This document shows positions 1 to 64,000 of a stretch of 64,000 bases of DNA, one piece after another. A program made the translations under genes and the position numbers. The stretch comes from Rhodoferax sp. (GTDB lineage: Bacteria > Pseudomonadota > Gammaproteobacteria > Burkholderiales > Burkholderiaceae_C): positions 32,613 to 96,612 of the forward strand of contig NZ_JAGPBB010000004.1 of NCBI RefSeq assembly GCF_018063565.1. Reading direction: 5' to 3'. The first letter of the stretch is position 1. Each line of letters starts with the position of its first letter. The notes below the pieces were generated by a model, which saw only the letters and a list, made by a program, of their open reading frames with translations, did no database searches and was not told where the DNA came from.

Positions 1-22
1 GTTGTTTAAGGAAAGGTTGAAC

Positions 23-1483
23 ATGCTTCAATTGAACTGGAAGAAATTTCGCGCCATGACACTGGTGGGGACACTGGCGAGTACGCTGTCGGTGGCAGTG
101 TTGCCTGTGGGTTCGGCGTTGGCGCAAGTCCGTGGGTTGCCGGATTTCACCGATCTGGTGGAACAGGTAGGGCCGTCGGTGGTGAACATCCGGACGCTCG
201 AGAAAGTCAGTGCGGACTCCCCCCATGGCAACCCGGGTGAGCAGGAGATGCAGGAGTTTTTCCGCCGGTTTGGTCTGCCCATGCCCAACATTCCGCGCGC
301 CAATCCGCGTCGTGGACAACCGCAGGACGAGGAGCAGCCACGCGGCGTAGGTTCGGGTTTTGTCCTGACTGCGGACGGCATGATCATGACCAACGCGCAC
401 GTGGTGGAGGGTGCCGACGAGGTGGTGGTGACGCTGACCGACAAACGTGAGTTCAAGGCCAAGATCATCGGTGCCGACAAACGCAGCGATGTCGCCGTGG
501 TCAAGATCGAGGCCACCGGTTTGCCGGCTGTGAAGGTGGGCGACGTGAGCCGTCTCAAGGTGGGTGAGTGGGTGATGGCCATCGGTTCGCCTTTTGGTCT
601 GGAAAACACCGTGACGGCTGGCATTGTGAGTGCCAAGCAGCGCGACACAGGTGAGTACCTGCCGTTCATTCAGACCGATGTGGCGATCAATCCTGGCAAC
701 TCGGGTGGCCCGCTGATCAACATGCGCGGTGAAGTGGTGGGCATCAACAGCCAGATTTATTCACGCTCGGGTGGGTCCATGGGCATTTCGTTCTCGATCC
801 CGATGGATGAGGCGGTGCGGGTGAGTGAACAGCTGCGTGCCAGCGGCCGCGTGACGCGGGGTCGCATTGGTGTGCAGATCGGGCAGGTCAGCAAGGATGT
901 GGCGGAATCCATCGGTCTGGGCAAACCCCAGGGTGCCCTGGTCAGCAGTGTCGAGCCCGGCGCTCCGGCCGACAAGGCGGGGGTGGAGGCGGGTGACATC
1001 ATCATCAAGTTTGACGGCAAGCCGGTTGAAAAGTCCAGTGACCTGCCGCGAATTGTGGGTGGCACCAAGCCCGGCACCAAGAGTACCCTGACGGTGTTTC
1101 GCCGTGGCAGCACCAAGGAACTGACGGTGACGGTGGCCGAAATCGAAGCCGAAAAAACCGCCAAAAAAACCGGCAACAAGGAAGAAACGCCCAAAACCTC
1201 CAAGATTGGCCAGGCCATTGGCCTGGCAGTGAGCGACTTGACCAAGGAGCAAAAGACCGAACTGTCCATTCAGGGTGGGGTGCGTGTCGACTCTGCTGTG
1301 GATAATGCGGCCCGGGCAGGCATCCGGGAGGGTGATGTGGTGATGCAAGTGGGCAACTTCCTGGTGACCGATATCAAATCTTTTGAGACCGCGCTGGCCA
1401 AGGTGGACAAGTCCAAACCGATCGGCTTGTTGGTGCGACGTGGTGAATTGGCGCAAATTGTGGTGATTCGCCCCGGAAAATAG
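23..1483 (+). CDS. mucD: DegP/MucD-type periplasmic serine endoprotease
   Basis: Periplasmic HtrA-family protease that degrades misfolded envelope proteins. An N-terminal signal peptide ends near SALAQ. The trypsin-like domain shows the triad His (TNAHVVEG, about residue 126), Asp (RSDVAVVK, about 156) and Ser (NPGNSGGPL, about 227). Two PDZ domains follow, around residues 275-370 and 390-480. The ATG at 23 is preferred over an in-frame TTG at base 2 because AAGGAAAGG lies just before it and the signal peptide then begins normally. In this order the gene usually closes the rpoE-rseA-rseB-mucD operon, whose upstream part would lie outside the window. A terminator at 1594-1624 follows. The name degQ/degP is an alternative. 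Confidence 0.93.
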   Translation: MLQLNWKKFRAMTLVGTLASTLSVAVLPVGSALAQVRGLPDFTDLVEQVGPSVVNIRTLEKVSADSPHGNPGEQEMQEFFRRFGLPMPNIPRANPRRGQPQDEEQPRGVGSGFVLTADGMIMTNAHVVEGADEVVVTLTDKREFKAKIIGADKRSDVAVVKIEATGLPAVKVGDVSRLKVGEWVMAIGSPFGLENTVTAGIVSAKQRDTGEYLPFIQTDVAINPGNSGGPLINMRGEVVGINSQIYSRSGGSMGISFSIPMDEAVRVSEQLRASGRVTRGRIGVQIGQVSKDVAESIGLGKPQGALVSSVEPGAPADKAGVEAGDIIIKFDGKPVEKSSDLPRIVGGTKPGTKSTLTVFRRGSTKELTVTVAEIEAEKTAKKTGNKEETPKTSKIGQAIGLAVSDLTKEQKTELSIQGGVRVDSAVDNAARAGIREGDVVMQVGNFLVTDIKSFETALAKVDKSKPIGLLVRRGELAQIVVIRPGK

Positions 1484-1522
1484 CGTTGCGGCTGCGTTGA
1501 TCCCGGGGCAATGCGGTCTGGC

Positions 1523-1554
1523 TGGACAGCCTGCCGCATGTTTTTGCCTACAAT
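1523..1554 (+). promoter_or_regulatory. possible sigma-70 promoter upstream of lepA
   Basis: A good -10 hexamer TACAAT lies at 1549-1554. The best upstream match, TGGACA at 1523-1528, is 20 bases away, longer than ideal. It sits between mucD and the terminator at 1594-1624, so any transcript starting here would meet that terminator after about 65 nt unless it reads through into lepA. Confidence 0.3.
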
Positions 1555-1593
1555 GCGGTACCAGCTTTTGAGTTGCCAATGGCGGTTGGTGCA

Positions 1594-1624
1594 GGGCGCG
1601 TCCAGTCTGATCGCGCCCTTTTTT
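1594..1624 (+). terminator. rho-independent terminator after mucD
   Basis: A perfect GGGCGCG/CGCGCCC stem (1594-1600 and 1612-1618) with an 11-nt loop is followed directly by six T. It closes mucD, or a short transcript from the possible promoter just upstream, only 31 bases before lepA. Confidence 0.8.
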
Positions 1625-1655
1625 CTGCTTTCTTATTCTTTTTTCGGCCCCCTGG

Positions 1656-3467
1656 ATGAACCACATCAGAAATTTTTCGATCATTGCCCATATCGATCAC
1701 GGCAAGTCGACCCTGGCCGATCGGCTGATCCAGCGCTGTGGTGGTTTGCAGGAGCGCGAAATGGAGGCGCAAGTGCTCGATTCGATGGACATCGAAAAAG
1801 AGCGCGGCATCACCATCAAGGCGCAAACCGCTGCCCTCAAATACACCGCGCGCGATGGCCAGACCTACAACCTGAACCTGATCGACACGCCCGGCCATGT
1901 CGACTTCTCGTATGAGGTGAGCCGTTCTTTGTCGGCCTGCGAGGGTGCCCTGCTGGTAGTCGACGCCAGTCAGGGTGTCGAGGCACAAACTGTGGCCAAC
2001 TGCTACACCGCGCTCGACCTGGGTGTGGAAGTGGTGCCCGTACTCAACAAGATGGATCTGCCCAACGCAGATCCTGACAACGCGCGCTCAGAGATTGAGG
2101 ACGTGATCGGCATCGACGCTTCTCATGCGATTGCGTGTTCAGCCAAAAGCGGCATGGGCATTGATGACATTCTGGAGGCAGTGATTGCGCGTATTCCAGC
2201 GCCAAAAGGTCAACCCACAGCGGCCTTGCGCGCCATGATCATCGACAGCTGGTTCGATTCGTACGTGGGTGTGGTGATGCTGGTTCGCGTCGTCGATGGC
2301 CGGCTGGCCAAAGGTGAGCGCATCAAACTCATGGCCACCGGTGCCACCTATAACGCCGATGGCCTGGGCGTGTTCACCCCGACGAATCAGCCGCGCGAGG
2401 CGCTTGAAGCCGGCGAGGTGGGTTATGTCATTGCTGGCATTCGTGAGCTGCAAGCGGCCAAGGTGGGCGACACCATCACGCTGATCCGCCCGGGCACGGG
2501 CGGAGCTGCCGCCACCGCCAGCGAGCCACTGCCGGGCTTCAAGGAAATCCAGCCACAGGTGTTTGCCGGCCTGTACCCGACCGAGGCCAACCAGTACGAA
2601 GGCCTGCGCGACAGCCTGGAAAAACTTAAATTAAACGATGCCTCGTTGCACTACGAGCCCGAGGTGAGTCAGGCACTGGGTTTTGGTTTTCGCTGCGGCT
2701 TCTTGGGCCTTTTGCACATGGAGATTGTGCAGGAGCGATTGGAGCGCGAGTTTGACCAGGACCTGATCACCACGGCGCCCAGCGTGGTCTACCAGGTGCT
2801 CAAGGCCGATGGCGAGGTGCAGATGGTGGAAAATCCCAGCAAGATGCCCGACCAGGGGCGCCTGGACGAAATCCGCGAACCGATCGTCACGGTGCATCTG
2901 TACATGCCGCAGGAGTACGTGGGGCCAGTGATGACGCTGTGCAACCAGAAGCGTGGCGTGCAGCTCAACATGGCCTACAAGGGTCGCCAGGTTGTGCTGA
3001 GCTACGACATGCCGCTGGGCGAGATCGTGATGGACTTCTTTGACAAGCTCAAGAGCGTGAGCCGGGGCTACGCGTCAATGGACTACGAGTTCAAGGAGTA
3101 CCGCACTGCGGACGTGGTGAAGGTGGACATTTTGCTCAACGGCGAAAAGGTGGACGCGCTGTCCATCATCGTGCACCGCAGCCAGTCGCAGTACCGCGGC
3201 CGGCAGGTGGTGGCCAAGATGCGTGAAGTGATCTCGCGTCAGATGTACGACGTGGCCATTCAGGCCGCCATCGGTGCCAATGTGATTGCCCGTGAAACCA
3301 TCAAGGCGCTGCGCAAGAACGTGATTGCCAAATGCTACGGTGGTGACATTTCACGCAAACGCAAACTGCTAGAGAAACAAAAGGAAGGCAAGAAGCGCAT
3401 GAAACAGATCGGCTCGGTCGAGGTGCCACAAGAAGCGTTCCTGGCCATTTTGAAGGTAGATGCGTGA
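1656..3467 (+). CDS. lepA: elongation factor 4 (LepA)
   Basis: Ribosome-associated GTPase related to EF-G that can back-translocate the ribosome or assist ribosome biogenesis. At 603 residues it has the usual length. The G1 loop AHIDHGKST is at residues 11-19, the switch region holds [10 protein letters not shown], the G3 motif is DTPGHVDF and the G4 motif is NKMDLP. The C-terminal domain has the LepA-specific [16 protein letters not shown] stretch. No strong Shine-Dalgarno sequence is visible before the ATG. The stop overlaps the lepB start by 4 bases (ATGA-type), so lepA and lepB are translationally coupled. Confidence 0.97.
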
Positions 3468-4432
3468 TGCAAATTTTGACTTCGGCGGTTCTGGCGGCTT
3501 TTGTGGGCTATGTGGGTGCCTGGTACTTTGGCATCCTTGAGGGCAATTTCGCGCTGTTGTTGTTTTTGGCAACGGTGGTCACCGGTTTGTATTGGCTGGC
3601 TGAGCGCTTCTACTTTTTGCCGCAACGCCAACAGGCCGCTGCAGCCCTGCAGGCGCAGGACATTGCGCGCCGGGCCGAACTCTCCAAACTCGGCATTGCC
3701 AAGGTCGATGGTGACGTGACTGAAGCCAGAAACAAGCTGTTGGCTCAACCCTGGTGGCTGGACTGGACGGCGGGTTTGTTCCCGGTGATCATTGCCGTGT
3801 TTTTATTGCGTTCGTTCCTGTTTGAACCGTTCAAAATCCCATCCGGCTCGATGATCCCGACGCTGCAAATTGGCGACCTGATTTTGGTCAACAAGTTTCA
3901 CTACGGTATCCGGCTGCCTGTGATCAATAGCAAAATCACCGAAGGCAACGCGCCGCAGCGGGGTGATGTGATGGTGTTTCGCTACCCCCCCAAGCCCAGT
4001 CTGGACTACATCAAGCGGGTGGTGGGTGTACCGGGCGATGAGGTGGCTTACCTCAACAAACGGCTGACCATCAATGGCAAACCGGTGGAAACCAGCACCC
4101 TGCCAGAGTTCTTTGACGAAGACAGCATGCGTTACTTCAAGCAATTTGAGGAGACCGTGGGCGACAAGAAGCATGGTGTGCTCAATGACGACAACCGCCC
4201 GGCTTTTGTACCCGGTGCTGACGAGTTTGAGTTCAAGGGCAATTGCCGCTACAGTGTCGAGGGTGTGATTTGCAAAGTGCCATCCGGGCATTACTTCATG
4301 ATGGGCGACAACCGTGACAATTCACTGGATTCGCGCTATTGGGGTTTTGTGCCCGACAAAAATATTGTCGGCCGGGCTTTTTTTGTCTGGATGAACTTTG
4401 GTAACCCAAAACGAATTGGTTCGTTCAACTGA
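3464..4432 (+). CDS. lepB: signal peptidase I
   Basis: Inner-membrane peptidase that removes Sec/Tat signal peptides. It is 322 residues long with two N-terminal hydrophobic segments (about 1-48) and a third around 101-120. The catalytic Ser is in PSGSMIPT (about residue 129) and the catalytic Lys in [11 protein letters not shown] (about 184). The conserved box [14 protein letters not shown] is near residue 285. The gene overlaps lepA by 4 bases and is followed 13 bases later by the DUF4845 gene, the standard order in this group. Confidence 0.97.
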
Positions 4433-4445
4433 ACCGGAGAACAGC

Positions 4446-4805
4446 ATGACCTTACATCGCAAATCCCGCCAGCGCGGCTTGTCATTTATCGGACTGGTTT
4501 TTGTGGCGGTGGTACTGGCCGCAACCGGTGTGGTCATCGCTCAGGTGGTGCCCACTGCGATTGAGTACCAGGCGATTCTCAAGGCCACCCGCAAATCAGC
4601 CATCGACGGCGCAACGCCACCGGAGGCGCGCAATGTGTTTGACCGTGCTGCTGCCATCGACAACATCAGCTCCATCAGCGGCAAGGACCTGATCATCGGC
4701 AAGGAAGCCGACAAAATGGTGGTGTCTTTCTCTTATCAGCGCGAGATCCATCTGGCAGGTCCGGCCTTTCTGACACTCAAGTACGTGGGTAGCTCCAAGC
4801 CGTGA
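4446..4805 (+). CDS. DUF4845 family membrane-anchored protein
   Basis: Small protein of 119 residues with one N-terminal membrane segment (GLSFIGLVFVAVVLAATGVV) preceded by a basic stretch, resembling a pseudopilin-like or signal-anchor N-terminus, and a short periplasmic domain. DUF4845 proteins are commonly encoded between lepB and rnc in Beta- and Gammaproteobacteria, as here; their function is unknown to me. The ATG at 4446 is chosen because AACCGGAGAACAGC precedes it. An upstream in-frame start at 4398 would overlap lepB and is unlikely. Confidence 0.85.
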   Translation: MTLHRKSRQRGLSFIGLVFVAVVLAATGVVIAQVVPTAIEYQAILKATRKSAIDGATPPEARNVFDRAAAIDNISSISGKDLIIGKEADKMVVSFSYQREIHLAGPAFLTLKYVGSSKP

Positions 4806-4824
4806 TGATGTTGCAGGTGAAGGT

Positions 4825-5502
4825 TTGAAGGCCGCCTTGCAGGCGTTGCAGGCGCGCCTGGACTACCTGTTTAATGATCCCCGATTGTTGTCACGTGCGC
4901 TCACCCACCGCAGTTTTTCAACAGATCATAACGAACGCCTGGAGTTTCTGGGTGATTCGGTGCTCGGCTGCTGTGTCGCTGAGCTGTTGTTTGAGCGCCT
5001 GAGCAATCTGCCCGAAGGTGATTTGTCACGGGTTCGGGCCAACCTGGTACGTCAGGACACCCTGCACCAGTTGGCGGTACAAATCGGTCTGCCGTCGGTG
5101 ATTTTGCTGGGGGAGGGCGAATTGCGCTCTGGTGGCCAAAAACGACCTTCCATATTGGCCGATGCACTGGAAGCGGTGATTGGTGCGGTTTATCTGGACG
5201 GTGGCTTCACCCAGGCCCGCGCACTGGTGCAGCGACTCTACCAGGGTGTAGAAATCAATCCGGCAATGGCGGCCATCGGCAAGGACCCCAAGACCGAGCT
5301 GCAGGAGTGGCTGCAAGGTCGGCGCATGGCGCTGCCGTCCTACCGGGTTGTGGCTACGCTGGGGGTGTCCCACCAGCAAACTTTTGATATCGAATGTGCG
5401 ATCGCCGAACTCAAGCTGACCCAGCGGGGTATTGGTGGCTCGCGACGTGCTGGAGAGCAAGCCGCTGCGGCGGCGATGTTGCAAACCCTGAAAGCGCCAT
5501 GA
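4825..5502 (+). CDS. rnc: ribonuclease III
   Basis: Double-strand-specific endoribonuclease for rRNA and mRNA processing. The signature [11 protein letters not shown] is at residues 37-47, giving metal-binding Glu40 and Asp44. A second acidic site is in [16 protein letters not shown] (about 111-126). A C-terminal dsRNA-binding domain starts near [11 protein letters not shown] (about 154). The start is TTG at 4825, preceded by AGGTGAAGG; no ATG is available in a sensible position. Length is 225 residues, usual for the family. era follows after 4 bases. Confidence 0.96.
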
Positions 5503-5506
5503 CCCC

Positions 5507-6535
5507 ATGAACACCACCAAAACCATCGCTGTTGCCACCGATGCACCAGGCACGGACGACCCGCAGGGTCTTGAATCCATGCTTGCCGGTTTGCGCCGGG
5601 ACATGCGCCCGCCGGGTACGGTACAAGCCGCTGTTGCCGGACATCGTTGCGGCCTGATTGCCATCGTGGGTAAACCCAATGTAGGCAAATCCACTTTGCT
5701 GAATGCGCTGGTCGGGCAAAAGATCAGCATCACCTCGCGCAAGGCACAAACCACGCGGCACCGCATCACCGGTATCCATACTCTGGGGGCGACCCAGTTT
5801 GTTTTTGTGGATACCCCTGGTTTTCAGACCCTGCATGGCAACGCGCTGAACAAGTCGCTCAACAAAACCGTGGTCGGCGCGGTGGCAGATGTCGACCTGA
5901 TTCTGTTTGTCGTTGAGGCGGGCAGTTTCACCCCGGCTGACGCTCGGGTGTTGGCACTTCTGGGCAAGAGTATCCCCACGCTTCTGGTTGCCAACAAACT
6001 TGACCATGTGCACCGGCGAGGGGATATCGCGCCCTGGTTGCAGGACATGGCGGGCCAACACAGCTTTGCAGAGTACGTGCCGATGTCTGCCAAAAATGCC
6101 AGGGACGTTGAGCGTCTGCTGGGTATTTGTGAAAAATACCTGCCCGAGCAGGCCTGGTGGTATGCCGACGACGAGTTGACCGACCGCAGCGAACGATTCA
6201 TGGCCGCCGAGATGGTGCGTGAGAAGCTGTTTCGCCTCACTGGTGATGAGTTGCCTTACACCTCGACGGTGGTGATCGACAAATTTGAAGAAGAAGCCGG
6301 TCGTGGCAAACAAAAGCGCCTGCTGAAAATTGCGGCCACCATTGTGGTGGAGCGCGATGGCCACAAGGCCATGGTGATTGGTGACAAGGGTGAGCGCATC
6401 AAGCGCATCGGCATGGAAACCCGGGTCGAGCTTGAAAAGCTGATGGATGCCAAGGTGTTCATTGAAATGTGGGTCAAGGTGCGCTCGGGCTGGGCTGATG
6501 ATGAGGCGCGGGTGCGTTCTTTCGGGTACGAGTAA
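5507..6535 (+). CDS. era: GTPase Era
   Basis: Ras-like GTPase that binds 16S rRNA and helps mature the 30S subunit. G1 is GKPNVGKST at residues 55-63, G3 is DTPGFQ and G4 is NKLD. The C-terminal KH domain contains [13 protein letters not shown]. The protein is 342 residues, with roughly 45 residues before the GTPase fold, more than most Era proteins; an internal Met25 is an alternative start. It follows rnc by 4 bases, the usual rnc-era pair. recO, normally the next gene, is displaced by two other genes here. Confidence 0.95.
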
Positions 6536-6600
6536 CCAGTGGATGGGGGCCGCGTTCGCACGGTGTTGTACAGTTCTCTTTTTATCCAGAAGGCATTGAA

Positions 6601-7299
6601 ATGGTTCAAACAAGGCAGGATGAGGCGGTGGTGTACGGGACAGAAGATCTGCTGAGCAGCCTCTGTCAATCGGTTACCCGCGTGCTCAATGTGGCCACAC
6701 AATGCCAGATCAGCTACTCCGGCATGGTGCAACGCATCACAAAAACCTGCCTTAAACCCGATATTGGTTGTTTTGTGCTGTTTGATGGCGGGTTTTCCGG
6801 CTTGGTGGTGATCAATTTCTCGGCGCAAACGGCCATGGAGCTTTACGAGAGTTACATGCTCAACATGGGGATGCCTAAAAGTGAACTGGCCAGTTCGCAC
6901 ACTTCCGACGAAGTCAGTGACATCATGGGTGAGCTGATGAACCAGATTGTGGGTGACTTCACGGGCAAGGTGCGCCGCGAGTTGCAAACCCATATCACGC
7001 AGAATCAGCCCAAGATGCTGGTGCTCAACAAACAGGTGGTCCTGAGTGTGGACACCCATCTGGACCAACCCGAGTCGCGTCGGGTCACTTTTTACACCGG
7101 CAAGAACAACATTTTTTATCTTGAGCTGGCGATTGATCACACCGAATTCATCAAGTTGCATGACTTTGAAGCCAACGAAGTGCCTGACCCGGATGCACTG
7201 ATTGCCCAGGCCAGCACCGGTCTTGCGGCCGCCGCTGCCCCCGCCGAGGTGGAGCCCGCAGCCGATCATGAAGCGTTGCTCAAGTCTTTGGGCATGTAG
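6601..7299 (+). CDS. DUF3334 family protein (CheC/CheX-like fold suspected)
   Basis: A 232-residue protein matching, from memory, the DUF3334 family known in Vibrio and other motile Proteobacteria. Recognisable stretches are ITKTCLKPDIGCFVLFDG, SGLVVINFS, SYMLNMGMP and GELMNQIVGDFTGKVR. The GELMNQIVGDF pattern resembles the helix of CheC/CheX-type phosphatases, so a link to chemotaxis or cyclic-di-GMP signalling is possible but inferred. The C-terminus is an Ala/Pro-rich tail. RBS AGAAGG precedes the ATG. It stands 65 bases after era and 13 before the DUF3297 gene. Confidence 0.75.
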   Translation: MVQTRQDEAVVYGTEDLLSSLCQSVTRVLNVATQCQISYSGMVQRITKTCLKPDIGCFVLFDGGFSGLVVINFSAQTAMELYESYMLNMGMPKSELASSHTSDEVSDIMGELMNQIVGDFTGKVRRELQTHITQNQPKMLVLNKQVVLSVDTHLDQPESRRVTFYTGKNNIFYLELAIDHTEFIKLHDFEANEVPDPDALIAQASTGLAAAAAPAEVEPAADHEALLKSLGM

Positions 7300-7312
7300 A
7301 AAGAAATCCACC

Positions 7313-7597
7313 ATGAATGAAACCAATCCGCAGCCAATTGCACCGGACGTGCCGCCGCTGCTTGCATCGGAAGAGCTGCCAGACCGTTTGTCGGCTGATC
7401 CCCGCAGCCGCTATCACCAAGCCAGTGTGTTCGAGCGCGACGTGGGCATTCGCCTCAATGGGAGGGAACTGACCAATGTGGAGGAATACTGCCTCAGTGA
7501 GGGTTGGGTCAAGGTGCCGGCAGGCAAGACCCGTGACCGCAAGGGCAATCTGCTGCTGATCAAACTGAAAGGCAAGGTGGAGGCGTTTTATCGCTAG
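7313..7597 (+). CDS. DUF3297 family protein
   Basis: Small acidic cytoplasmic protein of 94 residues without signal peptide. The conserved body runs from LPDRLSADPRSRYH through GIRLNGRELTNVEEYCLSEGW to LLIKLKGKVEAFY, which matches DUF3297 as I remember it. Function is unknown. The ATG at 7313, preceded by AGAAAG, is preferred to an upstream in-frame ATG that lies inside the DUF3334 gene. The stop is 3 bases before the recO start, so it is probably co-translated with recO. Confidence 0.8.
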   Translation: MNETNPQPIAPDVPPLLASEELPDRLSADPRSRYHQASVFERDVGIRLNGRELTNVEEYCLSEGWVKVPAGKTRDRKGNLLLIKLKGKVEAFYR

Positions 7598-7600
7598 CCA

Positions 7601-8350
7601 ATGGCCAGCAGACGTTTCTCTGAGGAGCCGGCCTATGTGCTGCACCGTTATGACTGGAGCGAGTCCAGCCTGATCCTGGAGGTGTTCACCCGCCACCACG
7701 GCCGCATGGCACTGGTGGCCAAGGGGGTGAAGCGCCCAAGTTCGAGCTTTCGGCCAATTTTGCTGCCGCTGCAGCCGCTGCACTTGGCCTTTGGGGGTGA
7801 GGGGGAAATCAGGACCCTGAAGGCCGCCGAATGGCAGGGAGGGCATGTTATGCCGACCGGCGATGCCCTGATGTCGGGGTATTACCTGAACGAACTGCTG
7901 CTCAAGCTGCTGGCGCGCGAGGATGCCCATCCGGTGTTGTTTGATGTCTATGCCAATGTCGTCGAGGTGATTGCCAGCGAACATGGTGAGGTGCTGGAGT
8001 CCGCGCTGCGGGCGTTTGAATTGCTGCTGTTGCGTGAAATCGGTCTGCTGCCCCTGCTTGATGCTCAAACCATGACCTTGCTGGCTTTGCACCCTGAAGA
8101 ACACTACAGCCTGGTGCCAGAAGGGGGCTTGCGGCAGACCCATGACAACGACCGTGCCAGTCTGAGTGGCGCGCAATGGGGTGCGCTGCAACAGGTTTTG
8201 GGTGAGCGTGTGCCCTTTACCGCCACCTTGCGGGCCTGCGCTGAGGTGGCTGGCGGACTCAAGCCGCAATTGCGCACGCTGCTGAATTACCATTGCGGGG
8301 TGGCAAACCTGCAAACCAGACAAGTCATGCTTGACCTGCAGTCGCTGTGA
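7601..8350 (+). CDS. recO: DNA repair protein RecO
   Basis: RecF-pathway recombination mediator that loads RecA on SSB-coated gaps. Length 249 residues. The N-terminal OB-fold has [24 protein letters not shown] and [10 protein letters not shown], and the C-terminal helical domain has [13 protein letters not shown] and [10 protein letters not shown]. The four-Cys zinc site of some RecO proteins is absent, as is common in this phylum. The gene belongs to the era-recO-pdxJ-acpS-nagZ run; 64 bases separate it from pdxJ. Confidence 0.93.
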
Positions 8351-8414
8351 CCTCTGCGCCCGCAGCCCGTGTCTGCTCGTTTTGATCACGGCGCCCGTCC
8401 AAGGTACGACATTT

Positions 8415-9200
8415 ATGACCATATCAACCACAGCCCTCTCTGTCAATCTCAATAAAGTTGCGACCGTGCGCAACACGCGGCACCTCGGCATTCCCAGTCT
8501 GACACGGGCGGCCACCCTGTGCTTGCAGGCCGGGGCCAACGGCATCACGGTGCACCCACGCCCGGATGAGCGGCACATTCGGTCCACCGATGTGACCGAA
8601 CTGGCCCAGCTCATGCGCGCCTGGCCGGATCGGGAGTACAACATCGAAGGCAATCCGCTGCACAACCTGATGGATGTCGCCGGGCACCTGGTGGCGCAGG
8701 GGCTGCCATTGCACCAACTGACTTTTGTGCCCGACGGACACGGTCAGTTCACCAGCGACCACGGGTGGCTGTTTCCGGATGATGCGCCACGTCTGCGTCC
8801 ACTGATCGAGCAGGCGCATGCCTGGGGGTTACGTGTCAGCCTTTTCATGGATGCCGAAGTCATGCCCATGGCTGCAGCCCGGTCAGTCGGGGCTGACCGT
8901 GTCGAGCTCTATACCGAACCTTACGCAGCCGCCTGGGGCACGCCGCAACAGACGCCGCAACTGGTGCGTTTTGCCGCCGCCGCACAGGCCGCGCTCGATG
9001 CCGGATTGGGCGTCAACGCCGGGCATGATCTCAATCGTGACAATTTGGCGGCTTTTCTGGCGCGTGTGCCAGGCATCAGTGAGGTCTCTATCGGCCACGC
9101 GCTGATCGCCGACGCATTGGAGTTGGGCTATGAGGCCACGGTCAAGGACTATCTGCGCTGCATCGGACGCGCGCAGCAGTTGCCCTATGTGGTTGGCTAA
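8415..9200 (+). CDS. pdxJ: pyridoxine 5'-phosphate synthase
   Basis: Last step of the DXP-dependent vitamin B6 route: condenses 3-amino-2-oxopropyl phosphate with deoxyxylulose 5-phosphate to pyridoxine 5'-phosphate. A TIM barrel of 261 residues. Active-site regions visible are LSVNLNKVATVRNTR at the N-terminus, VHPRPDERHI at 46-55, and NAGHDLNRDN near residue 200. The ATG at 8415 gives the family start; an upstream in-frame start overlapping recO is rejected. acpS follows after 21 bases. Confidence 0.96.
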   Translation: MTISTTALSVNLNKVATVRNTRHLGIPSLTRAATLCLQAGANGITVHPRPDERHIRSTDVTELAQLMRAWPDREYNIEGNPLHNLMDVAGHLVAQGLPLHQLTFVPDGHGQFTSDHGWLFPDDAPRLRPLIEQAHAWGLRVSLFMDAEVMPMAAARSVGADRVELYTEPYAAAWGTPQQTPQLVRFAAAAQAALDAGLGVNAGHDLNRDNLAAFLARVPGISEVSIGHALIADALELGYEATVKDYLRCIGRAQQLPYVVG

Positions 9201-9221
9201 GCCCCGCCGGCAGCGTGCGAC

Positions 9222-9611
9222 ATGATTTACGGTGTAGGCACTGATATTTGTGATGTGCGGCGCATCCAGGCAAGCCTGGAGCGCCATGGCGAACGCTTTG
9301 CCAAAAAGATATTGTCCGACGCCGAGCTGGCAACCTGGCAGCGCCGAAGCGCACGCCGGGGCGAACGTGGGGTGCGTTACCTGGCGACCCGGTTCAGCGC
9401 CAAAGAGGCGTTCAGCAAGGCCATCGGATTGGGCATGACCCTGCCCATGACCTGGCGGCGCTGCGAAATTGCCAGTCTGCCCACTGGCCAGCCCGTGATT
9501 GTGCTGCACGGTGAATTGAAAAGCTGGTTTGAAGCGCAGGGACTGAGCGCCCACCTTAGCGTCACGGACGAGACGGATTACGCAGCCAGTTTTTGTGTCG
9601 TTGAAAAATGA
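9222..9611 (+). CDS. acpS: holo-[acyl-carrier-protein] synthase
   Basis: Transfers 4'-phosphopantetheine from CoA to apo-ACP for fatty-acid synthesis. The 129-residue protein has the two signatures [12 protein letters not shown] (about residues 4-15) and [13 protein letters not shown] (about 59-71), giving the metal-binding Asp and Glu. It sits between pdxJ and nagZ, the usual order. A degraded 46-nt element lies just after its stop. Confidence 0.96.
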
Positions 9612-9614
9612 ACA

Positions 9615-9660
9615 TAATTGTGCTTTAGCGCATATCCATAAACACTTTTATGCTATAAAA
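9615..9660 (+). repeat. degraded copy of the 46-nt palindromic element (copy A)
   Basis: Lies between acpS and nagZ, ending 14 bases before the nagZ ATG. The middle (TATCCATAA) is identical to the ileS copy, and the flanks TTTAGCGCA and GCTAT match the family, but about one indel is needed to align it. It forms almost the entire acpS-nagZ spacer, so the nagZ leader is made of repeat sequence. Confidence 0.5.
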
Positions 9661-9674
9661 ATTAGTTAATCATC

Positions 9675-10757
9675 ATGCCGATTCACGCTCCTTTGATCAT
9701 TGATATCGCCGGACTGACACTGACCAAGGTTGATCGCCAGCGCCTCAAACACCCCCTGGTCGGCGGCATGATCCTGTTCGCCCGCAATTGGCACAGCCGG
9801 GAGCAACTGTCAGAGCTGTGCCACAGCATCAAAAAAGTGCGATCTGACTTGCTGATTTGTGTGGACCACGAGGGCGGGCGGGTGCAGCGCTTTAAAGCAG
9901 ACGGGTTTACCCATGTGCCACCGATGCGTGCCTTGGGTGAGTTGTGGCGAGACGACGGCAAGGATGCGGTGGGCTCCGGGGCGATGCGCGCCACCGCCGC
10001 AGCCAGCGCGTGTGGCTATGTGCTGGGCGCGGAACTGCGCGCCTGTGGTGTCGATCTGAGTTTTGCCCCGGTGCTTGACCTGGACTGGGCCAACAGCGGG
10101 GTGATTGGTGACCGCGCCTTTGACGCGGACGCCCGCGTGGTCAGCCTGCTGGCCAAGAGCCTGATGCACGGCCTGTTGCAGGCGGGGATGGCCAATTGTG
10201 GCAAACACTTTCCGGGACACGGATACGTGCGGGCCGACTCACACACCGATATTCCAGTGGACCCACGTGGCCTCCAAGCGATCCTGAAAGATGACGCTGC
10301 GCCCTACCGCTGGCTGAGTGGCAGCCTGAACAGCGTGATGCCCGCGCATGTGGTCTACCCCAAGGTGGACGGCAAACCGGCGGGTTTTTCAGCACGCTGG
10401 CTGCAAGATGTACTGCGTGGCCAATTGGGCTTTGCCGGTGCAGTCTTTAGTGACGACCTTTCCATGGCCGGTGCGCGGGTGATTGACGGGCAACCGGTCA
10501 GCACTACCGAGGCGGCCGTGGTGGCGCTGAATGCTGGGTGTGATCTGGTGCTGTTGTGCAACCAGTCTGTCGGGCTAGGCGAGGAGTTGGATGGGCTGAT
10601 CAATGGTCTGACCGAAGCGCAGCTCAAGGGGCGGTGGTTGCCCGATGAACGCAGCGAAGAGCGTCGTCTGACCCTGCTGCCAGGCACCCGAGCCACGGCC
10701 TGGGATGACCTGATGGTGCAACCCGCCTACATGCAGGCGCTGGACTTGCTTCCCTGA
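9675..10757 (+). CDS. nagZ: beta-N-acetylhexosaminidase NagZ
   Basis: Cytoplasmic glycoside hydrolase family 3 enzyme that removes GlcNAc from anhydro-muropeptides in cell-wall recycling. Signatures are VDHEGGRVQRF near residue 63, KHFPGHG at 177-183 followed by the catalytic D-S-H loop (about 188-190), and the nucleophile Asp in VFSDDLSM (about 260). Length is 360 residues. No clear Shine-Dalgarno sequence is seen before the ATG; the upstream bases belong to copy A of the 46-nt element. The gene ends the lepA-nagZ run and converges on the chemoreceptor gene 10 bases away. Confidence 0.95.
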   Translation: MPIHAPLIIDIAGLTLTKVDRQRLKHPLVGGMILFARNWHSREQLSELCHSIKKVRSDLLICVDHEGGRVQRFKADGFTHVPPMRALGELWRDDGKDAVGSGAMRATAAASACGYVLGAELRACGVDLSFAPVLDLDWANSGVIGDRAFDADARVVSLLAKSLMHGLLQAGMANCGKHFPGHGYVRADSHTDIPVDPRGLQAILKDDAAPYRWLSGSLNSVMPAHVVYPKVDGKPAGFSARWLQDVLRGQLGFAGAVFSDDLSMAGARVIDGQPVSTTEAAVVALNAGCDLVLLCNQSVGLGEELDGLINGLTEAQLKGRWLPDERSEERRLTLLPGTRATAWDDLMVQPAYMQALDLLP

Positions 10758-10766
10758 GCTTGGAAG

Positions 10767-12362
10767 TTACCGACCTGCCGTCACCTGCGCCCCAGACGAG
10801 AGCCGCAGCGTGCGTGTACCGGCCGTGTCAAGTTTAAAGACATTGACGATCTGCGCCAGGCGTTCTGCCTGGGTCTTGAGGTTCTCGGCCGATGCAGCAC
10901 TTTGTTCCACCAGTGCAGCGTTCTGTTGTGTCATTTGATCCAACGCTTGAATCGAGCTGTTGATCTCGGCAATTTCATGGTTTTGCTCGGCTGACGCTGC
11001 GGTGATCTGCGCGATGACTTGCGTTACCCGTTGTACGCTGTCGACGATGTCGTGCATGGAAGCGCCGGCCCGGTCTGCCAGCTCGGAGCCGGCCGACACC
11101 TTGTTGACACTGGACTCAATCAGCGCCTTGATCTCGCGGGCGGCCTGAGCACTGCGCTGGGCCAACTGGCGTACTTCCGTGGCCACTACGGCAAAACCAC
11201 GACCTTGTTCACCGGCTCTTGCCGCCTCGACAGCTGCGTTGAGCGCCAGAATATTGGTCTGGAAGGCAATACCATCAATGACGGCAATGATGTCGCTGAT
11301 CTTGCTGGAGCTGCGGTGAATGTCCTGCATGGTGCTGACCACCTCGGCGACCACCTCGCCTCCACGTTGGGCCAGTCCGGAGGCGTCATTGGCCATGGTG
11401 TTGGCGCTCAATGCTGCCTCACCACTGTGGCGTACGACCTCGGTCAGGTTGCTGACACTTTGTGCTGTTTTGACCAGGTTGCTGGCCGCCTCTTCGGTGC
11501 GCATCGACAGGTCCATGGTGCCGCTGGCGATTTCAGCGCTGGCCATGCGCACACTTGCCGCAGTTTCATGCACGTCAGTCATCGAACTGGACAACTCCTG
11601 TGCCATGCGGGTCATGGCGTTCATCAATTGTCCAAGCTCGTCGCCGGTGTCCTTGAGGTGCTGATTGGTCAGATCACTGGCTGCGATCCGCTGCGCCGCG
11701 ACCACCGCGGCGCGCAGTGGCGGAATCACGGTACGGTAGGTCAGCAGCCCAATCACGGCACCCACCACCACTGCCAGGCCGCCCAGGCTCCAGAGCGTGA
11801 TCAAGGCATTTCGGTACGTCGCCGAGGCGAATGCTGCCGAGCGGGCGGAGTCCGCCTCGATGGCAGTCACCAGCTTGTCCAACGTCGCCAGCAGCAACAA
11901 CTGGGCCGGCCTGAACTGGCTGCGTATGGCTTCACTGGCGGCCGGAATGTCCTGGTTCAGTGATTGTTCAATCACCGCGTCTAACCCGGTCTTGAGCGCC
12001 GCCTCTTGCGACTGGAGATTTTCGAGCGCCAGTCGCGTCACCGAGTCGTCAAACCGGTTCTGCAGCTCTTCACGCAATTGCGCATACTGCTTGGCAACGT
12101 CTTTCATGCGTTTGAGTTCAGACTTCTTGAACGACATGTCGTCTTGCAGAACCACGTCGCGAATCGCCAGGGACTGGTCACGAACCAGATCACGCAGCCC
12201 GATGGCAAGGTGCAACTTGCGCGCATCGGTTTGGACGATTTGTTTCAGATTTCTGTCCACCACCCCCATCCGATTGGCAGAAACCGCTGTCAGCGCAAGC
12301 AATAGGAGCAGTAACACACTGAACCCGGCCAACAAACGGGGGCCAATCTTGAGCTTGAGCAT
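10767..12362 (-). CDS. methyl-accepting chemotaxis protein (4-helix-bundle type)
   Basis: Chemoreceptor of 531 residues. Membrane segment 1 is at about 8-30, a mainly helical periplasmic domain of about 150 residues follows, and membrane segment 2 is at about 187-210. A HAMP domain leads to the signalling domain with the tip [18 protein letters not shown] and [18 protein letters not shown]. There is no C-terminal CheR-docking pentapeptide. The ligand is unknown. It lies 46 bases downstream of a gene for a small periplasmic sensor-like protein on the same strand, and the two are probably co-transcribed. Confidence 0.93.
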
Positions 12363-12408
12363 ACGGATTCTCCCGTGACTGAAGGAGGGGGTGACGGGGG
12401 CTGCAACC

Positions 12409-12978
12409 CTACTCGGCCGTCACACTGCCGTGCAGGATGCCAATGGCCTTGCCACCGTCCAGAATGGGTGCTGATATCTGCACGCTCTTGATCTGGGTTG
12501 TGGGATCAGGCTTGATTTCATTGTCCATCCAGGCCTGGCCTTTGAGTGCTTGTACGGCGGCGGGGCGACTGCCGTTATTGAACAGCAGCGTTTTGCTGCT
12601 GCCGGCGATGACATTGGCTTTCTGGTCACGCAAAAACAGTTTATTGAGGTTTTTGTCGGCTTCCCACTTCTGGATTTGCTGTCCGGCGGGGCTGTTCAGG
12701 GTGGACAATACCACCGGATCCTTGTCGTCCAGATCATTCCATTTGGCATTGGTCATGCCTGGCAGAAAACCACCCTTGGCGTTGGCCTCGCGTGTGGCGG
12801 AGAGCATCAGTGGATGAGCGGCCCATTCCACCAGTTGCTTCTGGTACTTGCTGACTTTGGCCTGCAAGTCGGCAGTTAACTCAGCGGTATGGACAAGGCC
12901 TACCGATAGAGCTAGGCCCAGACCGAGCGCGGTCTTGCGAATGAGTGACGAGAGACGGGTTTCGGTGCTGATAAACAT
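12409..12978 (-). CDS. exported PDC/Cache-like sensor-domain protein
   Basis: Periplasmic protein of 189 residues with a signal peptide ([15 protein letters not shown]) and no other membrane segment. The body looks like a single PDC-type sensor domain: an N-terminal long helix ([16 protein letters not shown]), then strands around [15 protein letters not shown], and a terminal [16 protein letters not shown]-type strand pair. It has no signalling module of its own. The start at 12978 is chosen because GGAG lies 7 bases upstream; an in-frame ATG 18 bases earlier is less likely. Being the first gene of a pair with a chemoreceptor suggests it binds ligand for that receptor, which is inference. Confidence 0.7.
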
Positions 12979-13136
12979 ATGAGGTCTCCGTGGCATGGCT
13001 GAGGTTGACGTGCAAGCAGCCAGCGACGGGCCAGAATCCAGGCAACGCTGGTTGCACAGACCATTCTAGGCAGACCGCCGGATTTGGTATTGATCCTGGT
13101 CATGTTTCGGATCGGTGCCTGGCGAAATGGTTTTGC

Positions 13137-13364
13137 TCAGGGTGAGCGGTGCAGCCGGGGTGCCGACAAGGCGGCCATCATGTCGTCCAGCGCCACGTCA
13201 ATGTTCGGTTCGGAGACCAGCATCCGGGCGCCGATCAGCAGTTTTCGCAACTCTTGCAAGTCTTTGACGGTAGGTGCCACCTTGATCTGGGCCAGGGCAG
13301 CGCTGCGGTTGCCTGCCTTGATCAGGGCCAGCACCTTGGGTGCCCATACGCTTGGTCGTGCCAT
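13137..13364 (-). CDS. small hypothetical protein
   Basis: A 75-residue basic protein, MARPSVWAPKVLALIKAG at the N-terminus and a helical LQELRKLLIGARM stretch, with no signal peptide or membrane segment. The start at 13364 is supported by AGGAG 8 bases upstream; a longer reading frame begins at 13451 but would overlap the start of the divergent yciH-like gene. I recall similar short proteins in Comamonadaceae but no function. It is divergent from the yciH-like gene with a 67-base spacer. Confidence 0.6.
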   Translation of the reverse strand: MARPSVWAPKVLALIKAGNRSAALAQIKVAPTVKDLQELRKLLIGARMLVSEPNIDVALDDMMAALSAPRLHRSP

Positions 13365-13431
13365 CCGGTTTGCTCCTGGTTGTGGCGCTGAAGGGTAACA
13401 CCCTGCGCCTGAAACGTGGACAATTCCGCTC

Positions 13432-13797
13432 ATGAAAAGTAAATTCTCCACGGGTGGTCTGGTCTACAGCACTGAGAGCGGCCGCACCTGCCCGGGTTGC
13501 AGCCAGGCGCTGGCCCAGTGTCGATGCCAGATGGCCAGCCCACGCGCCAAGGGTGATGGGGTGGTGCGTGTCTCGCGTGAAACCAAAGGCCGCGCCGGCA
13601 AAGGCGTGACCCTGGTCAAAGGGCTCGATCTGGATGATGCGGCCTTGCAGACTTTGGGCAAACAGCTGCGCGTGGCCTGTGGCTGCGGCGGGACCGTCAA
13701 AGACGGCGTGATCGAAGTGCAGGGCGAGCAGTGTGAGCGCATCATCGAACTGATGAAGGCCAAAGGGTTCAACGTCAAACGCGCGGGTGGCGGATGA
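13432..13797 (+). CDS. yciH: SUI1/YciH family translation factor
   Basis: Bacterial homologue of eukaryotic initiation factor eIF1, 121 residues. The N-terminus has a Cys-rich knuckle (CPGCSQALAQCRC). The SUI1 core has VTLVKGLDLD, LGKQLRVACGCGGTVKDG and IEVQGEQCERIIELMKAKGF. YciH is thought to affect start-site fidelity or to inhibit translation under stress. The stop overlaps the start of the DUF3820 gene by 4 bases (ATGA), so the two are coupled. Confidence 0.9.
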   Translation: MKSKFSTGGLVYSTESGRTCPGCSQALAQCRCQMASPRAKGDGVVRVSRETKGRAGKGVTLVKGLDLDDAALQTLGKQLRVACGCGGTVKDGVIEVQGEQCERIIELMKAKGFNVKRAGGG

Positions 13798-14006
13798 ACC
13801 CGGATGACCTGCAACTGTTGGTGACCCGAGTCATGCCTTTTGGCAAATACAAAGGGCGGCTGATCGCGGACCTGCCAGGGTATTACCTGACCTGGTTTGT
13901 CCGCGCCGGTGTTCCCAAAGGGGAAATTGGCCGACTCGTGGCGCTGATGCACGAGATCGACCACAACGGCTTGTCGGATCTGCTCACACCGCTGCGAAGT
14001 GCCTGA
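13794..14006 (+). CDS. DUF3820 family protein
   Basis: A 70-residue protein whose core MPFGKYKGRLIADLPGYYLTW is the DUF3820 hallmark; similar motifs occur in the putative quorum-sensing-regulated or exonuclease-associated domains that bind nucleic acid. The function is not known. It overlaps the yciH-like gene by 4 bases and therefore shares its transcript. No terminator is visible before the quinone oxidoreductase gene 86 bases downstream. Confidence 0.82.
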   Translation: MNPDDLQLLVTRVMPFGKYKGRLIADLPGYYLTWFVRAGVPKGEIGRLVALMHEIDHNGLSDLLTPLRSA

Positions 14007-14092
14007 ATCGGGTTAAGCACGAAGCCGTCATGTGCACCGGGTTTTCGTGGCAACATCAGCGCCTCTTACTGTCAACTGCAAGGAATCAAGTC

Positions 14093-15088
14093 ATGACTCA
14101 GCAAGCATCGCGCGCCATCGTTATCAGCCAGCACGGTGGGCCAGAGCAACTTCAAGTGATGAATGTCATGGTGGGCCAGCCTGGCCCGGGCCAAGTGCGC
14201 ATACGTCACCATGCGGTGGGCCTGAATTTCATCGACATCTACCAGCGCAGTGGCCTGTATCCGATGCCGATGCCACTGCAGCTAGGCATGGAGGCGGCCG
14301 GCGTGGTTGAGGCCGTGGGTGAGGGGGTCAGTCACCTGCAGGTGGGCGACCGTGCCGCCTATGCCAGCCAGCCTCCCGGCAGTTATTGCGAATTGCGGGT
14401 CATGCCCGCTCAATGTGTTTGCAAATTGCCAGACGCCATCAGTTTTGAGACGGGTGCGGCGATGATGCTCAAAGGTCTGACCGCCCAGTACCTGCTCAAA
14501 CGCACACTGCCACAAGGCGGCCTGCAAACCGGTGACTTTGTACTGTTTCATGCAGCCGCGGGCGGTGTCGGCCTGATTGCCTGCCAGTGGGCTGCGGCGA
14601 TGGGCCTGCAATTGATTGGTACGGCCGGGTCGGACGCCAAATGCGCGCTGGCCAAGGCCAACGGTGCTGCCTATGTCATCAATTACGCCACCGAAGACTT
14701 TGCCGCCCGAGTCAAGGACATCACCGCTGGCAGAGGTGTCAAAGTGGTGTACGACTCGGTGGGTAAAGACACCTGGGACAAATCACTGGATTGCCTGCAA
14801 CCCTTTGGTTTGATGGCGAGCTTTGGCAATGCCTCAGGGCCGGTACCGCCGTTTGCTCCGGGGATGTTGGGCGCCAAGGGATCACTCTATGTGACGCGTC
14901 AGACGCTGTTTACCCATATCGCCAACCGCGAAAGCACACAGGCGATGGCTGATGATCTGTTTGCGGTGGTGACCAGCGGCCAGGTCAAGATTCATATTGA
15001 TCAACGTTATGCGCTGGCCGATGTGCAGCAAGCGCACCGCGATCTGGAGGCCCGCAAAACCACGGGTTGCACCGTGCTGACGCTATAG
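14093..15088 (+). CDS. qor: NADPH:quinone oxidoreductase (zeta-crystallin-like)
   Basis: Medium-chain dehydrogenase/reductase without zinc, 331 residues. The N-terminal GroES-like domain has VGLNFIDIYQRSGLYP and LGMEAAGVVEAVGEGV. The Rossmann domain has the nucleotide-binding AAAGGVGLIACQWA motif. The family reduces quinones by one electron using NADPH. The ATG at 14093 is the family start; an ORF start at 14030 would only add unrelated residues. RBS AAGGAATCAAGTC precedes it. Confidence 0.93.
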   Translation: MTQQASRAIVISQHGGPEQLQVMNVMVGQPGPGQVRIRHHAVGLNFIDIYQRSGLYPMPMPLQLGMEAAGVVEAVGEGVSHLQVGDRAAYASQPPGSYCELRVMPAQCVCKLPDAISFETGAAMMLKGLTAQYLLKRTLPQGGLQTGDFVLFHAAAGGVGLIACQWAAAMGLQLIGTAGSDAKCALAKANGAAYVINYATEDFAARVKDITAGRGVKVVYDSVGKDTWDKSLDCLQPFGLMASFGNASGPVPPFAPGMLGAKGSLYVTRQTLFTHIANRESTQAMADDLFAVVTSGQVKIHIDQRYALADVQQAHRDLEARKTTGCTVLTL

Positions 15089-15089
15089 C

Positions 15090-15335
15090 TTGGCTGAACC
15101 CATATTCCGCGTCCGTCCACCGACTCGCCGTCAATCTGGTCGTTGCCAGGCAAGATGCGCTTGAAGCGAACGCCTGCCTTTTGCAACACCCGCACCGACG
15201 CCGCGTTTCCCACGATCGCGGTGGCCACCAACGGGTGCACACTCTGTTCCATCATTTGCCGGGTGGCGGTGGCCAGCACCCCTCGGTGGCACAACCTTGC
15301 TCCCAAAACGAGTTGAAAAAGTACTATTCAGAATT
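15090..15335 (-). pseudogene. remnant of a GNAT acetyltransferase
   Basis: Reading the minus strand, one frame has FWEQGCATEG, the acetyl-CoA loop of GNAT enzymes. The frame then has to shift by one base in a run of four G (near 15286) to continue as VLATATRQMMEQS...VGNAASVRVLQKAG, the second GNAT motif, up to NDQIDGESVDG. A stop codon also lies directly upstream of FW, and the N-terminal half is missing. It is therefore a decayed C-terminal fragment, possibly of a rimJ-like acetyltransferase. Confidence 0.65.
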
Positions 15336-15549
15336 GCTTGCCTCAACGGAATCGCTGATCTCCGCGTCGAGTTCATCCAGGTAAAGGCTATCCGATTGGC
15401 GCCGAACGGCCCGGGTGGGCCAGACCCATGCCAGGTCGGGTGACCAGCGGCATTCAAGATTCAAAGTAACCGTTACACCAACGAGCGCTAGGCCTGCCCG
15501 CCAGGCTGGCGTGTAAGGTGCCTTCACCCATCACAAGGGTGAGAGCGGG
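15336..15549. other. gene-poor spacer with two hairpins
   Basis: Together with the pseudogene this makes a 461-base stretch between qor and the DUF2845 gene without an intact gene. I see no recognisable protein in any frame. Two inverted repeats lie close to the end of the DUF2845 gene: GCCTG-CCCGC-CAGGC near 15499-15513, extendable with a bulge, and TCACCC/GGGTGA near 15526-15543. Neither has a strong T-run, but together they may end DUF2845 transcription. Confidence 0.4.
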
Positions 15550-15897
15550 CTATTTCACTCGGTCACCGTACTTGATGGAGATCACTTTGCCGCCGTCAAT
15601 TTGCAGCGTCGTCATAAATTGGCCAAAACCTGGGTTGTAGGTCCACTCATCCACATTTCTGCAGGATGGAACCGTGACAACGGTACCAGTGCCCGTCGTT
15701 GCGCCTTGTGTTGGTTCAACGGGTTTGCAGAAAGTGTCTTTGACAGCTGGTTCACCACAGCGCTGGAGAAGCGACGATCGCGTGTCACCCACATTGACCG
15801 ATTCGTTCTTGCAGCGCAAGTACTCAGCCGACGCTGAAATCGGCAGCAGCAGTAGAAGAGCTGCGGCAACAGGCAGTAGACTGAAATGTTTTTTCAT
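15550..15897 (-). CDS. DUF2845 family exported protein
   Basis: A 115-residue secreted protein with a clear signal peptide (LLPVAAALLLLLPISASA). The mature part has the DUF2845 pattern: LRCKNESVNVGDTRSSLLQRCGEPAVKD, a variable middle, then EWTYNPGFGQFMTTLQIDGGKV. Four Cys in the mature protein may form disulfides. Related proteins are assigned no function that I know. GAGGTG lies upstream of the ATG. It is flanked on both sides by gene-poor DNA. Confidence 0.82.
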   Translation of the reverse strand: MKKHFSLLPVAAALLLLLPISASAEYLRCKNESVNVGDTRSSLLQRCGEPAVKDTFCKPVEPTQGATTGTGTVVTVPSCRNVDEWTYNPGFGQFMTTLQIDGGKVISIKYGDRVK

Positions 15898-16237
15898 GAC
15901 GTGGTCACCTCACACCGCTGGTTAATTGGGCTGTCTCATGCTGGTAGGCCTCGGAGTCCGTTGACAATTGCCCTAGACCGTCGTCGCGTTGCAATGGACG
16001 CCATACTCGCAGACACGGGTCGTGTTGAAGAGCTTGACCCCTTGCAAAACTCTGCTGCGCAGAGCATTTCGCCTGAAAGAGCATTGCCAGTATTGCATAA
16101 AGAGGTTCTTGATTGTTCGCCGTCGTCAAAATTCTTCTGAGCTGATAAGGGTGGCTGCTATCTTGAATCAGAAGGGCAGCTCAGACTGGCCGTGCCTATC
16201 ACGCCACCTGCCCATCCCCTGCCACCCAGACCCCTAC
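15898..16237. other. 340-base region without a recognisable gene
   Basis: No frame gives a protein I recognise. A stretch near 16128-16165, read on the minus strand, resembles a shortened copy of the 46-nt palindromic element (starting AAGATAGCA and ending GAAGAATTTTG) but needs an 8-base deletion, so it is only a possibility. The upstream promoter of the DUF2845 gene must lie at the left end. Confidence 0.35.
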
Positions 16238-16813
16238 TCAAGCCGCATCTGCCCCCGTCGTTCCCCACAAGCGCGTGCCCGAAACCTCCAGGTGTGTCAA
16301 ATACAGCCGAACCTCAAACTCAAGCTGGTGGTAACGTGGCTCCATGTAGTTGCACAGCTGGTAGAATGCCTTGTCGTGCTGGCGTTCTTTCAAATGGGCC
16401 AACTCGTGTACGCAGATCATCTTCAAAAAGTCTTCAGGCACCTGCTTGAACAGGCTGGCCACACGGATTTCACGCTTGGCCTTGAGCTTGTTGCCTTGCA
16501 CCCGCGCGATGGTGGTGTGGGTACCCAAGGCGTGCTGCATCACCTGTAGCTTGGCATCAAACGCGACTTTGTTCAAGGTTTCAGCGCCGCGCAGGTGTTC
16601 GGACTTGAGCGCCTGCACGTAGTCAAACAGCGCACGGTCGGTGCGCACGGCGTGCCCTTGCGGGTACTTTTTCAGCAGCCAGTCGGCCACGCGGTCTTCG
16701 GCCAGCAGCTTTTCCACCTGAGCCAGCGTGCCTGACGGGTAGCCCAGCAGGTAGCGCAGGGCACTGCCAGTGGGTGCAATCGCTGTGCTCTTAATAGCTA
16801 ACAACCCATTCAA
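16238..16813 (-). CDS. YgjP/DUF45-type metal-dependent hydrolase
   Basis: Zincin-like protein of 191 residues. The metal site is VHELAHLKERQHDKAFYQLC, the HExxH-type motif followed by a downstream His, typical of the YgjP/SprT-like DUF45 family. The first recognisable family segment is LRYLLGYPSG at about residue 19. The start codon is uncertain: the only upstream candidate is TTG at 16813, and the first 8 codons lie inside copy B of the 46-nt element. The frame is open up to the lysS stop codon 28 bases upstream. It probably shares the lysS transcript. Confidence 0.8.
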   Translation of the reverse strand: MNGLLAIKSTAIAPTGSALRYLLGYPSGTLAQVEKLLAEDRVADWLLKKYPQGHAVRTDRALFDYVQALKSEHLRGAETLNKVAFDAKLQVMQHALGTHTTIARVQGNKLKAKREIRVASLFKQVPEDFLKMICVHELAHLKERQHDKAFYQLCNYMEPRYHQLEFEVRLYLTHLEVSGTRLWGTTGADAA

Positions 16814-16836
16814 ATCAAGCGAGCAAGGCCATTTTT
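16791..16836 (+). repeat. 46-nt palindromic element, copy B
   Basis: Aligns without gaps to the other family members: TTAATAGCT at the left end and GGCCATTTTT at the right end. It lies between lysS and the ygjP-like gene, and on the opposite strand it encodes the TTG start and first residues (NGLLAI) of that protein. Confidence 0.7.
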
Positions 16837-16840
16837 GTGC

Positions 16841-18394
16841 TTAAACTTCGCGACGCAGCGCTGGGAACAAAATCACGTCGCGAATGCTGCTGCTGTCGGT
16901 CAGCAACATCATCAGGCGGTCCAGCCCCACACCACAGCCACCGGTGGGGGGCATGCCGTATTCCAGTGCGCGGATGAAGTCGTGGTCGTAATACATGGCC
17001 TCGTCGTCGCCACTGTCCTTGGCTGTGACTTGAGCCTGGAAGCGGGCGGCCTGCTCTTCGGCGTCATTCAGTTCGCTGAACCCGTTGCCAAATTCGCGCC
17101 CGGTGATGTACAGCTCAAAACGTTCTGTCACCTCGGGGCGGCTGTCATTGGCACGTGCCAGCGGCGAAATCTCGGTGGGGTGCTCCATGATGAAGGTGGG
17201 CTGCCAGAGCTTTTCTTCCACGGTTTCTTCAAAGTACAGCACCTGCAGGCTGGGCAGACTGCGGGTCGAGATGTGGTGCTTGGCCTCGGTGATGCCGAGT
17301 TTGGGCAGTACCGAGCGCAGCCAGGTGGCGCTGTCCACCTTCAGGCCCGAGCCGTCGTCCAGCATCTGGCCGGCTTCGGTGTATTTGCAGATGGCTTCAT
17401 GGATGGTCAGGCGCTCAAAGGGTTGTGCCAAGTCCACGGGTTTGCCCGCGTAGCTGAGCTGCAGCGTGCCCAGGGCGCGCTGCGCGGCGTCGCGGATCAG
17501 CGCTTCGGTGAAGGCCATCAAATCCTGGTAGTCCCAATACGCCGCGTAGAACTCCATCATGGTGAACTCGGGGTTGTGGCGCACGCTGATGCCTTCGTTG
17601 CGGAAGCTTCGGTTGATCTCGAACACGCGCTCAAAGCCGCCGACGATCAGGCGCTTGAGGTACAGCTCGGGTGCAATGCGCAAGAACATCTGCTGGTCCA
17701 ACGCATTGTGGTGCGTGGTGAAGGGTTTGGCGTTGGCACCACCGGGGATCGGGTGCAGCATCGGGGTCTCGACTTCGAGGAAGTCGTGCGCCACCATGAA
17801 CTCGCGGATGCCGCTCACCGCCTTGCTGCGCGCCACAAAACGCTTTCGGGTCTCTTCGTCGGTCATCAGGTCAACATAGCGCTGGCGGTATTTGACCTCC
17901 TGATCCGCCATACCGTGGAACTTGTCGGGCATCGGGCGCAGGCTTTTGGTCAGCAGGCGGATGCTGCTGGCATGAATCGACAACTCGCCGGTTTTGGTTT
18001 TGAACACCAGGCCTTCGGCGGCCACGATGTCGCCCAGATCCCAGTGTTTGAAGGCGTTGTAGATATCTTCACCGATTTCATCACGCTTGATGTAGACCTG
18101 GATGCGCCCGGTGCTGTCTTGCAGCGTGGCAAAACTGGCCTTGCCCATCACGCGCTTGAGCATCATGCGTCCGGCAATCTTTGCCATCGTGCCCTGTGCC
18201 TGCAAGTCCTCTGGCGTTTTGCCGTCATGTGCGGCCAGCAGAATGGCCGCATGGTCGGCGGGTTTGAAGTCGTTGGGAAAGGCTACCGCTTGGCCTGCGG
18301 CCTGCGCCTGACGCAGCAGCTTGAGTTTTTCGCGCCGTTCAGCCATCAACTGGTTTTCGTCTTGGGGAGCGGGGGCGGTGGTGGATTCAGACAT
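16841..18394 (-). CDS. lysS: lysyl-tRNA synthetase, class II
   Basis: Charges tRNA-Lys. At 517 residues it is usual in length. An N-terminal OB-fold binds the anticodon ([19 protein letters not shown]). Class II motif 2 is [21 protein letters not shown] and motif 3 is [14 protein letters not shown], followed by the conserved ending [12 protein letters not shown]. The stop is followed by the ygjP-like gene in the same frame, and the start is divergent from the YggT gene with a 167-base spacer. Confidence 0.97.
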
Positions 18395-18561
18395 GTGAGG
18401 TAATCAGGAAAAGGTCGACTAGTGCAGCATCCATGTTGATCGACAGAGCAAAAGCAAAATCGTCAACGGTCGCAAGGGCTGCCAGGGGCACGTGCAAAAC
18501 AGCGGATTTTAAGCGGCGGCAGTATCGCTATGATCCATCGCCATCAACACTTGTGTTCACC

Positions 18562-19128
18562 ATGCTGTATCAGATTTTTTCGTTGTTACTTGAAATTGTG
18601 GCTGGCTTGCTGGCAGGTGCCTGCCTGCTGCGCTTGTATATGCAGAGTCTGCGTATCCCCATGTCGGCACGTTCGGGCAACCCGCTGGGGCGTTTCGTAT
18701 TTGCGCTGACGGACTGGATCGTTGTACCGCTGCGACGGGTGTTGCCATCCATTGGCCCACTCGACACGGCCAGCTTGGTCGCTGCTTACCTGCTACAACT
18801 GACGGAGTTCGGTTTGTTGTGGTTGTTGGCGGGTGGCGCGGGAGGACTGTTTGCGGTGCCCATTCTGGCCGGCTTTGGTTTGCTGCGCATGGCCATTGCC
18901 GGCATGACCGGGGCGGTGATTGTGTACGCCGTGTTTTCCTGGGTGCCAACCCGTTCGGTCATCGCCGATGTGATGGAGCGGCTGGTCAGTCCGCTTCTGG
19001 CTCCGATTCGTCGCATCGTGCCGCTGGTCGGTGGCGTTGACCTGTCGTCACTGGTGCTGTTGATACTGCTGCAAATTGCCGCTATCGTCCTGGGTAACCT
19101 GCAGGCATCGGCATTGATGGCATTCTGA
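18562..19128 (+). CDS. YggT family integral membrane protein
   Basis: A 188-residue protein with two repeats of the YggT domain. Each repeat has a hydrophobic helix pair and a short conserved turn: NPLGRFVFALTDWIVVPLRRVLP in the first, ERLVSPLLAPIRRIVP in the second. YggT proteins are linked with osmotic or potassium stress and cell-envelope functions in various bacteria; the molecular role is not known. The ATG at 18562 gives the family start MLYQIFSLLLEI. A longer frame from 18433 has no family resemblance. Confidence 0.9.
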   Translation: MLYQIFSLLLEIVAGLLAGACLLRLYMQSLRIPMSARSGNPLGRFVFALTDWIVVPLRRVLPSIGPLDTASLVAAYLLQLTEFGLLWLLAGGAGGLFAVPILAGFGLLRMAIAGMTGAVIVYAVFSWVPTRSVIADVMERLVSPLLAPIRRIVPLVGGVDLSSLVLLILLQIAAIVLGNLQASALMAF

Positions 19129-19394
19129 AGCCTTGCGGGACAGATCATGCCTTATACGCCGTGCAGCTTGCTCTGTCCCCAACTGATCAATGGCTGTTGG
19201 CGGTCTGCCTTGCGGGACCGACCAAGCCTTATACGCCGTGAAACTTGGCCTATTATCAGCAACCGCTTCCAGGCTAGACCTCGCCTAAGGCAAGCCTAAG
19301 CCTCGCCTAAGTTTGACTGCTTACAGTTGCTATCAGTTGGTTGATTGCCAACCACCTCTTCGTCTCAAGAATGTCAACTCTGAAAGGAACTCTC
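19129..19394. repeat. intergenic region with 41-base direct repeats
   Basis: Two copies of a 41-base sequence, at 19130-19170 and 19207-19247, match at 36 of 41 positions and share GCCTTGCGGGAC and CCTTATACGCCGTG. Further on CCTCGCCTAAG occurs at 19279-19289 and 19301-19311, with a third CCTAAG between them. No gene is visible. The region precedes the Lys/Ala-rich exported protein and may hold its regulatory sites. Confidence 0.7.
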
Positions 19395-19622
19395 ATGAAA
19401 TCAGTCATTACCGCTTTGTGTGTCGCCGCTGGCCTGTTTGGTGCCAGCCTGTCTATCGCCGCTACTGGGGCTGCGTCCGCTCCTGCAGCGGCCAAATCGG
19501 CTTCGGCACCTGAAGCTGTCAGCAAGCCTGCCAAGAAGGAAGTCAAGAAGCACGCTGCAGAAAAGCCTGCCAAGAAGACCTCTGCAGACGCACCTGCCAA
19601 GAAAGCCTCGGCCGCGTCTTGA
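19395..19622 (+). CDS. small Ala/Lys-rich exported protein
   Basis: A 75-residue protein with a signal peptide (ITALCVAAGLFGASLSIAA) and a mature part made almost only of Ala, Lys, Pro and Ser, with repeated KPAKK and APAKKAS units. It resembles short low-complexity basic proteins annotated as histone-H1-like or acid-shock-like, but the signal peptide argues for the periplasm. GAAAGGA precedes the ATG. A strong terminator follows, so it is a monocistronic unit. Function unknown. Confidence 0.65.
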   Translation: MKSVITALCVAAGLFGASLSIAATGAASAPAAAKSASAPEAVSKPAKKEVKKHAAEKPAKKTSADAPAKKASAAS

Positions 19623-19655
19623 TCGCTGATGGCAGGCATTGAGCCTCTCCTTTAA

Positions 19656-19686
19656 AAGGCCGCGCTGATTGCGCGGCCTTTTTTTT
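19656..19686 (+). terminator. rho-independent terminator
   Basis: A perfect 10-bp stem (AAGGCCGCGC with GCGCGGCCTT, loop TGATT) runs into eight T. It closes the Lys/Ala-rich protein gene and separates it from the two-component system. Confidence 0.92.
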
Positions 19687-19775
19687 CGGGTGTACCCAGC
19701 ATGGGAGCACATGGCCGCTGCGATGACGATTGGGTTGGCGTATGCTTGATGTCCATTCACAGGTACTGATTCGAG

Positions 19776-20453
19776 ATGCGTGTACTTCTGGTTGAAGATG
19801 ACCCCCAGGTGGGCGAAGCAGTGCGCGTCGGGTTGATGCGGCTGGGATTCAAGATTGACTGGGTTCGCAACGGTGAGTTGGCCTTGCAATGTGCCAGAAC
19901 TGAGCCGTTTGATGCCATGTTGTTGGACCTGGGCTTGCCTCAGCGTGACGGAATGGACGTGCTGCGTGAACTGCGAACGGGCGGCAGCGCGCTGGCGATC
20001 CTGGTGGTCACAGCCCGTGATGCCTTGGCAGACCGGGTGGCTGGGCTGGATGCTGGTGCCGATGACTACATACTGAAACCCTTTGAAATGGACGAGTTGG
20101 CGGCCCGGCTGCGTTCGGCGATACGCAGTCGGACCGGTCGCGCCGATCCGGTGTTGCGCTGTGGCGGGATCGCGCTGCAGCCTGACGCCAAGGTGGTGAC
20201 CCGTGACGGTGTGATGGTCAATTTGTCAGCGCGAGAATTTGCGTTGCTGGAGTTGCTGATGCGCAGGCCCGGGGTGCCGGTGTCTCGCGCACAGCTGGAA
20301 GAGCGTTTGCTGGGCTGGGGTGAAGAGGTGCTCAGCAATGCGCTGGAGGTGAATGTTCACAACATTCGCCGCAAGCTGGGGTCAGACAGTATTCTGAATA
20401 TCCGCGGCGTCGGGTATTTTGTGCCACGGCACGATCAGCAATGGTCTCGTTAG
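19776..20453 (+). CDS. OmpR/PhoB-family response regulator
   Basis: Two-component transcription factor of 225 residues. The receiver domain has the acidic pair Asp8/Asp9, phospho-acceptor Asp51 (LLDLGLPQRDG) and Lys101 (DDYILKPFEMDEL). The winged-helix domain has NLSAREFALLELLM and the recognition region SNALEVNVHNIRRKLG. It is closest in style to QseB/PmrA/TctD regulators. The stop overlaps the start of the histidine kinase gene by 13 bases. The target genes cannot be read from the sequence. Confidence 0.94.
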   Translation: MRVLLVEDDPQVGEAVRVGLMRLGFKIDWVRNGELALQCARTEPFDAMLLDLGLPQRDGMDVLRELRTGGSALAILVVTARDALADRVAGLDAGADDYILKPFEMDELAARLRSAIRSRTGRADPVLRCGGIALQPDAKVVTRDGVMVNLSAREFALLELLMRRPGVPVSRAQLEERLLGWGEEVLSNALEVNVHNIRRKLGSDSILNIRGVGYFVPRHDQQWSR

Positions 20454-21751
20454 AAAGCCGCCTCAAGCGCCGTCTGCTGCTCGGCGTGCTGCTGGTCAGC
20501 GTCGTGCTGGGTGTCACCGTGCGCAATCAGGTTCACCAGCAGCAGACTGAGCTGCTGAACTATCAACTCGAACAGGTCGCGCGTGCGCTGATCCTCAGCG
20601 ACCTGCCGGGCACTGTGCAAACCTGGGACGACGACCCGGCGCTGCACCTGGATGTGCAGATATGGGATGCTGACGATCAGCTGTTGTACCGATCCAGCGA
20701 CAAAATCTCGGTCAAGCGGCAGACGCCACCGGGGCTGTCGTCGGTGCGCAGTGGTCCGCAGTTTGACGCGGTGCAGGTGAAGGTGTTCACGCTGAGCAAT
20801 CAGCAGCGGACGGTTCAGGTGATGCATGCGCAGGCGCTACGCGACGCGCTGCACCTGGACACGGAACTGGAGGTGCTGATACCTGCCTTGTTGGTTATGC
20901 TGGTCGGCGCAACCCTGGTTGGTATTACCATTCGCAAAGCTCTCAAGCCGATCCGGCAGCTTGATGAAGAACTGGGACGCCGCGATGCAAGCTCGCTGCA
21001 GGCGGTGGTCTTGCACGATGCGCCGAGCGAACTGTTGCGAGTGGTCAACACGCTCAACCGGTTGCTGGCGCAACTGGACGACAGCATGCAGGCGCACAAG
21101 CGCTTTATCTCCAATGCGGCGCACGAGTTGCGTACACCCATCACTGCCATCCGTCTGGACGTCGACAATTTGCTGCAAGGGCAGGACCCGGCCCAGGCCC
21201 AGGCGACCACCACCCGGCTCAAGACCAGCGTCGGGCGGGCGCAGCATCTGTTGTTGCAGATGCTGACGCTGGCACGGCTCGAAACCCACACCAGGGCCAG
21301 GCCGCTGGCACCGGTTGACCTGCAGCTGCTTGCGCAGGAGTCCATGATGGGGCTGTCGGCTCTGGCCAGCCATCGGGGCATCGAATTTGCGCTACAGGCA
21401 AGAGGTGATACCGTTGTGCGGGCTGATGCGGACGATATGCGGCTGCTGATGGACAACCTGCTGGGCAATTCCCTGAAATTTTCGCCCACCAACAGTGTGG
21501 TGGAGATGCAGTTGGCAGGGGATGATCAAACCGTCAGCTTGTTGTTGCGTGACCATGGCCCAGGCATTGCACCGGAATTGCGAAGTCGCGTCATGCTCCC
21601 GTTCGAGCGCGCCAACAAAACGGTGGATGGTGCCGGCCTCGGTCTGGCCATTGTTCAGGAGATCGTGTCGAACCAGGGGGCGACCCTGACACTTGAGGCC
21701 CCTGCGGAAGGAAACGGGCTGCTGGTGCGGGTGATTTTCCCAGTGAAGTAG
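20441..21751 (+). CDS. sensor histidine kinase (QseC/PmrB-like)
   Basis: Membrane kinase of 436 residues, partner of the preceding response regulator. Membrane segments lie at about 12-24 and 146-163 and enclose a periplasmic domain of about 120 residues. The H-box is FISNAAHELRTPIT with phospho-acceptor His228. The ATP-binding domain has the N-box LLGNSLKF, DHGPGIAP and GAGLGLAIVQEI. The stimulus is unknown. It converges on accD with a 28-base spacer. Confidence 0.94.
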   Translation: MVSLESRLKRRLLLGVLLVSVVLGVTVRNQVHQQQTELLNYQLEQVARALILSDLPGTVQTWDDDPALHLDVQIWDADDQLLYRSSDKISVKRQTPPGLSSVRSGPQFDAVQVKVFTLSNQQRTVQVMHAQALRDALHLDTELEVLIPALLVMLVGATLVGITIRKALKPIRQLDEELGRRDASSLQAVVLHDAPSELLRVVNTLNRLLAQLDDSMQAHKRFISNAAHELRTPITAIRLDVDNLLQGQDPAQAQATTTRLKTSVGRAQHLLLQMLTLARLETHTRARPLAPVDLQLLAQESMMGLSALASHRGIEFALQARGDTVVRADADDMRLLMDNLLGNSLKFSPTNSVVEMQLAGDDQTVSLLLRDHGPGIAPELRSRVMLPFERANKTVDGAGLGLAIVQEIVSNQGATLTLEAPAEGNGLLVRVIFPVK

Positions 21752-21779
21752 CCTCGTTCAGCTACGGCCCTGTGTCGAC

Positions 21780-22652
21780 TCAGCCGACTGCATCCGCGCT
21801 TTGGCGTGTCAGCATCGCCAGCGTATTGGCGATGGTCTGGCGCAGTTCACGGCGGTCGCAAATCAGGTCAACGGCACCTTTGGTCTGTAAAAACTCGGCG
21901 CGCTGAAAACCCTCTGGCAAGGTAACTCGCACGGTCGACTCGATCACCCGTGGTCCTGCAAAACCAATCAGTGCCTTGGGCTCGGCAATCACCACGTCAC
22001 CCAAAAAGGCAAAACCGGCACTCACCCCGCCCATGGTCGGGTCGGTCAGCACGCTGACAAAGGGCAGGCCTTTCTTGGCAAGCTGAGTGAGTGATGCATT
22101 GGTTTTAGCCATCTGCATCAGGCTAAGCAAACCTTCCTGCATACGCGCGCCGCCGGTGGCGGTGAAGCAGACGAAGGGTACTTTCTGCTCGATCGCGGTG
22201 TGCACGCCTCGCACAAAACGCTCACCTACCACCGAGCCCATGCTGCCGCCCATGAACTCAAACTCAAAACAAGCCGCCACCAGGCCAATGCCCATGACGC
22301 TGCCACCCATCACGACCAGGGCATCGGTCTCACCGGTGTTCTCCAGTGCTTCTTTCAGGCGTTCGGGGTATTTGCGGCTGTCCTTGAACTTAAGCGCATC
22401 CACCGGCAGCACTTCCTGGCCGATTTCGTAGCGTCCCTCGTTGTCCATGAACACATTGAGCCGAGCCCGCGCACCGATGCGGTGGTGGTGGCTACAGGTC
22501 GGGCAGACGTTCTGGTTGTGTTCCAGGTCGGTCTTGTACAGCACACTGTCGCAGGCCGGGCATTTGATCCACAGGCCTTCGGGCACGGCACGCCGGTCTT
22601 TGGGGTCGGTGTGCTGAATTTTGGGGGGAAGCAGTTTTTCGAGCCAACTCAT
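21780..22652 (-). CDS. accD: acetyl-CoA carboxylase carboxyltransferase subunit beta
   Basis: Pairs with AccA to make malonyl-CoA for fatty-acid synthesis. The N-terminal zinc ribbon has Cys31, Cys34, Cys50 and Cys53 ([10 protein letters not shown]...CPTC). The crotonase-like core has [31 protein letters not shown] and oxyanion-forming glycines in [17 protein letters not shown]. Length is 290 residues. It ends the truA-trpF-trpB-trpA-accD order typical of Burkholderiales, 48 bases after trpA. Confidence 0.97.
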
Positions 22653-22700
22653 CTAATTTTCTCCAGACTTGCGCTGTCACGTCGCGTTTTCAGTGGCGCA

Positions 22701-23552
22701 TTATGAATCCAGCGCGCTACGTATGTCGCGCAAAAAAGATTGAGCCGTGCTGGCGACCTGTGCGCGTGGCTGGGCATCGATCAACTGGATGATTTTGCTG
22801 CCAATCACCACCGCGTCAGCGGAGGCACCAATCGCGCGGGCGGTGGCGGCGTCGCGGATGCCGAAACCTACACCGACGGGCACGCTGACATGCGCTCTAA
22901 TACGCGGCAGCATGGCTTTGACGGCCTCGGTGTCGAGTGAGCCCGAGCCGGTTACGCCCTTGAGCGACACGTAATACACATAGCCGCTGGCTAATTGGCC
23001 CACTTGTGCCATGCGCTCGTCGGTAGAGGTGGGGGCCAGTAAAAAGATCAGGTCCATGCCGTAGCGTTTAAGCTCGGCGGCAAATTCCTGGCACTCTTCT
23101 GGGGGGTAATCGACGATCAGCACACCGTCCACCCCGGCTGCCGCAGAATCATGCACAAATGGGCTTGTAGCGCTGGTGGGTTGTGCGTAGCCAGCTATTG
23201 ATGCAGGAGCGCCATGCGTTTGGTTATAGCGCTCTATCGGGTTGGCGTAACCCATCAGCACCACCGGTGTGGTGCTATCTTGCTGGCGAAATTTCCGAAC
23301 CATGTCGAGTACCTGGGTCAGTCCAATGCCAAAAGCCAGTGCCTTGTCCCCGGCTTTTTGAATCACCGGGCCGTCGGCGCTGGGGTCGGAAAAGGGCACT
23401 CCCAACTCGATCACGTCAGCCCCTCCGGCGACAAAAGCGTGCATCAACTCAGGCGTGACATCGGCAAACGGGAATCCGGCGGTGACAAACGGAATCAGCG
23501 CCTTGCGGCCTTGCGCTTGTAACTGGGCAAAGGTGGCAACAATGCGGCTCAT
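22701..23552 (-). CDS. trpA: tryptophan synthase alpha subunit, with an inserted loop
   Basis: Cleaves indole-3-glycerol phosphate to indole for the beta subunit. Catalytic Glu49 ([11 protein letters not shown]) and Asp60 (SADGP) are present, and GVTGSG forms the phosphate loop. Length is 283 residues, longer than the usual 265-272. The excess lies between [11 protein letters not shown] and [15 protein letters not shown]. Residues 118-132 of this stretch are encoded exactly by copy C of the 46-nt element, read in frame. The rest of the enzyme looks intact, so it is probably functional. The start overlaps the trpB stop by 4 bases. Confidence 0.95.
23156..23201 (-). repeat. 46-nt palindromic element, copy C, inside trpA
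   Basis: On the minus strand the element begins TCAATAGCT and ends GCCCATTTG, aligning without gaps to copies D and H. It is read in the trpA frame as [15 protein letters not shown] and contains no stop. Confidence 0.75.
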
Positions 23553-24874
23553 TTGGAAACTCCTGAAGAAGTAGCTGGTTGCGCAATCTGCATATGGGCC
23601 GAAGGCCCAATGGATGGATTTCCTTTGACCGATTGGCCCTGGCAGCTCGGGCGGCAGAAGAAGTCTGCGCCTGACAAATCTGCCACCGTGCCAATGTCCT
23701 TGTCGCCGCGTCCTGACAGGTTGACCAGAATTGATTGGTCGGGGCGCATGGTTTTGGCCAGCTTCATGGCGTAGGCCAGCGCGTGGCTGGATTCCAGTGC
23801 GGGGATGATGCCCTCGGCGCGGCAGAGGTAGTGGAAGGCATCCAGCGCCTCCACGTCGGTGATGCCGACGTATTCGGCGCGGCCAATGTCGTTCAAAAAG
23901 GCGTGCTCGGGGCCGACACCGGGGTAATCCAGCCCGGCGCTGATGCTGTGCGTCTCGGTGACCTGGCCGTTGTCATCTTGCAGCACATAGGTTCGGTTGC
24001 CATGCAGCACGCCGGGGCTGCCGCGCTGGATGCTGGCGGAATGCTTGCCGCTATCCATGCCGGCACCAGCGGCTTCCACGCCAATCAAACGCGTGGCTTC
24101 ATGCTCAATATAGGGGTAAAAAATGCCCATGGCGTTGGAGCCACCGCCGACACACGCCACCACCGCATCGGGTTGGTCACCGGCGCACCCGGCAGCTTTG
24201 AGCATTTCGGGCATCTGCATTAGGCATTCCTTGCCGATGACGCTCTGAAAATCGCGCACCATCATCGGGTATGGGTGCGGTCCGGCCACGGTGCCGATGA
24301 TGTAGAAGGTGTTGTCCACATTGGCCACCCAGTCGCGCATGGCTTCATTCAATGCGTCTTTGAGCGTTTTGCTGCCCGATTCGACCGGCACCACGGTGGC
24401 CCCGAGCAGCTTCATGCGATAGACGTTGGGACTTTGGCGCTTGACATCTTCGCTGCCCATATAAACCACGCATTCCAGCCCATAGCGGGCGCAAATGGTG
24501 GCGGTGGCCACGCCGTGCTGGCCGGCACCCGTTTCGGCGATCACGCGCGGCTTGCCCATGCGCTTGGCCAGCATCGCCTGGCCAATCGTGTTGTTGATCT
24601 TGTGTGCACCAGTGTGGTTGAGGTCTTCGCGTTTGAGGAAGATTTGCGCGCCGCCCATCTCGCGGCTGATGCGCGCGGCGTGATAGACGGGTGACGGGCG
24701 ACCGACAAAATGTGCCAACTGGGACTCGAATTCTGCAATGAAGGCCGGGTCATATTGGTACTTGGCGTAAGCCGCCTTGAGCTCATTGACCGCGTGCGTC
24801 AGCGTCTCGGAGATAAAACTGCCGCCGTAAATGCCAAAGTGGCCACGTGCATCGGGTTGTTGGTAGTCAAGCAT
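23549..24874 (-). CDS. trpB: tryptophan synthase beta subunit
   Basis: PLP enzyme that joins indole and serine. The PLP lysine is Lys92 in [13 protein letters not shown]; the phosphate loop is [10 protein letters not shown]; the C-terminal NLSGRGDKD motif is present. Length is 441 residues because about 40 residues follow [10 protein letters not shown]. The last 20 or so (from [10 protein letters not shown] on) look non-conserved and include a hairpin (GGGCC/GGCCC near 23594-23608). The stop overlaps trpA by 4 bases. Confidence 0.96.
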
Positions 24875-24886
24875 GTTGGTATGAAG

Positions 24887-24932
24887 TTGATAGCTTAAAG
24901 CGCTTTTTTAATAAGGGCTGGAAGCCTATTTG
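24887..24932 (+). repeat. 46-nt palindromic element, copy D
   Basis: Reads TTGATAGCT at the left and AAGCCTATTTG at the right, among the best copies. It fills most of the trpF-trpB spacer. On the minus strand it contains the trpF stop codon (TAG at 24926-24928). Confidence 0.8.
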
Positions 24933-25663
24933 TTATATAGAAGTTGGTCTGCCTGGCGAACCGCCGCGACAAACTCACGCATGCGGCCAGCGTCCTTGAT
25001 GCCTTTTTGCCCCGGCACCTCAATGCCCGAGCTGACATCCACCGCCAGCGTTTTACAGCGCGGGCGCAGCTGCGCGATGCCATCGATCACGTTGGCAGCG
25101 TTGAGCCCACCACTCAAGACGAGGTGAGCGTTGACGTTTGGAGGCAGCAGTGACCAATGGAATGTGTGCCCGCCACCGCCGTACCCGTCAACCTGCGCGT
25201 CCAGCAAAATGGCCTGAGCCTGTGAAAAATCATGCGCAAATTTTAAGAGATCGAAGTCGCGCCCGGCCTCACCCAAGGGAATACGCGCAGCGCGCAAGTA
25301 GGGGCGTTGGTCGGGCGCACAGGCTTCATGGCATGCCTGTGGCGATTCATCACCATGAAATTGGACGATGGCCCCTGGCACCAGCGCGCACGAAGCGCGG
25401 ACCTGTGCCGTGGATGCGTTCACAAATAGCAGCACCGGGCTGACAAAAGGTGGCAGTCGACTGGCCAGTTCGGCGGCTCGCTCGGCCGATACATGGCGTG
25501 GGCTTTTGGCATACAAGACAAAGCCCAAGGCGTCAGCACCGGCCGCCACGGCGGCGTCGACGTCAGCCTCGCGGGTAAAGCCGCACATTTTGATGCGGGT
25601 GCGCAGCGGTGTGACAGTAACGACCAGCGGTGCAATTTCGCCGTGGTTGGGCATCTCGGTCAT
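24926..25663 (-). CDS. trpF: phosphoribosylanthranilate isomerase
   Basis: Third step of tryptophan synthesis, an Amadori rearrangement on a TIM barrel. The family N-terminus TRIKMCGFTREADV begins at about residue 22, with catalytic Cys in KMCGF; the general acid Asp lies in LLDAQVDGYGG and the phosphate loop in LSGGLNAANV. Length is 245 residues, so about 20 N-terminal residues precede the barrel. The start overlaps the truA stop by 4 bases. The last codon and stop lie in copy D of the 46-nt element. Confidence 0.95.
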   Translation of the reverse strand: MTEMPNHGEIAPLVVTVTPLRTRIKMCGFTREADVDAAVAAGADALGFVLYAKSPRHVSAERAAELASRLPPFVSPVLLFVNASTAQVRASCALVPGAIVQFHGDESPQACHEACAPDQRPYLRAARIPLGEAGRDFDLLKFAHDFSQAQAILLDAQVDGYGGGGHTFHWSLLPPNVNAHLVLSGGLNAANVIDGIAQLRPRCKTLAVDVSSGIEVPGQKGIKDAGRMREFVAAVRQADQLLYNK

Positions 25664-26484
25664 GCTCCGGGCAGGCCGTCCAGCAGACTCGGTCGCTCCG
25701 GGAGACCCCAGGCGGCGTCGTAGCGCGGACCAACAAAATACAGGCCGTTCGGTGAAAAGGTCGGTGCGGCGGCGTCACGGTCTCGCGCCGCCAACACCTC
25801 CAGCATCCATTCGGGTGGTTTGCGGCCATCACCGACCAGGATCAGGCAGCCCATGATGTTGCGGATCATGTGGTGCAAAAAAGCATTGGCTTCAAACTCA
25901 AAGCGCCAATAGGTCCCGCTGCGGCGGATGCCAATATGCCTGAGCGTCTTCACCGGTGACAAGGCTTGGCAGGCGCTGGCGCGAAACGAACTGAAGTCAT
26001 GTTCACCCAGTAAATGCTGCGCGGCCTGCTCCATGCGCGACTGATCAAGTGGTTTGAAGACCCAGCCGACGCGCCCCGTATCCAGGCTCGGGCGCACGGC
26101 GGCATCGAGCACAAGGTATACGTACCGACGCGTCAGCGCGCTGGCACGACAGTGGAACCCGGTTGGAACCACCTTGGCCCACTGTACCGCGATGTCGTGC
26201 GGCAACAAGGCATTGGGGCCCCGCACCCAGGCGAACTCGGGGCGATCCAGTGGTGTATCAAAGTGGACAACTTGCATCAGTGCATGCACACCAGCATCGG
26301 TGCGACCGGCGCATAGCGTGCTGACGGGTTGGGCACAAAACGCCCCGAGGGCTTTCTCCAGTTTGTCCTGAACGGTCAGGCCGCTGGACTGGCTTTGCCA
26401 ACCCTGGTAGGCCAAGCCGTTGTAACTGATGCCGAGTGCCAGCCTCACGTTGGGCGATTGCCGCGATCCGGCTGGGTGTTGCAC
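25660..26484 (-). CDS. truA: tRNA pseudouridine(38-40) synthase
   Basis: Makes pseudouridine in the tRNA anticodon arm. The catalytic Asp63 lies in CAGRTDAGVHA. Other family stretches are LGISYNGLAYQGWQSQ near the N-terminus and FLHHMIRNIMGCLILVG near the C-terminus. Length is 274 residues. It is 7 bases downstream of fimV and coupled to trpF by a 4-base overlap, the usual fimV-truA-trpF order in Burkholderiales. Confidence 0.96.
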   Translation of the reverse strand: MQHPAGSRQSPNVRLALGISYNGLAYQGWQSQSSGLTVQDKLEKALGAFCAQPVSTLCAGRTDAGVHALMQVVHFDTPLDRPEFAWVRGPNALLPHDIAVQWAKVVPTGFHCRASALTRRYVYLVLDAAVRPSLDTGRVGWVFKPLDQSRMEQAAQHLLGEHDFSSFRASACQALSPVKTLRHIGIRRSGTYWRFEFEANAFLHHMIRNIMGCLILVGDGRKPPEWMLEVLAARDRDAAAPTFSPNGLYFVGPRYDAAWGLPERPSLLDGLPGA

Positions 26485-26491
26485 CGACTGT

Positions 26492-29092
26492 TCAAAGCTT
26501 TCCCAGTGCTGTTTCGGCCTTTGACTTCATGTCGCCCGAGGCCTCGGCGATCACCTCTTCGATGAGCGCGCGGGCACCATCGTCATCACCGATCGCCAAA
26601 AATTCTTCAGCAAGCGCCAGCTTGGTCTCCAGTGGGTCTTGCCCCTCAGGCAGTGCACCCGCCACTGTGATCGGCTCGTCTCCCATGTCGAGTGCCAGTG
26701 AACCCAGATCAAAATCGACCAGATCGGCACCGGCGTCGGTGGGCTCTGTAACGGAGGGTGACGGGGGCTGCAGCGTCGGGTCGGAAGTGGCTGGCTCAAC
26801 GGGTTCAGGCAAAGAGAAATCCAGCCCCTCAATGCTGAGCTCAGGTTCGCTGACAGCTTGCGGTGCTAGCCCTGGTGCCAATGGGTCGGGCGTGATCGCC
26901 GGCAAATCCGCCAGTTCCGGTTCTGGCAGGAACTCTGCTGCGGCTACCGGCGGGCTTGCATCGGCCTGCGGGGCAGGTTCGTCCGAGAAGTCCAGATCAA
27001 GGTCAAGGTCGACAAAACTGCTGGTACCAGCCGGTTTTTCTGCCGGTGGTTTGGGTACATAGGGTGCCGTTGTGGGGTCATCGTCGAAGGGCATCGGGCC
27101 AGTGACGGGACTGGGTTTGGCAAAAGGCGCGCCACCTGGCAGGTAGAGCGCGTTGTCGGGGTCGATCGTCAACCCCTTTTCACACACCCGCTCCCAATCA
27201 GTACCCGTGCCATCGGTCAGATTGAAAGCCAGTGTGGCAATCGACTCAAAGGCCTTGACATCACCACGCTTGGCGTAGATTTCGAGCAATTTGTGATGAA
27301 TAGCCAAACGATCTGGCGTGTTGCGCAACGCGTCCTTGAGAATTTCTTCGGCTTGTAAATCACGGCCATAGGCCATGTAAACATCAGCCTCGGCCACCGG
27401 ATCAACCTCATCGGCTGCGTCCAATTGGCTTGGCGAGTAAACCATCGAGGTGCCGCTGGGAACATCGTCGCGGGTGTCCACACTTTGTCCTCCGCTGGCA
27501 TTGAGCAGGAACTCAGGTGGTGCGTCCAGGTCGCTGTCCGCCTGCACCGCTGCCTTGCGTTGGCGCACCCTATAGACAGCAAAACCAGCCAGAAGTGCCA
27601 GCAGTGCAATGGCTCCACCAGGCACCAGCGGGTTGTCCAGCAATGCATCCATCAAGCCTGTTTCGGCGCTGGCCTCTGGTGGCAAGGCAGGTGCGGCTGG
27701 CGCCGACGCTTTGGGTGTCGCCGAGGCGGCTGCGTCTGCCGCTGAAGCGACAGCTGCCGGAGCTGCGGGTGGCTCGGCGGTTGCCGAGGCTGCTGGCGCC
27801 GCGACAACTGTGGCCGGTGTGGCCACAATAGCGGGCAGATCAGGCCTGGTGGGGGCTGAACTGGCGGCACTGGCGGGCGCGGCCACACTGGATGCAGCGG
27901 CCAGTTGGTTGAGATCGCTGAGATTCTTGGCCAGTTCAGCGGCACGATTGGCGGTCTCCCGGGCGTTGCGCTGATTTGCCAATTCCGCCTCGGTCCCTTT
28001 GCCTTGAACAGCACCCTTGGACAAGGTCAGGCGATCCGTTGCGGCGGCTGCCGGTTTTTTCTCTTCAACCGTGGTTTGTATTTTGCCGCTAAGTTCGCGC
28101 GCTGCGGGTGCCTGCGCCGCCGTCGGTGCGTTGCTGGCAAACTTGCGCCGGAAATCGTTGAAATCCGCACTTTGGGCAATCACGATCTGCCGGGCCTGCG
28201 GTGCCGGCGTTACGGCTGCCTCACTCTCTGAGGGAAGATCAAGCACGGCGCCGGCCTTGATGCGGTTGACATTGTTCTGGATAAAAGCGTCCGGATTGGC
28301 GCGCAACAAAGCCACCAGCATTTGGTCCAGTGACACGGTGGCAGGTTTGTGGGCGATGGCAATACGTCCAGCGGTATCACCCGCTTTCACAATCAGGGTC
28401 TTGTCGGTTGCCGGCGGGGTGGCTGGTCGAGCGGGAACCTGGGTTGGCATCGGCGCGGGCACGGGTGTGGGCGGACGGGTGGTCACCGGGGCAGCTGGTT
28501 TGCCTGGCAGCGGCGTGGACGTCGGCTCCGGGCGCGTCGTGGCAGCCAATGGTGGTGCAAGGGGCGCAGTTGAACTGGGCTGCACGGGTCGTGGTGTGGC
28601 CGGCGCGGCTCCGATGGCAGCGACAGCAACATTCGCGTCGCGCAAACTGGGCGGATCGAACAGCATGGTGTAGTCGCGCACAATGCGACCGGAACTCCAG
28701 CTGGTTTCAAGCAGCATGTCGACAAACGGTTCGGCAATGGCGCGATCGCTGTTGAGCTTGATGAACGAGCGCCCATTCGGGCGGTACTGCAGCGTCGCCC
28801 GCACGCTGCCCAGTGCCGGGTTGTACTCCAGACCAGCTAACTTGAAACTCTCCGGCGGCGCAATTTTGCTGGAAAGAGAAGCCGCCTCGTCGGCGTTGAT
28901 GTCCAGAATCTCGATTTCGGCTAACAGGGGCTCACCAAGTGCCGATTGAACACTGATGCGGCCAAGCGACAACGCCGACGCATGGGAACCCCACAAGCCC
29001 AAGAGTACAGCCAGCGCGATAGCGCTGAACTGCCGTTGTTGAGACTTTGCAATCAATTTGTTGACTCCGGTTGGACCGCCATCAGATGGCAT
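26492..29092 (-). CDS. fimV: FimV-like peptidoglycan-binding inner-membrane hub protein
   Basis: Large protein of 866 residues linked in pseudomonads to polar organisation and type IV pilus function. In order: signal peptide to about residue 41, the conserved FimV N-terminal domain (LSLGRISVQSALGEPLLAEIEI), a Pro-rich linker, a LysM domain around 230-290 (LIVKAGDTAGRIA), an Ala-rich stretch with a short coiled coil, a membrane helix (GGAIALLALLAGFAVY) near 500, a TPR-like segment (QAEEILKDALRNTPDR), an acidic linker and the conserved FimV C-terminal motif (LALAEEFLAIGDDDGARALIEEVI). The first Met gives a 41-residue signal peptide; a later start is possible. Confidence 0.9.
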   Translation of the reverse strand: MPSDGGPTGVNKLIAKSQQRQFSAIALAVLLGLWGSHASALSLGRISVQSALGEPLLAEIEILDINADEAASLSSKIAPPESFKLAGLEYNPALGSVRATLQYRPNGRSFIKLNSDRAIAEPFVDMLLETSWSSGRIVRDYTMLFDPPSLRDANVAVAAIGAAPATPRPVQPSSTAPLAPPLAATTRPEPTSTPLPGKPAAPVTTRPPTPVPAPMPTQVPARPATPPATDKTLIVKAGDTAGRIAIAHKPATVSLDQMLVALLRANPDAFIQNNVNRIKAGAVLDLPSESEAAVTPAPQARQIVIAQSADFNDFRRKFASNAPTAAQAPAARELSGKIQTTVEEKKPAAAATDRLTLSKGAVQGKGTEAELANQRNARETANRAAELAKNLSDLNQLAAASSVAAPASAASSAPTRPDLPAIVATPATVVAAPAASATAEPPAAPAAVASAADAAASATPKASAPAAPALPPEASAETGLMDALLDNPLVPGGAIALLALLAGFAVYRVRQRKAAVQADSDLDAPPEFLLNASGGQSVDTRDDVPSGTSMVYSPSQLDAADEVDPVAEADVYMAYGRDLQAEEILKDALRNTPDRLAIHHKLLEIYAKRGDVKAFESIATLAFNLTDGTGTDWERVCEKGLTIDPDNALYLPGGAPFAKPSPVTGPMPFDDDPTTAPYVPKPPAEKPAGTSSFVDLDLDLDFSDEPAPQADASPPVAAAEFLPEPELADLPAITPDPLAPGLAPQAVSEPELSIEGLDFSLPEPVEPATSDPTLQPPSPSVTEPTDAGADLVDFDLGSLALDMGDEPITVAGALPEGQDPLETKLALAEEFLAIGDDDGARALIEEVIAEASGDMKSKAETALGKL

Positions 29093-29296
29093 CTCGTTCT
29101 GGACGCATGACCTGGTCGAATGTTCGATCCGAGAACCATAGCATCAAAGTCATGGCCTGACAAGTTCGCTCAGCCGTGAATCGGGTGCTATACCTTTGAC
29201 CTTACCCACGTGTGATTCTATGTTGTACCGGGCCAACATATAGCCCTGACAACGCCAACTTCTCGTGTTGTGCGTTGCCAAGGTCTACAAGGCGTT

Positions 29297-30433
29297 TCAG
29301 GCCTGTAACAAGATGCGCAGCATGCGCCGCAGTGGTTCGGCCGCGCCCCACAATAACTGGTCACCAATGGTGAAGGCCCCCAGGTACTGCGGACCCATGG
29401 CCATCTTGCGGATACGGCCCACCGGAATGGTCATGGTGCCGGTCACTGCCACCGGTGTCAGATCTTTCAAGGTGGCCTCACGGGTGTTGGGTACCACTTT
29501 GACCCACGCGTTGTCGGCGGCGATCATGGCTTCGATATCGCCCACGGGCACGTCTTTCTTGAGTTTGAAAGTCAGGGCCTGACTGTGGCAGCGCATGGCC
29601 CCCACCCGCACGCAAAACCCATCGACCGGCACCGGCGGTGTGCCAAAGGCCTCGCCCATACCCATGATCTTGTTGGTCTCGGCCATGCCTTTCCACTCCT
29701 CTTTGGACATGCCGTTGCCCAAATCCTTGTCGATCCAGGGAATCAGTGATCCGCCCAGGGGAACGCCAAAGTTGGCGGTATCTGCGCCAGACAGGGCGCG
29801 TTGTTTGGCGATGACTTTGCGGTCGATTTCCAGAATGGCACTCTTGGGGTCGTCAAGCAGAGCTTTGACCTCGGCGTTGAGCGTGCCGTATTGCGTCAGC
29901 AACTCCCGCATGTGCTGCGCACCACCACCACTGGCTGCCTGGTAGGTCTGCGTGCTCATCCACTCGACCAGGCCAGCCTTGTACAGCGCGCCAACCCCCA
30001 TCAACATGCAGCTCACCGTGCAGTTGCCGCCGATCCAGTCTTTGCCGCCTTTGGCCAAAGCGCTCTGAATCACCGGCATGTTGACCGGATCGAGAATGAT
30101 GACGGCGTTTTTCTCCATGCGCAGCGTCGACGCCGCGTCGATCCAGTGACCAGTCCATCCGGCGGCGCGTAACTTGGGGAACACAGCTGTGGTGTAGTCG
30201 CCACCCTGGGCACTGATGACGATGTCACAACGCTTGAGCGCGTCGATGTCATAGGCATCTTGCAGGGTGGTTTCGTTTTTGGCCAGTGCTGGCGCAGCAC
30301 CTCCCGCATTCGAAGTGGAAAAGAACATGGGTTCGATCAGGTCGAAGTCGCCCTCTGCCTGCATTCGGTCGATCAAGACCGAGCCCACCATACCACGCCA
30401 GCCTACGAGGCCGACCAGATTGCCGATTTTCAT
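29297..30433 (-). CDS. asd: aspartate-semialdehyde dehydrogenase
   Basis: Reduces aspartyl phosphate to aspartate semialdehyde for Lys, Met, Thr and diaminopimelate. Nucleotide-binding [13 protein letters not shown] at the N-terminus, SNAGG near 41-45, and catalytic Cys138 in GGNCTVSCM. The length of 378 residues and the WRGMVGSVL signature are those of the Gram-negative form. It stands between leuB and fimV, the usual order here; a 204-base spacer separates it from fimV. Confidence 0.97.
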
Positions 30434-30659
30434 GATATTGCCCTTTCAGATTGTCGAAATACACGGATTTCATCTGCCCGGCTCGTCTGGCCGGTAGGGG
30501 CGCGACGAACCAGGCTCTGTCAGTCAGTAATGGTTGTCGTTTGGGTCACAAAAGACCTTGCCATAGCAACATGGCCACGTACCACGCCACCCGTCTTGGC
30601 GGACGAATGCGAAGGTGTGCAGTCAATGTGTTGCATGCCCCGTATTGTAAATGGAGGAA

Positions 30660-31727
30660 TTACAGGGCCTTGACAACCGCGTTGCCCATCTCAAGCGTTG
30701 ACACGCGGGTGCAGCCGTCGCTGTAGATGTCGGCAGTTCGCAAGCCTTGCTGCAGCACCGACTGCACTGCGTCTTCGATGCGCTGTGCGGCTGCTTCCTG
30801 ATTCAGGCTAAAGCGCAGCATCATGGCGGCACTCAGTATCGTCGCCAGAGGGTTGGCAATTCCTTGGCCGGCAATATCAGGTGCGCTGCCGTGGCTGGGC
30901 TCGTACAGTCCCTGGTTGCTGGCGTTGAGGCTGGCCGAGGGCAGCATGCCGATCGAGCCGGTGAGCATCGAAGCTTCGTCTGACAGGATGTCGCCAAACA
31001 TGTTGCCGGTGACGATCACATCGAATTTCTTGGGTGCCTTGACCAACTGCATAGCTGCGTTGTCAACGTACATATGGTCGAGTGCCACATCCGGGTATTG
31101 TTGGCCGACCTCGGTGACCACGTCTTTCCAGAACTGGAAGGTTTCCAGCACGTTGGCTTTGTCCACGCTGGTCACGCGTTTGTTGCGTTTGCGCGCCGCC
31201 TGAAATGCCACATGGGCAATGCGTTCAATTTCTGGGCGGCTGTAGCGCATGGTGTCAAAGGCTTCCTCTGCGCCAGGAAAGTGGCCATCGGTTGCTACAC
31301 GGCGACCACGCGGTTGGCCAAAGTAGATGTCGCCAGTGAGTTCGCGGATGATCAGGATGTCCAGGCCAGCCACCAGTTCGGGCTTGAGGCTGGAGGCGTT
31401 CACCAGTTGCTCGTAACAGATCGCGGGTCGGAAGTTGGCGAACAGGCCCAGGTTCTTGCGCAAACCCAAAATCGCTTGTTCGGGCCGCAGATGGCGCTCC
31501 AGATGGTCGTATTTCCAGTCGCCAACGGCACCAAACAACACCGCGTCTGCTTCTTTGGCCAGTCTCAGGGTGGATTCTGGCAAGGGATGCCCATGCGCGG
31601 CATAGGCAGCGCCGCCCACCAGGGCGGTTTCCATCTCGAAAGTGAGATCAAGCGCCTTGAGCACCTTGACGGCTTCAGCGACGATTTCGGTACCAATGCC
31701 GTCACCGGGCAGGACTGCGATTTTCAT
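30660..31727 (-). CDS. leuB: 3-isopropylmalate dehydrogenase
   Basis: NAD-dependent oxidative decarboxylase of leucine synthesis. N-terminal [15 protein letters not shown], the substrate-binding [13 protein letters not shown], and the metal/NAD region [25 protein letters not shown] are all present. Length 355 residues. It follows leuD by 79 bases. A 226-base spacer before asd holds no recognisable gene. Confidence 0.97.
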
Positions 31728-31806
31728 GAATGGGTTTCCTTTGGAGTACCCGGCAGCATCACAGACCCGGCCAGGCGATGTTGATTGATATTGAATTGAT
31801 CGCTGT

Positions 31807-32457
31807 TCACGCCATCATGGTGCGCGCTAACCAGGGTTTCTTGGCCAAACGCTCGGCCTCAAAGGCACGGATCTTGTCGGCATGACGCAGGGTCAGACCG
31901 ATGTCGTCAAACCCATTGAGCAGGCAGTACTTGCGAAACGCCTGCACCTCGAAGGGCCAGGCTTCACCATCTGGCTTGAGCACAAGTTGTTGCTCCAAAT
32001 CGACGGTCAACGTGTATCCGGGGAACGCCGTCACCTCGTCAAACAACCTGCTGACTTGCGATTCACTCAACACAATTGGCAACAAGCCGTTCTTGAAACT
32101 GTTGTTGAAAAAAATGTCGGCGTAGCTCGGCGCGATGATGGCCCGAAAACCATACTGATCAAGTGCCCAGGGCGCGTGCTCACGCGAGGAACCGCAGCCA
32201 AAGTTCTTGCGTGCCAGCAGGATCGACGCACCCTGATAACGTGACTGGTTAAGCACAAAGTCAGGATTGGGTTGGCGACTGGCCGGGTCCTGGCCGGGAT
32301 AGCCGGTGTCAAGGTAGCGCCACTCGTCAAACAGATTCTGGCCAAAGCCGGTTTTGCGAATCGACTTGAGGAACTGTTTGGGAATGATCGCGTCGGTGTC
32401 GACGTTTTCCCGGTCCATCGGGGCCACGAGACCTTTGAGCAGTGTGAATTTTTGCAT
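31807..32457 (-). CDS. leuD: 3-isopropylmalate dehydratase small subunit
   Basis: Small (swivel-domain) subunit of isopropylmalate isomerase, 216 residues. Family stretches are [35 protein letters not shown] and [22 protein letters not shown]. It works as a heterodimer with LeuC encoded 31 bases upstream on the same strand. Confidence 0.97.
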
Positions 32458-32488
32458 GGCGTGGAGTTGGAGTTGATTTCAACCGGCG

Positions 32489-33952
32489 TCAGGCAAACTG
32501 CCGGACATCGACAAAATGGCCATGAACCGCAGCCGCGGCGGCCATCGCCGGGCTGACCAGATGGGTGCGGCCACCCGCACCTTGGCGGCCTTCAAAGTTG
32601 CGGTTGCTGGTCGAGGCGCAGCGCTCGCCGGGCTCAAGCCGGTCCGCGTTCATGGCCAGACACATGGAGCATCCCGGCTCACGCCACTCGAAGCCTGCGG
32701 CTTTGAATATCTCGTGCAGGCCTTCGCGCTCGGCCTGGTCTTTGACCAGGCCAGAGCCCGGCACAATCATCGCCATACGAATGTTGGCTGCCACCCGCCG
32801 ACCCAGGGACTTGACCATGGCGGCAGCTTCACGCATGTCTTCAATTCGGCTGTTGGTACAGGAGCCGATGAATACCTTGTCAACGTACAAATCGTTCAGT
32901 GCTTTGCCCGGTGTCAGCCCCATGTAGGTCAACGCCCGCTCGATCGCTGCCCGCTTGTTCGTGTCCTTTTCTTTGTCGGGGTCGGGTACCCGGGCATCAA
33001 TGCCCAGCACCATCTCGGGTGAGGTACCCCAGGTGACTTGGGGTACCAGCGTTGACGCGTCAAGTTTGACGATGGCGTCAAAATGGGCACCTGAATCCGA
33101 CTGCAAGGTCTTCCAATAACGAACGGCTTCCTCCCACTCGACCGCAGCGGCTGATTCGTTGGCCGCACTGTGCCCAGGGGCCAGCGGCCGTCCCTTGAGG
33201 TACTGGATGGTTTTTTCGTCAACTGCCACCAGGCCGGCACGGGCACCCGCTTCGATGGCCATGTTGCAAATGGTCATGCGACCCTCCATGCTGAGGGCGC
33301 GAATGGCGGTGCCGGCGAACTCGATGGTGTACCCGGTACCGCCAGCAGTGCCGATCTTGCCGATGATGGCCAGCACGATGTCTTTGGCGCCGCAGCCACG
33401 TTGCAATACACCGTCGACCTGAATCAGCATGTTTTTGGCTTTTTTTGCCAGCAGGGTTTGTGTGGCCATGACGTGCTCGACCTCACTGGTACCAATCCCG
33501 TGGGCCAGCGCGCCAAAGGCACCGTGGGTGGAGGTGTGCGAGTCACCACAGACGACGGTCATGCCCGGCAGCGTGGCGCCATTCTCAGGGCCAATCACAT
33601 GGACGATACCCTGACGACGCGACAGAAACGGAAAGTAGGCGGCCGCGCCATATTCCCTGATATTGGCGTCCAATGTCATGACCTGCTCTTTGCTGGTGAG
33701 GTCAGTGATGCCGTCGTAACCGTGTTCCCAGCCGGTCGTGGGGGTATTGTGGTCGGCGGTGGCCACCACCGAGCTGACACGCCAGACTTTGCGACCGGCC
33801 TGACGCAGACCTTCAAACGCCTGTGGGCTGGTGACTTCATGGACCAAATGGCGGTCGATATATAGCAGGGCGGTGCCGTCTTCTTCGGTGTGGACGACGT
33901 GTTCGTCCCAGAGTTTGTCGTACAGGGTGCGGACAAGGGCGTTGGGTTCCAT
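32489..33952 (-). CDS. leuC: 3-isopropylmalate dehydratase large subunit
   Basis: Aconitase-fold [4Fe-4S] subunit. Cluster-ligand regions are [14 protein letters not shown] and [43 protein letters not shown] is also present. The length of 487 residues is slightly over the usual 465-475, partly because of about 9 residues before [12 protein letters not shown]; a later start is possible. It is the first gene of leuC-leuD-leuB. Confidence 0.96.
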
Positions 33953-34003
33953 GCGGGTCTTTGTAATGCTGACGGTTGAGCGGCGATTTTAGACGGTGGG
34001 TGG

Positions 34004-34038
34004 CAAAAAAAACCCGCCGGTGTTGCCATCCGGCGGGT
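34004..34038 (-). terminator. rho-independent terminator of the sdh-gltA operon
   Basis: On the minus strand a perfect 9-bp stem (ACCCGCCGG/CCGGCGGGT, 9-nt loop) runs into eight T. It lies 21 bases past the gltA stop and before leuC. Confidence 0.92.
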
Positions 34039-34058
34039 CCGGTCAGACGGTGAGTTGC

Positions 34059-35369
34059 TTAACGTTCAGTGACCGGTTTGACATTGCGGGCGGTAGCCCC
34101 GGTGAACAATTGACGTGGACGGCCAATTTTGTATTCGGAGTCGCTGATCATTTCGTTGAGCTGCGCGATCCAGCCTACGGTGCGTGCCAGCGTGAACACG
34201 CCGGTGAAAAGGTTTACCGGGATGCCAATTGCCCGCTGCACAATGCCGGAATAGAAGTCAACATTGGGATACAGCTTGCGCTGCACGAAGTAGTCGTCTT
34301 CGAGGGCAATCTTTTCAAGCTCTTTAGCGAGCTTGAACAATGGATCGTTCTCCAAACCCAACTCGGCCAACACCTCGTTGCAGGTTTCCTGCATGAGTTT
34401 GGCACGTGGGTCGTAGTTTTTGTAAACGCGGTGGCCAAATCCCATCAATTTGACGCCAGAGTTCTTGTCTTTCACCTGTTCCATGAATTGACCGACCTTG
34501 GCCACACCACCCTGGCGCTGGATGTCTTCCAACATGTTCAGGCAAGCTTCGTTGGCACCACCATGTGCTGGCCCCCACAAACATGCGACACCTGCCGCAA
34601 TGGCCGCAAAAGGATTGGTTCCGGATGACCCGCACAGACGTACCGTCGAGGTGGAGGCATTTTGCTCGTGGTCAGCATGCAAGATGAAGATGCGATCAAG
34701 GGCGCGCTCAAGCACCGGATTGACTTTGTACTCTTCGCAGGGGGTGCCAAACATCATGCGCAGGAAATTGCCCGCGTAGCTCAGGTCATTGCGCGGGTAC
34801 ATATAGGGCTGCCCAATGCCGTACTTGTAGGCCATGGCCACCAGTGTCGGCATCTTGGCAATCAGCCGGATGGCGGCCACATCGCGATGCTCTGGGTTGT
34901 TGATATCGGTGCTGTCGTGGTAGAAGGCGGACAAGGCACCGACCAGACCAGTCAGCACGGCCATGGGATGTGCATCACGGCGAAAGCCGCGCATGAAAAA
35001 CTGCATCTGCTCATTGACCATGGTGTGGTTGATGACCAGTTTGTGGAAGTCTTTGCGCTCTTTCTCTTTGGGCAAGTCGCCTTTGAGCAACAGATAACAG
35101 GTGTCGAGGTAGTCACACTTGGTTGCGAGTTGCTCGATTGGGTATCCCCGGTACAGCAATTCCCCCTTGTCACCGTCAATGTAGGTGATGCCAGATTGGC
35201 ACGACGCCGTGGACAAAAAGCCCGGATCATAAGTGAACATGCCAGTTTGAGCGTAGAGCTTTCGGATGTCGATGACATCAGGCCCGACGCTGCCTTGATA
35301 GACCGGCAAATCGACGCTGGGGCTGCCGTTGGAAAACGACAGTGTGGCTTTATTCTCAGCTAGTTTCAT
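34059..35369 (-). CDS. gltA: citrate synthase
   Basis: Condenses acetyl-CoA and oxaloacetate at the entry of the TCA cycle. The length of 436 residues and sequence are those of the hexameric, NADH-sensitive Gram-negative type. Active-site stretches are [17 protein letters not shown], the [10 protein letters not shown] loop and [15 protein letters not shown]. It starts 9 bases after sdhE and ends the sdh operon. Confidence 0.97.
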
Positions 35370-35378
35370 ATCGACCTT

Positions 35379-35678
35379 TCAGGGGGTTGCTCTCAACATA
35401 CTCAAAACTTCAGACGTGTCATCGCGAACCAGATCAGGTTGAACCTGCAGCAGGGTCTTTCGTCCCAGATGCAAATCCAGCAGATCGTTGTCACTGAGTT
35501 CCATTAGAGCGTTCAGACCTTGCGCCTGCTTGACGGTCAGCGTGGGTTCAAATCGCTTAAAAAAACGCTCAATGAAAATATCATTCTCTAACAGGCCCCG
35601 TCGGCAACGCCAGCGCAACTTGCTCAATGCTCGCTCATCAATCAATTGATCTGGCAAAACTGCCGACATGTTGTGCAT
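35379..35678 (-). CDS. sdhE: succinate dehydrogenase FAD assembly factor
   Basis: Small all-helical chaperone of 99 residues (YgfY family) needed to attach FAD covalently to SdhA. The hallmark KLRWRCRRGLLENDIFIERF carries the RGxxE motif. It sits directly between sdhB and gltA, with 10 and 9 base gaps, which fits its partner SdhA in the same operon. Confidence 0.93.
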   Translation of the reverse strand: MHNMSAVLPDQLIDERALSKLRWRCRRGLLENDIFIERFFKRFEPTLTVKQAQGLNALMELSDNDLLDLHLGRKTLLQVQPDLVRDDTSEVLSMLRATP

Positions 35679-35688
35679 ACGGCAGATA

Positions 35689-36393
35689 CTAAATGGCTCG
35701 GCGCACCATCAACTCTTTGATTTTGCCAATGGCAGCAGTAGGATTCAAACCTTTCGGACAAACATCAACACAGTTCATGATGGTGGTGCAGCGGAACAGG
35801 CGGTAGGGGTCTTCAAGATTGTCAAGGCGTTCGCTGGTGGCTTCGTCCCGGCTGTCAGCAATAAAGCGGTACGCTTGCAACAGCCCTGCTGGCCCAACAA
35901 ACTTGTCCGGATTCCACCAGAATACCGGGCAACTGGTGGAGCAGCTGGCACACAGAATGCACTCATACAAACCATTGAGTTCATCACGTTCTTCTGGGCT
36001 TTGCAGGCGTTCTTTTTCTGGTGGGCGCGTTTCGTTGATCAAATAGGGTTTGATCGAGTGGTACTGCTGAAAAAACAGCGTCATGTCGACGATCAGATCA
36101 CGAATCACCGGCAGGCCAGGCAGCGGCTTGAGCACAATGGTGTCGGGCAGAGTGCGCATATTGATCAGGCAGGCCAGCCCATTTTTTCCGTTGATGTTCA
36201 TCGCGTCCGATCCACAGATGCCTTCGCGACACGAACGTCGATACGACAGGGTGGGGTCGAGTTTCTTCAGTTTGCCCAGCACATCAAGCAACATGCGCTC
36301 GCTGCCATCGAGTTCCAGCTCAACGGTTTGCATGTAGGGTTTGGCATCGGTATCCGGGTTGTAACGGTAAATCTGAAAGGTGCGTTTTGCCAT
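35689..36393 (-). CDS. sdhB: succinate dehydrogenase iron-sulfur subunit
   Basis: Electron-transfer subunit of complex II, 234 residues. The [2Fe-2S] ligands are in CREGICGSDAMNING, the [4Fe-4S] and [3Fe-4S] ligands in CILCASCSTSCP and CVDVCPKGLNP. The ATG at 36393 gives the family start MAKRTFQIYRYNP; the longer frame overlapping sdhA is rejected. A 50-base spacer separates it from sdhA. Confidence 0.97.
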   Translation of the reverse strand: MAKRTFQIYRYNPDTDAKPYMQTVELELDGSERMLLDVLGKLKKLDPTLSYRRSCREGICGSDAMNINGKNGLACLINMRTLPDTIVLKPLPGLPVIRDLIVDMTLFFQQYHSIKPYLINETRPPEKERLQSPEERDELNGLYECILCASCSTSCPVFWWNPDKFVGPAGLLQAYRFIADSRDEATSERLDNLEDPYRLFRCTTIMNCVDVCPKGLNPTAAIGKIKELMVRRAI

Positions 36394-36443
36394 GATGGAT
36401 TCTCTTGTTCGGTGGGATGCAGAAAACTGCCGTATGAACGCGA

Positions 36444-38249
36444 TCAGAACGTGCGGACCTTGGGTGGCACAGAGGCGACCGTCAGGGGCTTGAGGTTGAC
36501 CGGTTTGTAGCTCAGGGTGTTGGTCTTGCGGTCCCACAGGGTGTGCTTGAGCCAGTTCACGTCGTCACGGCCAAGTGGGCATGTCGCATCGTCGGCCGGG
36601 CGGTCATAGTCAAGCACCGTATGCGCGCCACGGCATTCTTTGCGGGCAGCGGCAGACACCATGGTGGCTTGCGCGGCTTCCATCATGTTGTCGACTTCCA
36701 GTGCCTCGACACGCGCGGTATTGAATATCTTGGATTTGTCAGCCAATGTGATGTTGTTGACCGCGTCGCGCATGGCTGCGATTTTGACCACGCCTTCATC
36801 CATGCTCGCCTGCGTGCGAAACACACTGGCATGGGTTTGCATCGTGTTGCGAATGTCATCGGCCACTTTTTGTGCATAGTCGCCAGATTTGGAGGTGTCC
36901 AGCCGGTTGATTCGCACCAACGAAATGTCCGCACCGTTTTCAGGCACTGGCTTGTGGTTGTTGTTTTCGTCATTGAACTGAACAATGTGTTTGCCAGCGG
37001 CACGCCCAAACACCACGATATCCAGCAGTGAGTTGGTACCAAGGCGATTGGCGCCATGGACACTCACACAGGCGCATTCACCGACTGCATACAAACCATT
37101 GACCACCTTTTGACCCCCTTGCCCGTCCGGCGTCACCACCTGGCCATGAACGTTCGTCGGGATGCCACCCATCTGATAATGAATGGTTGGAATGACTGGA
37201 ATCGGCTCTTTGGTGATGTCGACGTTGGCAAAATTATGACCAATCTCAAACACGCTGGGCAGGCGCAGAGCGATGGTGTCCGCACCCAGGTGGGTCATAT
37301 CCAGGTTGATGTAGCTCTTGTTGGGGCCACAACCACGACCCTCCTTGATTTCCTGATCCATGCAGCGTGAAACAAAGTCGCGCGGCGCCAGGTCCTTGAG
37401 TGTCGGTGCATAGCGCTCCATAAAGCGCTCGCCATTGCTGTTGCGCAAAATGGCACCTTCACCTCGACAGCCTTCGGTCAGCAATACACCAGCCCCGGCG
37501 ACACCCGTGGGGTGGAATTGCCAGAACTCCATGTCTTGCAAAGGGATGTCGGCGCGGGCCGCCATGCCCAAGCCGTCACCCGTGTTGATGAACGCGTTCG
37601 TGGAGGCAGCAAAAATGCGTCCCGCCCCCCCGGTGGCCAGCAACACAGTTTTGGCGCGCAGCACGTGAATTTCGCCAGTTTCCATTTCGAGCGCCGTCAC
37701 GCCGACCACATCGCCATCGGCGTCGCGGATCAGGTCCAGTGCCATCCACTCAACGAAAAAGTTGGTGTGGGCCTTGACATTCTGTTGGTACAGCGTGTGC
37801 AGCATGGCGTGGCCAGTGCGGTCAGCTGCGGCACAGGCGCGCTGCACCGGCTTCTCGCCGTAGTTGGCGGTATGGCCGCCAAAGGGGCGCTGGTAAATTG
37901 TGCCATCCGGGTTGCGGTCAAAAGGCATGCCAAAGTGCTCTAACTCATAGACGACTTGGTTCGCTTCACGGCACATAAACTCGATGGCATCTTGGTCACC
38001 CAGCCAGTCAGAGCCTTTGATGGTGTCGTAAAAATGGTAGTGCCAGTTGTCTTCAGCCATGTTGCCCAGGCTGGCGCCAATTCCGCCCTGCGCGGCCACC
38101 GTATGTGAGCGGGTGGGGAATACCTTGGTGAGCACAGCGACATTGAGCCCAGCGTTGGACAGGCGCAGCGATGCGCTCATACCCGAGCCACCGGCGCCGA
38201 CGATGACGACGTCAAATTTGCGCGTTGTGAGTTTGGAAGTTGCAGTCAT
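36444..38249 (-). CDS. sdhA: succinate dehydrogenase flavoprotein subunit
   Basis: Catalytic subunit of complex II, 601 residues. The Rossmann motif VVIVGAGGSGMSA is at the N-terminus and the FAD-linking His49 is in SHTVAAQGG. The active-site region includes HPTGVAGAGVL and the MGGIPTN stretch. It depends on SdhE, encoded two genes downstream, for flavinylation. Confidence 0.97.
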   Translation of the reverse strand: MTATSKLTTRKFDVVIVGAGGSGMSASLRLSNAGLNVAVLTKVFPTRSHTVAAQGGIGASLGNMAEDNWHYHFYDTIKGSDWLGDQDAIEFMCREANQVVYELEHFGMPFDRNPDGTIYQRPFGGHTANYGEKPVQRACAAADRTGHAMLHTLYQQNVKAHTNFFVEWMALDLIRDADGDVVGVTALEMETGEIHVLRAKTVLLATGGAGRIFAASTNAFINTGDGLGMAARADIPLQDMEFWQFHPTGVAGAGVLLTEGCRGEGAILRNSNGERFMERYAPTLKDLAPRDFVSRCMDQEIKEGRGCGPNKSYINLDMTHLGADTIALRLPSVFEIGHNFANVDITKEPIPVIPTIHYQMGGIPTNVHGQVVTPDGQGGQKVVNGLYAVGECACVSVHGANRLGTNSLLDIVVFGRAAGKHIVQFNDENNNHKPVPENGADISLVRINRLDTSKSGDYAQKVADDIRNTMQTHASVFRTQASMDEGVVKIAAMRDAVNNITLADKSKIFNTARVEALEVDNMMEAAQATMVSAAARKECRGAHTVLDYDRPADDATCPLGRDDVNWLKHTLWDRKTNTLSYKPVNLKPLTVASVPPKVRTF

Positions 38250-38326
38250 AATGGTTTGTTTTCTGGATTATTGGTTTGGCAGCCAGGCGTCAACAGAGGG
38301 CTGCGAGCTTGTAGCGAGCAGCTGGA
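38250..38326 (-). promoter_or_regulatory. sdhD-sdhA spacer with inverted repeat
   Basis: This 77-base gap is the widest inside sdhCDAB. It holds an inverted repeat with GCTGC and GCAGC arms around 38300-38322. It could be a processing or stability element, but no direct evidence is visible. Confidence 0.3.
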
Positions 38327-38692
38327 TCAAAGACGCCAGAGAACCTGAATGGCCCAGCCGGTGCAGCCGACCAACCAGGCCAGGGCAAACACGTGCATGA
38401 CAAAGCGGAAGGCATAGGGCTTGACGTAGTCCATAAAGATATTACGCATGCCTACCCAGACGTGATAAAACAACGACAAAAACATCACGAAAGTCAGAAC
38501 CTTCATCCATTGCGGTGAAAAAATGCCAGCCCAGCGCTCATAGCTGATGGCACCTTTGCTGAAAATAACTTGTACCAGTACCACGATGGTGAATAGCGCC
38601 ATCAAAACCGCGGTCACACGTTGTGACAACCAATCGCGCATACCGTAGTGAGCACCAACCACCGTGCGGTGGGAACCATAATTGACAGACAT
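38327..38692 (-). CDS. sdhD: succinate dehydrogenase membrane anchor subunit
   Basis: Hydrophobic subunit of 121 residues with three membrane helices. Family features are RDWLSQRVTAVLMALF, the haem/quinone region LFYHVWVGMRNIFMDYVKP and the terminal helix. The ATG at 38692 is used because MSVNYGSHRTVVGAHYG fits the family; the much longer frame upstream runs through sdhC. Confidence 0.93.
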   Translation of the reverse strand: MSVNYGSHRTVVGAHYGMRDWLSQRVTAVLMALFTIVVLVQVIFSKGAISYERWAGIFSPQWMKVLTFVMFLSLFYHVWVGMRNIFMDYVKPYAFRFVMHVFALAWLVGCTGWAIQVLWRL

Positions 38693-38706
38693 ACTCAACT
38701 CCTGAA

Positions 38707-39150
38707 TCAGTAAAGACCAAACAACTTGGCGCCGAGCACCGCGGTGAGGGTGAGTGTGAGGCCCAACACGACGGCGGCGGTTTGACGGCCAAAATCTTTG
38801 CCCACATGATGGTGATGGGTGTCCATCCACAAATGGCGCATGCCGGCGATAAAGTGGTGCAAGCCCGCCCAGATCAACCCAAGTACCACGAGTTTCCACA
38901 ACACGCCGGGAATACCAAGCATGCCTGCATTGAAAGCGGCAGTGAACTTGGCGTAGGAAATCTCGGACGAGATGGAGGCATCAAACATCCAGATGACAAA
39001 CGGCAACAGAAAAAACATGATGGCACCGCTGACTCGGTGCATGCCCGAAGCCAGTGACGCGAGGGGCCATCGGTAGCTGACAAGACTGGGGAAATCGATA
39101 TTGCGAAATTCAGGCCGCTTCTTTGCTGGGCTCGACGCTGTTTCAGACAT
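38707..39150 (-). CDS. sdhC: succinate dehydrogenase cytochrome b556 subunit
   Basis: First gene of the sdh operon, 147 residues, three membrane helices. The quinone-site motif SGMHRVSGAIMFF and the haem-ligand region LHHFIAGMRHLWMDTHHHH are clear. The 196-base spacer to gntR should contain the sdh promoter; I cannot assign its -35/-10 with confidence. Confidence 0.95.
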   Translation of the reverse strand: MSETASSPAKKRPEFRNIDFPSLVSYRWPLASLASGMHRVSGAIMFFLLPFVIWMFDASISSEISYAKFTAAFNAGMLGIPGVLWKLVVLGLIWAGLHHFIAGMRHLWMDTHHHHVGKDFGRQTAAVVLGLTLTLTAVLGAKLFGLY

Positions 39151-39346
39151 AAGACGCTTTCTAAGTTTTAAGTGAAGCTGGGCGTAACCGGGGGATGCTG
39201 GTCACCACGAAATTCTATTGCAATGCAGCATCATCTGACGGGGAAAACCCTCATTTTCGTCCTCTTACTGCCGCTGTTTTGCCCTGGATCAAGCGGATTC
39301 TCCCGAACATTGCACCAATCTGACGAGTTGTCGGTTGCGCGGACGA

Positions 39347-40144
39347 TCAGTTCAGGGCGTTATGGTAGTAGTGGGTATCGGTGCGATAACTGCCGTAGCG
39401 TAGCTCCATCGGCTCGTTGCGATAGGTGAACGCCGTACGCTCCACGCTCAACAATGGTGTGCCGCAAGAAACGTTCAGCAGTGACTGGTGTTCGGCGGTG
39501 GCTGGAATGGCGCGGATCTTTTCTTCAGCGCGTACCATGCGAACATTGAATTCGGTTTCGAACAGGGCATACATTGGTCCTTGGTAATTGGTCAGCCGTT
39601 CTGCGGTCAAGCCCTTGAATGGCGCGGCCGGAAGCCAGATGTCTTCCAGAATGATAGGCGTGCCGCCAAAACTCAGCACGCGACGAACCTGCAAAACCGC
39701 ATCTCCCGAACGCAAAGCCAACGCGCGCGCGATATCCGCACTGGCGCGAGACCGGCGACATTCGATGATATTGCGCTGTGCCGGCCCCTCACTGCCACGG
39801 GTGCCACTTTCGGGGACCAACTTGAGAAATCGGAACTGCACTTGCTGCTCGGCGTGCGTGGCGACAAAGGTTCCCTTGCCTTGTCGTCGCAAAAGCAGGT
39901 TTTCAGCCGCTAGTTCATCAATTGCCTTGCGAACAGTACCCTGACTGACCCGATAGCGTCCGGCGAGGTCCATCTCGCTTGGAATTGCCTCGCCGGGGCG
40001 CCATTCCGCACCTCGCAAGCTGTTGAGAATCAGCCCTTTGATTTGCTGGTAAAGCGGACTGAATGCAGGGGTGCTGCTGCCATCGATCAATATGGCGTTG
40101 GGAGTAGAGTCAGGTTCAGTCCCGGATTCTGGCAAGCCGTGCAT
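39347..40144 (-). CDS. GntR-family transcriptional regulator (HutC subfamily)
   Basis: The winged-helix domain is at about residues 25-95 (SPLYQQIKGLILNSLRG, GEAIPSEMDLAGRYRVSQGTVRKAIDELAAENLL, RRQGKGTFVATH) and is followed by a UTRA effector domain with the ERTAFTYRNEPMELRYGSYRTD ending. The start at 40144 (265 residues) is preferred because GGAG lies upstream; an ATG at 40189 falls inside the 18-bp palindrome. Placed between sdhC and mdh, it is a likely regulator of TCA genes and of itself. The effector is unknown. Confidence 0.9.
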   Translation of the reverse strand: MHGLPESGTEPDSTPNAILIDGSSTPAFSPLYQQIKGLILNSLRGAEWRPGEAIPSEMDLAGRYRVSQGTVRKAIDELAAENLLLRRQGKGTFVATHAEQQVQFRFLKLVPESGTRGSEGPAQRNIIECRRSRASADIARALALRSGDAVLQVRRVLSFGGTPIILEDIWLPAAPFKGLTAERLTNYQGPMYALFETEFNVRMVRAEEKIRAIPATAEHQSLLNVSCGTPLLSVERTAFTYRNEPMELRYGSYRTDTHYYHNALN

Positions 40145-40187
40145 AGGAATTGTCTCCAGATTCAATGGTATTTTTCTGTTACCAATC

Positions 40188-40205
40188 ATATCTTATATAA
40201 GATAT
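40188..40205. promoter_or_regulatory. 18-bp perfect palindrome, probable GntR operator
   Basis: ATATCTTATATAAGATAT is a perfect inverted repeat located 8 bases upstream of the mdh -35 and 44 bases upstream of the gntR start codon. AT-rich palindromes of this size are typical GntR-family operators. The position would allow both autoregulation and control of mdh. Confidence 0.65.
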
Positions 40206-40213
40206 AAGACAAG

Positions 40214-40242
40214 TTGACGATGACTGTTTTCGGCGCTACACT
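40214..40242 (+). promoter_or_regulatory. sigma-70 promoter of mdh
   Basis: TTGACG at 40214-40219 and TACACT at 40237-40242 are separated by 17 bases, the ideal spacing. The expected transcript start is near 40250, leaving a leader of about 75 nt before the mdh ATG. Confidence 0.65.
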
Positions 40243-40323
40243 GTGAGCTGTGCGAAACGCAGATGCCACGTCGTCTGACACGCATCGCACCAAATATTTT
40301 TCAACCATTTCTGGAGTTTCATT

Positions 40324-41310
40324 ATGAGCAAAAAACCCGTACGTGTTGCAGTAACAGGTGCAGCCGGCCAAATTGGTTACGCCATCCTGTTTCGGATCGC
40401 CTCTGGTGAAATGCTCGGCAAAGATCAGCCCGTGGTGCTGAGTTTGCTGGAAGTTCCGGTTGAAAAGGCACAGCAAGCGTTGCAAGGCGTGATGATGGAA
40501 TTGCAGGATTGTGCATTTCCGCTGCTGGTGGGCATGGAAGCCCATAGCGATCCGATGACTGCGTTCAAGGATGTTGACTATGCGCTGTTGATTGGATCGC
40601 GTCCGCGTGGACCTGGTATGGAGCGTGCCGAACTGTTGGCTGTGAATGGTGAGATATTCATTGCCCAGGGCAAGGCGCTCAATGCAGTGGCGAGCCGTGA
40701 TGTCAGGGTGCTGGTGGTGGGCAATCCCGCAAACACCAATGCCTATATTGCGATGAAGAGCGCGCCGGATCTGCCACGCAAGAATTTCACAGCGATGCTG
40801 CGTTTGGATCACAACCGGGCTTTGAGCCAGTTGGCTGCCAAGACCGGCAAGCCTGTGGCCGATATTCAACAAATGGCGGTTTGGGGCAACCACTCGCCCT
40901 CGATGTATGCAGACTACCGGTTTGCGACGATCGACGGCCAAAGCGTCAAGGACATGATCAACGACCATGACTGGAACGCCAATACCTTTTTGCCAACCGT
41001 GGGTAAGCGGGGCGCCGCCATCATCGCAGCGCGCGGCGTGTCTTCGGCTGCATCAGCAGCCAACGCCGCGATCGACCATATGCATGACTGGGCGTTGGGT
41101 AGCAATGGCAAGTGGGTCACCATGGGTATCCCGTCGGATGGTCAATATGGCATTCCCAAAGACATCATGTTTGGTTTTCCGGTCACCTGTGAAGGGGGCG
41201 AATACAAACTGGTTGAAGGCTTGTCGATCGATGGGTTCAGTCAGGAGTGCATCAACAAAACTCTCAAGGAACTGCAGGACGAACAGGCGGGCGTGGCTCA
41301 TTTGCTCTGA
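40324..41310 (+). CDS. mdh: malate dehydrogenase
   Basis: Oxidises malate to oxaloacetate with NAD. The 328-residue protein is of the cytosolic-like malate dehydrogenase type found in Burkholderiales. The dinucleotide motif is [11 protein letters not shown] at the N-terminus, the substrate-binding Arg are in [15 protein letters not shown], and the catalytic His190 is in [12 protein letters not shown]. It is divergent from gntR and leads a plus-strand run ending in acnB. Confidence 0.97.
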
Positions 41311-41357
41311 GCAGATCGCGACACAGGCACTCGGTCCAGCAGCCGCAGGCAGATACG

Positions 41358-42404
41358 GTGACCCATCCGCGTGACGTGTTGCTTGGCGCCCGTGTGGCGC
41401 CACTATTGCCAGTTTGCGATCACTATTGCGGTGTTGAAGCGCGGATGATCAAAAGCCTGGCGCTTCAGGCAGAGTTGACCCAAGAATTTGGAGCCTGCGT
41501 GTTGGATGTCACCCTTGATTGTGAGGATGGCGCTCCGGTTGGGGGTGAGCGCGACCATGCATTCTTGGTTGCAGATCTGGCACATCAAGCGCTGCACGCG
41601 ATTGAGAATGTTGCCGATTGGTTGAAACCTCGCGTTGCTGTCCGGGTGCATGCGGTCGATCACCTCGCCTTTGAGAACGACATCGAGACTATTGTGGGGC
41701 GAGTAGGCGGTTCAATCTCGCACTTGATGTTGCCCAAGGTGGAGTCGGTCGCCCACATCGAACGTGCTGTGGCGCTGATCGATGCTGCTTGCAGTGCCAT
41801 GCCGACCTTGGTCGGGTTGCCGGTCCATGCGTTGATTGAGTCTCCATCGGCGTTGCAACAGGCGGTGGCGATTGCGGCGCATCCGCGGGTGCAATCGCTC
41901 AGCTTTGGCCTCATGGATTTTGTCTCTGCACATGGTGGTGCCATTCCCGCTTGCGCGATGGGCTACGCGGGCGCACCTGGTCAGGCAAATCTGGACCAGT
42001 TTCATCATCCCTTGGTGGTGCGGGCCAAGCTTGATATAGCTGCCGTCTGTCACGCCCATGGCAAAGTGCCTTCACACTGCGTGGTCACCGAGTACAAAGA
42101 CCCCGTTGCGATGCAAGCCGCTGCGCGCTGGGTTTGCAGGGCCTTGGGTTACACCCGGATGTGGAGTATCCATCCCGATCAGATTCGCCCCATTTTGGCG
42201 GCATTTGCCCCTGAGCAGGAAGAGGTTTCCGTTGCAGGTGAGATCATCGCAGCGGCCTATGGGGCGAATTGGGCTCCAGTCGCAAGGCTTGGCAAATTGC
42301 ATGACCGGGCGAGCTATCGTTATTTTTGGCAGGTGCTTGAGCGCGCTTATCGTACGGGTCGATTGCCTCACAGCGATCCTGCCTACCAGTTCTTTGTTTC
42401 TTGA
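41358..42404 (+). CDS. HpcH/HpaI-family CoA ester lyase (CitE-like)
   Basis: TIM-barrel lyase of 348 residues related to the citrate lyase beta subunit and malyl-CoA lyase. Visible features are the acidic metal site CVLDVTLDCEDGAPVG, RVHAVDHLAFENDIE, LMLPKVESVAHIE and the C-terminal YTRMWSIHPDQIRPIL. GTG at 41358 is chosen because it gives HPRDVLLGARVAPLLPV, the expected N-terminus, 47 bases after mdh; longer starts overlap mdh. The exact substrate is unknown. The context suggests a C4/C5 CoA ester connected with the TCA cycle. Confidence 0.85.
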   Translation: MTHPRDVLLGARVAPLLPVCDHYCGVEARMIKSLALQAELTQEFGACVLDVTLDCEDGAPVGGERDHAFLVADLAHQALHAIENVADWLKPRVAVRVHAVDHLAFENDIETIVGRVGGSISHLMLPKVESVAHIERAVALIDAACSAMPTLVGLPVHALIESPSALQQAVAIAAHPRVQSLSFGLMDFVSAHGGAIPACAMGYAGAPGQANLDQFHHPLVVRAKLDIAAVCHAHGKVPSHCVVTEYKDPVAMQAAARWVCRALGYTRMWSIHPDQIRPILAAFAPEQEEVSVAGEIIAAAYGANWAPVARLGKLHDRASYRYFWQVLERAYRTGRLPHSDPAYQFFVS

Positions 42405-42471
42405 GAGTTGATGTCGCGTGTTCGTATCGGCAATTGGGCACGTGGCTTTTTTCAGTATTTAGAGGTGTCTG

Positions 42472-43131
42472 ATGGTCATTAGGAATGTGCTCTTGCATAC
42501 GCTTTTGCTTGCTGGTGCCTTCGGCAGCTCATGGGGTCCGGCGGTGGCTTCGGAGACGATCAAGAAAACCGAAAAGAAGTCGGTCAGCAAATCAAGCGCC
42601 AGCCGGATTGAACTCAAGAGCAAGGCTGGTCAGGTGGCGGCCGCAGTCGCAGCCGCAGACGTGGCACTGACCCCGGAAGAATTGGAAATAGCCCAGAAAA
42701 TTGAAGTGGGCGAGGTGGCCTGTGAGCTTGGGGTGTCAGTCAGTGTCAAGGCAGATCCACATAAACCAGGCTATTTTGATATTCAAGGCAAGAAGTTCAA
42801 ATTTCGCATGGTGCCAGTGGTTACCAGCACGGGTGCGCTGCGTTTGCAGGATGAGCGGGCTGGCGCGGTCTGGTTGCAACTGGCAAACAAATCGATGTTA
42901 ATGAGTCAAAAAGCCGGAGCTCGGCTGGCAGATGCGTGCATGAGTCCGAACCAATTGGCCGTGACGCGCGCCATGGAGAAGGATCCGCCGCCGAGTTTGC
43001 TTGAACCGGCAGTCAAACCGATCGCGGCTGCAAGCAGCAGTCCAATGGCAATCGAGCCGAACCCGCATCCAACGATGCAGGCTGGGGTCACGAAACCCCC
43101 CACACCCCCTGTGTCAGCACCGGGACAGTAA
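42472..43131 (+). CDS. hypothetical exported protein in the TCA cluster
   Basis: A 219-residue protein with a signal peptide (LLHTLLLAGAFGSSWGPAVAS). A Lys/Ser/Ala-rich stretch follows, then a compact central domain of about 90 residues (LTPEELEIAQKIEVGEVACELG to KAGARLADACMSPNQL) with two Cys that could form a disulfide, then a Pro-rich tail. I do not recognise the family. RBS AGAGGTG precedes the ATG. It stands between the CitE-like gene and acnB, and may be co-transcribed with the former. Confidence 0.75.
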   Translation: MVIRNVLLHTLLLAGAFGSSWGPAVASETIKKTEKKSVSKSSASRIELKSKAGQVAAAVAAADVALTPEELEIAQKIEVGEVACELGVSVSVKADPHKPGYFDIQGKKFKFRMVPVVTSTGALRLQDERAGAVWLQLANKSMLMSQKAGARLADACMSPNQLAVTRAMEKDPPPSLLEPAVKPIAAASSSPMAIEPNPHPTMQAGVTKPPTPPVSAPGQ

Positions 43132-43191
43132 TCCGGGTTCTGACGCCACGTCCAACTGAGTACTTTATTGTTGATTGAAAAGGAGTTATCG

Positions 43192-45789
43192 ATGTTGCAA
43201 GCCTACCGAACCCATGTTGCAGAGCGCGCCGCCCTTGGCATTCCAGCGCTGCCCCTGTCAGCGCAGCAAACCGCTGATCTGATCGAATTGCTCAAGGCAC
43301 CGCCCACCGGCGAAGAAGCCTTTCTGGTTGATCTGATCACCCACCGCGTGCCAGCGGGGGTCGACGATGCCGCCAAGGTCAAGGCCAGCTACCTGGCAGC
43401 TGTGGCGCACGGCACCGAAAAATGTGCGCTGATCAGCCGCGAGAAAGCGACCGAACTGCTCGGTACCATGTTGGGGGGCTACAACCTGACACCGCTGATC
43501 GACCTGCTCGACGATGCCGTGGTGGCCAGTGTGGCTGCGCAGGCTCTGAAGAAAACCCTGCTGATGTTCGACCAGTTTCACGACGTCAAAGAGAAAGCCG
43601 ATCAAGGCAATGCATTCGCCAAAGCCGTGTTGCAAAGCTGGGCCGATGCCGAGTGGTTTACCAGCCGGCCTGAGGTACCTCAAAGCATCACCCTGACGGT
43701 GCTCAAGGTCACCGGCGAAACCAATACCGATGACTTGTCACCGGCGCCTGACGCCTGGAGCAGGCCTGACATTCCGCTGCACGCGCTGGCGATGCTGAAG
43801 AACAAGCGTGATGGCATTACGCCTGAAGAAGATGGCAAGCGTGGTCCGGTCAAGTTCATCGAGGACTTGCGCGCACGCGGCAATTTGGTGGCTTATGTGG
43901 GTGATGTGGTGGGTACTGGCTCCAGCCGCAAGTCGGCCACCAACAGTGTGCTGTGGTTTACCGGTGAAGACATTCCCTTTGTGCCCAACAAGCGCTTTGG
44001 TGGGGTTTGCCTGGGTTCCAAAATTGCACCGATCTTCTACAACACCATGGAAGATGCGGGGGCGCTGCCCATTGAGCTTGATGTTAGCCAGATGGCCATG
44101 GGTGACACTATTGAGCTGCGTCCTTATGAAGGAAAAGCCCTCAAAGGCGGCACCGTGATTGCGGAGTTCACGCTGAAAAGTGAGGTGCTTCTGGATGAGG
44201 TGCGCGCCGGTGGGCGTATTCCACTGATCATCGGCCGTGGCCTGACCGCCAAGGCGCGCGAGGCACTTGGATTGCCAGTTTCCACTTTGTTCCGCCTGCC
44301 GCAAAACCCCAAGGCCACTGGCAAGGGTTTTACGCTGGCTCAAAAGATGGTGGGCCGTGCCTGCGGTCTGCCAGAAGGGCAGGGCGTATTGCCCGGCACC
44401 TATTGCGAACCCAAAATGACCAGTGTCGGCTCGCAAGACACCACCGGCCCCATGACGCGCGACGAGTTGAAAGACCTCGCCTGCCTGGGCTTTAGCGCCG
44501 ACCTGGTGATGCAGTCTTTCTGCCACACGGCGGCTTACCCCAAGCCGGTGGACGTGAAGATGCACCACGAGTTGCCCGAATTCATCAGCAACCGGGGTGG
44601 TATTCCGCTGCGTCCTGGCGACGGCATCATCCACAGCTGGCTTAACCGCATGCTGTTGCCCGATACCGTGGGAACCGGTGGTGACAGCCATACCCGTTTC
44701 CCGATCGGCATCAGTTTTCCAGCCGGTTCCGGTCTGGTGGCGTTCGGTGCTGCCACGGGCGTGATGCCGCTGGATATGCCTGAGAGTGTGCTGGTGCGCT
44801 TCAAAGGCCAAATGCAACCTGGTGTCACTCTGCGTGACCTGGTGAACGCCATTCCCCTGTACGCCATCAAGTCGGGTGAACTGACGGTTGCCAAGCAAGG
44901 CAAAAAAAATGTGTTCTCCGGCCGCATCCTGGAGATTGAAGGTTTGCCGGACCTCAAGGTCGAACAGGCCTTTGAGCTCAGCGATGCCTCGGCCGAGCGC
45001 AGCGCCGCCGGCTGCACCGTGCACCTGAACAAAGAGCCGATCATCGAGTACATCAACAGCAACATCGTGATGCTGCAATGGATGATCGCCAATGGTTACT
45101 CGGATGTTCGCACCATCAAACGCCGTATCAAGGCCATGCAAGACTGGCTGGCCAATCCGCAGTTACTCAAGGCGGATGCCGATGCCGAGTACGCCAGCGT
45201 GATCGAGATCGATCTGGCTGACATTCACGAGCCCATCGTGGCATGTCCCAACGACCCGGACGACGTCAAGACCCTGTCGGAGGTGGCAGGCGCCAAGATC
45301 GACGAGGTATTCATCGGGTCGTGCATGACCAACATCGGGCATTTCCGCGCCGCCTCCAAACTGCTGGAAAACAAGCGCGACATTCCGGTCAAGCTGTGGA
45401 TGGCACCCCCCACCAAGATGGACGCCAAGCAGCTCAGCGACGAAGGCCATTATGGTGTGCTGGGCTCGGCTGGTGCGCGCATGGAAATGCCAGGTTGCAG
45501 CCTGTGCATGGGTAACCAGGCGCAGGTGAAAGCGGGTGCCACGGTGTTTTCCACCTCGACCCGCAACTTCCCCAACCGTTTGGGCAAAAACAGCAATGTT
45601 TATCTGGGCAGTGCGGAATTGGCGGCGATTTGCTCCAAACTCGGCCGTATTCCAACCAAGGAAGAGTATTTGGCCGATATGGGTGTGCTGACCGCAGCCA
45701 GCAGCAAGATCTACCAGTACCTCAACTTTGACCAGGTCAAGGACTACACCGATGCAGCGGCATCGGTGAACGAGACCGTCAGCGCCTGA
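43192..45789 (+). CDS. acnB: aconitate hydratase B
   Basis: Bifunctional aconitase / 2-methylisocitrate dehydratase of the AcnB type, 865 residues. The N-terminal HEAT-like domain precedes the swivel domain ([37 protein letters not shown]). The cluster-binding Cys are in [13 protein letters not shown] and [30 protein letters not shown] is the active-site stretch. The ATG at 43192 follows AAAAGGAG. Two hairpins and a terminator follow. Confidence 0.97.
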
Positions 45790-45806
45790 ATCGTCTGACA
45801 GCTTGG

Positions 45807-45869
45807 TTGCGGCCGGATCTGGCCGCAAATGACAGCGCCCCTGGTTGCATGACCCGGGGCGTTTTTGTT
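45807..45869 (+). terminator. hairpin plus rho-independent terminator after acnB
   Basis: First a perfect hairpin TTGCGGCC/GGCCGCAA (45807-45828). Then CGCCCC/GGGGCG (45836-45861), extended inside by GGT/ACC, followed by TTTTTGTTT. The second is the terminator proper. Confidence 0.85.
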
Positions 45870-45949
45870 TGGATTTTCACCAGAGCCCCAAGGTTAAACT
45901 CGACAGTCATCAAACTGACATTTTTCTGAAGTAATTCGAAGGAGCCCTT

Positions 45950-46597
45950 GTGATTTTTGGCAAACTCTTACCGCGCAATGATGATTTCTTCGCCATGTTC
46001 AATCAGCATGCCGATCACATCGTCGTTGCGGCACATGCCTTCTCCAAGTTGGTTGCCAACTATGCTGATCTGGAATTGCGGCAAAAATACCACCGTGAGG
46101 TGGATCACGCCGAGGGCTCAGCCGATCGGGTCACGCACGAAGTCAACAAAGCCATCCACAAGACCTTCATCACGCCGATCGATCGTGAGCAGATTCACAG
46201 TCTGATCAACACCATGGACGATGTGGCCGACCTGATCCAGGATTCGGCGGAAACCATGGCCTTGTACGATGTCCATCACATGACTGACGAAATCAGCCGG
46301 CTCACGGATCTGGGCGTCAAATGCTGTGAGCGGGTTCGGGATGCGGTTGGGCTGTTGGGCAAAATTGCTGACCACTCGACTGCAGACGCAGCGTTGAAAA
46401 CCTGTGATGAAATTGACAAACTGGAGAGTGATGCTGATCGTGTCATGCGCACTGCCATGAGCAAGTTGTTCCGTGAAGAACCTGATGTCCGCGAACTGAT
46501 CAAACTCAAGGCGATTTACGAGTTACTGGAGACCATAACCGACCGATGTGAGGATGTGGCCAATCTGATCGAGGGCATCATCCTCGAAAACTCTTAA
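45950..46597 (+). CDS. DUF47 (PhoU-like) phosphate transport accessory protein
   Basis: All-helical PhoU-like protein of 215 residues, DUF47/TIGR00153 type. Repeated helices carry DHAEGSADRVTHEVNKAIHKTF and CDEIDKLESDADRVMRTAMSKLF, with acidic metal-binding residues. The start is GTG at 45950 after GAAGGAGC. It lies 20 bases before pit, the usual pairing, and probably adjusts Pit activity. Confidence 0.9.
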   Translation: MIFGKLLPRNDDFFAMFNQHADHIVVAAHAFSKLVANYADLELRQKYHREVDHAEGSADRVTHEVNKAIHKTFITPIDREQIHSLINTMDDVADLIQDSAETMALYDVHHMTDEISRLTDLGVKCCERVRDAVGLLGKIADHSTADAALKTCDEIDKLESDADRVMRTAMSKLFREEPDVRELIKLKAIYELLETITDRCEDVANLIEGIILENS

Positions 46598-46617
46598 GCA
46601 GTTGCGGAGTTAACACG

Positions 46618-47628
46618 ATGCAATCTGTTCAAACCGCGCTGTGGATCGTGGTCGTGCTGGTGGTATTGGCACTGGTGTTCGACTTTATGAACGGCTTTCA
46701 TGATGCCGCTAATTCGATTGCCACGGTGGTGTCTACGGGCGTCCTGCGGCCAGGTCAGGCGGTTGTGTTTGCTGCATTTTTCAATGTGGTTGCGATTTTT
46801 GTCTTTCACTTGAGTGTGGCTGCCACCGTCGGCAAGGGCATTGTGGCACCCGGCGTGGTCGATACTTATGTGGTGTTTGGTGCGCTGGTTGGGGCCATCA
46901 CGTGGAACTTCATCACTTGGTACTACGGTATACCCAGCAGTTCATCCCACGCGCTGATTGGCGGCATTGTGGGTGCGGCCATCGGCAAGGCGGGTGTGAA
47001 CTCGTTGATGCAATCGGGCATCTTGAAAACCATCATCTTTATTTTTGTGTCACCTTTGCTGGGTTTCTTGCTGGGTTCACTGATGCTGGTTCTGGTGGCC
47101 TGGCTATTTCGGGGTTTTAGGCCCCTGCGTGTTGACAAGTGGTTTCGTCGTCTGCAATTGGTATCGGCCGGTGCCTACAGTCTGGGGCATGGAGGCAACG
47201 ATTCACAAAAGACCATTGGCATTATCTGGATGCTGCTGATCGCCACGGGCTACACGGCTGCAGGGGATGCCCGGCCACCGACCTGGGTCATCGTTTCATG
47301 CTACGCCGCAATCGGTTTGGGCACCATGTTCGGTGGATGGCGCATCGTGAAGACTATGGGCCAGAAAATCACCAAACTCAAGCCAGTGGGTGGGTTTTGC
47401 GCTGAAACGGGGGGTGCTCTGACACTGTTTCTAGCAACCGCCCTTGGTGTGCCTGTATCAACCACACACACCATCACCGGGGCAATTGTGGGTGTTGGCT
47501 CAGTGCGACGTGCCAGTGCTGTGCGCTGGGGTGTCGCCGGCAATATCATCTGGGCCTGGATTCTGACCATTCCGGCCAGCGCGTTTGTGGCAGCGGTCGC
47601 TTACTGGTTCAGTTTGCAGATTTTTTGA
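46618..47628 (+). CDS. pit: low-affinity inorganic phosphate transporter
   Basis: Proton/metal-phosphate symporter of 336 residues with about ten membrane helices. The two PiT signatures are FDFMNGFHDAANSIATVVSTG at the N-terminus and VSAGAYSLGHGGNDSQKTIG in the middle, with the matching GVPVSTTHTITGAIVGVG near the end. The stop overlaps the end of the convergent acetyltransferase gene by 20 bases. Confidence 0.95.
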   Translation: MQSVQTALWIVVVLVVLALVFDFMNGFHDAANSIATVVSTGVLRPGQAVVFAAFFNVVAIFVFHLSVAATVGKGIVAPGVVDTYVVFGALVGAITWNFITWYYGIPSSSSHALIGGIVGAAIGKAGVNSLMQSGILKTIIFIFVSPLLGFLLGSLMLVLVAWLFRGFRPLRVDKWFRRLQLVSAGAYSLGHGGNDSQKTIGIIWMLLIATGYTAAGDARPPTWVIVSCYAAIGLGTMFGGWRIVKTMGQKITKLKPVGGFCAETGGALTLFLATALGVPVSTTHTITGAIVGVGSVRRASAVRWGVAGNIIWAWILTIPASAFVAAVAYWFSLQIF

Positions 47629-48160
47629 TATCGATCGATCCGTCTGGGGGGGTCGAGTCGGCGGCGCCCAAAGCCCGTTCCATCAGTACCACATCAAGCC
47701 AACGCCCGAACTTCCAGCCGCAAGACTTCAAGATACCGACACCGGTAAACCCGGTGCTGCGGTGAACGCTGATGGAGGCTGCATTGGCTGAATCACCAAT
47801 CACCGCGATCAGCTTGCGCACGCCCGTCTTTTCGGCATGGCACATGAGTTCGGCCAGCAGGGCGCGGCCGAGGCCACTGCCGCAGGCATCGGGTGTCAGG
47901 TAAATCGAGTCTTCGGCTGAAAAACGATACGCCGGGCGTGGTTTGAACCAGTTGCAATAGGCAAAGCCCAACACTTGATCGGCCTCGGCGCAGACCAGGT
48001 AGGGCAGCCCCTTGCTCAGCACATCGTCGCGCCGGGCTGCCATGTCGGCCAGACTGGGCGGCGTTATCTCGAAGGTGCCTGTACCGTGCAACACATGGTG
48101 TTGATAAATGTCGGTAATTTGCTGAAGGTCGGCGTCGATGCTGGGGCGAATGAGTGGCAT
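47609..48160 (-). CDS. GNAT-family N-acetyltransferase (phosphinothricin-type)
   Basis: A 183-residue acetyltransferase resembling the Pat/Bar/MnaT group. The N-terminal [28 protein letters not shown] is typical, the acetyl-CoA loop is [16 protein letters not shown], and [18 protein letters not shown] follows. Substrate is not predictable; amino-acid analogues are usual for the group. It faces pit tail to tail and starts close to the rpsP promoter. Confidence 0.9.
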
Positions 48161-48182
48161 GGGTTGTGCTGCTGGCTATAAT
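48154..48182 (+). promoter_or_regulatory. promoter of the rpsP-rimM-trmD operon
   Basis: A consensus TATAAT lies at 48177-48182, with GTGGCA (four of six matches to TTGACA) 17 bases upstream. The transcript would begin near 48190, leaving a leader of about 105 nt before rpsP. Confidence 0.6.
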
Positions 48183-48293
48183 GCTGGGTTGCTTGACGTG
48201 TCGCTGGCCGGGTGGCTATGTCGCGTGTCTCAAACGTCGGGCTCGGTACTCAATTTTCGTGGAATTCAATTTCCACTTCCAAAAGGAACAATT

Positions 48294-48545
48294 ATGGTCG
48301 TCATTCGACTCGCACGCGGTGGTGCCAAGGCCCGCCCGTTTTTTAACATTGTGGTGGCAGACAAGCGCAATCGCCGGGATGGTCGCTTTATTGAGCGCAT
48401 CGGCTTTTACAACCCGATTGCAACGGCCAACGAAGAAGGTATTCGCATTGCGCAAGACCGTCTGACCTACTGGAAGGGTGTTGGCGCGCAGGCCTCACCG
48501 ACGGTTGAACGTTTGATCGCGCAGGCAGCCAAGAAGGTGGCTTGA
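48294..48545 (+). CDS. rpsP: 30S ribosomal protein S16
   Basis: Small ribosomal protein of 83 residues, [23 protein letters not shown] at the N-terminus and [10 protein letters not shown] in the middle, both S16 hallmarks. AAAAGGAAC precedes the ATG. It is first in the standard rpsP-rimM-trmD-rplS order; rimM follows after 7 bases. Confidence 0.98.
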
Positions 48546-48552
48546 GTTTTTA

Positions 48553-49116
48553 ATGTTGCCCGGCCTTGAGGCTGCCGAACTTCCGGCAGATGCTGTCGAA
48601 GTTGGGCGCATCCTTGATGCCTGGGGTGTCAAGGGGTGGTTTCGTGTACTACCCTATAGCGCCGATCCTCAGGCGCTTTTTTCTTCCAAGCGCTGGTATC
48701 TGCAACCGGCCGAAAAAGGCGTTGTAACTTTTTCGGGTGTGGCCAAACTGGCCATCAAAGAAGCCAAATCCCATTCAGATAGCGTGGTGGCGTTTGCGCA
48801 TGACATCAACGACCGTAACGCCGCAGACTTGTTGCGGGGTGCCCGGATTTTCATCAGTCGGGCTAGTTTCCCGACCGCTGAGCAGGACGAATATTACTGG
48901 GTTGATCTGATCGGATTGACAGTTGTCAATCGGGAGGGAAATCTGCTGGGCATTGTGCGTGATCTGCTGGCAACAGGACCACAAACGGTACTGGTCATCG
49001 AGTTTGAGGCAGAAGGGCAGATGCATCAGCGCATGATTCCTTTTGTGGCGGCTTATGTCGACAGGGTGGATCTGGATGTGCGTCGCATTGAGGTGGATTG
49101 GCACGGTGATTACTGA
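48553..49116 (+). CDS. rimM: ribosome maturation factor RimM
   Basis: Binds S19 and helps 16S rRNA 3'-domain processing. N-terminal VEVGRILDAWGVKGWFRVLP is the RimM signature and the PRC-barrel half has YYWVDLIGLTVVNREGNLLG and the ending MIPFVAAYVDRVDLDVRRIEVDW. Length is 187 residues. Confidence 0.96.
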   Translation: MLPGLEAAELPADAVEVGRILDAWGVKGWFRVLPYSADPQALFSSKRWYLQPAEKGVVTFSGVAKLAIKEAKSHSDSVVAFAHDINDRNAADLLRGARIFISRASFPTAEQDEYYWVDLIGLTVVNREGNLLGIVRDLLATGPQTVLVIEFEAEGQMHQRMIPFVAAYVDRVDLDVRRIEVDWHGDY

Positions 49117-49130
49117 TCAGTCGGTGCACC

Positions 49131-49883
49131 ATGAGTGTCATGCGATTTGATGTCGTGACCCTCTTTCCTGAACTGTTCACACCTTTTTTCAGTTCGGGCA
49201 TTACCCGGCGGGCTTTTGAGTCGGGGCAAATTGAAGTGCGCATCCACAATCCCCGCGATCACGCCGTGGGGAACTACCGACGGATCGACGATCGCCCATT
49301 TGGCGGGGGTCCCGGCATGGTGATGATGGCCGAGCCGCTTGAGCGGTGTCTGTCCAGTATCCAGGCGCAGCGAGATGGGCCAACTCCGGTGGTGCTGTTC
49401 TCGCCTTTGGGGCAGCCTTTGGATCATGCCATCGTCAGTCGGTGGGCGTCGGGTGGGGGGGGCGTATTGCTGTGTGGTCGATATGAGGGTGTTGACCAGA
49501 GATTGATCGACGCCCACGTGACCGAGCAGATCAGTCTGGGTGACTTTGTGTTGTCGGGCGGAGAGATCGCTGCGTTGGCCTTGTTGGACGCCGTGGCGCG
49601 ACTGCAGCCGGGCGTGCTGGGTGACGTTGAGAGCCATGCTCAAGACAGTTTCAATCCAGCGCTGGATGGCTTGCTGGACTGTCCTCATTTCACCCGCCCC
49701 GAGAACTGGCAGGGACAGTCGGTGCCGGAAGTGTTGTTATCAGGGCATCATGAACGTATCGAGCGTTGGCGGCGTGATCAACGCTTGTTGCTCACCCTGC
49801 GCTTGCGTCCAGACCTGATTGCTCGGGCCCGTCTCCTCGGTCGATTGACCGGGCTGGATGAAGCGGTGTTACTCAAGCTATAA
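49131..49883 (+). CDS. trmD: tRNA (guanine-N1)-methyltransferase
   Basis: Methylates G37 next to the anticodon using SAM. The trefoil-knot SAM site is LLCGRYEGVDQRLID, followed by GDFVLSGGEIAALALLDAV. Other signatures are RFDVVTLFPELF at the N-terminus and RPFGGGPGMVMM. Length 250 residues. The stop codon lies within the probable rplS -10 hexamer. Confidence 0.97.
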   Translation: MSVMRFDVVTLFPELFTPFFSSGITRRAFESGQIEVRIHNPRDHAVGNYRRIDDRPFGGGPGMVMMAEPLERCLSSIQAQRDGPTPVVLFSPLGQPLDHAIVSRWASGGGGVLLCGRYEGVDQRLIDAHVTEQISLGDFVLSGGEIAALALLDAVARLQPGVLGDVESHAQDSFNPALDGLLDCPHFTRPENWQGQSVPEVLLSGHHERIERWRRDQRLLLTLRLRPDLIARARLLGRLTGLDEAVLLKL

Positions 49884-49940
49884 TCTTTGGCTCATCGATC
49901 CTCTGCCTGCCCGTCCGGCAACCATGCGTTTAGCCGGGCA
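49879..49940 (+). promoter_or_regulatory. probable promoter and structured leader of rplS
   Basis: A consensus TATAAT at 49879-49884 overlaps the trmD stop. The following leader of about 90 nt has two overlapping inverted repeats: TGCCCG/CGGGCA (49908-49913, 49935-49940) and CCGGC/GCCGG (49915-49919, 49933-49937). They could be alternative structures, but this is unproven. Confidence 0.45.
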
Positions 49941-49987
49941 ATTCCCAATTCTGGTGATGGTGCTGGCATGATCACAGAAAGAAACTT

Positions 49988-50365
49988 ATGAACCTGATTC
50001 AAATCCTTGAGCAAGAAGAAATTGCTCGTCTCAATAAAACTGTGCCAGACTTTGGTCCAGGCGACACCGTCGTGGTCAGTCTCAATGTGGTTGAAGGTAA
50101 CCGCAAGCGGATTCAGGCCTACGAAGGTGTGGTGATTGCCAAGCGTAACCGTGGCCTCAACAGTGGCTTCACTGTGCGCAAGATCTCCAGTGGCGAAGGT
50201 GTGGAGCGTACCTTTCAGACCTACAGCCCGCTGATTGCCGGCATTGAAGTCAAGCGCCGTGGTGATGTGCGTCGAGCCAAGTTGTATTACCTGCGTGATC
50301 GCAGCGGCAAGTCAGCCCGTATCAAGGAAAAGTTGCCAGCGCGCAAGGTGGCGACAACTGCTTGA
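49988..50365 (+). CDS. rplS: 50S ribosomal protein L19
   Basis: Ribosomal protein at the subunit interface, 125 residues. [35 protein letters not shown] is the L19 core, followed by SFTVRKIS-like and [28 protein letters not shown] precedes the ATG. A strong terminator follows 22 bases after the stop. Confidence 0.98.
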
Positions 50366-50387
50366 TTGAAAGAGCTGGTTAAAAGAG

Positions 50388-50418
50388 CCGCCTGCTGTTC
50401 GCACAGGCGGTTTTTTTT
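50388..50418 (+). terminator. rho-independent terminator after rplS
   Basis: A perfect CCGCCTG/CAGGCGG stem (50388-50394, 50404-50410) is followed by eight T. Confidence 0.92.
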
Positions 50419-50426
50419 CGTCCGAC

Positions 50427-51113
50427 ATGGCCATGCACCCGATCACACGTCCGCAAATTGATCCTCGTTGTGTACCGGTGATGCAGGTGGACACCCATTT
50501 GCCCGCCGTACCTGCAGATCGCCTTGAGCCACAGGCGTTGCGGTCCCGTTTTGCTGTTCCGCCAAGTTGGCAGCCTGAACTGCTGGCAGAGAAGCGATTC
50601 ATGGACCGCCCGTCCACTCAGGCGGCCGTGCTGATGGGCATCGTGATGCACCCGGCACCGGCAGTACTGCTGACCCAGCGCACCGAGCATCTGTCAACCC
50701 ATTCGGGGCAAATCGCATTCCCCGGTGGCAAAGTAGACGACACCGACCAGGATGCCATTGCTGCCGCGTTGCGTGAAGCTGACGAAGAGGTGGGTTTGTG
50801 CAGTCGCCATGTCGAGGTTTTGGGGCATTTGCCGGTTTACACCACGGGGTCTGCCTTCTTGATCACGCCGGTGGTCGCCTTGATCCAGCCCGGCTTTGTT
50901 TTGACACCCAATGCGCACGAAGTGCAGGATGTGTTTGAAGTTCCGCTGTCATTTCTAATGGACCCGGCGAACCATCGACACCACCAGGTGTTTTGGCAGG
51001 GGGCGCAGCGACACTGGTTGTCCATGCCCTATCAGGATGGCGAAGTCGAGCGCTACGTGTGGGGTGCAACGGCAGGCATGTTGCGCAACTTTTACCGCTT
51101 TTTGAGCGCCTGA
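50427..51113 (+). CDS. NUDIX hydrolase, CoA pyrophosphatase type
   Basis: A 228-residue protein of the NudL/YeaB group, which hydrolyses CoA and derivatives to phosphopantetheine and 3',5'-ADP. The UPF0035-type signature LTQRTEHLSTHSGQIAFPGG runs into the Nudix box GGKVDDTDQDAIAAALREADEEVGL, with Glu residues in READEEVG for metal binding. The N-terminal 60 residues are variable. It starts immediately after the rplS terminator. Confidence 0.9.
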   Translation: MAMHPITRPQIDPRCVPVMQVDTHLPAVPADRLEPQALRSRFAVPPSWQPELLAEKRFMDRPSTQAAVLMGIVMHPAPAVLLTQRTEHLSTHSGQIAFPGGKVDDTDQDAIAAALREADEEVGLCSRHVEVLGHLPVYTTGSAFLITPVVALIQPGFVLTPNAHEVQDVFEVPLSFLMDPANHRHHQVFWQGAQRHWLSMPYQDGEVERYVWGATAGMLRNFYRFLSA

Positions 51114-51150
51114 AGCACGGCCGACCAGGGGCAGCCGCTATGATCATCGC

Positions 51151-52122
51151 ATGAGCTTTATCTCGGTACTGTTCGCATTGTTGCTGGAGCAGGCCAGGCC
51201 CCTGACCCCTGGCAACTTCATCCATGCCGCTATGCGTGCGTGGGTGCGCTGGTGTACTCGCAACTTCGATGCAGGGCAGTCCTGGCACGGTTGGCTCGCC
51301 TGGAGCTTTTCAGTCTTGCTGCCGTCTTTGGTGGCCCTGACGATTTATTGGGTTCTGGGTGCCTATGTGGGCTGGTGGCTGGCATTGCTCTGGAGTGCGC
51401 TGGTGTTGTACGCTGCACTTGGCTTTCGTCAGTTTAGCTCGCATTTCACCCGCATTCGTGATGCCCTGGTGAACGATGATGACGCCCGGGCGACTGAGTT
51501 GATGGCCAACTGGCAGCAACTGGACGTTTGCGAGATGCCACGCAGCACCCTCATTGCCAAGGTGATCGAATTTTCTGTCCTCGCAGCGCATCGCCATGTT
51601 TTTGGTGTTTTGGCGTGGTTCTCCCTTCTGGCAGCTTTTGGCCTTGGGCCCACTGGCGCTGTTGTGTACCGTCTGAGCGAGTTTGTTGTGCGTTACTGGT
51701 TGCACAAAGGCAACTCTCTGGATCAACCGGTTAGTCACGCTTTGCGCAGTAACGCGCAAAGCGCCTGGGCGCTGGTTGACTGGCTGCCCGCGCGGATTAC
51801 CGCAGTCGGCTTTGCCGTCATGGGCAATTTCGAGGAATCGGTGGATGCCTGGCGACGCTATGGGCAACGGGCGGACGCCAGCAATGATGGCCTGGTGTTG
51901 GCAGCGACGGCAGGCGCTGTGAATATTCATTTGACCGGTTCGACGCTGAATGCCGAGCGCGAAACCATGGGCCAGGGTGCCATCCCCCATGACGATATCT
52001 CGGATACACGCCCCGCGCCTGAGTTGCCCCATCTGGCCGTAGTGGTCGGACTGGTGTGGCGCACTGTGGTGATGTGGATTGTGCTGCTGGCTTTGCTGAC
52101 GCTGGCTCGGTTGTTGGGCTAG
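51151..52122 (+). CDS. CobD/CbiB (AmpE)-like membrane protein
   Basis: Membrane protein of 323 residues with about five hydrophobic segments. It starts MSFISVLFALLLEQARPL, typical of the CobD/CbiB-family proteins in Burkholderiales that resemble AmpE. No other cobalamin genes are nearby, so a role in adenosylcobinamide-phosphate synthesis is doubtful; the family label is more secure than the function. It is followed by copy E of the 46-nt element and hisC. Confidence 0.8.
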   Translation: MSFISVLFALLLEQARPLTPGNFIHAAMRAWVRWCTRNFDAGQSWHGWLAWSFSVLLPSLVALTIYWVLGAYVGWWLALLWSALVLYAALGFRQFSSHFTRIRDALVNDDDARATELMANWQQLDVCEMPRSTLIAKVIEFSVLAAHRHVFGVLAWFSLLAAFGLGPTGAVVYRLSEFVVRYWLHKGNSLDQPVSHALRSNAQSAWALVDWLPARITAVGFAVMGNFEESVDAWRRYGQRADASNDGLVLAATAGAVNIHLTGSTLNAERETMGQGAIPHDDISDTRPAPELPHLAVVVGLVWRTVVMWIVLLALLTLARLLG

Positions 52123-52132
52123 TTCTTCGATG

Positions 52133-52178
52133 AAATGAGCTTTTAGCCCATATTCAGCATATATTGATAGCTATATTT
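52133..52178 (+). repeat. 46-nt palindromic element, copy E
   Basis: Starts AAATGAGCT and ends GATAGCTATATTT, aligning without gaps. It occupies most of the spacer between the CobD/CbiB-like gene and hisC and ends 15 bases before the hisC ATG. Confidence 0.7.
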
Positions 52179-52193
52179 TCAGAAGTCGGTCGT

Positions 52194-53264
52194 ATGCCAT
52201 CGCGTTTTCTCAGTCCTGTGCTTGAGCGACTGGTGCCTTATGTTCCAGGCGAACAGCCCAAGCTGCACAATCTGCTCAAGCTCAACACCAATGAGAACCC
52301 CTATCCGCCTTCACCCAAGGTGATTGCGGCCATCACCCAGGCAGCCCAGCGCGGGCTGCAACTCTACCCGGACCCCCAATCGAGCGATTTGCGATCGGCA
52401 ATTGCGAGCACCCACGGCCTGTCCGCGGAGCAGGTGTTTGTGGGCAACGGCTCTGACGAAGTGCTCGCACACGCCTTTTTTGCCTTCTTCCAGCAGGGTT
52501 GCCCGCTGCTCATGCCAGACATCAGCTACAGCTTTTACAAGGTGTATTGCAGCCTTTACAGCATCGATGCGCGCAAGGTGCCCTTGACCGATGCCATGCA
52601 AATCGAGGTGGCGGATTACACCGTTGCCGCAGGCACCGACGTCTGCGGCGTGGTGATCGCCAACCCCAACGCGCCCACCGGCATCGGTCTGCCGCTCAAT
52701 GCGATCGAGCAGTTGCTGCGCCTGCATCCGCAGCGGGTGGTGCTGGTCGACGAGGCCTACGTCGACTTTGGCGGGCAAAGTGCCATTCCGTTTATCAGCC
52801 GCTACCCCAATCTGCTGGTGGTGCACACCTTGTCCAAGTCGCGCTCGTTGGCCGGGCTGCGGATTGGATTTGCCTGTGGGCAAGCGCATCTGATCGACGC
52901 GCTGCAGCGCGTCAAGGACAGTTTCAATTCGTATCCCTTGGACCGGTTGGCCATTGCCGGTGGTGTTGCCGCGTTCGACGATACGGCCTATTTTGATCAG
53001 ACCCGCCATGCGGTGATGGACAGTCGCGAAGGCCTGACCCTTGCGCTGGAAGACCTGGGTTTTGTGGTGTTGCCGTCCCAAGCCAATTTTGTCTTTGTCT
53101 GCCACCCTGCCCATGATGCGGCAACTCTGGCGGCCGGTTTGCGCGTCCAGGGTGTGCTGGTGCGGCACTTCAAACAACCCCGCATCGAGCAATACCTGCG
53201 CATCACGGTCGGCACACCGCAGCAGTGTGAGCGGCTGGTGCAGACGCTGGCTGCGCTGCTTTAG
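52194..53264 (+). CDS. hisC: histidinol-phosphate aminotransferase
   Basis: PLP-dependent aminotransferase of histidine synthesis, 356 residues. N-terminal [15 protein letters not shown], the PLP lysine Lys215 in [16 protein letters not shown] and the Arg near [10 protein letters not shown] are typical of HisC. It stands alone, away from other his genes. ATG 52194 is preferred to the TTG at 52164 that lies in the repeat element. Confidence 0.93.
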
Positions 53265-53268
53265 CCGG

Positions 53269-53286
53269 TTGAGCAGCATTGCTCAA
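53269..53286. terminator. perfect hairpin between convergent hisC and rsgA
   Basis: TTGAGCA-GCAT-TGCTCAA is a perfect 7-bp stem with a 4-nt loop, placed exactly between the convergent genes and overlapping the rsgA stop. It lacks a T-run, so a bidirectional terminator role is tentative. Confidence 0.4.
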
Positions 53287-54230
53287 TAGCGCCGTTCTTG
53301 CGACAGTTCGGCGTACAAATCACTGTATATTTTGTAGCGGTTTGCGCTTATTCCACCTGCGCTGATGCCTGAGTTGACCATTGAAATCACGCCGCAACCG
53401 GGCTCGTGCAGATGGCTGCAGTTGTAGAACTTGCACTGCGCCACATGCGGTTTGAGGTCGGGCATGTAGGCCGCGAGTTGCGCCGGGTCGATGTGGTTGA
53501 GGCCAAACTCCTGAAAGCCCGGTGAGTCGAGCAGAGCCGTCGTTTTGGCTTCATCCACCCAGTACAGCGTGGTGCTGGTCGTGGTGTGTTTGCCCGCGTT
53601 GAGCGCTTGTGACAGAGCGCCGGTCTGCACCAAGGCGCCAGGAATCAAGGTGTTGATCAGGGTGCTTTTGCCAGCACCGGAGGGGCCCAGCACCAGCGTG
53701 GTGTGGCCGCTCAGGCGCTGCAGCAGGGCGGCGCGGTCGGTCAAGGTGTGTTGTTTGAGCGCCAGCGGCAGCACGTCATAACCCATGTCACGGTAGGGTG
53801 TCAGCCACGCCCAGGCGCGCGTAAAGGGTTCGGCCAGGTCGCTCTTGTTGAGCGCAATAATGGGTGTGATGTGCTGCTCTTCAGCGGCAATCAGGGCGCG
53901 AGAGAGCTGGCTGCTTGAAAATTCGGGCTCGGCGGCAATCAAAATCAGCACCCGGTCGAGGTTGGCGGCAAACGACTTGGTGCGTATCTCGTCCTGGCGG
54001 TAAAACAGGTTGCGCCGGGGTTCGATTCGCTCGATCGTGCCCTCGTCTTGCGAGGCCTGCCACAGTACCCTGTCGCCCACGACCCCCTGGCTTTTCTTGC
54101 CACGCGAGTGGCAGATGCGTCGCTCGCCAGACGCGGCTTCGACCAGAAAATGCCGGCCGTAGTTGGCCACAATCAGGCCGGTTTGTAGCGGGTTCTGGCT
54201 TTCGTCAGAGGCCTTGGAGCGTGCCTTCAT
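53283..54230 (-). CDS. rsgA: ribosome small subunit GTPase RsgA
   Basis: Circularly permuted GTPase for late 30S maturation, 315 residues. The order is OB-fold, then G4 (NKSD), G1 (GPSGAGKSTLIN), G3 (DSPGFQEFG), and the zinc site CKFYNCSHLHEPGCGV near the C-terminus. The ATG at 54230 is chosen; a TTG at 54248 would add six residues. phhB lies 45 bases upstream on the same strand. Confidence 0.95.
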   Translation of the reverse strand: MKARSKASDESQNPLQTGLIVANYGRHFLVEAASGERRICHSRGKKSQGVVGDRVLWQASQDEGTIERIEPRRNLFYRQDEIRTKSFAANLDRVLILIAAEPEFSSSQLSRALIAAEEQHITPIIALNKSDLAEPFTRAWAWLTPYRDMGYDVLPLALKQHTLTDRAALLQRLSGHTTLVLGPSGAGKSTLINTLIPGALVQTGALSQALNAGKHTTTSTTLYWVDEAKTTALLDSPGFQEFGLNHIDPAQLAAYMPDLKPHVAQCKFYNCSHLHEPGCGVISMVNSGISAGGISANRYKIYSDLYAELSQERRY

Positions 54231-54275
54231 GGCGGGTGGTGGGCACAACGACCAGAGAGCAGGCCAGCGGTCATG

Positions 54276-54590
54276 TCAGGCGATCTGCAACGCATCGGTT
54301 TGTGCGGCGCAGTCAAAGTCGGCCCGGCTGAGGCCGGCGACATCGTGGGTTTGCCAGCGCACCGTGCATTGGCGATAGCGCACGGTCAGTTCAGGGTGGT
54401 GATTGCGTCGGTGCGCCACAAACGCCAGCGCGTTCACAAACGCCAGGGTCTGGTAGTAGTCGGCAAAGTCAAAGGTTTTCTCAATGGCCACGTCCGCCCC
54501 GTCGCCAGACAGTCGCCAGCCTTCCAGTTTGGCCAGACTTGTGATGATTTCAGTAGCTGTCAGCGCACGTTGCTTATGGGCTAGAGGCAT
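54276..54590 (-). CDS. phhB: pterin-4a-carbinolamine dehydratase
   Basis: Recycles the pterin cofactor of aromatic amino-acid hydroxylases (DCoH family), 104 residues. Active-site stretches are FADYYQTLAFVNALAFVAHRRNHHPELTVRY with the His-His pair, and WQTHDVAGLSRADFDCA. The start codon and about the first 13 codons (MPLAHKQRALTAT) are encoded by copy F of the 46-nt element. No phenylalanine hydroxylase gene is seen here. Confidence 0.92.
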   Translation of the reverse strand: MPLAHKQRALTATEIITSLAKLEGWRLSGDGADVAIEKTFDFADYYQTLAFVNALAFVAHRRNHHPELTVRYRQCTVRWQTHDVAGLSRADFDCAAQTDALQIA

Positions 54591-54595
54591 ATTCT
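54550..54595 (+). repeat. 46-nt palindromic element, copy F
   Basis: Begins TCAGTAGCT and ends AGGCATATTCT, aligned without gaps. It covers the 5' end of phhB, including its ATG, read on the opposite strand. Confidence 0.7.
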
Positions 54596-54604
54596 CAATG
54601 AATG

Positions 54605-55909
54605 TCAGGAGGTCACACGGGTTGCGGCGGGTGGCTCCAGCATGCGTGCCAGCCGCTCCGAGGCACCCGGGTGCGAGTAATAGAACGCCACATACAACGG
54701 GTCGGGCGTCAAGGTCGAGGCGTTGTCCTCAAACAGCTTGAGCAGGGCCGAGGCCAGGTCTTGTCCGCTGGTTTGCGCCACCGCGTAGGCGTCCGCCTCA
54801 AACTCATGCTGGCGAGAGAACTGGGCAAAAACCGGCGCAATGAAAAAGCTGAACACCGGCATGGCGAGCAAAAACAGCAGCAGCGCCAGGGCGTCGTTGG
54901 CACCCTCCAAATTGGGCTGCACGCCCAGGCCGGTGTAAAACCAGGGCTGCTGCGCCAGCCAGCCCAGCAGGGCAAAGCCCGCCAGGCTCATGGCAAACAT
55001 GGCCACAATGCGTTTGAAGATATGCCGGTGCTTGAAATGACCCAACTCATGCGCCAGCACCGCATCCACCTCGGCAGCGCTCAGCCGCGCCAGCAGGGTG
55101 TCGAAAAAAACCACCCGCTTGGCCGCACCAAAACCAGTGAAGTAAGCATTGGCGTGGGCGCTGCGTTTGCTGCCGTCCATCACAAACAGTCCCTTGGCTG
55201 AGAATCCGCACCGTTGCATCAAGGCGGTGACGCGCTCTTTCAGCGTGGCGTCTTCCAGTGGCGTGAATTTGTTGAACAGCGGCGCAATCAAGGTCGGATA
55301 AATCACCAGAAGCAGCAGATTGAAGCCCATCCACACGCCCCAGGCCCAGAACCACCACAGGCCGCCACTGGCCGCCATCATCCATAGGATCAGAGCGGCA
55401 ATCGGCAGGCCAATCAGCGCGCCCACGACGCTGGATTTGAGCAAATCAGCCAGCCACAGCCTGAATGTCATTTTGTTAAAGCCAAAGCGCTCTTCAAGCA
55501 CAAAAGTCTGGTACAGCGTCATGGGCAAATCAAGCAGGCTGCTGATCAGCACAAAGCCCACCAGCACGGCAAGCTGTTGCGCCATGCCTGCACCGAGCCA
55601 GCTCAGCAGCGCCTGGTTGAGCCACGCAAGACCGCCCAGCAGCGTCCAGCCCAGCAGCAGCGCGGTACCCCATGCCATCTCGACCAGACCCAGGCGCGCC
55701 TTGGCCAAAGTGTAGTCAGCTGCCTTGTGATGCGCGGCCAGGGTAATGGTCTGCGCGAATGCCACTGGCACGGCGCTGCGATGCCGCGCCACATGACGGA
55801 TCTGCCGCGATGCCAGCCAGAATTTGACGAGCAACCCCAGCAACAGGGCAGCCGCAAAAGTCAACGACAGCAGGGATGAGGGGTTGGAAAGCAGATCGAC
55901 TTGCAGCAT
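54605..55909 (-). CDS. M48-family (Ste24/HtpX-like) membrane metalloprotease
   Basis: Integral membrane peptidase of 434 residues with several hydrophobic segments. The zinc motif HELGH is in [14 protein letters not shown] and the third ligand Glu in [10 protein letters not shown]. The N-terminal region with [15 protein letters not shown] is typical of CAAX prenyl protease 1-like bacterial Ste24 homologues. ATG 55909 starts [14 protein letters not shown]. It is divergent from orn with 38 bases between starts. Confidence 0.9.
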
Positions 55910-55947
55910 GGCGGCGAAGTTTAGGCGATCAGCGACAATTTGCACCC

Positions 55948-56535
55948 ATGAGCACACCCAACACCCCCACCGAGGCCGCCACTTTGGCCAAATCTGACCA
56001 GAATCTGGTCTGGCTTGACTGCGAAATGACCGGTCTGGAGCCCGAGGTTGAGCGCATCATTGAAATTGCGGTGATCGTCACCGGCCCGGATCTCACACCG
56101 CGCATCGAAGGCCCGGTGCTGGTGCTCCATCAAAGTGACGCCTTGCTCGATGCCATGGACGCCTGGAACAAGGGCACCCATGGCAAAAGTGGGCTGATTG
56201 AAAAGGTCCGCGCGTCGACCCTGTCAGAAGAGGATGCACAAACGCAGTTGCTCGCCTTTGTCAGCCAGTACATCCCCAAGGGCGGCTCACCCCTGTGTGG
56301 CAACAGCATCGGGCAGGACCGGCGTTTCCTGGCCAAGTACATGCCCAAGCTGGAGGCCTATTTTCACTACCGCAACCTCGATGTCAGCACACTCAAGGAA
56401 TTGTCCAAACGCTGGGCGCCAGACATTTACAAGGCGTTCAAGAAACAGCAACGCCACACCGCGCTGGCGGATGTGCATGAGTCGATTGACGAACTGACGC
56501 ACTATCGCGAGCACTTCCTCAGAATGCCGGGTTGA
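55948..56535 (+). CDS. orn: oligoribonuclease
   Basis: DEDD-type 3'-5' exonuclease that finishes degradation of 2-5 nt RNA and of pGpG. Asp24 and Glu26 ([13 protein letters not shown]), the [10 protein letters not shown] motif and [14 protein letters not shown] form the active site. Length is 195 residues. A longer upstream frame is out of the family. Confidence 0.96.
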
Positions 56536-56796
56536 ACTGTCGCTAGGTGGAAACCCGAATCCATGCCATAATCGCAGGCTGCGCTGCAAGTTGCGGCGCT
56601 TTTGTACATCTCCCAACATTCACCGGGCTCAAGGTCATCCTTCACCATCACAGGTTAAAGGCGCGACAAAAGGGCCCCCAGCGCTGAGAACGCTCACCGA
56701 CGGTGAGTCAGAGCCGGTTCCGTTTGATGGTTGATGTTTTTTAACCATAAACGGAGCGACCGCACGATGTGCGGCGCTCGCGCATGAAAGAAATCC
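56536..56796 (+). promoter_or_regulatory. long structured leader of the DEAD-box helicase gene
   Basis: A possible -10 hexamer CATAAT lies at 56567-56572, giving a leader of about 215 nt; I see no convincing -35. Close to the start codon is a strong hairpin at 56754-56779 (GAGCG, bulged A, CCGCAC, loop GAT, GTGCGG, CGCTC). After it a six-codon mini-ORF (56784-56804) overlaps the helicase ATG. Such leaders are common before cold-induced RNA helicases, so temperature or autogenous control is plausible. Confidence 0.5.
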
Positions 56797-58677
56797 ATGA
56801 CTGACGCTACCCTAGCGACAGGCGACTTTTCGTCTGTCGAAATTATCTCCAATGACCTGATCGACGATGGATCTGCAGCCGTCGCTGCGGCTCCGGTCGA
56901 AGAAGCCCTCAATGGCTTTGTTGCGCTGGACCTGGCCCCGGAACTGATCCGTGCGGTCAAAGACCTGGGCTTTACCCAGCCCACCATCGTCCAGCAAAAA
57001 ACCATCCCGCTGGCCTTGCAGGGCCACAATGACGGCGCCAAGGAGGCGCGCTTTATTGACCTGATGGTTTCCAGCCAGACCGGCAGCGGTAAGACCGCCG
57101 CATTCCTGTTGCCGGTGCTGCACACCCTGCTCACGCAGCAAGCGCAAGCCGAAGCCAAAGAGCGCGACGACTACCAGCGCGCCGTGGCCGAGGCCACCGC
57201 CAAAGGCGAGGCCCCCCCGAAACGCGCCAAGCGCAAAGACCCGACCAACCCGCGCCATTTCACCGCCCCTGCACCCGGCGCGTTGGTGGTTTGCCCGACG
57301 CGCGAACTCGCGCAGCAGGTGGCGCACGACGCCATCGACCTAGTGCAGCACTGCCGCGGCCTGCGCATTGCCAATATTGTGGGCGGCATGCCGTATCAGT
57401 TGCAGATTGCCAAGCTGCAAAACGCCAATCTGGTGGTGGCCACCCCGGGGCGTCTGCTGGACTTGCAGCGCTCGATGCAGATCAAGCTCGACCAGGTGCA
57501 GTTCCTGGTGGTCGATGAGGCTGACCGCATGCTCGATCTGGGCTTTGCCGACGATCTGGCCGAAATCAACCAGCTCACCATCGCGCGCAAGCAGACCATG
57601 ATGTTCAGCGCAACCTTTGCGCCACGCATCCAGCAGCTGGCCGCCCGAGTCATGCGCGAGCCGCAACGCATCACCATCGACAACCCGCAGGAAAAACACG
57701 CCAACATCAAGCAGGTGATGTTCTGGGCCGACAACGCGCAGCACAAACGCAAGCTGCTGGATCACTGGCTGCGCGACACCGGCATTAACCAGGCGATTGT
57801 GTTTGCCAGTACGCAAATTGAATGTGATGGCCTCGCCAATGACTTGCAGCAAGACGGCTTTGACGCCGTGGCCCTGCATGGCGCCCTGAGCCAGGGTCTG
57901 CGTAACCGCCGTCTGATGGCGCTGCGCCAGGGCCAAGTGCAGATTCTGGTGGCCACCGACGTGGCCGCACGCGGTCTGGATGTGCCCACCATCACACACG
58001 TGTTCAACTTTGGTCTGCCGATGAAGGCCGAGGACTACACCCACCGCATTGGCCGCACCGGCCGTGCCGGGCGGGACGGTCTGGCCGTCACCTTTGCCGA
58101 ATTTCGCGACCGTCGCAAGATTTTTGACATCGAAGCCTACACGCGCCAACCCATCAAAGCCGAAGTGGTGCCGGGGCTGGAGCCGCAGCAGCGCATGCCT
58201 GAGGCACCGCGCGGCGGCTTTGGTGGCCGGGGCGGTTTTGGTGACCGTGACCGCAAGTTTGGTGGCGGCGGCCGCCCGAGCGGTGGTTTTGGTGGTGGCA
58301 ATCGCGGTGGCTTCGGCGACCGGGGTGGCTTCAACGACAACCGTGGTGGTTTTGCAGACCGAAATGCCTCTGGCCCACGTCTAGTGGGCGCTGATAGCTA
58401 TCAAGATAATAAACCGGGTGGGTTTCACCCGCGTGACGAGCGCCCCGCAGCTCCGGCGCGTGATGCCTTCAGCTACGAGCGCAAAGGTGGTTTCAACGAC
58501 CGCTTTGCCGGCGACCGCAACGACCGTGGCCCGGGCGCTGGTGCTGGTGCACCGCGGGGTGATTTCGCGGCGCGCAAGCCAGCCTTTGGCAAACCAGCAT
58601 TTTCCAAACCTGCCGGTGGTGGCAAAGTGTTTGTGCCGCGCGATGCGCAAAAGCGCTTTTCCAAGAATGATCGTTGA
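56797..58677 (+). CDS. DEAD-box RNA helicase with Gly/Arg-rich tail
   Basis: ATP-dependent RNA helicase of 626 residues, RhlE-like. Q-motif region FTQPTIVQQKTIP, Walker A SQTGSGKT at 93-100, DEAD at 240-243, SAT in MFSATFAP and motif VI HRIGRTGRAG. A charged insert of about 44 residues (114-157) lies between motifs I and Ia. The C-terminal 170 residues are rich in GGFGGRGG/RGGFGDR repeats and probably bind RNA. Residues 522-536 are encoded by copy G of the 46-nt element. It starts after a structured leader. Confidence 0.93.
   Translation: MTDATLATGDFSSVEIISNDLIDDGSAAVAAAPVEEALNGFVALDLAPELIRAVKDLGFTQPTIVQQKTIPLALQGHNDGAKEARFIDLMVSSQTGSGKTAAFLLPVLHTLLTQQAQAEAKERDDYQRAVAEATAKGEAPPKRAKRKDPTNPRHFTAPAPGALVVCPTRELAQQVAHDAIDLVQHCRGLRIANIVGGMPYQLQIAKLQNANLVVATPGRLLDLQRSMQIKLDQVQFLVVDEADRMLDLGFADDLAEINQLTIARKQTMMFSATFAPRIQQLAARVMREPQRITIDNPQEKHANIKQVMFWADNAQHKRKLLDHWLRDTGINQAIVFASTQIECDGLANDLQQDGFDAVALHGALSQGLRNRRLMALRQGQVQILVATDVAARGLDVPTITHVFNFGLPMKAEDYTHRIGRTGRAGRDGLAVTFAEFRDRRKIFDIEAYTRQPIKAEVVPGLEPQQRMPEAPRGGFGGRGGFGDRDRKFGGGGRPSGGFGGGNRGGFGDRGGFNDNRGGFADRNASGPRLVGADSYQDNKPGGFHPRDERPAAPARDAFSYERKGGFNDRFAGDRNDRGPGAGAGAPRGDFAARKPAFGKPAFSKPAGGGKVFVPRDAQKRFSKNDR
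58359..58404 (-). repeat. 46-nt palindromic element, copy G, inside the helicase gene
   Basis: The minus strand reads TTGATAGCT at one end and GGCATTTCGG at the other, aligned without gaps with copy F. Read on the plus strand it encodes R-N-A-S-G-P-R-L-V-G-A-D-S-Y-Q within the Gly/Arg-rich tail, a clear break in that repeat pattern. Confidence 0.65.
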
Positions 58678-58708
58678 TCCTGTTCAGTGATCCAGGAGTT
58701 TTGAGCCT

Positions 58709-58745
58709 CCAGCCCATGATCAAGTTGGGTTGGGGGTTCTTTTAC
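58709..58745 (+). terminator. possible terminator after the helicase gene
   Basis: CCAGCCC/GGGTTGG (58709-58715, 58727-58733, one G-T pair) is followed by GGGTTCTTTTACTT. It lies between the convergent helicase and Na/Pi symporter genes. Confidence 0.45.
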
Positions 58746-58751
58746 TTGTAG

Positions 58752-60458
58752 CTACTTGGCGGTGTTCGATGTCTTGTTGTTGACCAGGGCTGCATCCGTT
58801 GGGGTGATTTGCGCGGGTTGCGTCTGGCGCAAGCGGCTGGGTTCCAGCGCACCGGCGGTCTCCAGGATCGGGTAGGCAATCGACGCAATGTGCGAGTTGA
58901 TGCGTTTGAGCTCGCTGATCATGTCCAGGTGCAAGGAACTGGTCTCGATGCTCTGCAGCGTGTTGTCAGACAGGCGGGTAATGTGGTTGGCGGCGTAGGC
59001 CAGCTCCATGTCACGAAAACGGGTTTTCTGCTCCAGCAAGGTTCTGGCGTCCTGCAGATTGCCGTTCAGGAACACACTCATGCCCAATCGCAGATTGCCC
59101 ACCAGATGCTGATGCAGCTCAGTGATCTCGGCCATGCCGGCGTCAGAGAATGCCCGACCGGCCTTGATTTTCTTTTTCTCGACATCGCCCAGCACGCGTT
59201 CGATGATGTCGCCGATCTGCTCCATATTGATAGTGAAGCTGATGATTTCGGCCCAGCGTGCGCCTTCTTTCTCGCTGAGCGACTCACGTGAAATCTTGGT
59301 CAGGTAGTACTTGATGTCTGAATACAGCCGGTCCACCGTGTCGTCGAGCTTTTGCAACGACTGGGCCAGCGCCATGTCGTCGTTGCGGGTGACATCGAGC
59401 AGGCCGCGCAGCATGGTCTCCACCACATCGGCCTGGTGCATCGCCTCGCGCACGGCGCAAGACAAGGCCACCGAAGGCGTCGCCAGCGCCGAGGGGTCCA
59501 GATGCCGGTGTCGCCCGTTGAGGTGGTTGTTGACCGGTTTGGGCAGCCAGTAACTCACCCAGCCGGCCACCACCCCGGTCAGGCCAATGAACACCAGCGA
59601 GACCATCACATTGAAGGCCAGGTGAAACAGCACCACCAGCGTGGCTTCGTCGGGCAGCACGGGCTGAAGCGTCTGCAGCCACAGCGGTGTCAACGGAGCA
59701 GCAATGGCTATACCCAGCACTTTGAACACCAGATTGCCCATCGGCACCTGCCTTGCCTCGATCGGTGAGCGCAGGGTGGTCAGCACCGCCAGCAAGCCAC
59801 TGCCCAGGTTGGCCCCCAACACCAGACCCAGCGCCACATCCGCCGTGACTACATGGGTACTGACCAGGGTGGCGGTGAGCAGCACGATGGCCAGACTGGA
59901 GTAACTCACCACCGCCAGCACGGCGCCCACAGTGATTTCCAGCAGGCGCTCGCTGCCCAGTGACCCCAGCAGTGCCCGGACCGCAGGTGCGCGCGTCAGT
60001 TCGTTGGCGGATACCGTGACCAGATGCAAGGCCAATAGCATCAAGCCCAACCCGATCAGAATACGCCCGGTGTAACCCACGTTGGTGGATTGACGGGCAA
60101 TGAACAGCACCACGCCGACAAAAATGAACAGCGGCGACAGCCACGACAGATCGCGCGAAAAAACCACTGCCATCACGCTGGTGCCCATGTCGGCACCCAG
60201 CATCACCGCCAACGCGGACGGCAAGGCCATCAGACCCTGGCCAACAAATGCCGAGACGATCAGCGCGGTGGCGGTGCCCGACTGCAGCAGTGCGGTGACA
60301 CCGATGCCTGAAACCACGGCATTGAAGCGGTTGCTGACACTTTGTGCCAGCACTTTGCGCAAATTGGCGCCCAGCACCCGCAACGTGTCTTTTCGCACCA
60401 GGTGGGTGCCCCAGACCAGCAAGGCAATGGCAGCCAGCAGGTTCAGCAGGTGGGTCAC
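58752..60458 (-). CDS. Na+/phosphate symporter with PhoU-like tail (NptA/YjbB family)
   Basis: Membrane protein of 568 residues. Two inverted Na/Pi-cotransporter repeats carry the QS-type motifs ALLQSGTATALIVSAFVGQG and VVSYSSLAIVLLTATL, with GADMGTSVMAV and GANLGSGLLAVL. The C-terminal 200 residues form a PhoU-like helical domain (LDDTVDRLYSDIKYYLT, EQIGDIIERV). It can move phosphate with sodium, possibly outward. It starts 24 bases after lspA and may be part of the ribF-ileS-lspA transcript. Confidence 0.88.
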   Translation of the reverse strand: MTHLLNLLAAIALLVWGTHLVRKDTLRVLGANLRKVLAQSVSNRFNAVVSGIGVTALLQSGTATALIVSAFVGQGLMALPSALAVMLGADMGTSVMAVVFSRDLSWLSPLFIFVGVVLFIARQSTNVGYTGRILIGLGLMLLALHLVTVSANELTRAPAVRALLGSLGSERLLEITVGAVLAVVSYSSLAIVLLTATLVSTHVVTADVALGLVLGANLGSGLLAVLTTLRSPIEARQVPMGNLVFKVLGIAIAAPLTPLWLQTLQPVLPDEATLVVLFHLAFNVMVSLVFIGLTGVVAGWVSYWLPKPVNNHLNGRHRHLDPSALATPSVALSCAVREAMHQADVVETMLRGLLDVTRNDDMALAQSLQKLDDTVDRLYSDIKYYLTKISRESLSEKEGARWAEIISFTINMEQIGDIIERVLGDVEKKKIKAGRAFSDAGMAEITELHQHLVGNLRLGMSVFLNGNLQDARTLLEQKTRFRDMELAYAANHITRLSDNTLQSIETSSLHLDMISELKRINSHIASIAYPILETAGALEPSRLRQTQPAQITPTDAALVNNKTSNTAK

Positions 60459-60482
60459 TGGGGGCCTTCTCGGTTTTCTGAA

Positions 60483-61007
60483 TCAGCGTCCGCGCCGGAC
60501 CCGCAGCAACTCATCCAGAATGAGGCAGGTCGCACCCAGGGTAATGGCGCTGTCGGCCACGTTGAACGCCGGGAAATGCCAGCTGCCCCAGTAAAAGTCC
60601 AGAAAATCAATCACATACCCGTGCAGCACCCGATCCACCACATTGCCAATGGCACCGCCAAGGATGCTGGCCAGCGCAAAGGCAAACAGCTTCTGTCCGG
60701 CGTAGGAGCGCAGCAACCAGACGATCACGATCGCCGCCACTACCCCGATGACGGTGAAGAACCAGCGTTGCCAGCCCGCAGCACCGGCCAGAAACGAAAA
60801 CGCCGCACCGCTGTTGTGCACCCGCACCACGTTGAAGAAGCTGGTGACCGGTGTCTGGTCGCCCAACTGGTAGTAGCCCAGGATCAGAACCTTGGTGAAC
60901 TGGTCGGCGATCAGCACCACGGCAGCCCACGCCAGCCAGATCCACAAGCTGCTGCCCGACGCCATGGGCCGCGCAGCGCCGCCGGCACCAGCCTTGCGTG
61001 TCGCCAT
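60483..61007 (-). CDS. lspA: lipoprotein signal peptidase (signal peptidase II)
   Basis: Aspartic protease of the inner membrane that removes lipoprotein signal peptides, 174 residues. Four membrane helices; catalytic Asp in [16 protein letters not shown] and FNVADSAIT. The start overlaps the ileS stop by one base (TGATG). The order ileS-lspA is standard. Confidence 0.96.
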
Positions 61008-63898
61008 CAGGCAAACACCCGCGTTTCACCCGCACCAAACAGATTACTGGTGCAGCGACCACAAATTGTTGGGTGGGCGGGGTCCGTGCCAACGTCATCA
61101 CGGTAATGCCAGCAGCGCTCACATTTCACGTCATTTGAGGCTCTAGCGCTTATGGATAGGTCGCTACCAGCTATCAACTCAATAGTCGATGTAATGAACA
61201 CAAACTTCAGATCCTCACCCAGACCTGACAGCAAGGCGTGATCATCCGGCCCCATCGTCAGGCGGATGTTGGCCTGAAGTGACGAGCCCAACTGGCCCGC
61301 GGCACGCAGCACCTCGATGTCCTTGTTGACGGCATCGCGAATCTCGCGGATGCGCACCCATTTGGCCAGCAGGGCAACGTCGGGGCTGGCCAGCGTGCTG
61401 TAGTAATCCATAAATATGGACGGACGACTGCCGGCAGGGGTTTTGCCTTGCGCACCCAGCACAGCCCAGGCTTCTTCAGCGGTAAAGCTCAAAAACGGTG
61501 CCATCCAGCGCAGCATCGCCTGGGTGATCTGCCACAGCGCGGTTTGGGCGCTGCGCCGCGCCAGCGAGTTGGCGGCGGTGGTGTAGAGCCGGTCTTTGAG
61601 GATGTCGAGGTAGAACGATCCCAGGTCCTCACTGCAGTAAATCTGTAGTTTGGCCACCACCGGGTGAAATTCATACACCTCAAAATGCGCCAGCACCTCG
61701 GCTTGCAGTTGGGCGGCGCGGCTGAGCGCGTAGCGGTCAATCTCCAGAAGTTGGTCCGCTGCCACGGCATCCACCGCCGGATCAAAGTCGTGGGTGTTGG
61801 CCAGAAGGAACTTGAGCGTGTTGCGGATGCGGCGGTAAATGTCGACCACCCGCGCCAGAATCTTGTCGTCGCCGGCAATGTCGCCTGAGTAGTCGCTTGC
61901 CGCCACCCACAGGCGGATGATCTCGGCACCGAGTTTCTTGCTGGTTTCCTGTGGGTCAACGCCGTTGCCGGCGCTTTTGCTCATCTTGTGGCCTTTGCTG
62001 TCCACGGTAAAGCCGTGTGTCAGGATGCCGAGGTACGGCGCTCGGTCGTACATGGCACAGGCGGTCAGCAGGCTGGAGTGGAACCAGCCGCGGTGCTGGT
62101 CGTGCCCTTCCAGGTACAGGTCGGTCTCGGGTCCGTCGGCATGGCCTGCGCCGGGGTGCGAACCTTTGAGCACCGTGGTGTGGGTGGTGCCGGAGTCAAA
62201 CCACACCTCCAGAATGTCGCTGCTCTTGGTGTAGTGCGGGGCGTCAAGCTGGCAGTCGATGGTGGCCAGAATGGCCTCGGGGGTGGCCTTGCTCCAGGCT
62301 TCAATGCCGCCGTGCTCCACCATGTCGGCTGCAATGTCCAGAATCTCCATGGTGCGCGGATGCAACTCGCCGCTGTCCTTGTGGACAAAAAACGGCAGCG
62401 GCACACCCCAACTGCGCTGACGGCTGATGCACCAGTCGGGCCGCCCGGCGATCATGTCGCGCAGGCGCACCTTGCCGTTTTCGGGGTAAAACGCTGTATT
62501 TTCAATAGCTGCCAGCGCAGTCTGTCTGAGCGTCAGTGGCGCTTTTTCTTTGGTAAATACCCCAGCGCCATCGTCCATGCGGATAAACCATTGAGCTGCG
62601 GCGCGGTAGATCACCGGCGTCTTGTGGCGCCAGCAGTGCGGGTAGCTGTGCACGATGTTCTCGGTGGCAAACAGGCGGCCAGCCTCGCGCAGCGCGTCGA
62701 TGATGACCGGGCAGGCTTTCCAGATGTTTTGCCCGCCAAACAGCGGCAACTCGGGCGCATAGACACCGTTACCCTGCACCGGGTTGAGGATGTCGTCATA
62801 GGCCATCCCATGCGACACACAGCTGTGAAAGTCGTCCACGCCATAGGCCGGTGCGCTGTGCACAATGCCGGTGCCGTCTTCGGCAGTGGCATAGTCGGCC
62901 AGATAGACGGGGCTGAGGCGGTCATAGCCGGCATCCACATGGGCCAACGGGTGTTTGAAATGGATGCCACCCAGGTTCTTGCCCAGCGTGGTGGCCACCA
63001 CGGTGCCGGTCAGGCCAAAGCGTGCCATGCACTTTTCGACCAAGGTCTCGGCCAGCACCAGCAGTCCCCGCTCGGTATCGACCAGCGCGTAAGACAACTC
63101 TGGGTTCAGGTTCAGCGCCTGGTTGGCCGGAATGGTCCAGGCGGTGGTGGTCCAGATCACCACAAAAGCATCCATCGCCAGTTCACTCAAGCCAAAGGCA
63201 GTGGCAAGTTTGTCTTGTTCGGCACACAAAAAGCCCACGTCCAGCGTTTGTGATTTTTTGTCGGCGTATTCGATCTCGAACTCTGCCAAGGACGAGCCGC
63301 AGTCAAAACACCAATACACCGGTTTCAAGCCACGGTAGACAAAGCCGCGTTCAATCACCCGCTTGAAGGCGCGAATCTCGTCGGCTTCGTTCTTGAAATC
63401 CATGGTGCGGTAGGGGTGGTCCCAATCGCCCAGCACACCCAGCCGTTTGAAGTCGGCCATTTGCAGCGCGATCTGCTCGGTGGCGTAGGCCCGGCTTTTG
63501 GCCTGCATGTCGTCACGCGCCAGTTTGCGGCCAAACTTCTTCTCAATGGCGTTTTCGATCGGCAAGCCATGGCAGTCCCAGCCGGGGATGTAGGCAGCGT
63601 CCAGACCTTTGAGTTGGCGCGCCTTGACGATCATGTCCTTGAGAATTTTGTTGACCGCATGGCCCATGTGGATCTGGCCATTGGCGTAGGGCGGGCCATC
63701 GTGCAGAATGAACTTGGGCTGACCTTTGCGGGCGGCGCGCAGCTTTTGGTACAGGCCCTGGTCTTCCCAGTCCTTGACCCATTGCGGCTCGCGCTTGGGC
63801 AGGTCGCCACGCATCGGAAACGGAGTGTCGGGCAGGTTCAGCGTACTGCGGTAATCGGTTTTGCCGGATGGCTGCGTTTGGGGGTCTTGTGTGGTCAT
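61007..63898 (-). CDS. ileS: isoleucyl-tRNA synthetase
   Basis: Class I synthetase of 963 residues. The HIGH motif reads HMGH (77-80), KMSKS is in [14 protein letters not shown], the editing domain (CP1) lies between, and the C-terminal zinc knuckle has [12 protein letters not shown] and ICGRCTSNL. Residues 908-923, just before the zinc site, are encoded by copy H of the 46-nt element. ATG 63898 is the family start. The frame remains open upstream to the window end because of an apparent frameshift in ribF. Confidence 0.97.
61132..61177 (-). repeat. 46-nt palindromic element, copy H, inside ileS
   Basis: On the minus strand it begins TTGATAGCT and has AAGCGCTAGAGCC, aligning without gaps with copies C and D. 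It is read in the ileS frame as [15 protein letters not shown], with no stop. Confidence 0.75.
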
Positions 63899-64000
63899 GT
63901 TGGCAAAAGAGCAAAGTAGGCGCGGGCGTCCTGGTCGTTTTTGGCGGATGCCAGCGGTCAATGCATCCAGGGATTCGTCGTCGTCATCGTCGTGCAGTCG
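63895..64000 (-). pseudogene. ribF: 3' end of ribF (FAD synthetase/riboflavin kinase) with apparent frameshift
   Basis: From the window end the minus strand reads [21 protein letters not shown], like the RibF C-terminus, but then continues into the ileS frame. In the neighbouring frame the sequence from there on is [13 protein letters not shown] and a TGA that overlaps the ileS ATG (ATGA), exactly as a normal ribF end would look. One extra base near 63936-63943 (run of five A on the minus strand) explains both. It may be an assembly error, a true mutation or a programmed shift. Only the last 35 or so codons are in the window. Confidence 0.6.

Follow-up and report, generated by a model that had tools for sequence, protein, structure and literature searches.

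What is the short palindromic repeat that recurs along this locus, both between genes and inside conserved ones, and how did its copies get there? Here we analyse the repeat in a window of 64 kb (the whole stretch of DNA under study) and in genomes of the family Comamonadaceae. An earlier note, made from the letters of the window, had described a dispersed palindromic element at eight places, partly within genes. A weight matrix built from 25 copies, all from outside the window (the near-duplicates L014, L025 and L030 and the window copies L011 and L028 were left out), bears this description out, with 12 matches of at least 8 bits in the window, whereas two order-2 Markov simulations gave 0 (Table 1); a strict core pattern gave two matches in the window and none in 100 shuffles. 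Seven of the eight places score well with this outside-window model but the one at 16791-16836 is weak, and four more matches (starting at 23571, 53334, 58704 and 62505) had been missed. Among the gene identities proposed, trpA, trpF, ileS, nagZ and hisC pass the NCBIfam cut-off, as do the host genes trpB and rsgA, but phhB (E 4e-35) and the DEAD-box helicase have matches below the cut-off only, and an ORF called ygjP-like drew zero matches at 1e-10. Nor is the element absent from neutral spacer, as had been supposed: the copies at 9620, 52138 and 58704 are intergenic. The highest-scoring window copy lies over the trpF stop, where spacer lengths were compared and the DNA test described below gave +46 nt relative to L075. 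The loop that holds the trpA copy exceeds that of most of the genus by about 10 aa, orthologues at both ileS sites are unchanged in length within the genus, and the rsgA 3' site scores 24 bits at the equivalent position in G121.

Table 1. Matches to the element core in the 64-kb window, in window positions, with weight-matrix scores
Feature	Position	Strand	Evidence
Element core, intergenic, upstream of nagZ	9620..9656	-	30.1 bits; cmsearch E 0.008
Degraded core over 5' end of 191-aa ORF	16794..16830	+	18.8 bits; cmsearch E 0.32
Core in frame within trpA	23162..23198	-	30.2 bits; orthologues
Core in trpB C-terminal coding end	23571..23607	+	31.8 bits; orthologues
Core over trpF stop and trpF-trpB spacer	24890..24926	+	54.7 bits; cmsearch E 2.3e-12
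Element core, intergenic, before hisC	52138..52174	-	40.1 bits
Weak core close to rsgA 3' end	53334..53370	+	18.7 bits
Core at phhB 5' coding end	54553..54589	+	42.8 bits
Core in Gly-rich tail of DEAD-box helicase	58365..58401	-	23.5 bits
Weak core, spacer of convergent genes	58704..58740	-	13.6 bits
Core, ileS site 2, before Cys-rich C-terminal end	61138..61174	-	46.0 bits; orthologues
Core, ileS site 1, in conserved segment	62505..62541	+	31.2 bits; orthologues

When the alignment is read by eye, the conserved unit of this Comamonadaceae repeat is about 63 bp rather than the 46 nt first proposed, a relaxed imperfect palindrome with a single relaxed consensus common to the copies over the whole unit. 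Its GC content is 30-51% (a 69-nt stretch in 25 copies), and the first base of its tag is A in 24/27 and G in 3/27 of the own-genome copies retrieved by an ATAG pattern with at most three mismatches. A genome search over 4.13 Mb yielded at least 150 matches, the worst E among the matches listed being 2.1e-4; two of the listed places appear on both strands and some contigs may be strain duplicates. A genome scan of the kind suggested in the earlier note revealed an excess, with 44 matches in a 400-kb sample of the own genome, 84 in G121 and 58 in G120 (also 400 kb each) against 0 to 1 in simulated sequence. Across the family, 51/150 genomes (own genome included) have matches and 41 have at least five, while plasmid sequences searched with one 76-base query and viral contigs scanned with a strict pattern gave zero matches. 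In these respects the repeat resembles a REP, being a high-copy, short imperfect palindrome that is mostly extragenic and found between co-directional or convergent genes: most copies lie between genes or over stop codons, both kinds of spacer show a 3.6-8.2-fold enrichment relative to randomly chosen positions (three samples of 400 kb), and stop-codon overlap is also enriched, on gene calls from a simple caller of our own that may include false ORFs. Many copies nevertheless lie within coding sequence, in either direction, and at TrpF the element occupies an identical site in two genera. Avoidance of stops in several frames, which had been claimed for the element, did not hold up, since, of six frames, 2.03 are open in 73 intergenic copies and 2.30 in shuffled ones.

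The own genome, which is 93% complete, contains one RAYT (REP-associated tyrosine transposase) as its sole PF01797 match, scoring 82.5 against NCBIfam REP_Tyr_transpos (cut-off 80), and homologues are present, one apiece, in 113/150 family genomes. At the 30 closest RAYT loci the element score exceeds 0 bits at the 3' end of the gene in 17, all 17 in one orientation, compared with 0/30 at the 5' end and 2/579 control windows. In those 17 loci the repeat flanks the RAYT at its 3' end only, and this element-like sequence in a single orientation is our basis for reading the repeat as a RAYT-tied, REP-like family. A RAYT at least 55% identical occurs in 36 of the 41 genomes with at least five matches versus 34/109 others, a statistic that ignores phylogeny; G040, G095 and G117 are element-rich yet have no close RAYT, and a RAYT at least 65% identical is present in 15 genomes that show no R1 match. 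The 5' flanks of the RAYT also score above controls (median -24 vs -29, P 3e-6), so that base composition may explain part of the flank signal. Furthermore, the RAYT bears terminal repeats of its own, GGGGTCAGATTCCAATTA, and as such repeats are unrelated to REPs according to the cited part of Di Nocera 2013 (PMC3733652), this RAYT may not be what moves the element. A transposase start suggested by a word shared next to three copies was rejected, as the stretch reads as a short ORF and not a transposase. The gene adjoining that short ORF is presumably sugar-kinase-like, and the gene names HemW, CitE-like, hisG and murA used in the analysis are likewise presumptive.

Because many copies lie in conserved genes, alignments of proteins and DNA can show what changed when a copy arrived. 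Our DNA test kept 49/313 elements, those of at least 30 bits whose two flanks each had a match of at least 65% no more than 40 nt away. Against relatives without the element, copies well inside genes show a net length change of 0 in 20/22 rows, representing five host sites (IleS twice, UbiA, TrpF and RfbG), the remaining two rows being TrpA at +30. Intergenic copies add DNA in 13/18 cases, by +14 to +62 nt (37-62 nt in ten, 14-17 nt in three), the exceptions being two without net change and three with a loss. At the protein level the closest non-carrier is gapless for 14/18 in-gene matches, or 12/15 distinct sites; this test excluded matches below 20 bits, homologues below 40% or above 97% identity and sites of 5 bits or more, and h14 and h10 rest on poor alignments. 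When all non-carriers are counted, other families included, the ileS sites are gapless in 9/18 and 9/20. Identity inside the element is below that of both flanks in 12/14 gapless pairs (chosen beforehand as gapless), as at RfbG, where local identity is 0.34 inside versus 0.68 and 0.64 in the flanks. Sites in non-carriers do not resemble the element more than random windows do (median -30 vs -28.8, P 0.48), although the list was chosen at below 5 bits, which lowers the scores somewhat.

The earlier note had likened the element to an in-frame insertion of the Rickettsia type, and had named element-free orthologues with the same residues as evidence against that view. Added residues do occur at TrpA (+10 aa), ProA (18 aa) and PurL (7 aa), with a longer TrpB tail, and length was also gained at h63; the TrpA loop is also long in L072 and L084, relatives without a trpA match. 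Insertion of this kind is not seen at the two IleS sites, UbiA, RfbG, TrpF or others, and at both ileS copies element-free relatives within the genus have equal length and homologous residues. Plain insertion is therefore an inadequate explanation for the zero net change inside conserved genes, where copies would appear either to have overwritten host DNA or to have inserted with a balancing deletion. A clean junction between near-identical strains was found for none of the copies, and replacement is consequently indistinguishable from insertion followed by deletion.

We consider it probable that the repeat is a REP-like family of about 63 bp, related to the RAYT gene's 3' end. It would spread through single-stranded copies that the RAYT makes; these would arrive in place of a short, variable patch of host DNA, or else insert with an accompanying deletion, and within genes selection would retain those events that are neutral for frame and length. 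Replacement as a mechanism is something we infer from sequence comparison. It is possible, though we hold this tentatively, that the element is a truly overwriting repeat, whose single-stranded copies (from a domesticated RAYT or DNA uptake) are patched in without homology in place of host DNA; the stretch replaced in genes would then often be of equal length, and conserved enzymes would have swapped 15-20 residues for repeat-encoded peptides.

An ordinary insert-only REP or MITE, with later deletions trimming in-gene copies to their former length, would account for the DNA gained by most testable intergenic copies and for ProA, TrpA and PurL, which resemble partly trimmed insertions. We think it unlikely, given that 20/20 non-carriers, including those from other families, align with UbiA without a gap, in a hydrophobic segment that would be unlikely to tolerate an insertion of 20 residues, and that RfbG carries a near-consensus unit (62 bits) gapless against 9/13 non-carriers. 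The many in-gene copies without indels instead recall an uptake-sequence-like motif of the DUS/USS type, favoured in DNA uptake or binding and built in place by point mutation like the USS of Pasteurellaceae, for which gapless in-gene copies were the test showing that USS are not insertions (PMC1626085, cited in part). One member of the Comamonadaceae is naturally transformable, possibly with a sequence preference (PMC4212676, in the part cited), and the shared TrpF site in two genera would fit as well. This explanation is nonetheless rather improbable, as no short strong core was found on its own: three central 9-mers fall within full elements in 113/116 occurrences, and G121, where 78 elements were aligned, has 18 occurrences of AAGCGCTAG. 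The mean score of 31-42 bits per match, some own-genome copies having also served to train the matrix, is far over the 13-14 bits required for marking that many sites, and the lack of prior likeness at non-carrier sites, the DNA added by intergenic copies and the near-consensus unit at RfbG, where the relative is 34% identical, also argue against it. Four-fold-site identity among carriers is barely higher inside than outside the element (0.67/0.63, 0.71/0.63 and 0.71/0.65), and strong DNA-level selection on the element is therefore unsupported.

A structured RNA or a terminator, maintained by selection for a hairpin at the ends of genes, would suit the palindrome and its enrichment over stop codons and in co-directional and convergent spacers, but we judge it highly improbable. 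Compensatory stem changes, which the earlier note had proposed to look for, show no excess over shuffles in 25 copies, in which RNAalifold found four pairs with zero double changes; only 2/8 folded copies were better than all 200 shuffles, Rfam at gathering scores gave zero matches in the whole window, and many copies lie in coding sequence in either direction.

The spread of REPs is poorly understood, according to the cited part of PMC8266576. If replacement is real, repeats can reshape parts of proteins while leaving frame and length intact, and mobile repeats of this kind would be missed by gap-based tests. The analysis also describes, as a family, a repeat from bacteria common in water and soil whose core we found in print, within the literature searched, only as a motif; a text search for element words returned no paper that by its title is about the repeat.

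Rickettsia palindromic elements are larger inserts that add residues, unlike the repeat described here, for which the net change is often zero. Both are palindromic repeats read in frame in unrelated genes (PMC10969869, in part). BRE (Hot et al. 2011, PMC3110155) is likewise reported as a dispersed repeat of Comamonadaceae genomes that sometimes lies in genes, but in the cited description it is 75-91 bp with 63.7-78.9% GC in Bordetella and some copies in tandem, which sets it apart from the low-GC unit measured here over 69 nt. The earlier note knew of no named family, and this agrees with the literature searched, but the core had already appeared, without a name, among published motifs as GCTTAT(N)5AAGCG of Acidovorax ebreus TPSY, in a table that also lists a Polaromonas motif (Tong et al. 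2017, PMC5217627, cited in part). All 31/31 occurrences of this motif in three unselected genome samples fall within the element, as do 172/172 in loci themselves fetched by the element pattern. Like the element, the motif is mostly intergenic with few copies in genes and lies near gene ends; it covers the inner part of the palindrome, and the cited part of that paper neither defines a unit or family nor gives a link to a transposase or an analysis of genes. There is also a likeness to GTAG REPs and RAYT/REPtrons (Di Nocera et al. 2013, PMC3733652, cited in part; TnpAREP, PMC8266576), which are high-copy imperfect palindromes with a mismatch, located mostly in co-directional or convergent spacers and sometimes in genes, with a RAYT and an adjoining copy; the main text of that paper contains none of Acidovorax, Polaromonas, Rhodoferax, Delftia or Comamon-. 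Compared with GTAG REPs as described there, the tag of our repeat is ATAG more than GTAG, its conserved unit is longer, its RAYT carries GGGGTCAG terminal repeats of the TIRYT type, and the in-gene copies tested mostly appear to replace rather than interrupt.

A profile built from sequence only (R1) was derived from 25 own-genome copies of the element, all outside the window, aligned without gaps over 69 columns, and the same alignment yielded a weight matrix; simulations were order-2 Markov. Scanning the window with R1 recovered the places at which the earlier note had reported a dispersed palindrome, save one that gave only a weak match (table), and added further places. The weight matrix found 12 matches at ≥8 bits in the window against none in two simulations, and in 400 kb samples 44 from the own genome, 84 from G121 (same genus) and 58 from G120 (another genus), compared with 0 to 1 in simulated sequence. 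Across the own genome there were at least 150 matches, with two places appearing on both strands. Read by eye, the conserved unit is ∼63 bp long, with the relaxed consensus TGCTAT..AA.TT.ATAGCTGCT.GCGCTT......AAGCGCTAGAGGCC.ATTTT....AA. One pair of copies (L024, L025) has nearly identical left flanks, and their surroundings are therefore probably duplicated.

Locations of individual features
Feature	Location	Observation
Place of the earlier note	window, 16791	weak R1 match only
Direct repeat, 41 nt	window, 19130-19247	two copies, 88% alike, start-to-start 77 nt
Second ileS of the own assembly (L266)	G000:C181:90-3041	93% identical to the window's protein
Element copies L024 and L025	G000:C68	8.8 kb apart

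Matches to R1 at E ≤ 1e-4 occurred in 51 of 150 family genomes, the own genome counted, and 41 had five or more. An order-wide draw of 200 genomes, which also held family members without matches, gave three: the own genome, one more family member and a genome from a different family, which had just one weak match. A strict pattern was found, among the matches listed, in Acidovorax, Paenacidovorax, Simplicispira, Giesbergeria, Extensimonas, Rhodoferax and Comamonas, and in MAGs named only Burkholderiaceae or Gammaproteobacteria.

Relative to random places, and with genes taken from a simple caller, the element was over-represented 3.6 to 8.6 fold across the three 400 kb samples where it lies between co-directional or convergent genes or overlaps a stop; in divergent spacers the figure was 1.5 to 2.2 fold, and in gene interiors 0.2-0.4 of random. 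Matches at ≥10 bits inside called genes numbered 16/43, 32/83 and 16/56 in these samples and 7/12 in the window, and 18 of 189 matches in loci fetched with the strict pattern lay inside genes. Of 71 in-gene matches (samples and window), 61 are read in one of the three frames that are open in the consensus, and the peptides IAxxAxxxSAxxQ and xPLALxxxAQxAI recur. The suggestion that the element avoids stops in several frames was not borne out, as open frames numbered 2.03 in 73 intergenic copies against 2.30 in shuffles.

At the DNA level, elements of ≥30 bits were compared with the closest relative lacking them if the two flanks could be aligned, which left 49 of 313 elements. Well inside genes, net change was zero in 20 of 22 rows, which represent five host sites (UbiA, IleS twice, RfbG and TrpF); the other two rows were TrpA, at +30 nt. 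At the protein level, among in-gene matches of ≥20 bits with an alignable non-carrier (n = 18), the closest non-carrier was gapless in 14, or 12 of 15 distinct sites, the remainder being TrpA twice, h10 (poorly aligned) and h63. In a set of 14 pairs picked as gapless, identity within the 58-nt unit was 0.34-0.71 and fell below both flanks in 12; the exceptions were a protein that we take to be CitE-like and the h35 homologue, whose partner itself scored 12 bits. A Rickettsia-like insertion in frame does not fit ileS, where carriers and non-carriers of the genus are equal in length with homologous residues at both sites; with other families counted, these sites were gapless in 9/18 and 9/20 non-carriers. 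UbiA was gapless against all 20 non-carriers, its element scoring 47-60 bits in nine close carriers and 40 and 23 in two more distant genus members. With RfbG of G120, which holds a near-consensus unit (62 bits), 9 of 13 non-carriers aligned without a gap, and comparison with PDB 1rkx and 1wvg gave no net change at the site. For two further proteins, a Nif3 protein and an efflux protein of the outer membrane (62 bits), the difference from PDB homologues at the element site was ≤1 residue. TrpA has 283 residues in carriers, compared with 273-276 for the majority of the genus, and in two relatives without a trpA match it is longer still; ProA of G121 has 18 residues absent from PDB 4ghk, and PurL 7 more than 1t3t.

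Both ileS copies of the own assembly carry both element sites, and the assembly may mix two strains. In ubiA (L267-L277) some carriers have a GCGC/GCGC stem, whereas L270, L272 and L273 have GCCC/GGGC and L269 is mismatched; these differences among orthologous copies look like paired change.

Of the 18 elements between genes in the DNA-level test, 13 had a net gain (ten of 37-62 nt and three of 14-17 nt), two were unchanged to within 3 nt and three had a net loss. The three RAYT 3′ ends among them gave −11 (e15), +16 (e16) and −2 (e114). Another intergenic copy, e113, gave +80 against a second relative. Most gains were below the unit length, which fits partial replacement. Near stop codons (TrpB tail) there was a gain of 15-30 nt in four of five and a loss in one, and of the elements that overlap a gene end (n = 4) two gained 46, one stayed within 3 and one lost sequence. 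Of 22 loci from the genus, 18 allowed the trpF-trpB spacer to be measured: among the seven carriers it was 51-62 nt long in all but L071, which has 36 nt and a longer trpF tail, and among the 11 non-carriers it was 0-6 nt in ten and 23 nt in the remaining one. Counted from GRGDKD, the TrpB tail is 53-54 residues long in carriers and 38-48 in members of the genus that lack this copy.

Gapless sites might also arise by point mutation in place, and uptake sequences are likewise described as free of gaps in the part of PMC1626085 consulted. Copies of the element score 31-42 bits on average, far more than the 13-14 bits needed to mark the sites; orthologous non-carrier sites, chosen at <5 bits, are no nearer to the element than random windows; and the central 9-mers almost never stand alone (113 of 116 lie within elements). 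Taken together, these sequence comparisons speak for copying of the whole unit, which would in turn imply replacement, or insertion with a balancing deletion.

The own genome has one Y1 transposase match, named REP-associated tyrosine transposase (RAYT) by NCBIfam with a score just over the cut-off, and of 150 family genomes, 113 have one homologue each at E ≤ 1e-50. Among the 30 closest loci, 17 RAYT 3′ ends scored above 0 bits, all in the same orientation (23.6 bits in the own genome), versus 2 of 579 controls, whereas no 5′ flank did so, although these were slightly above controls; R1 at E ≤ 1 gave 17 matches in the 30 loci, most at the 3′ end. Across 150 genomes, element number and RAYT closeness correlate (Spearman 0.51, kinship ignored, with exceptions on both sides). 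Most loci carry GGGGTCAGATTCCAATTA-like repeats on their outer flanks, which agree with the GGGGWSAS terminal repeats that TIRYT genes are reported to have in the portion of PMC3733652 consulted. Conserved AATTGGGGTCAGATTCCAATTA-like repeats lie either side of the gene in most of L130-L159, and a GATGTGTCCC-like motif follows the stop in nearly all, L152 excepted. G015 has 18 matches to PF01797 against a single one in most relatives, apparently an IS200-like expansion.

In the literature searched, where most subscription journals were missing, no paper treated the element as a family. Its core equals an unnamed motif of Acidovorax ebreus in the part consulted of Tong et al. 2017 (PMC5217627), 31 of 31 occurrences in unselected samples falling within elements. 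The beta-proteobacterial repeat element (BRE), as described in the section consulted of PMC3110155, differs in GC and length. We class the element as REP-like, a known kind, and its apparent replacement of host sequence within genes as unusual.
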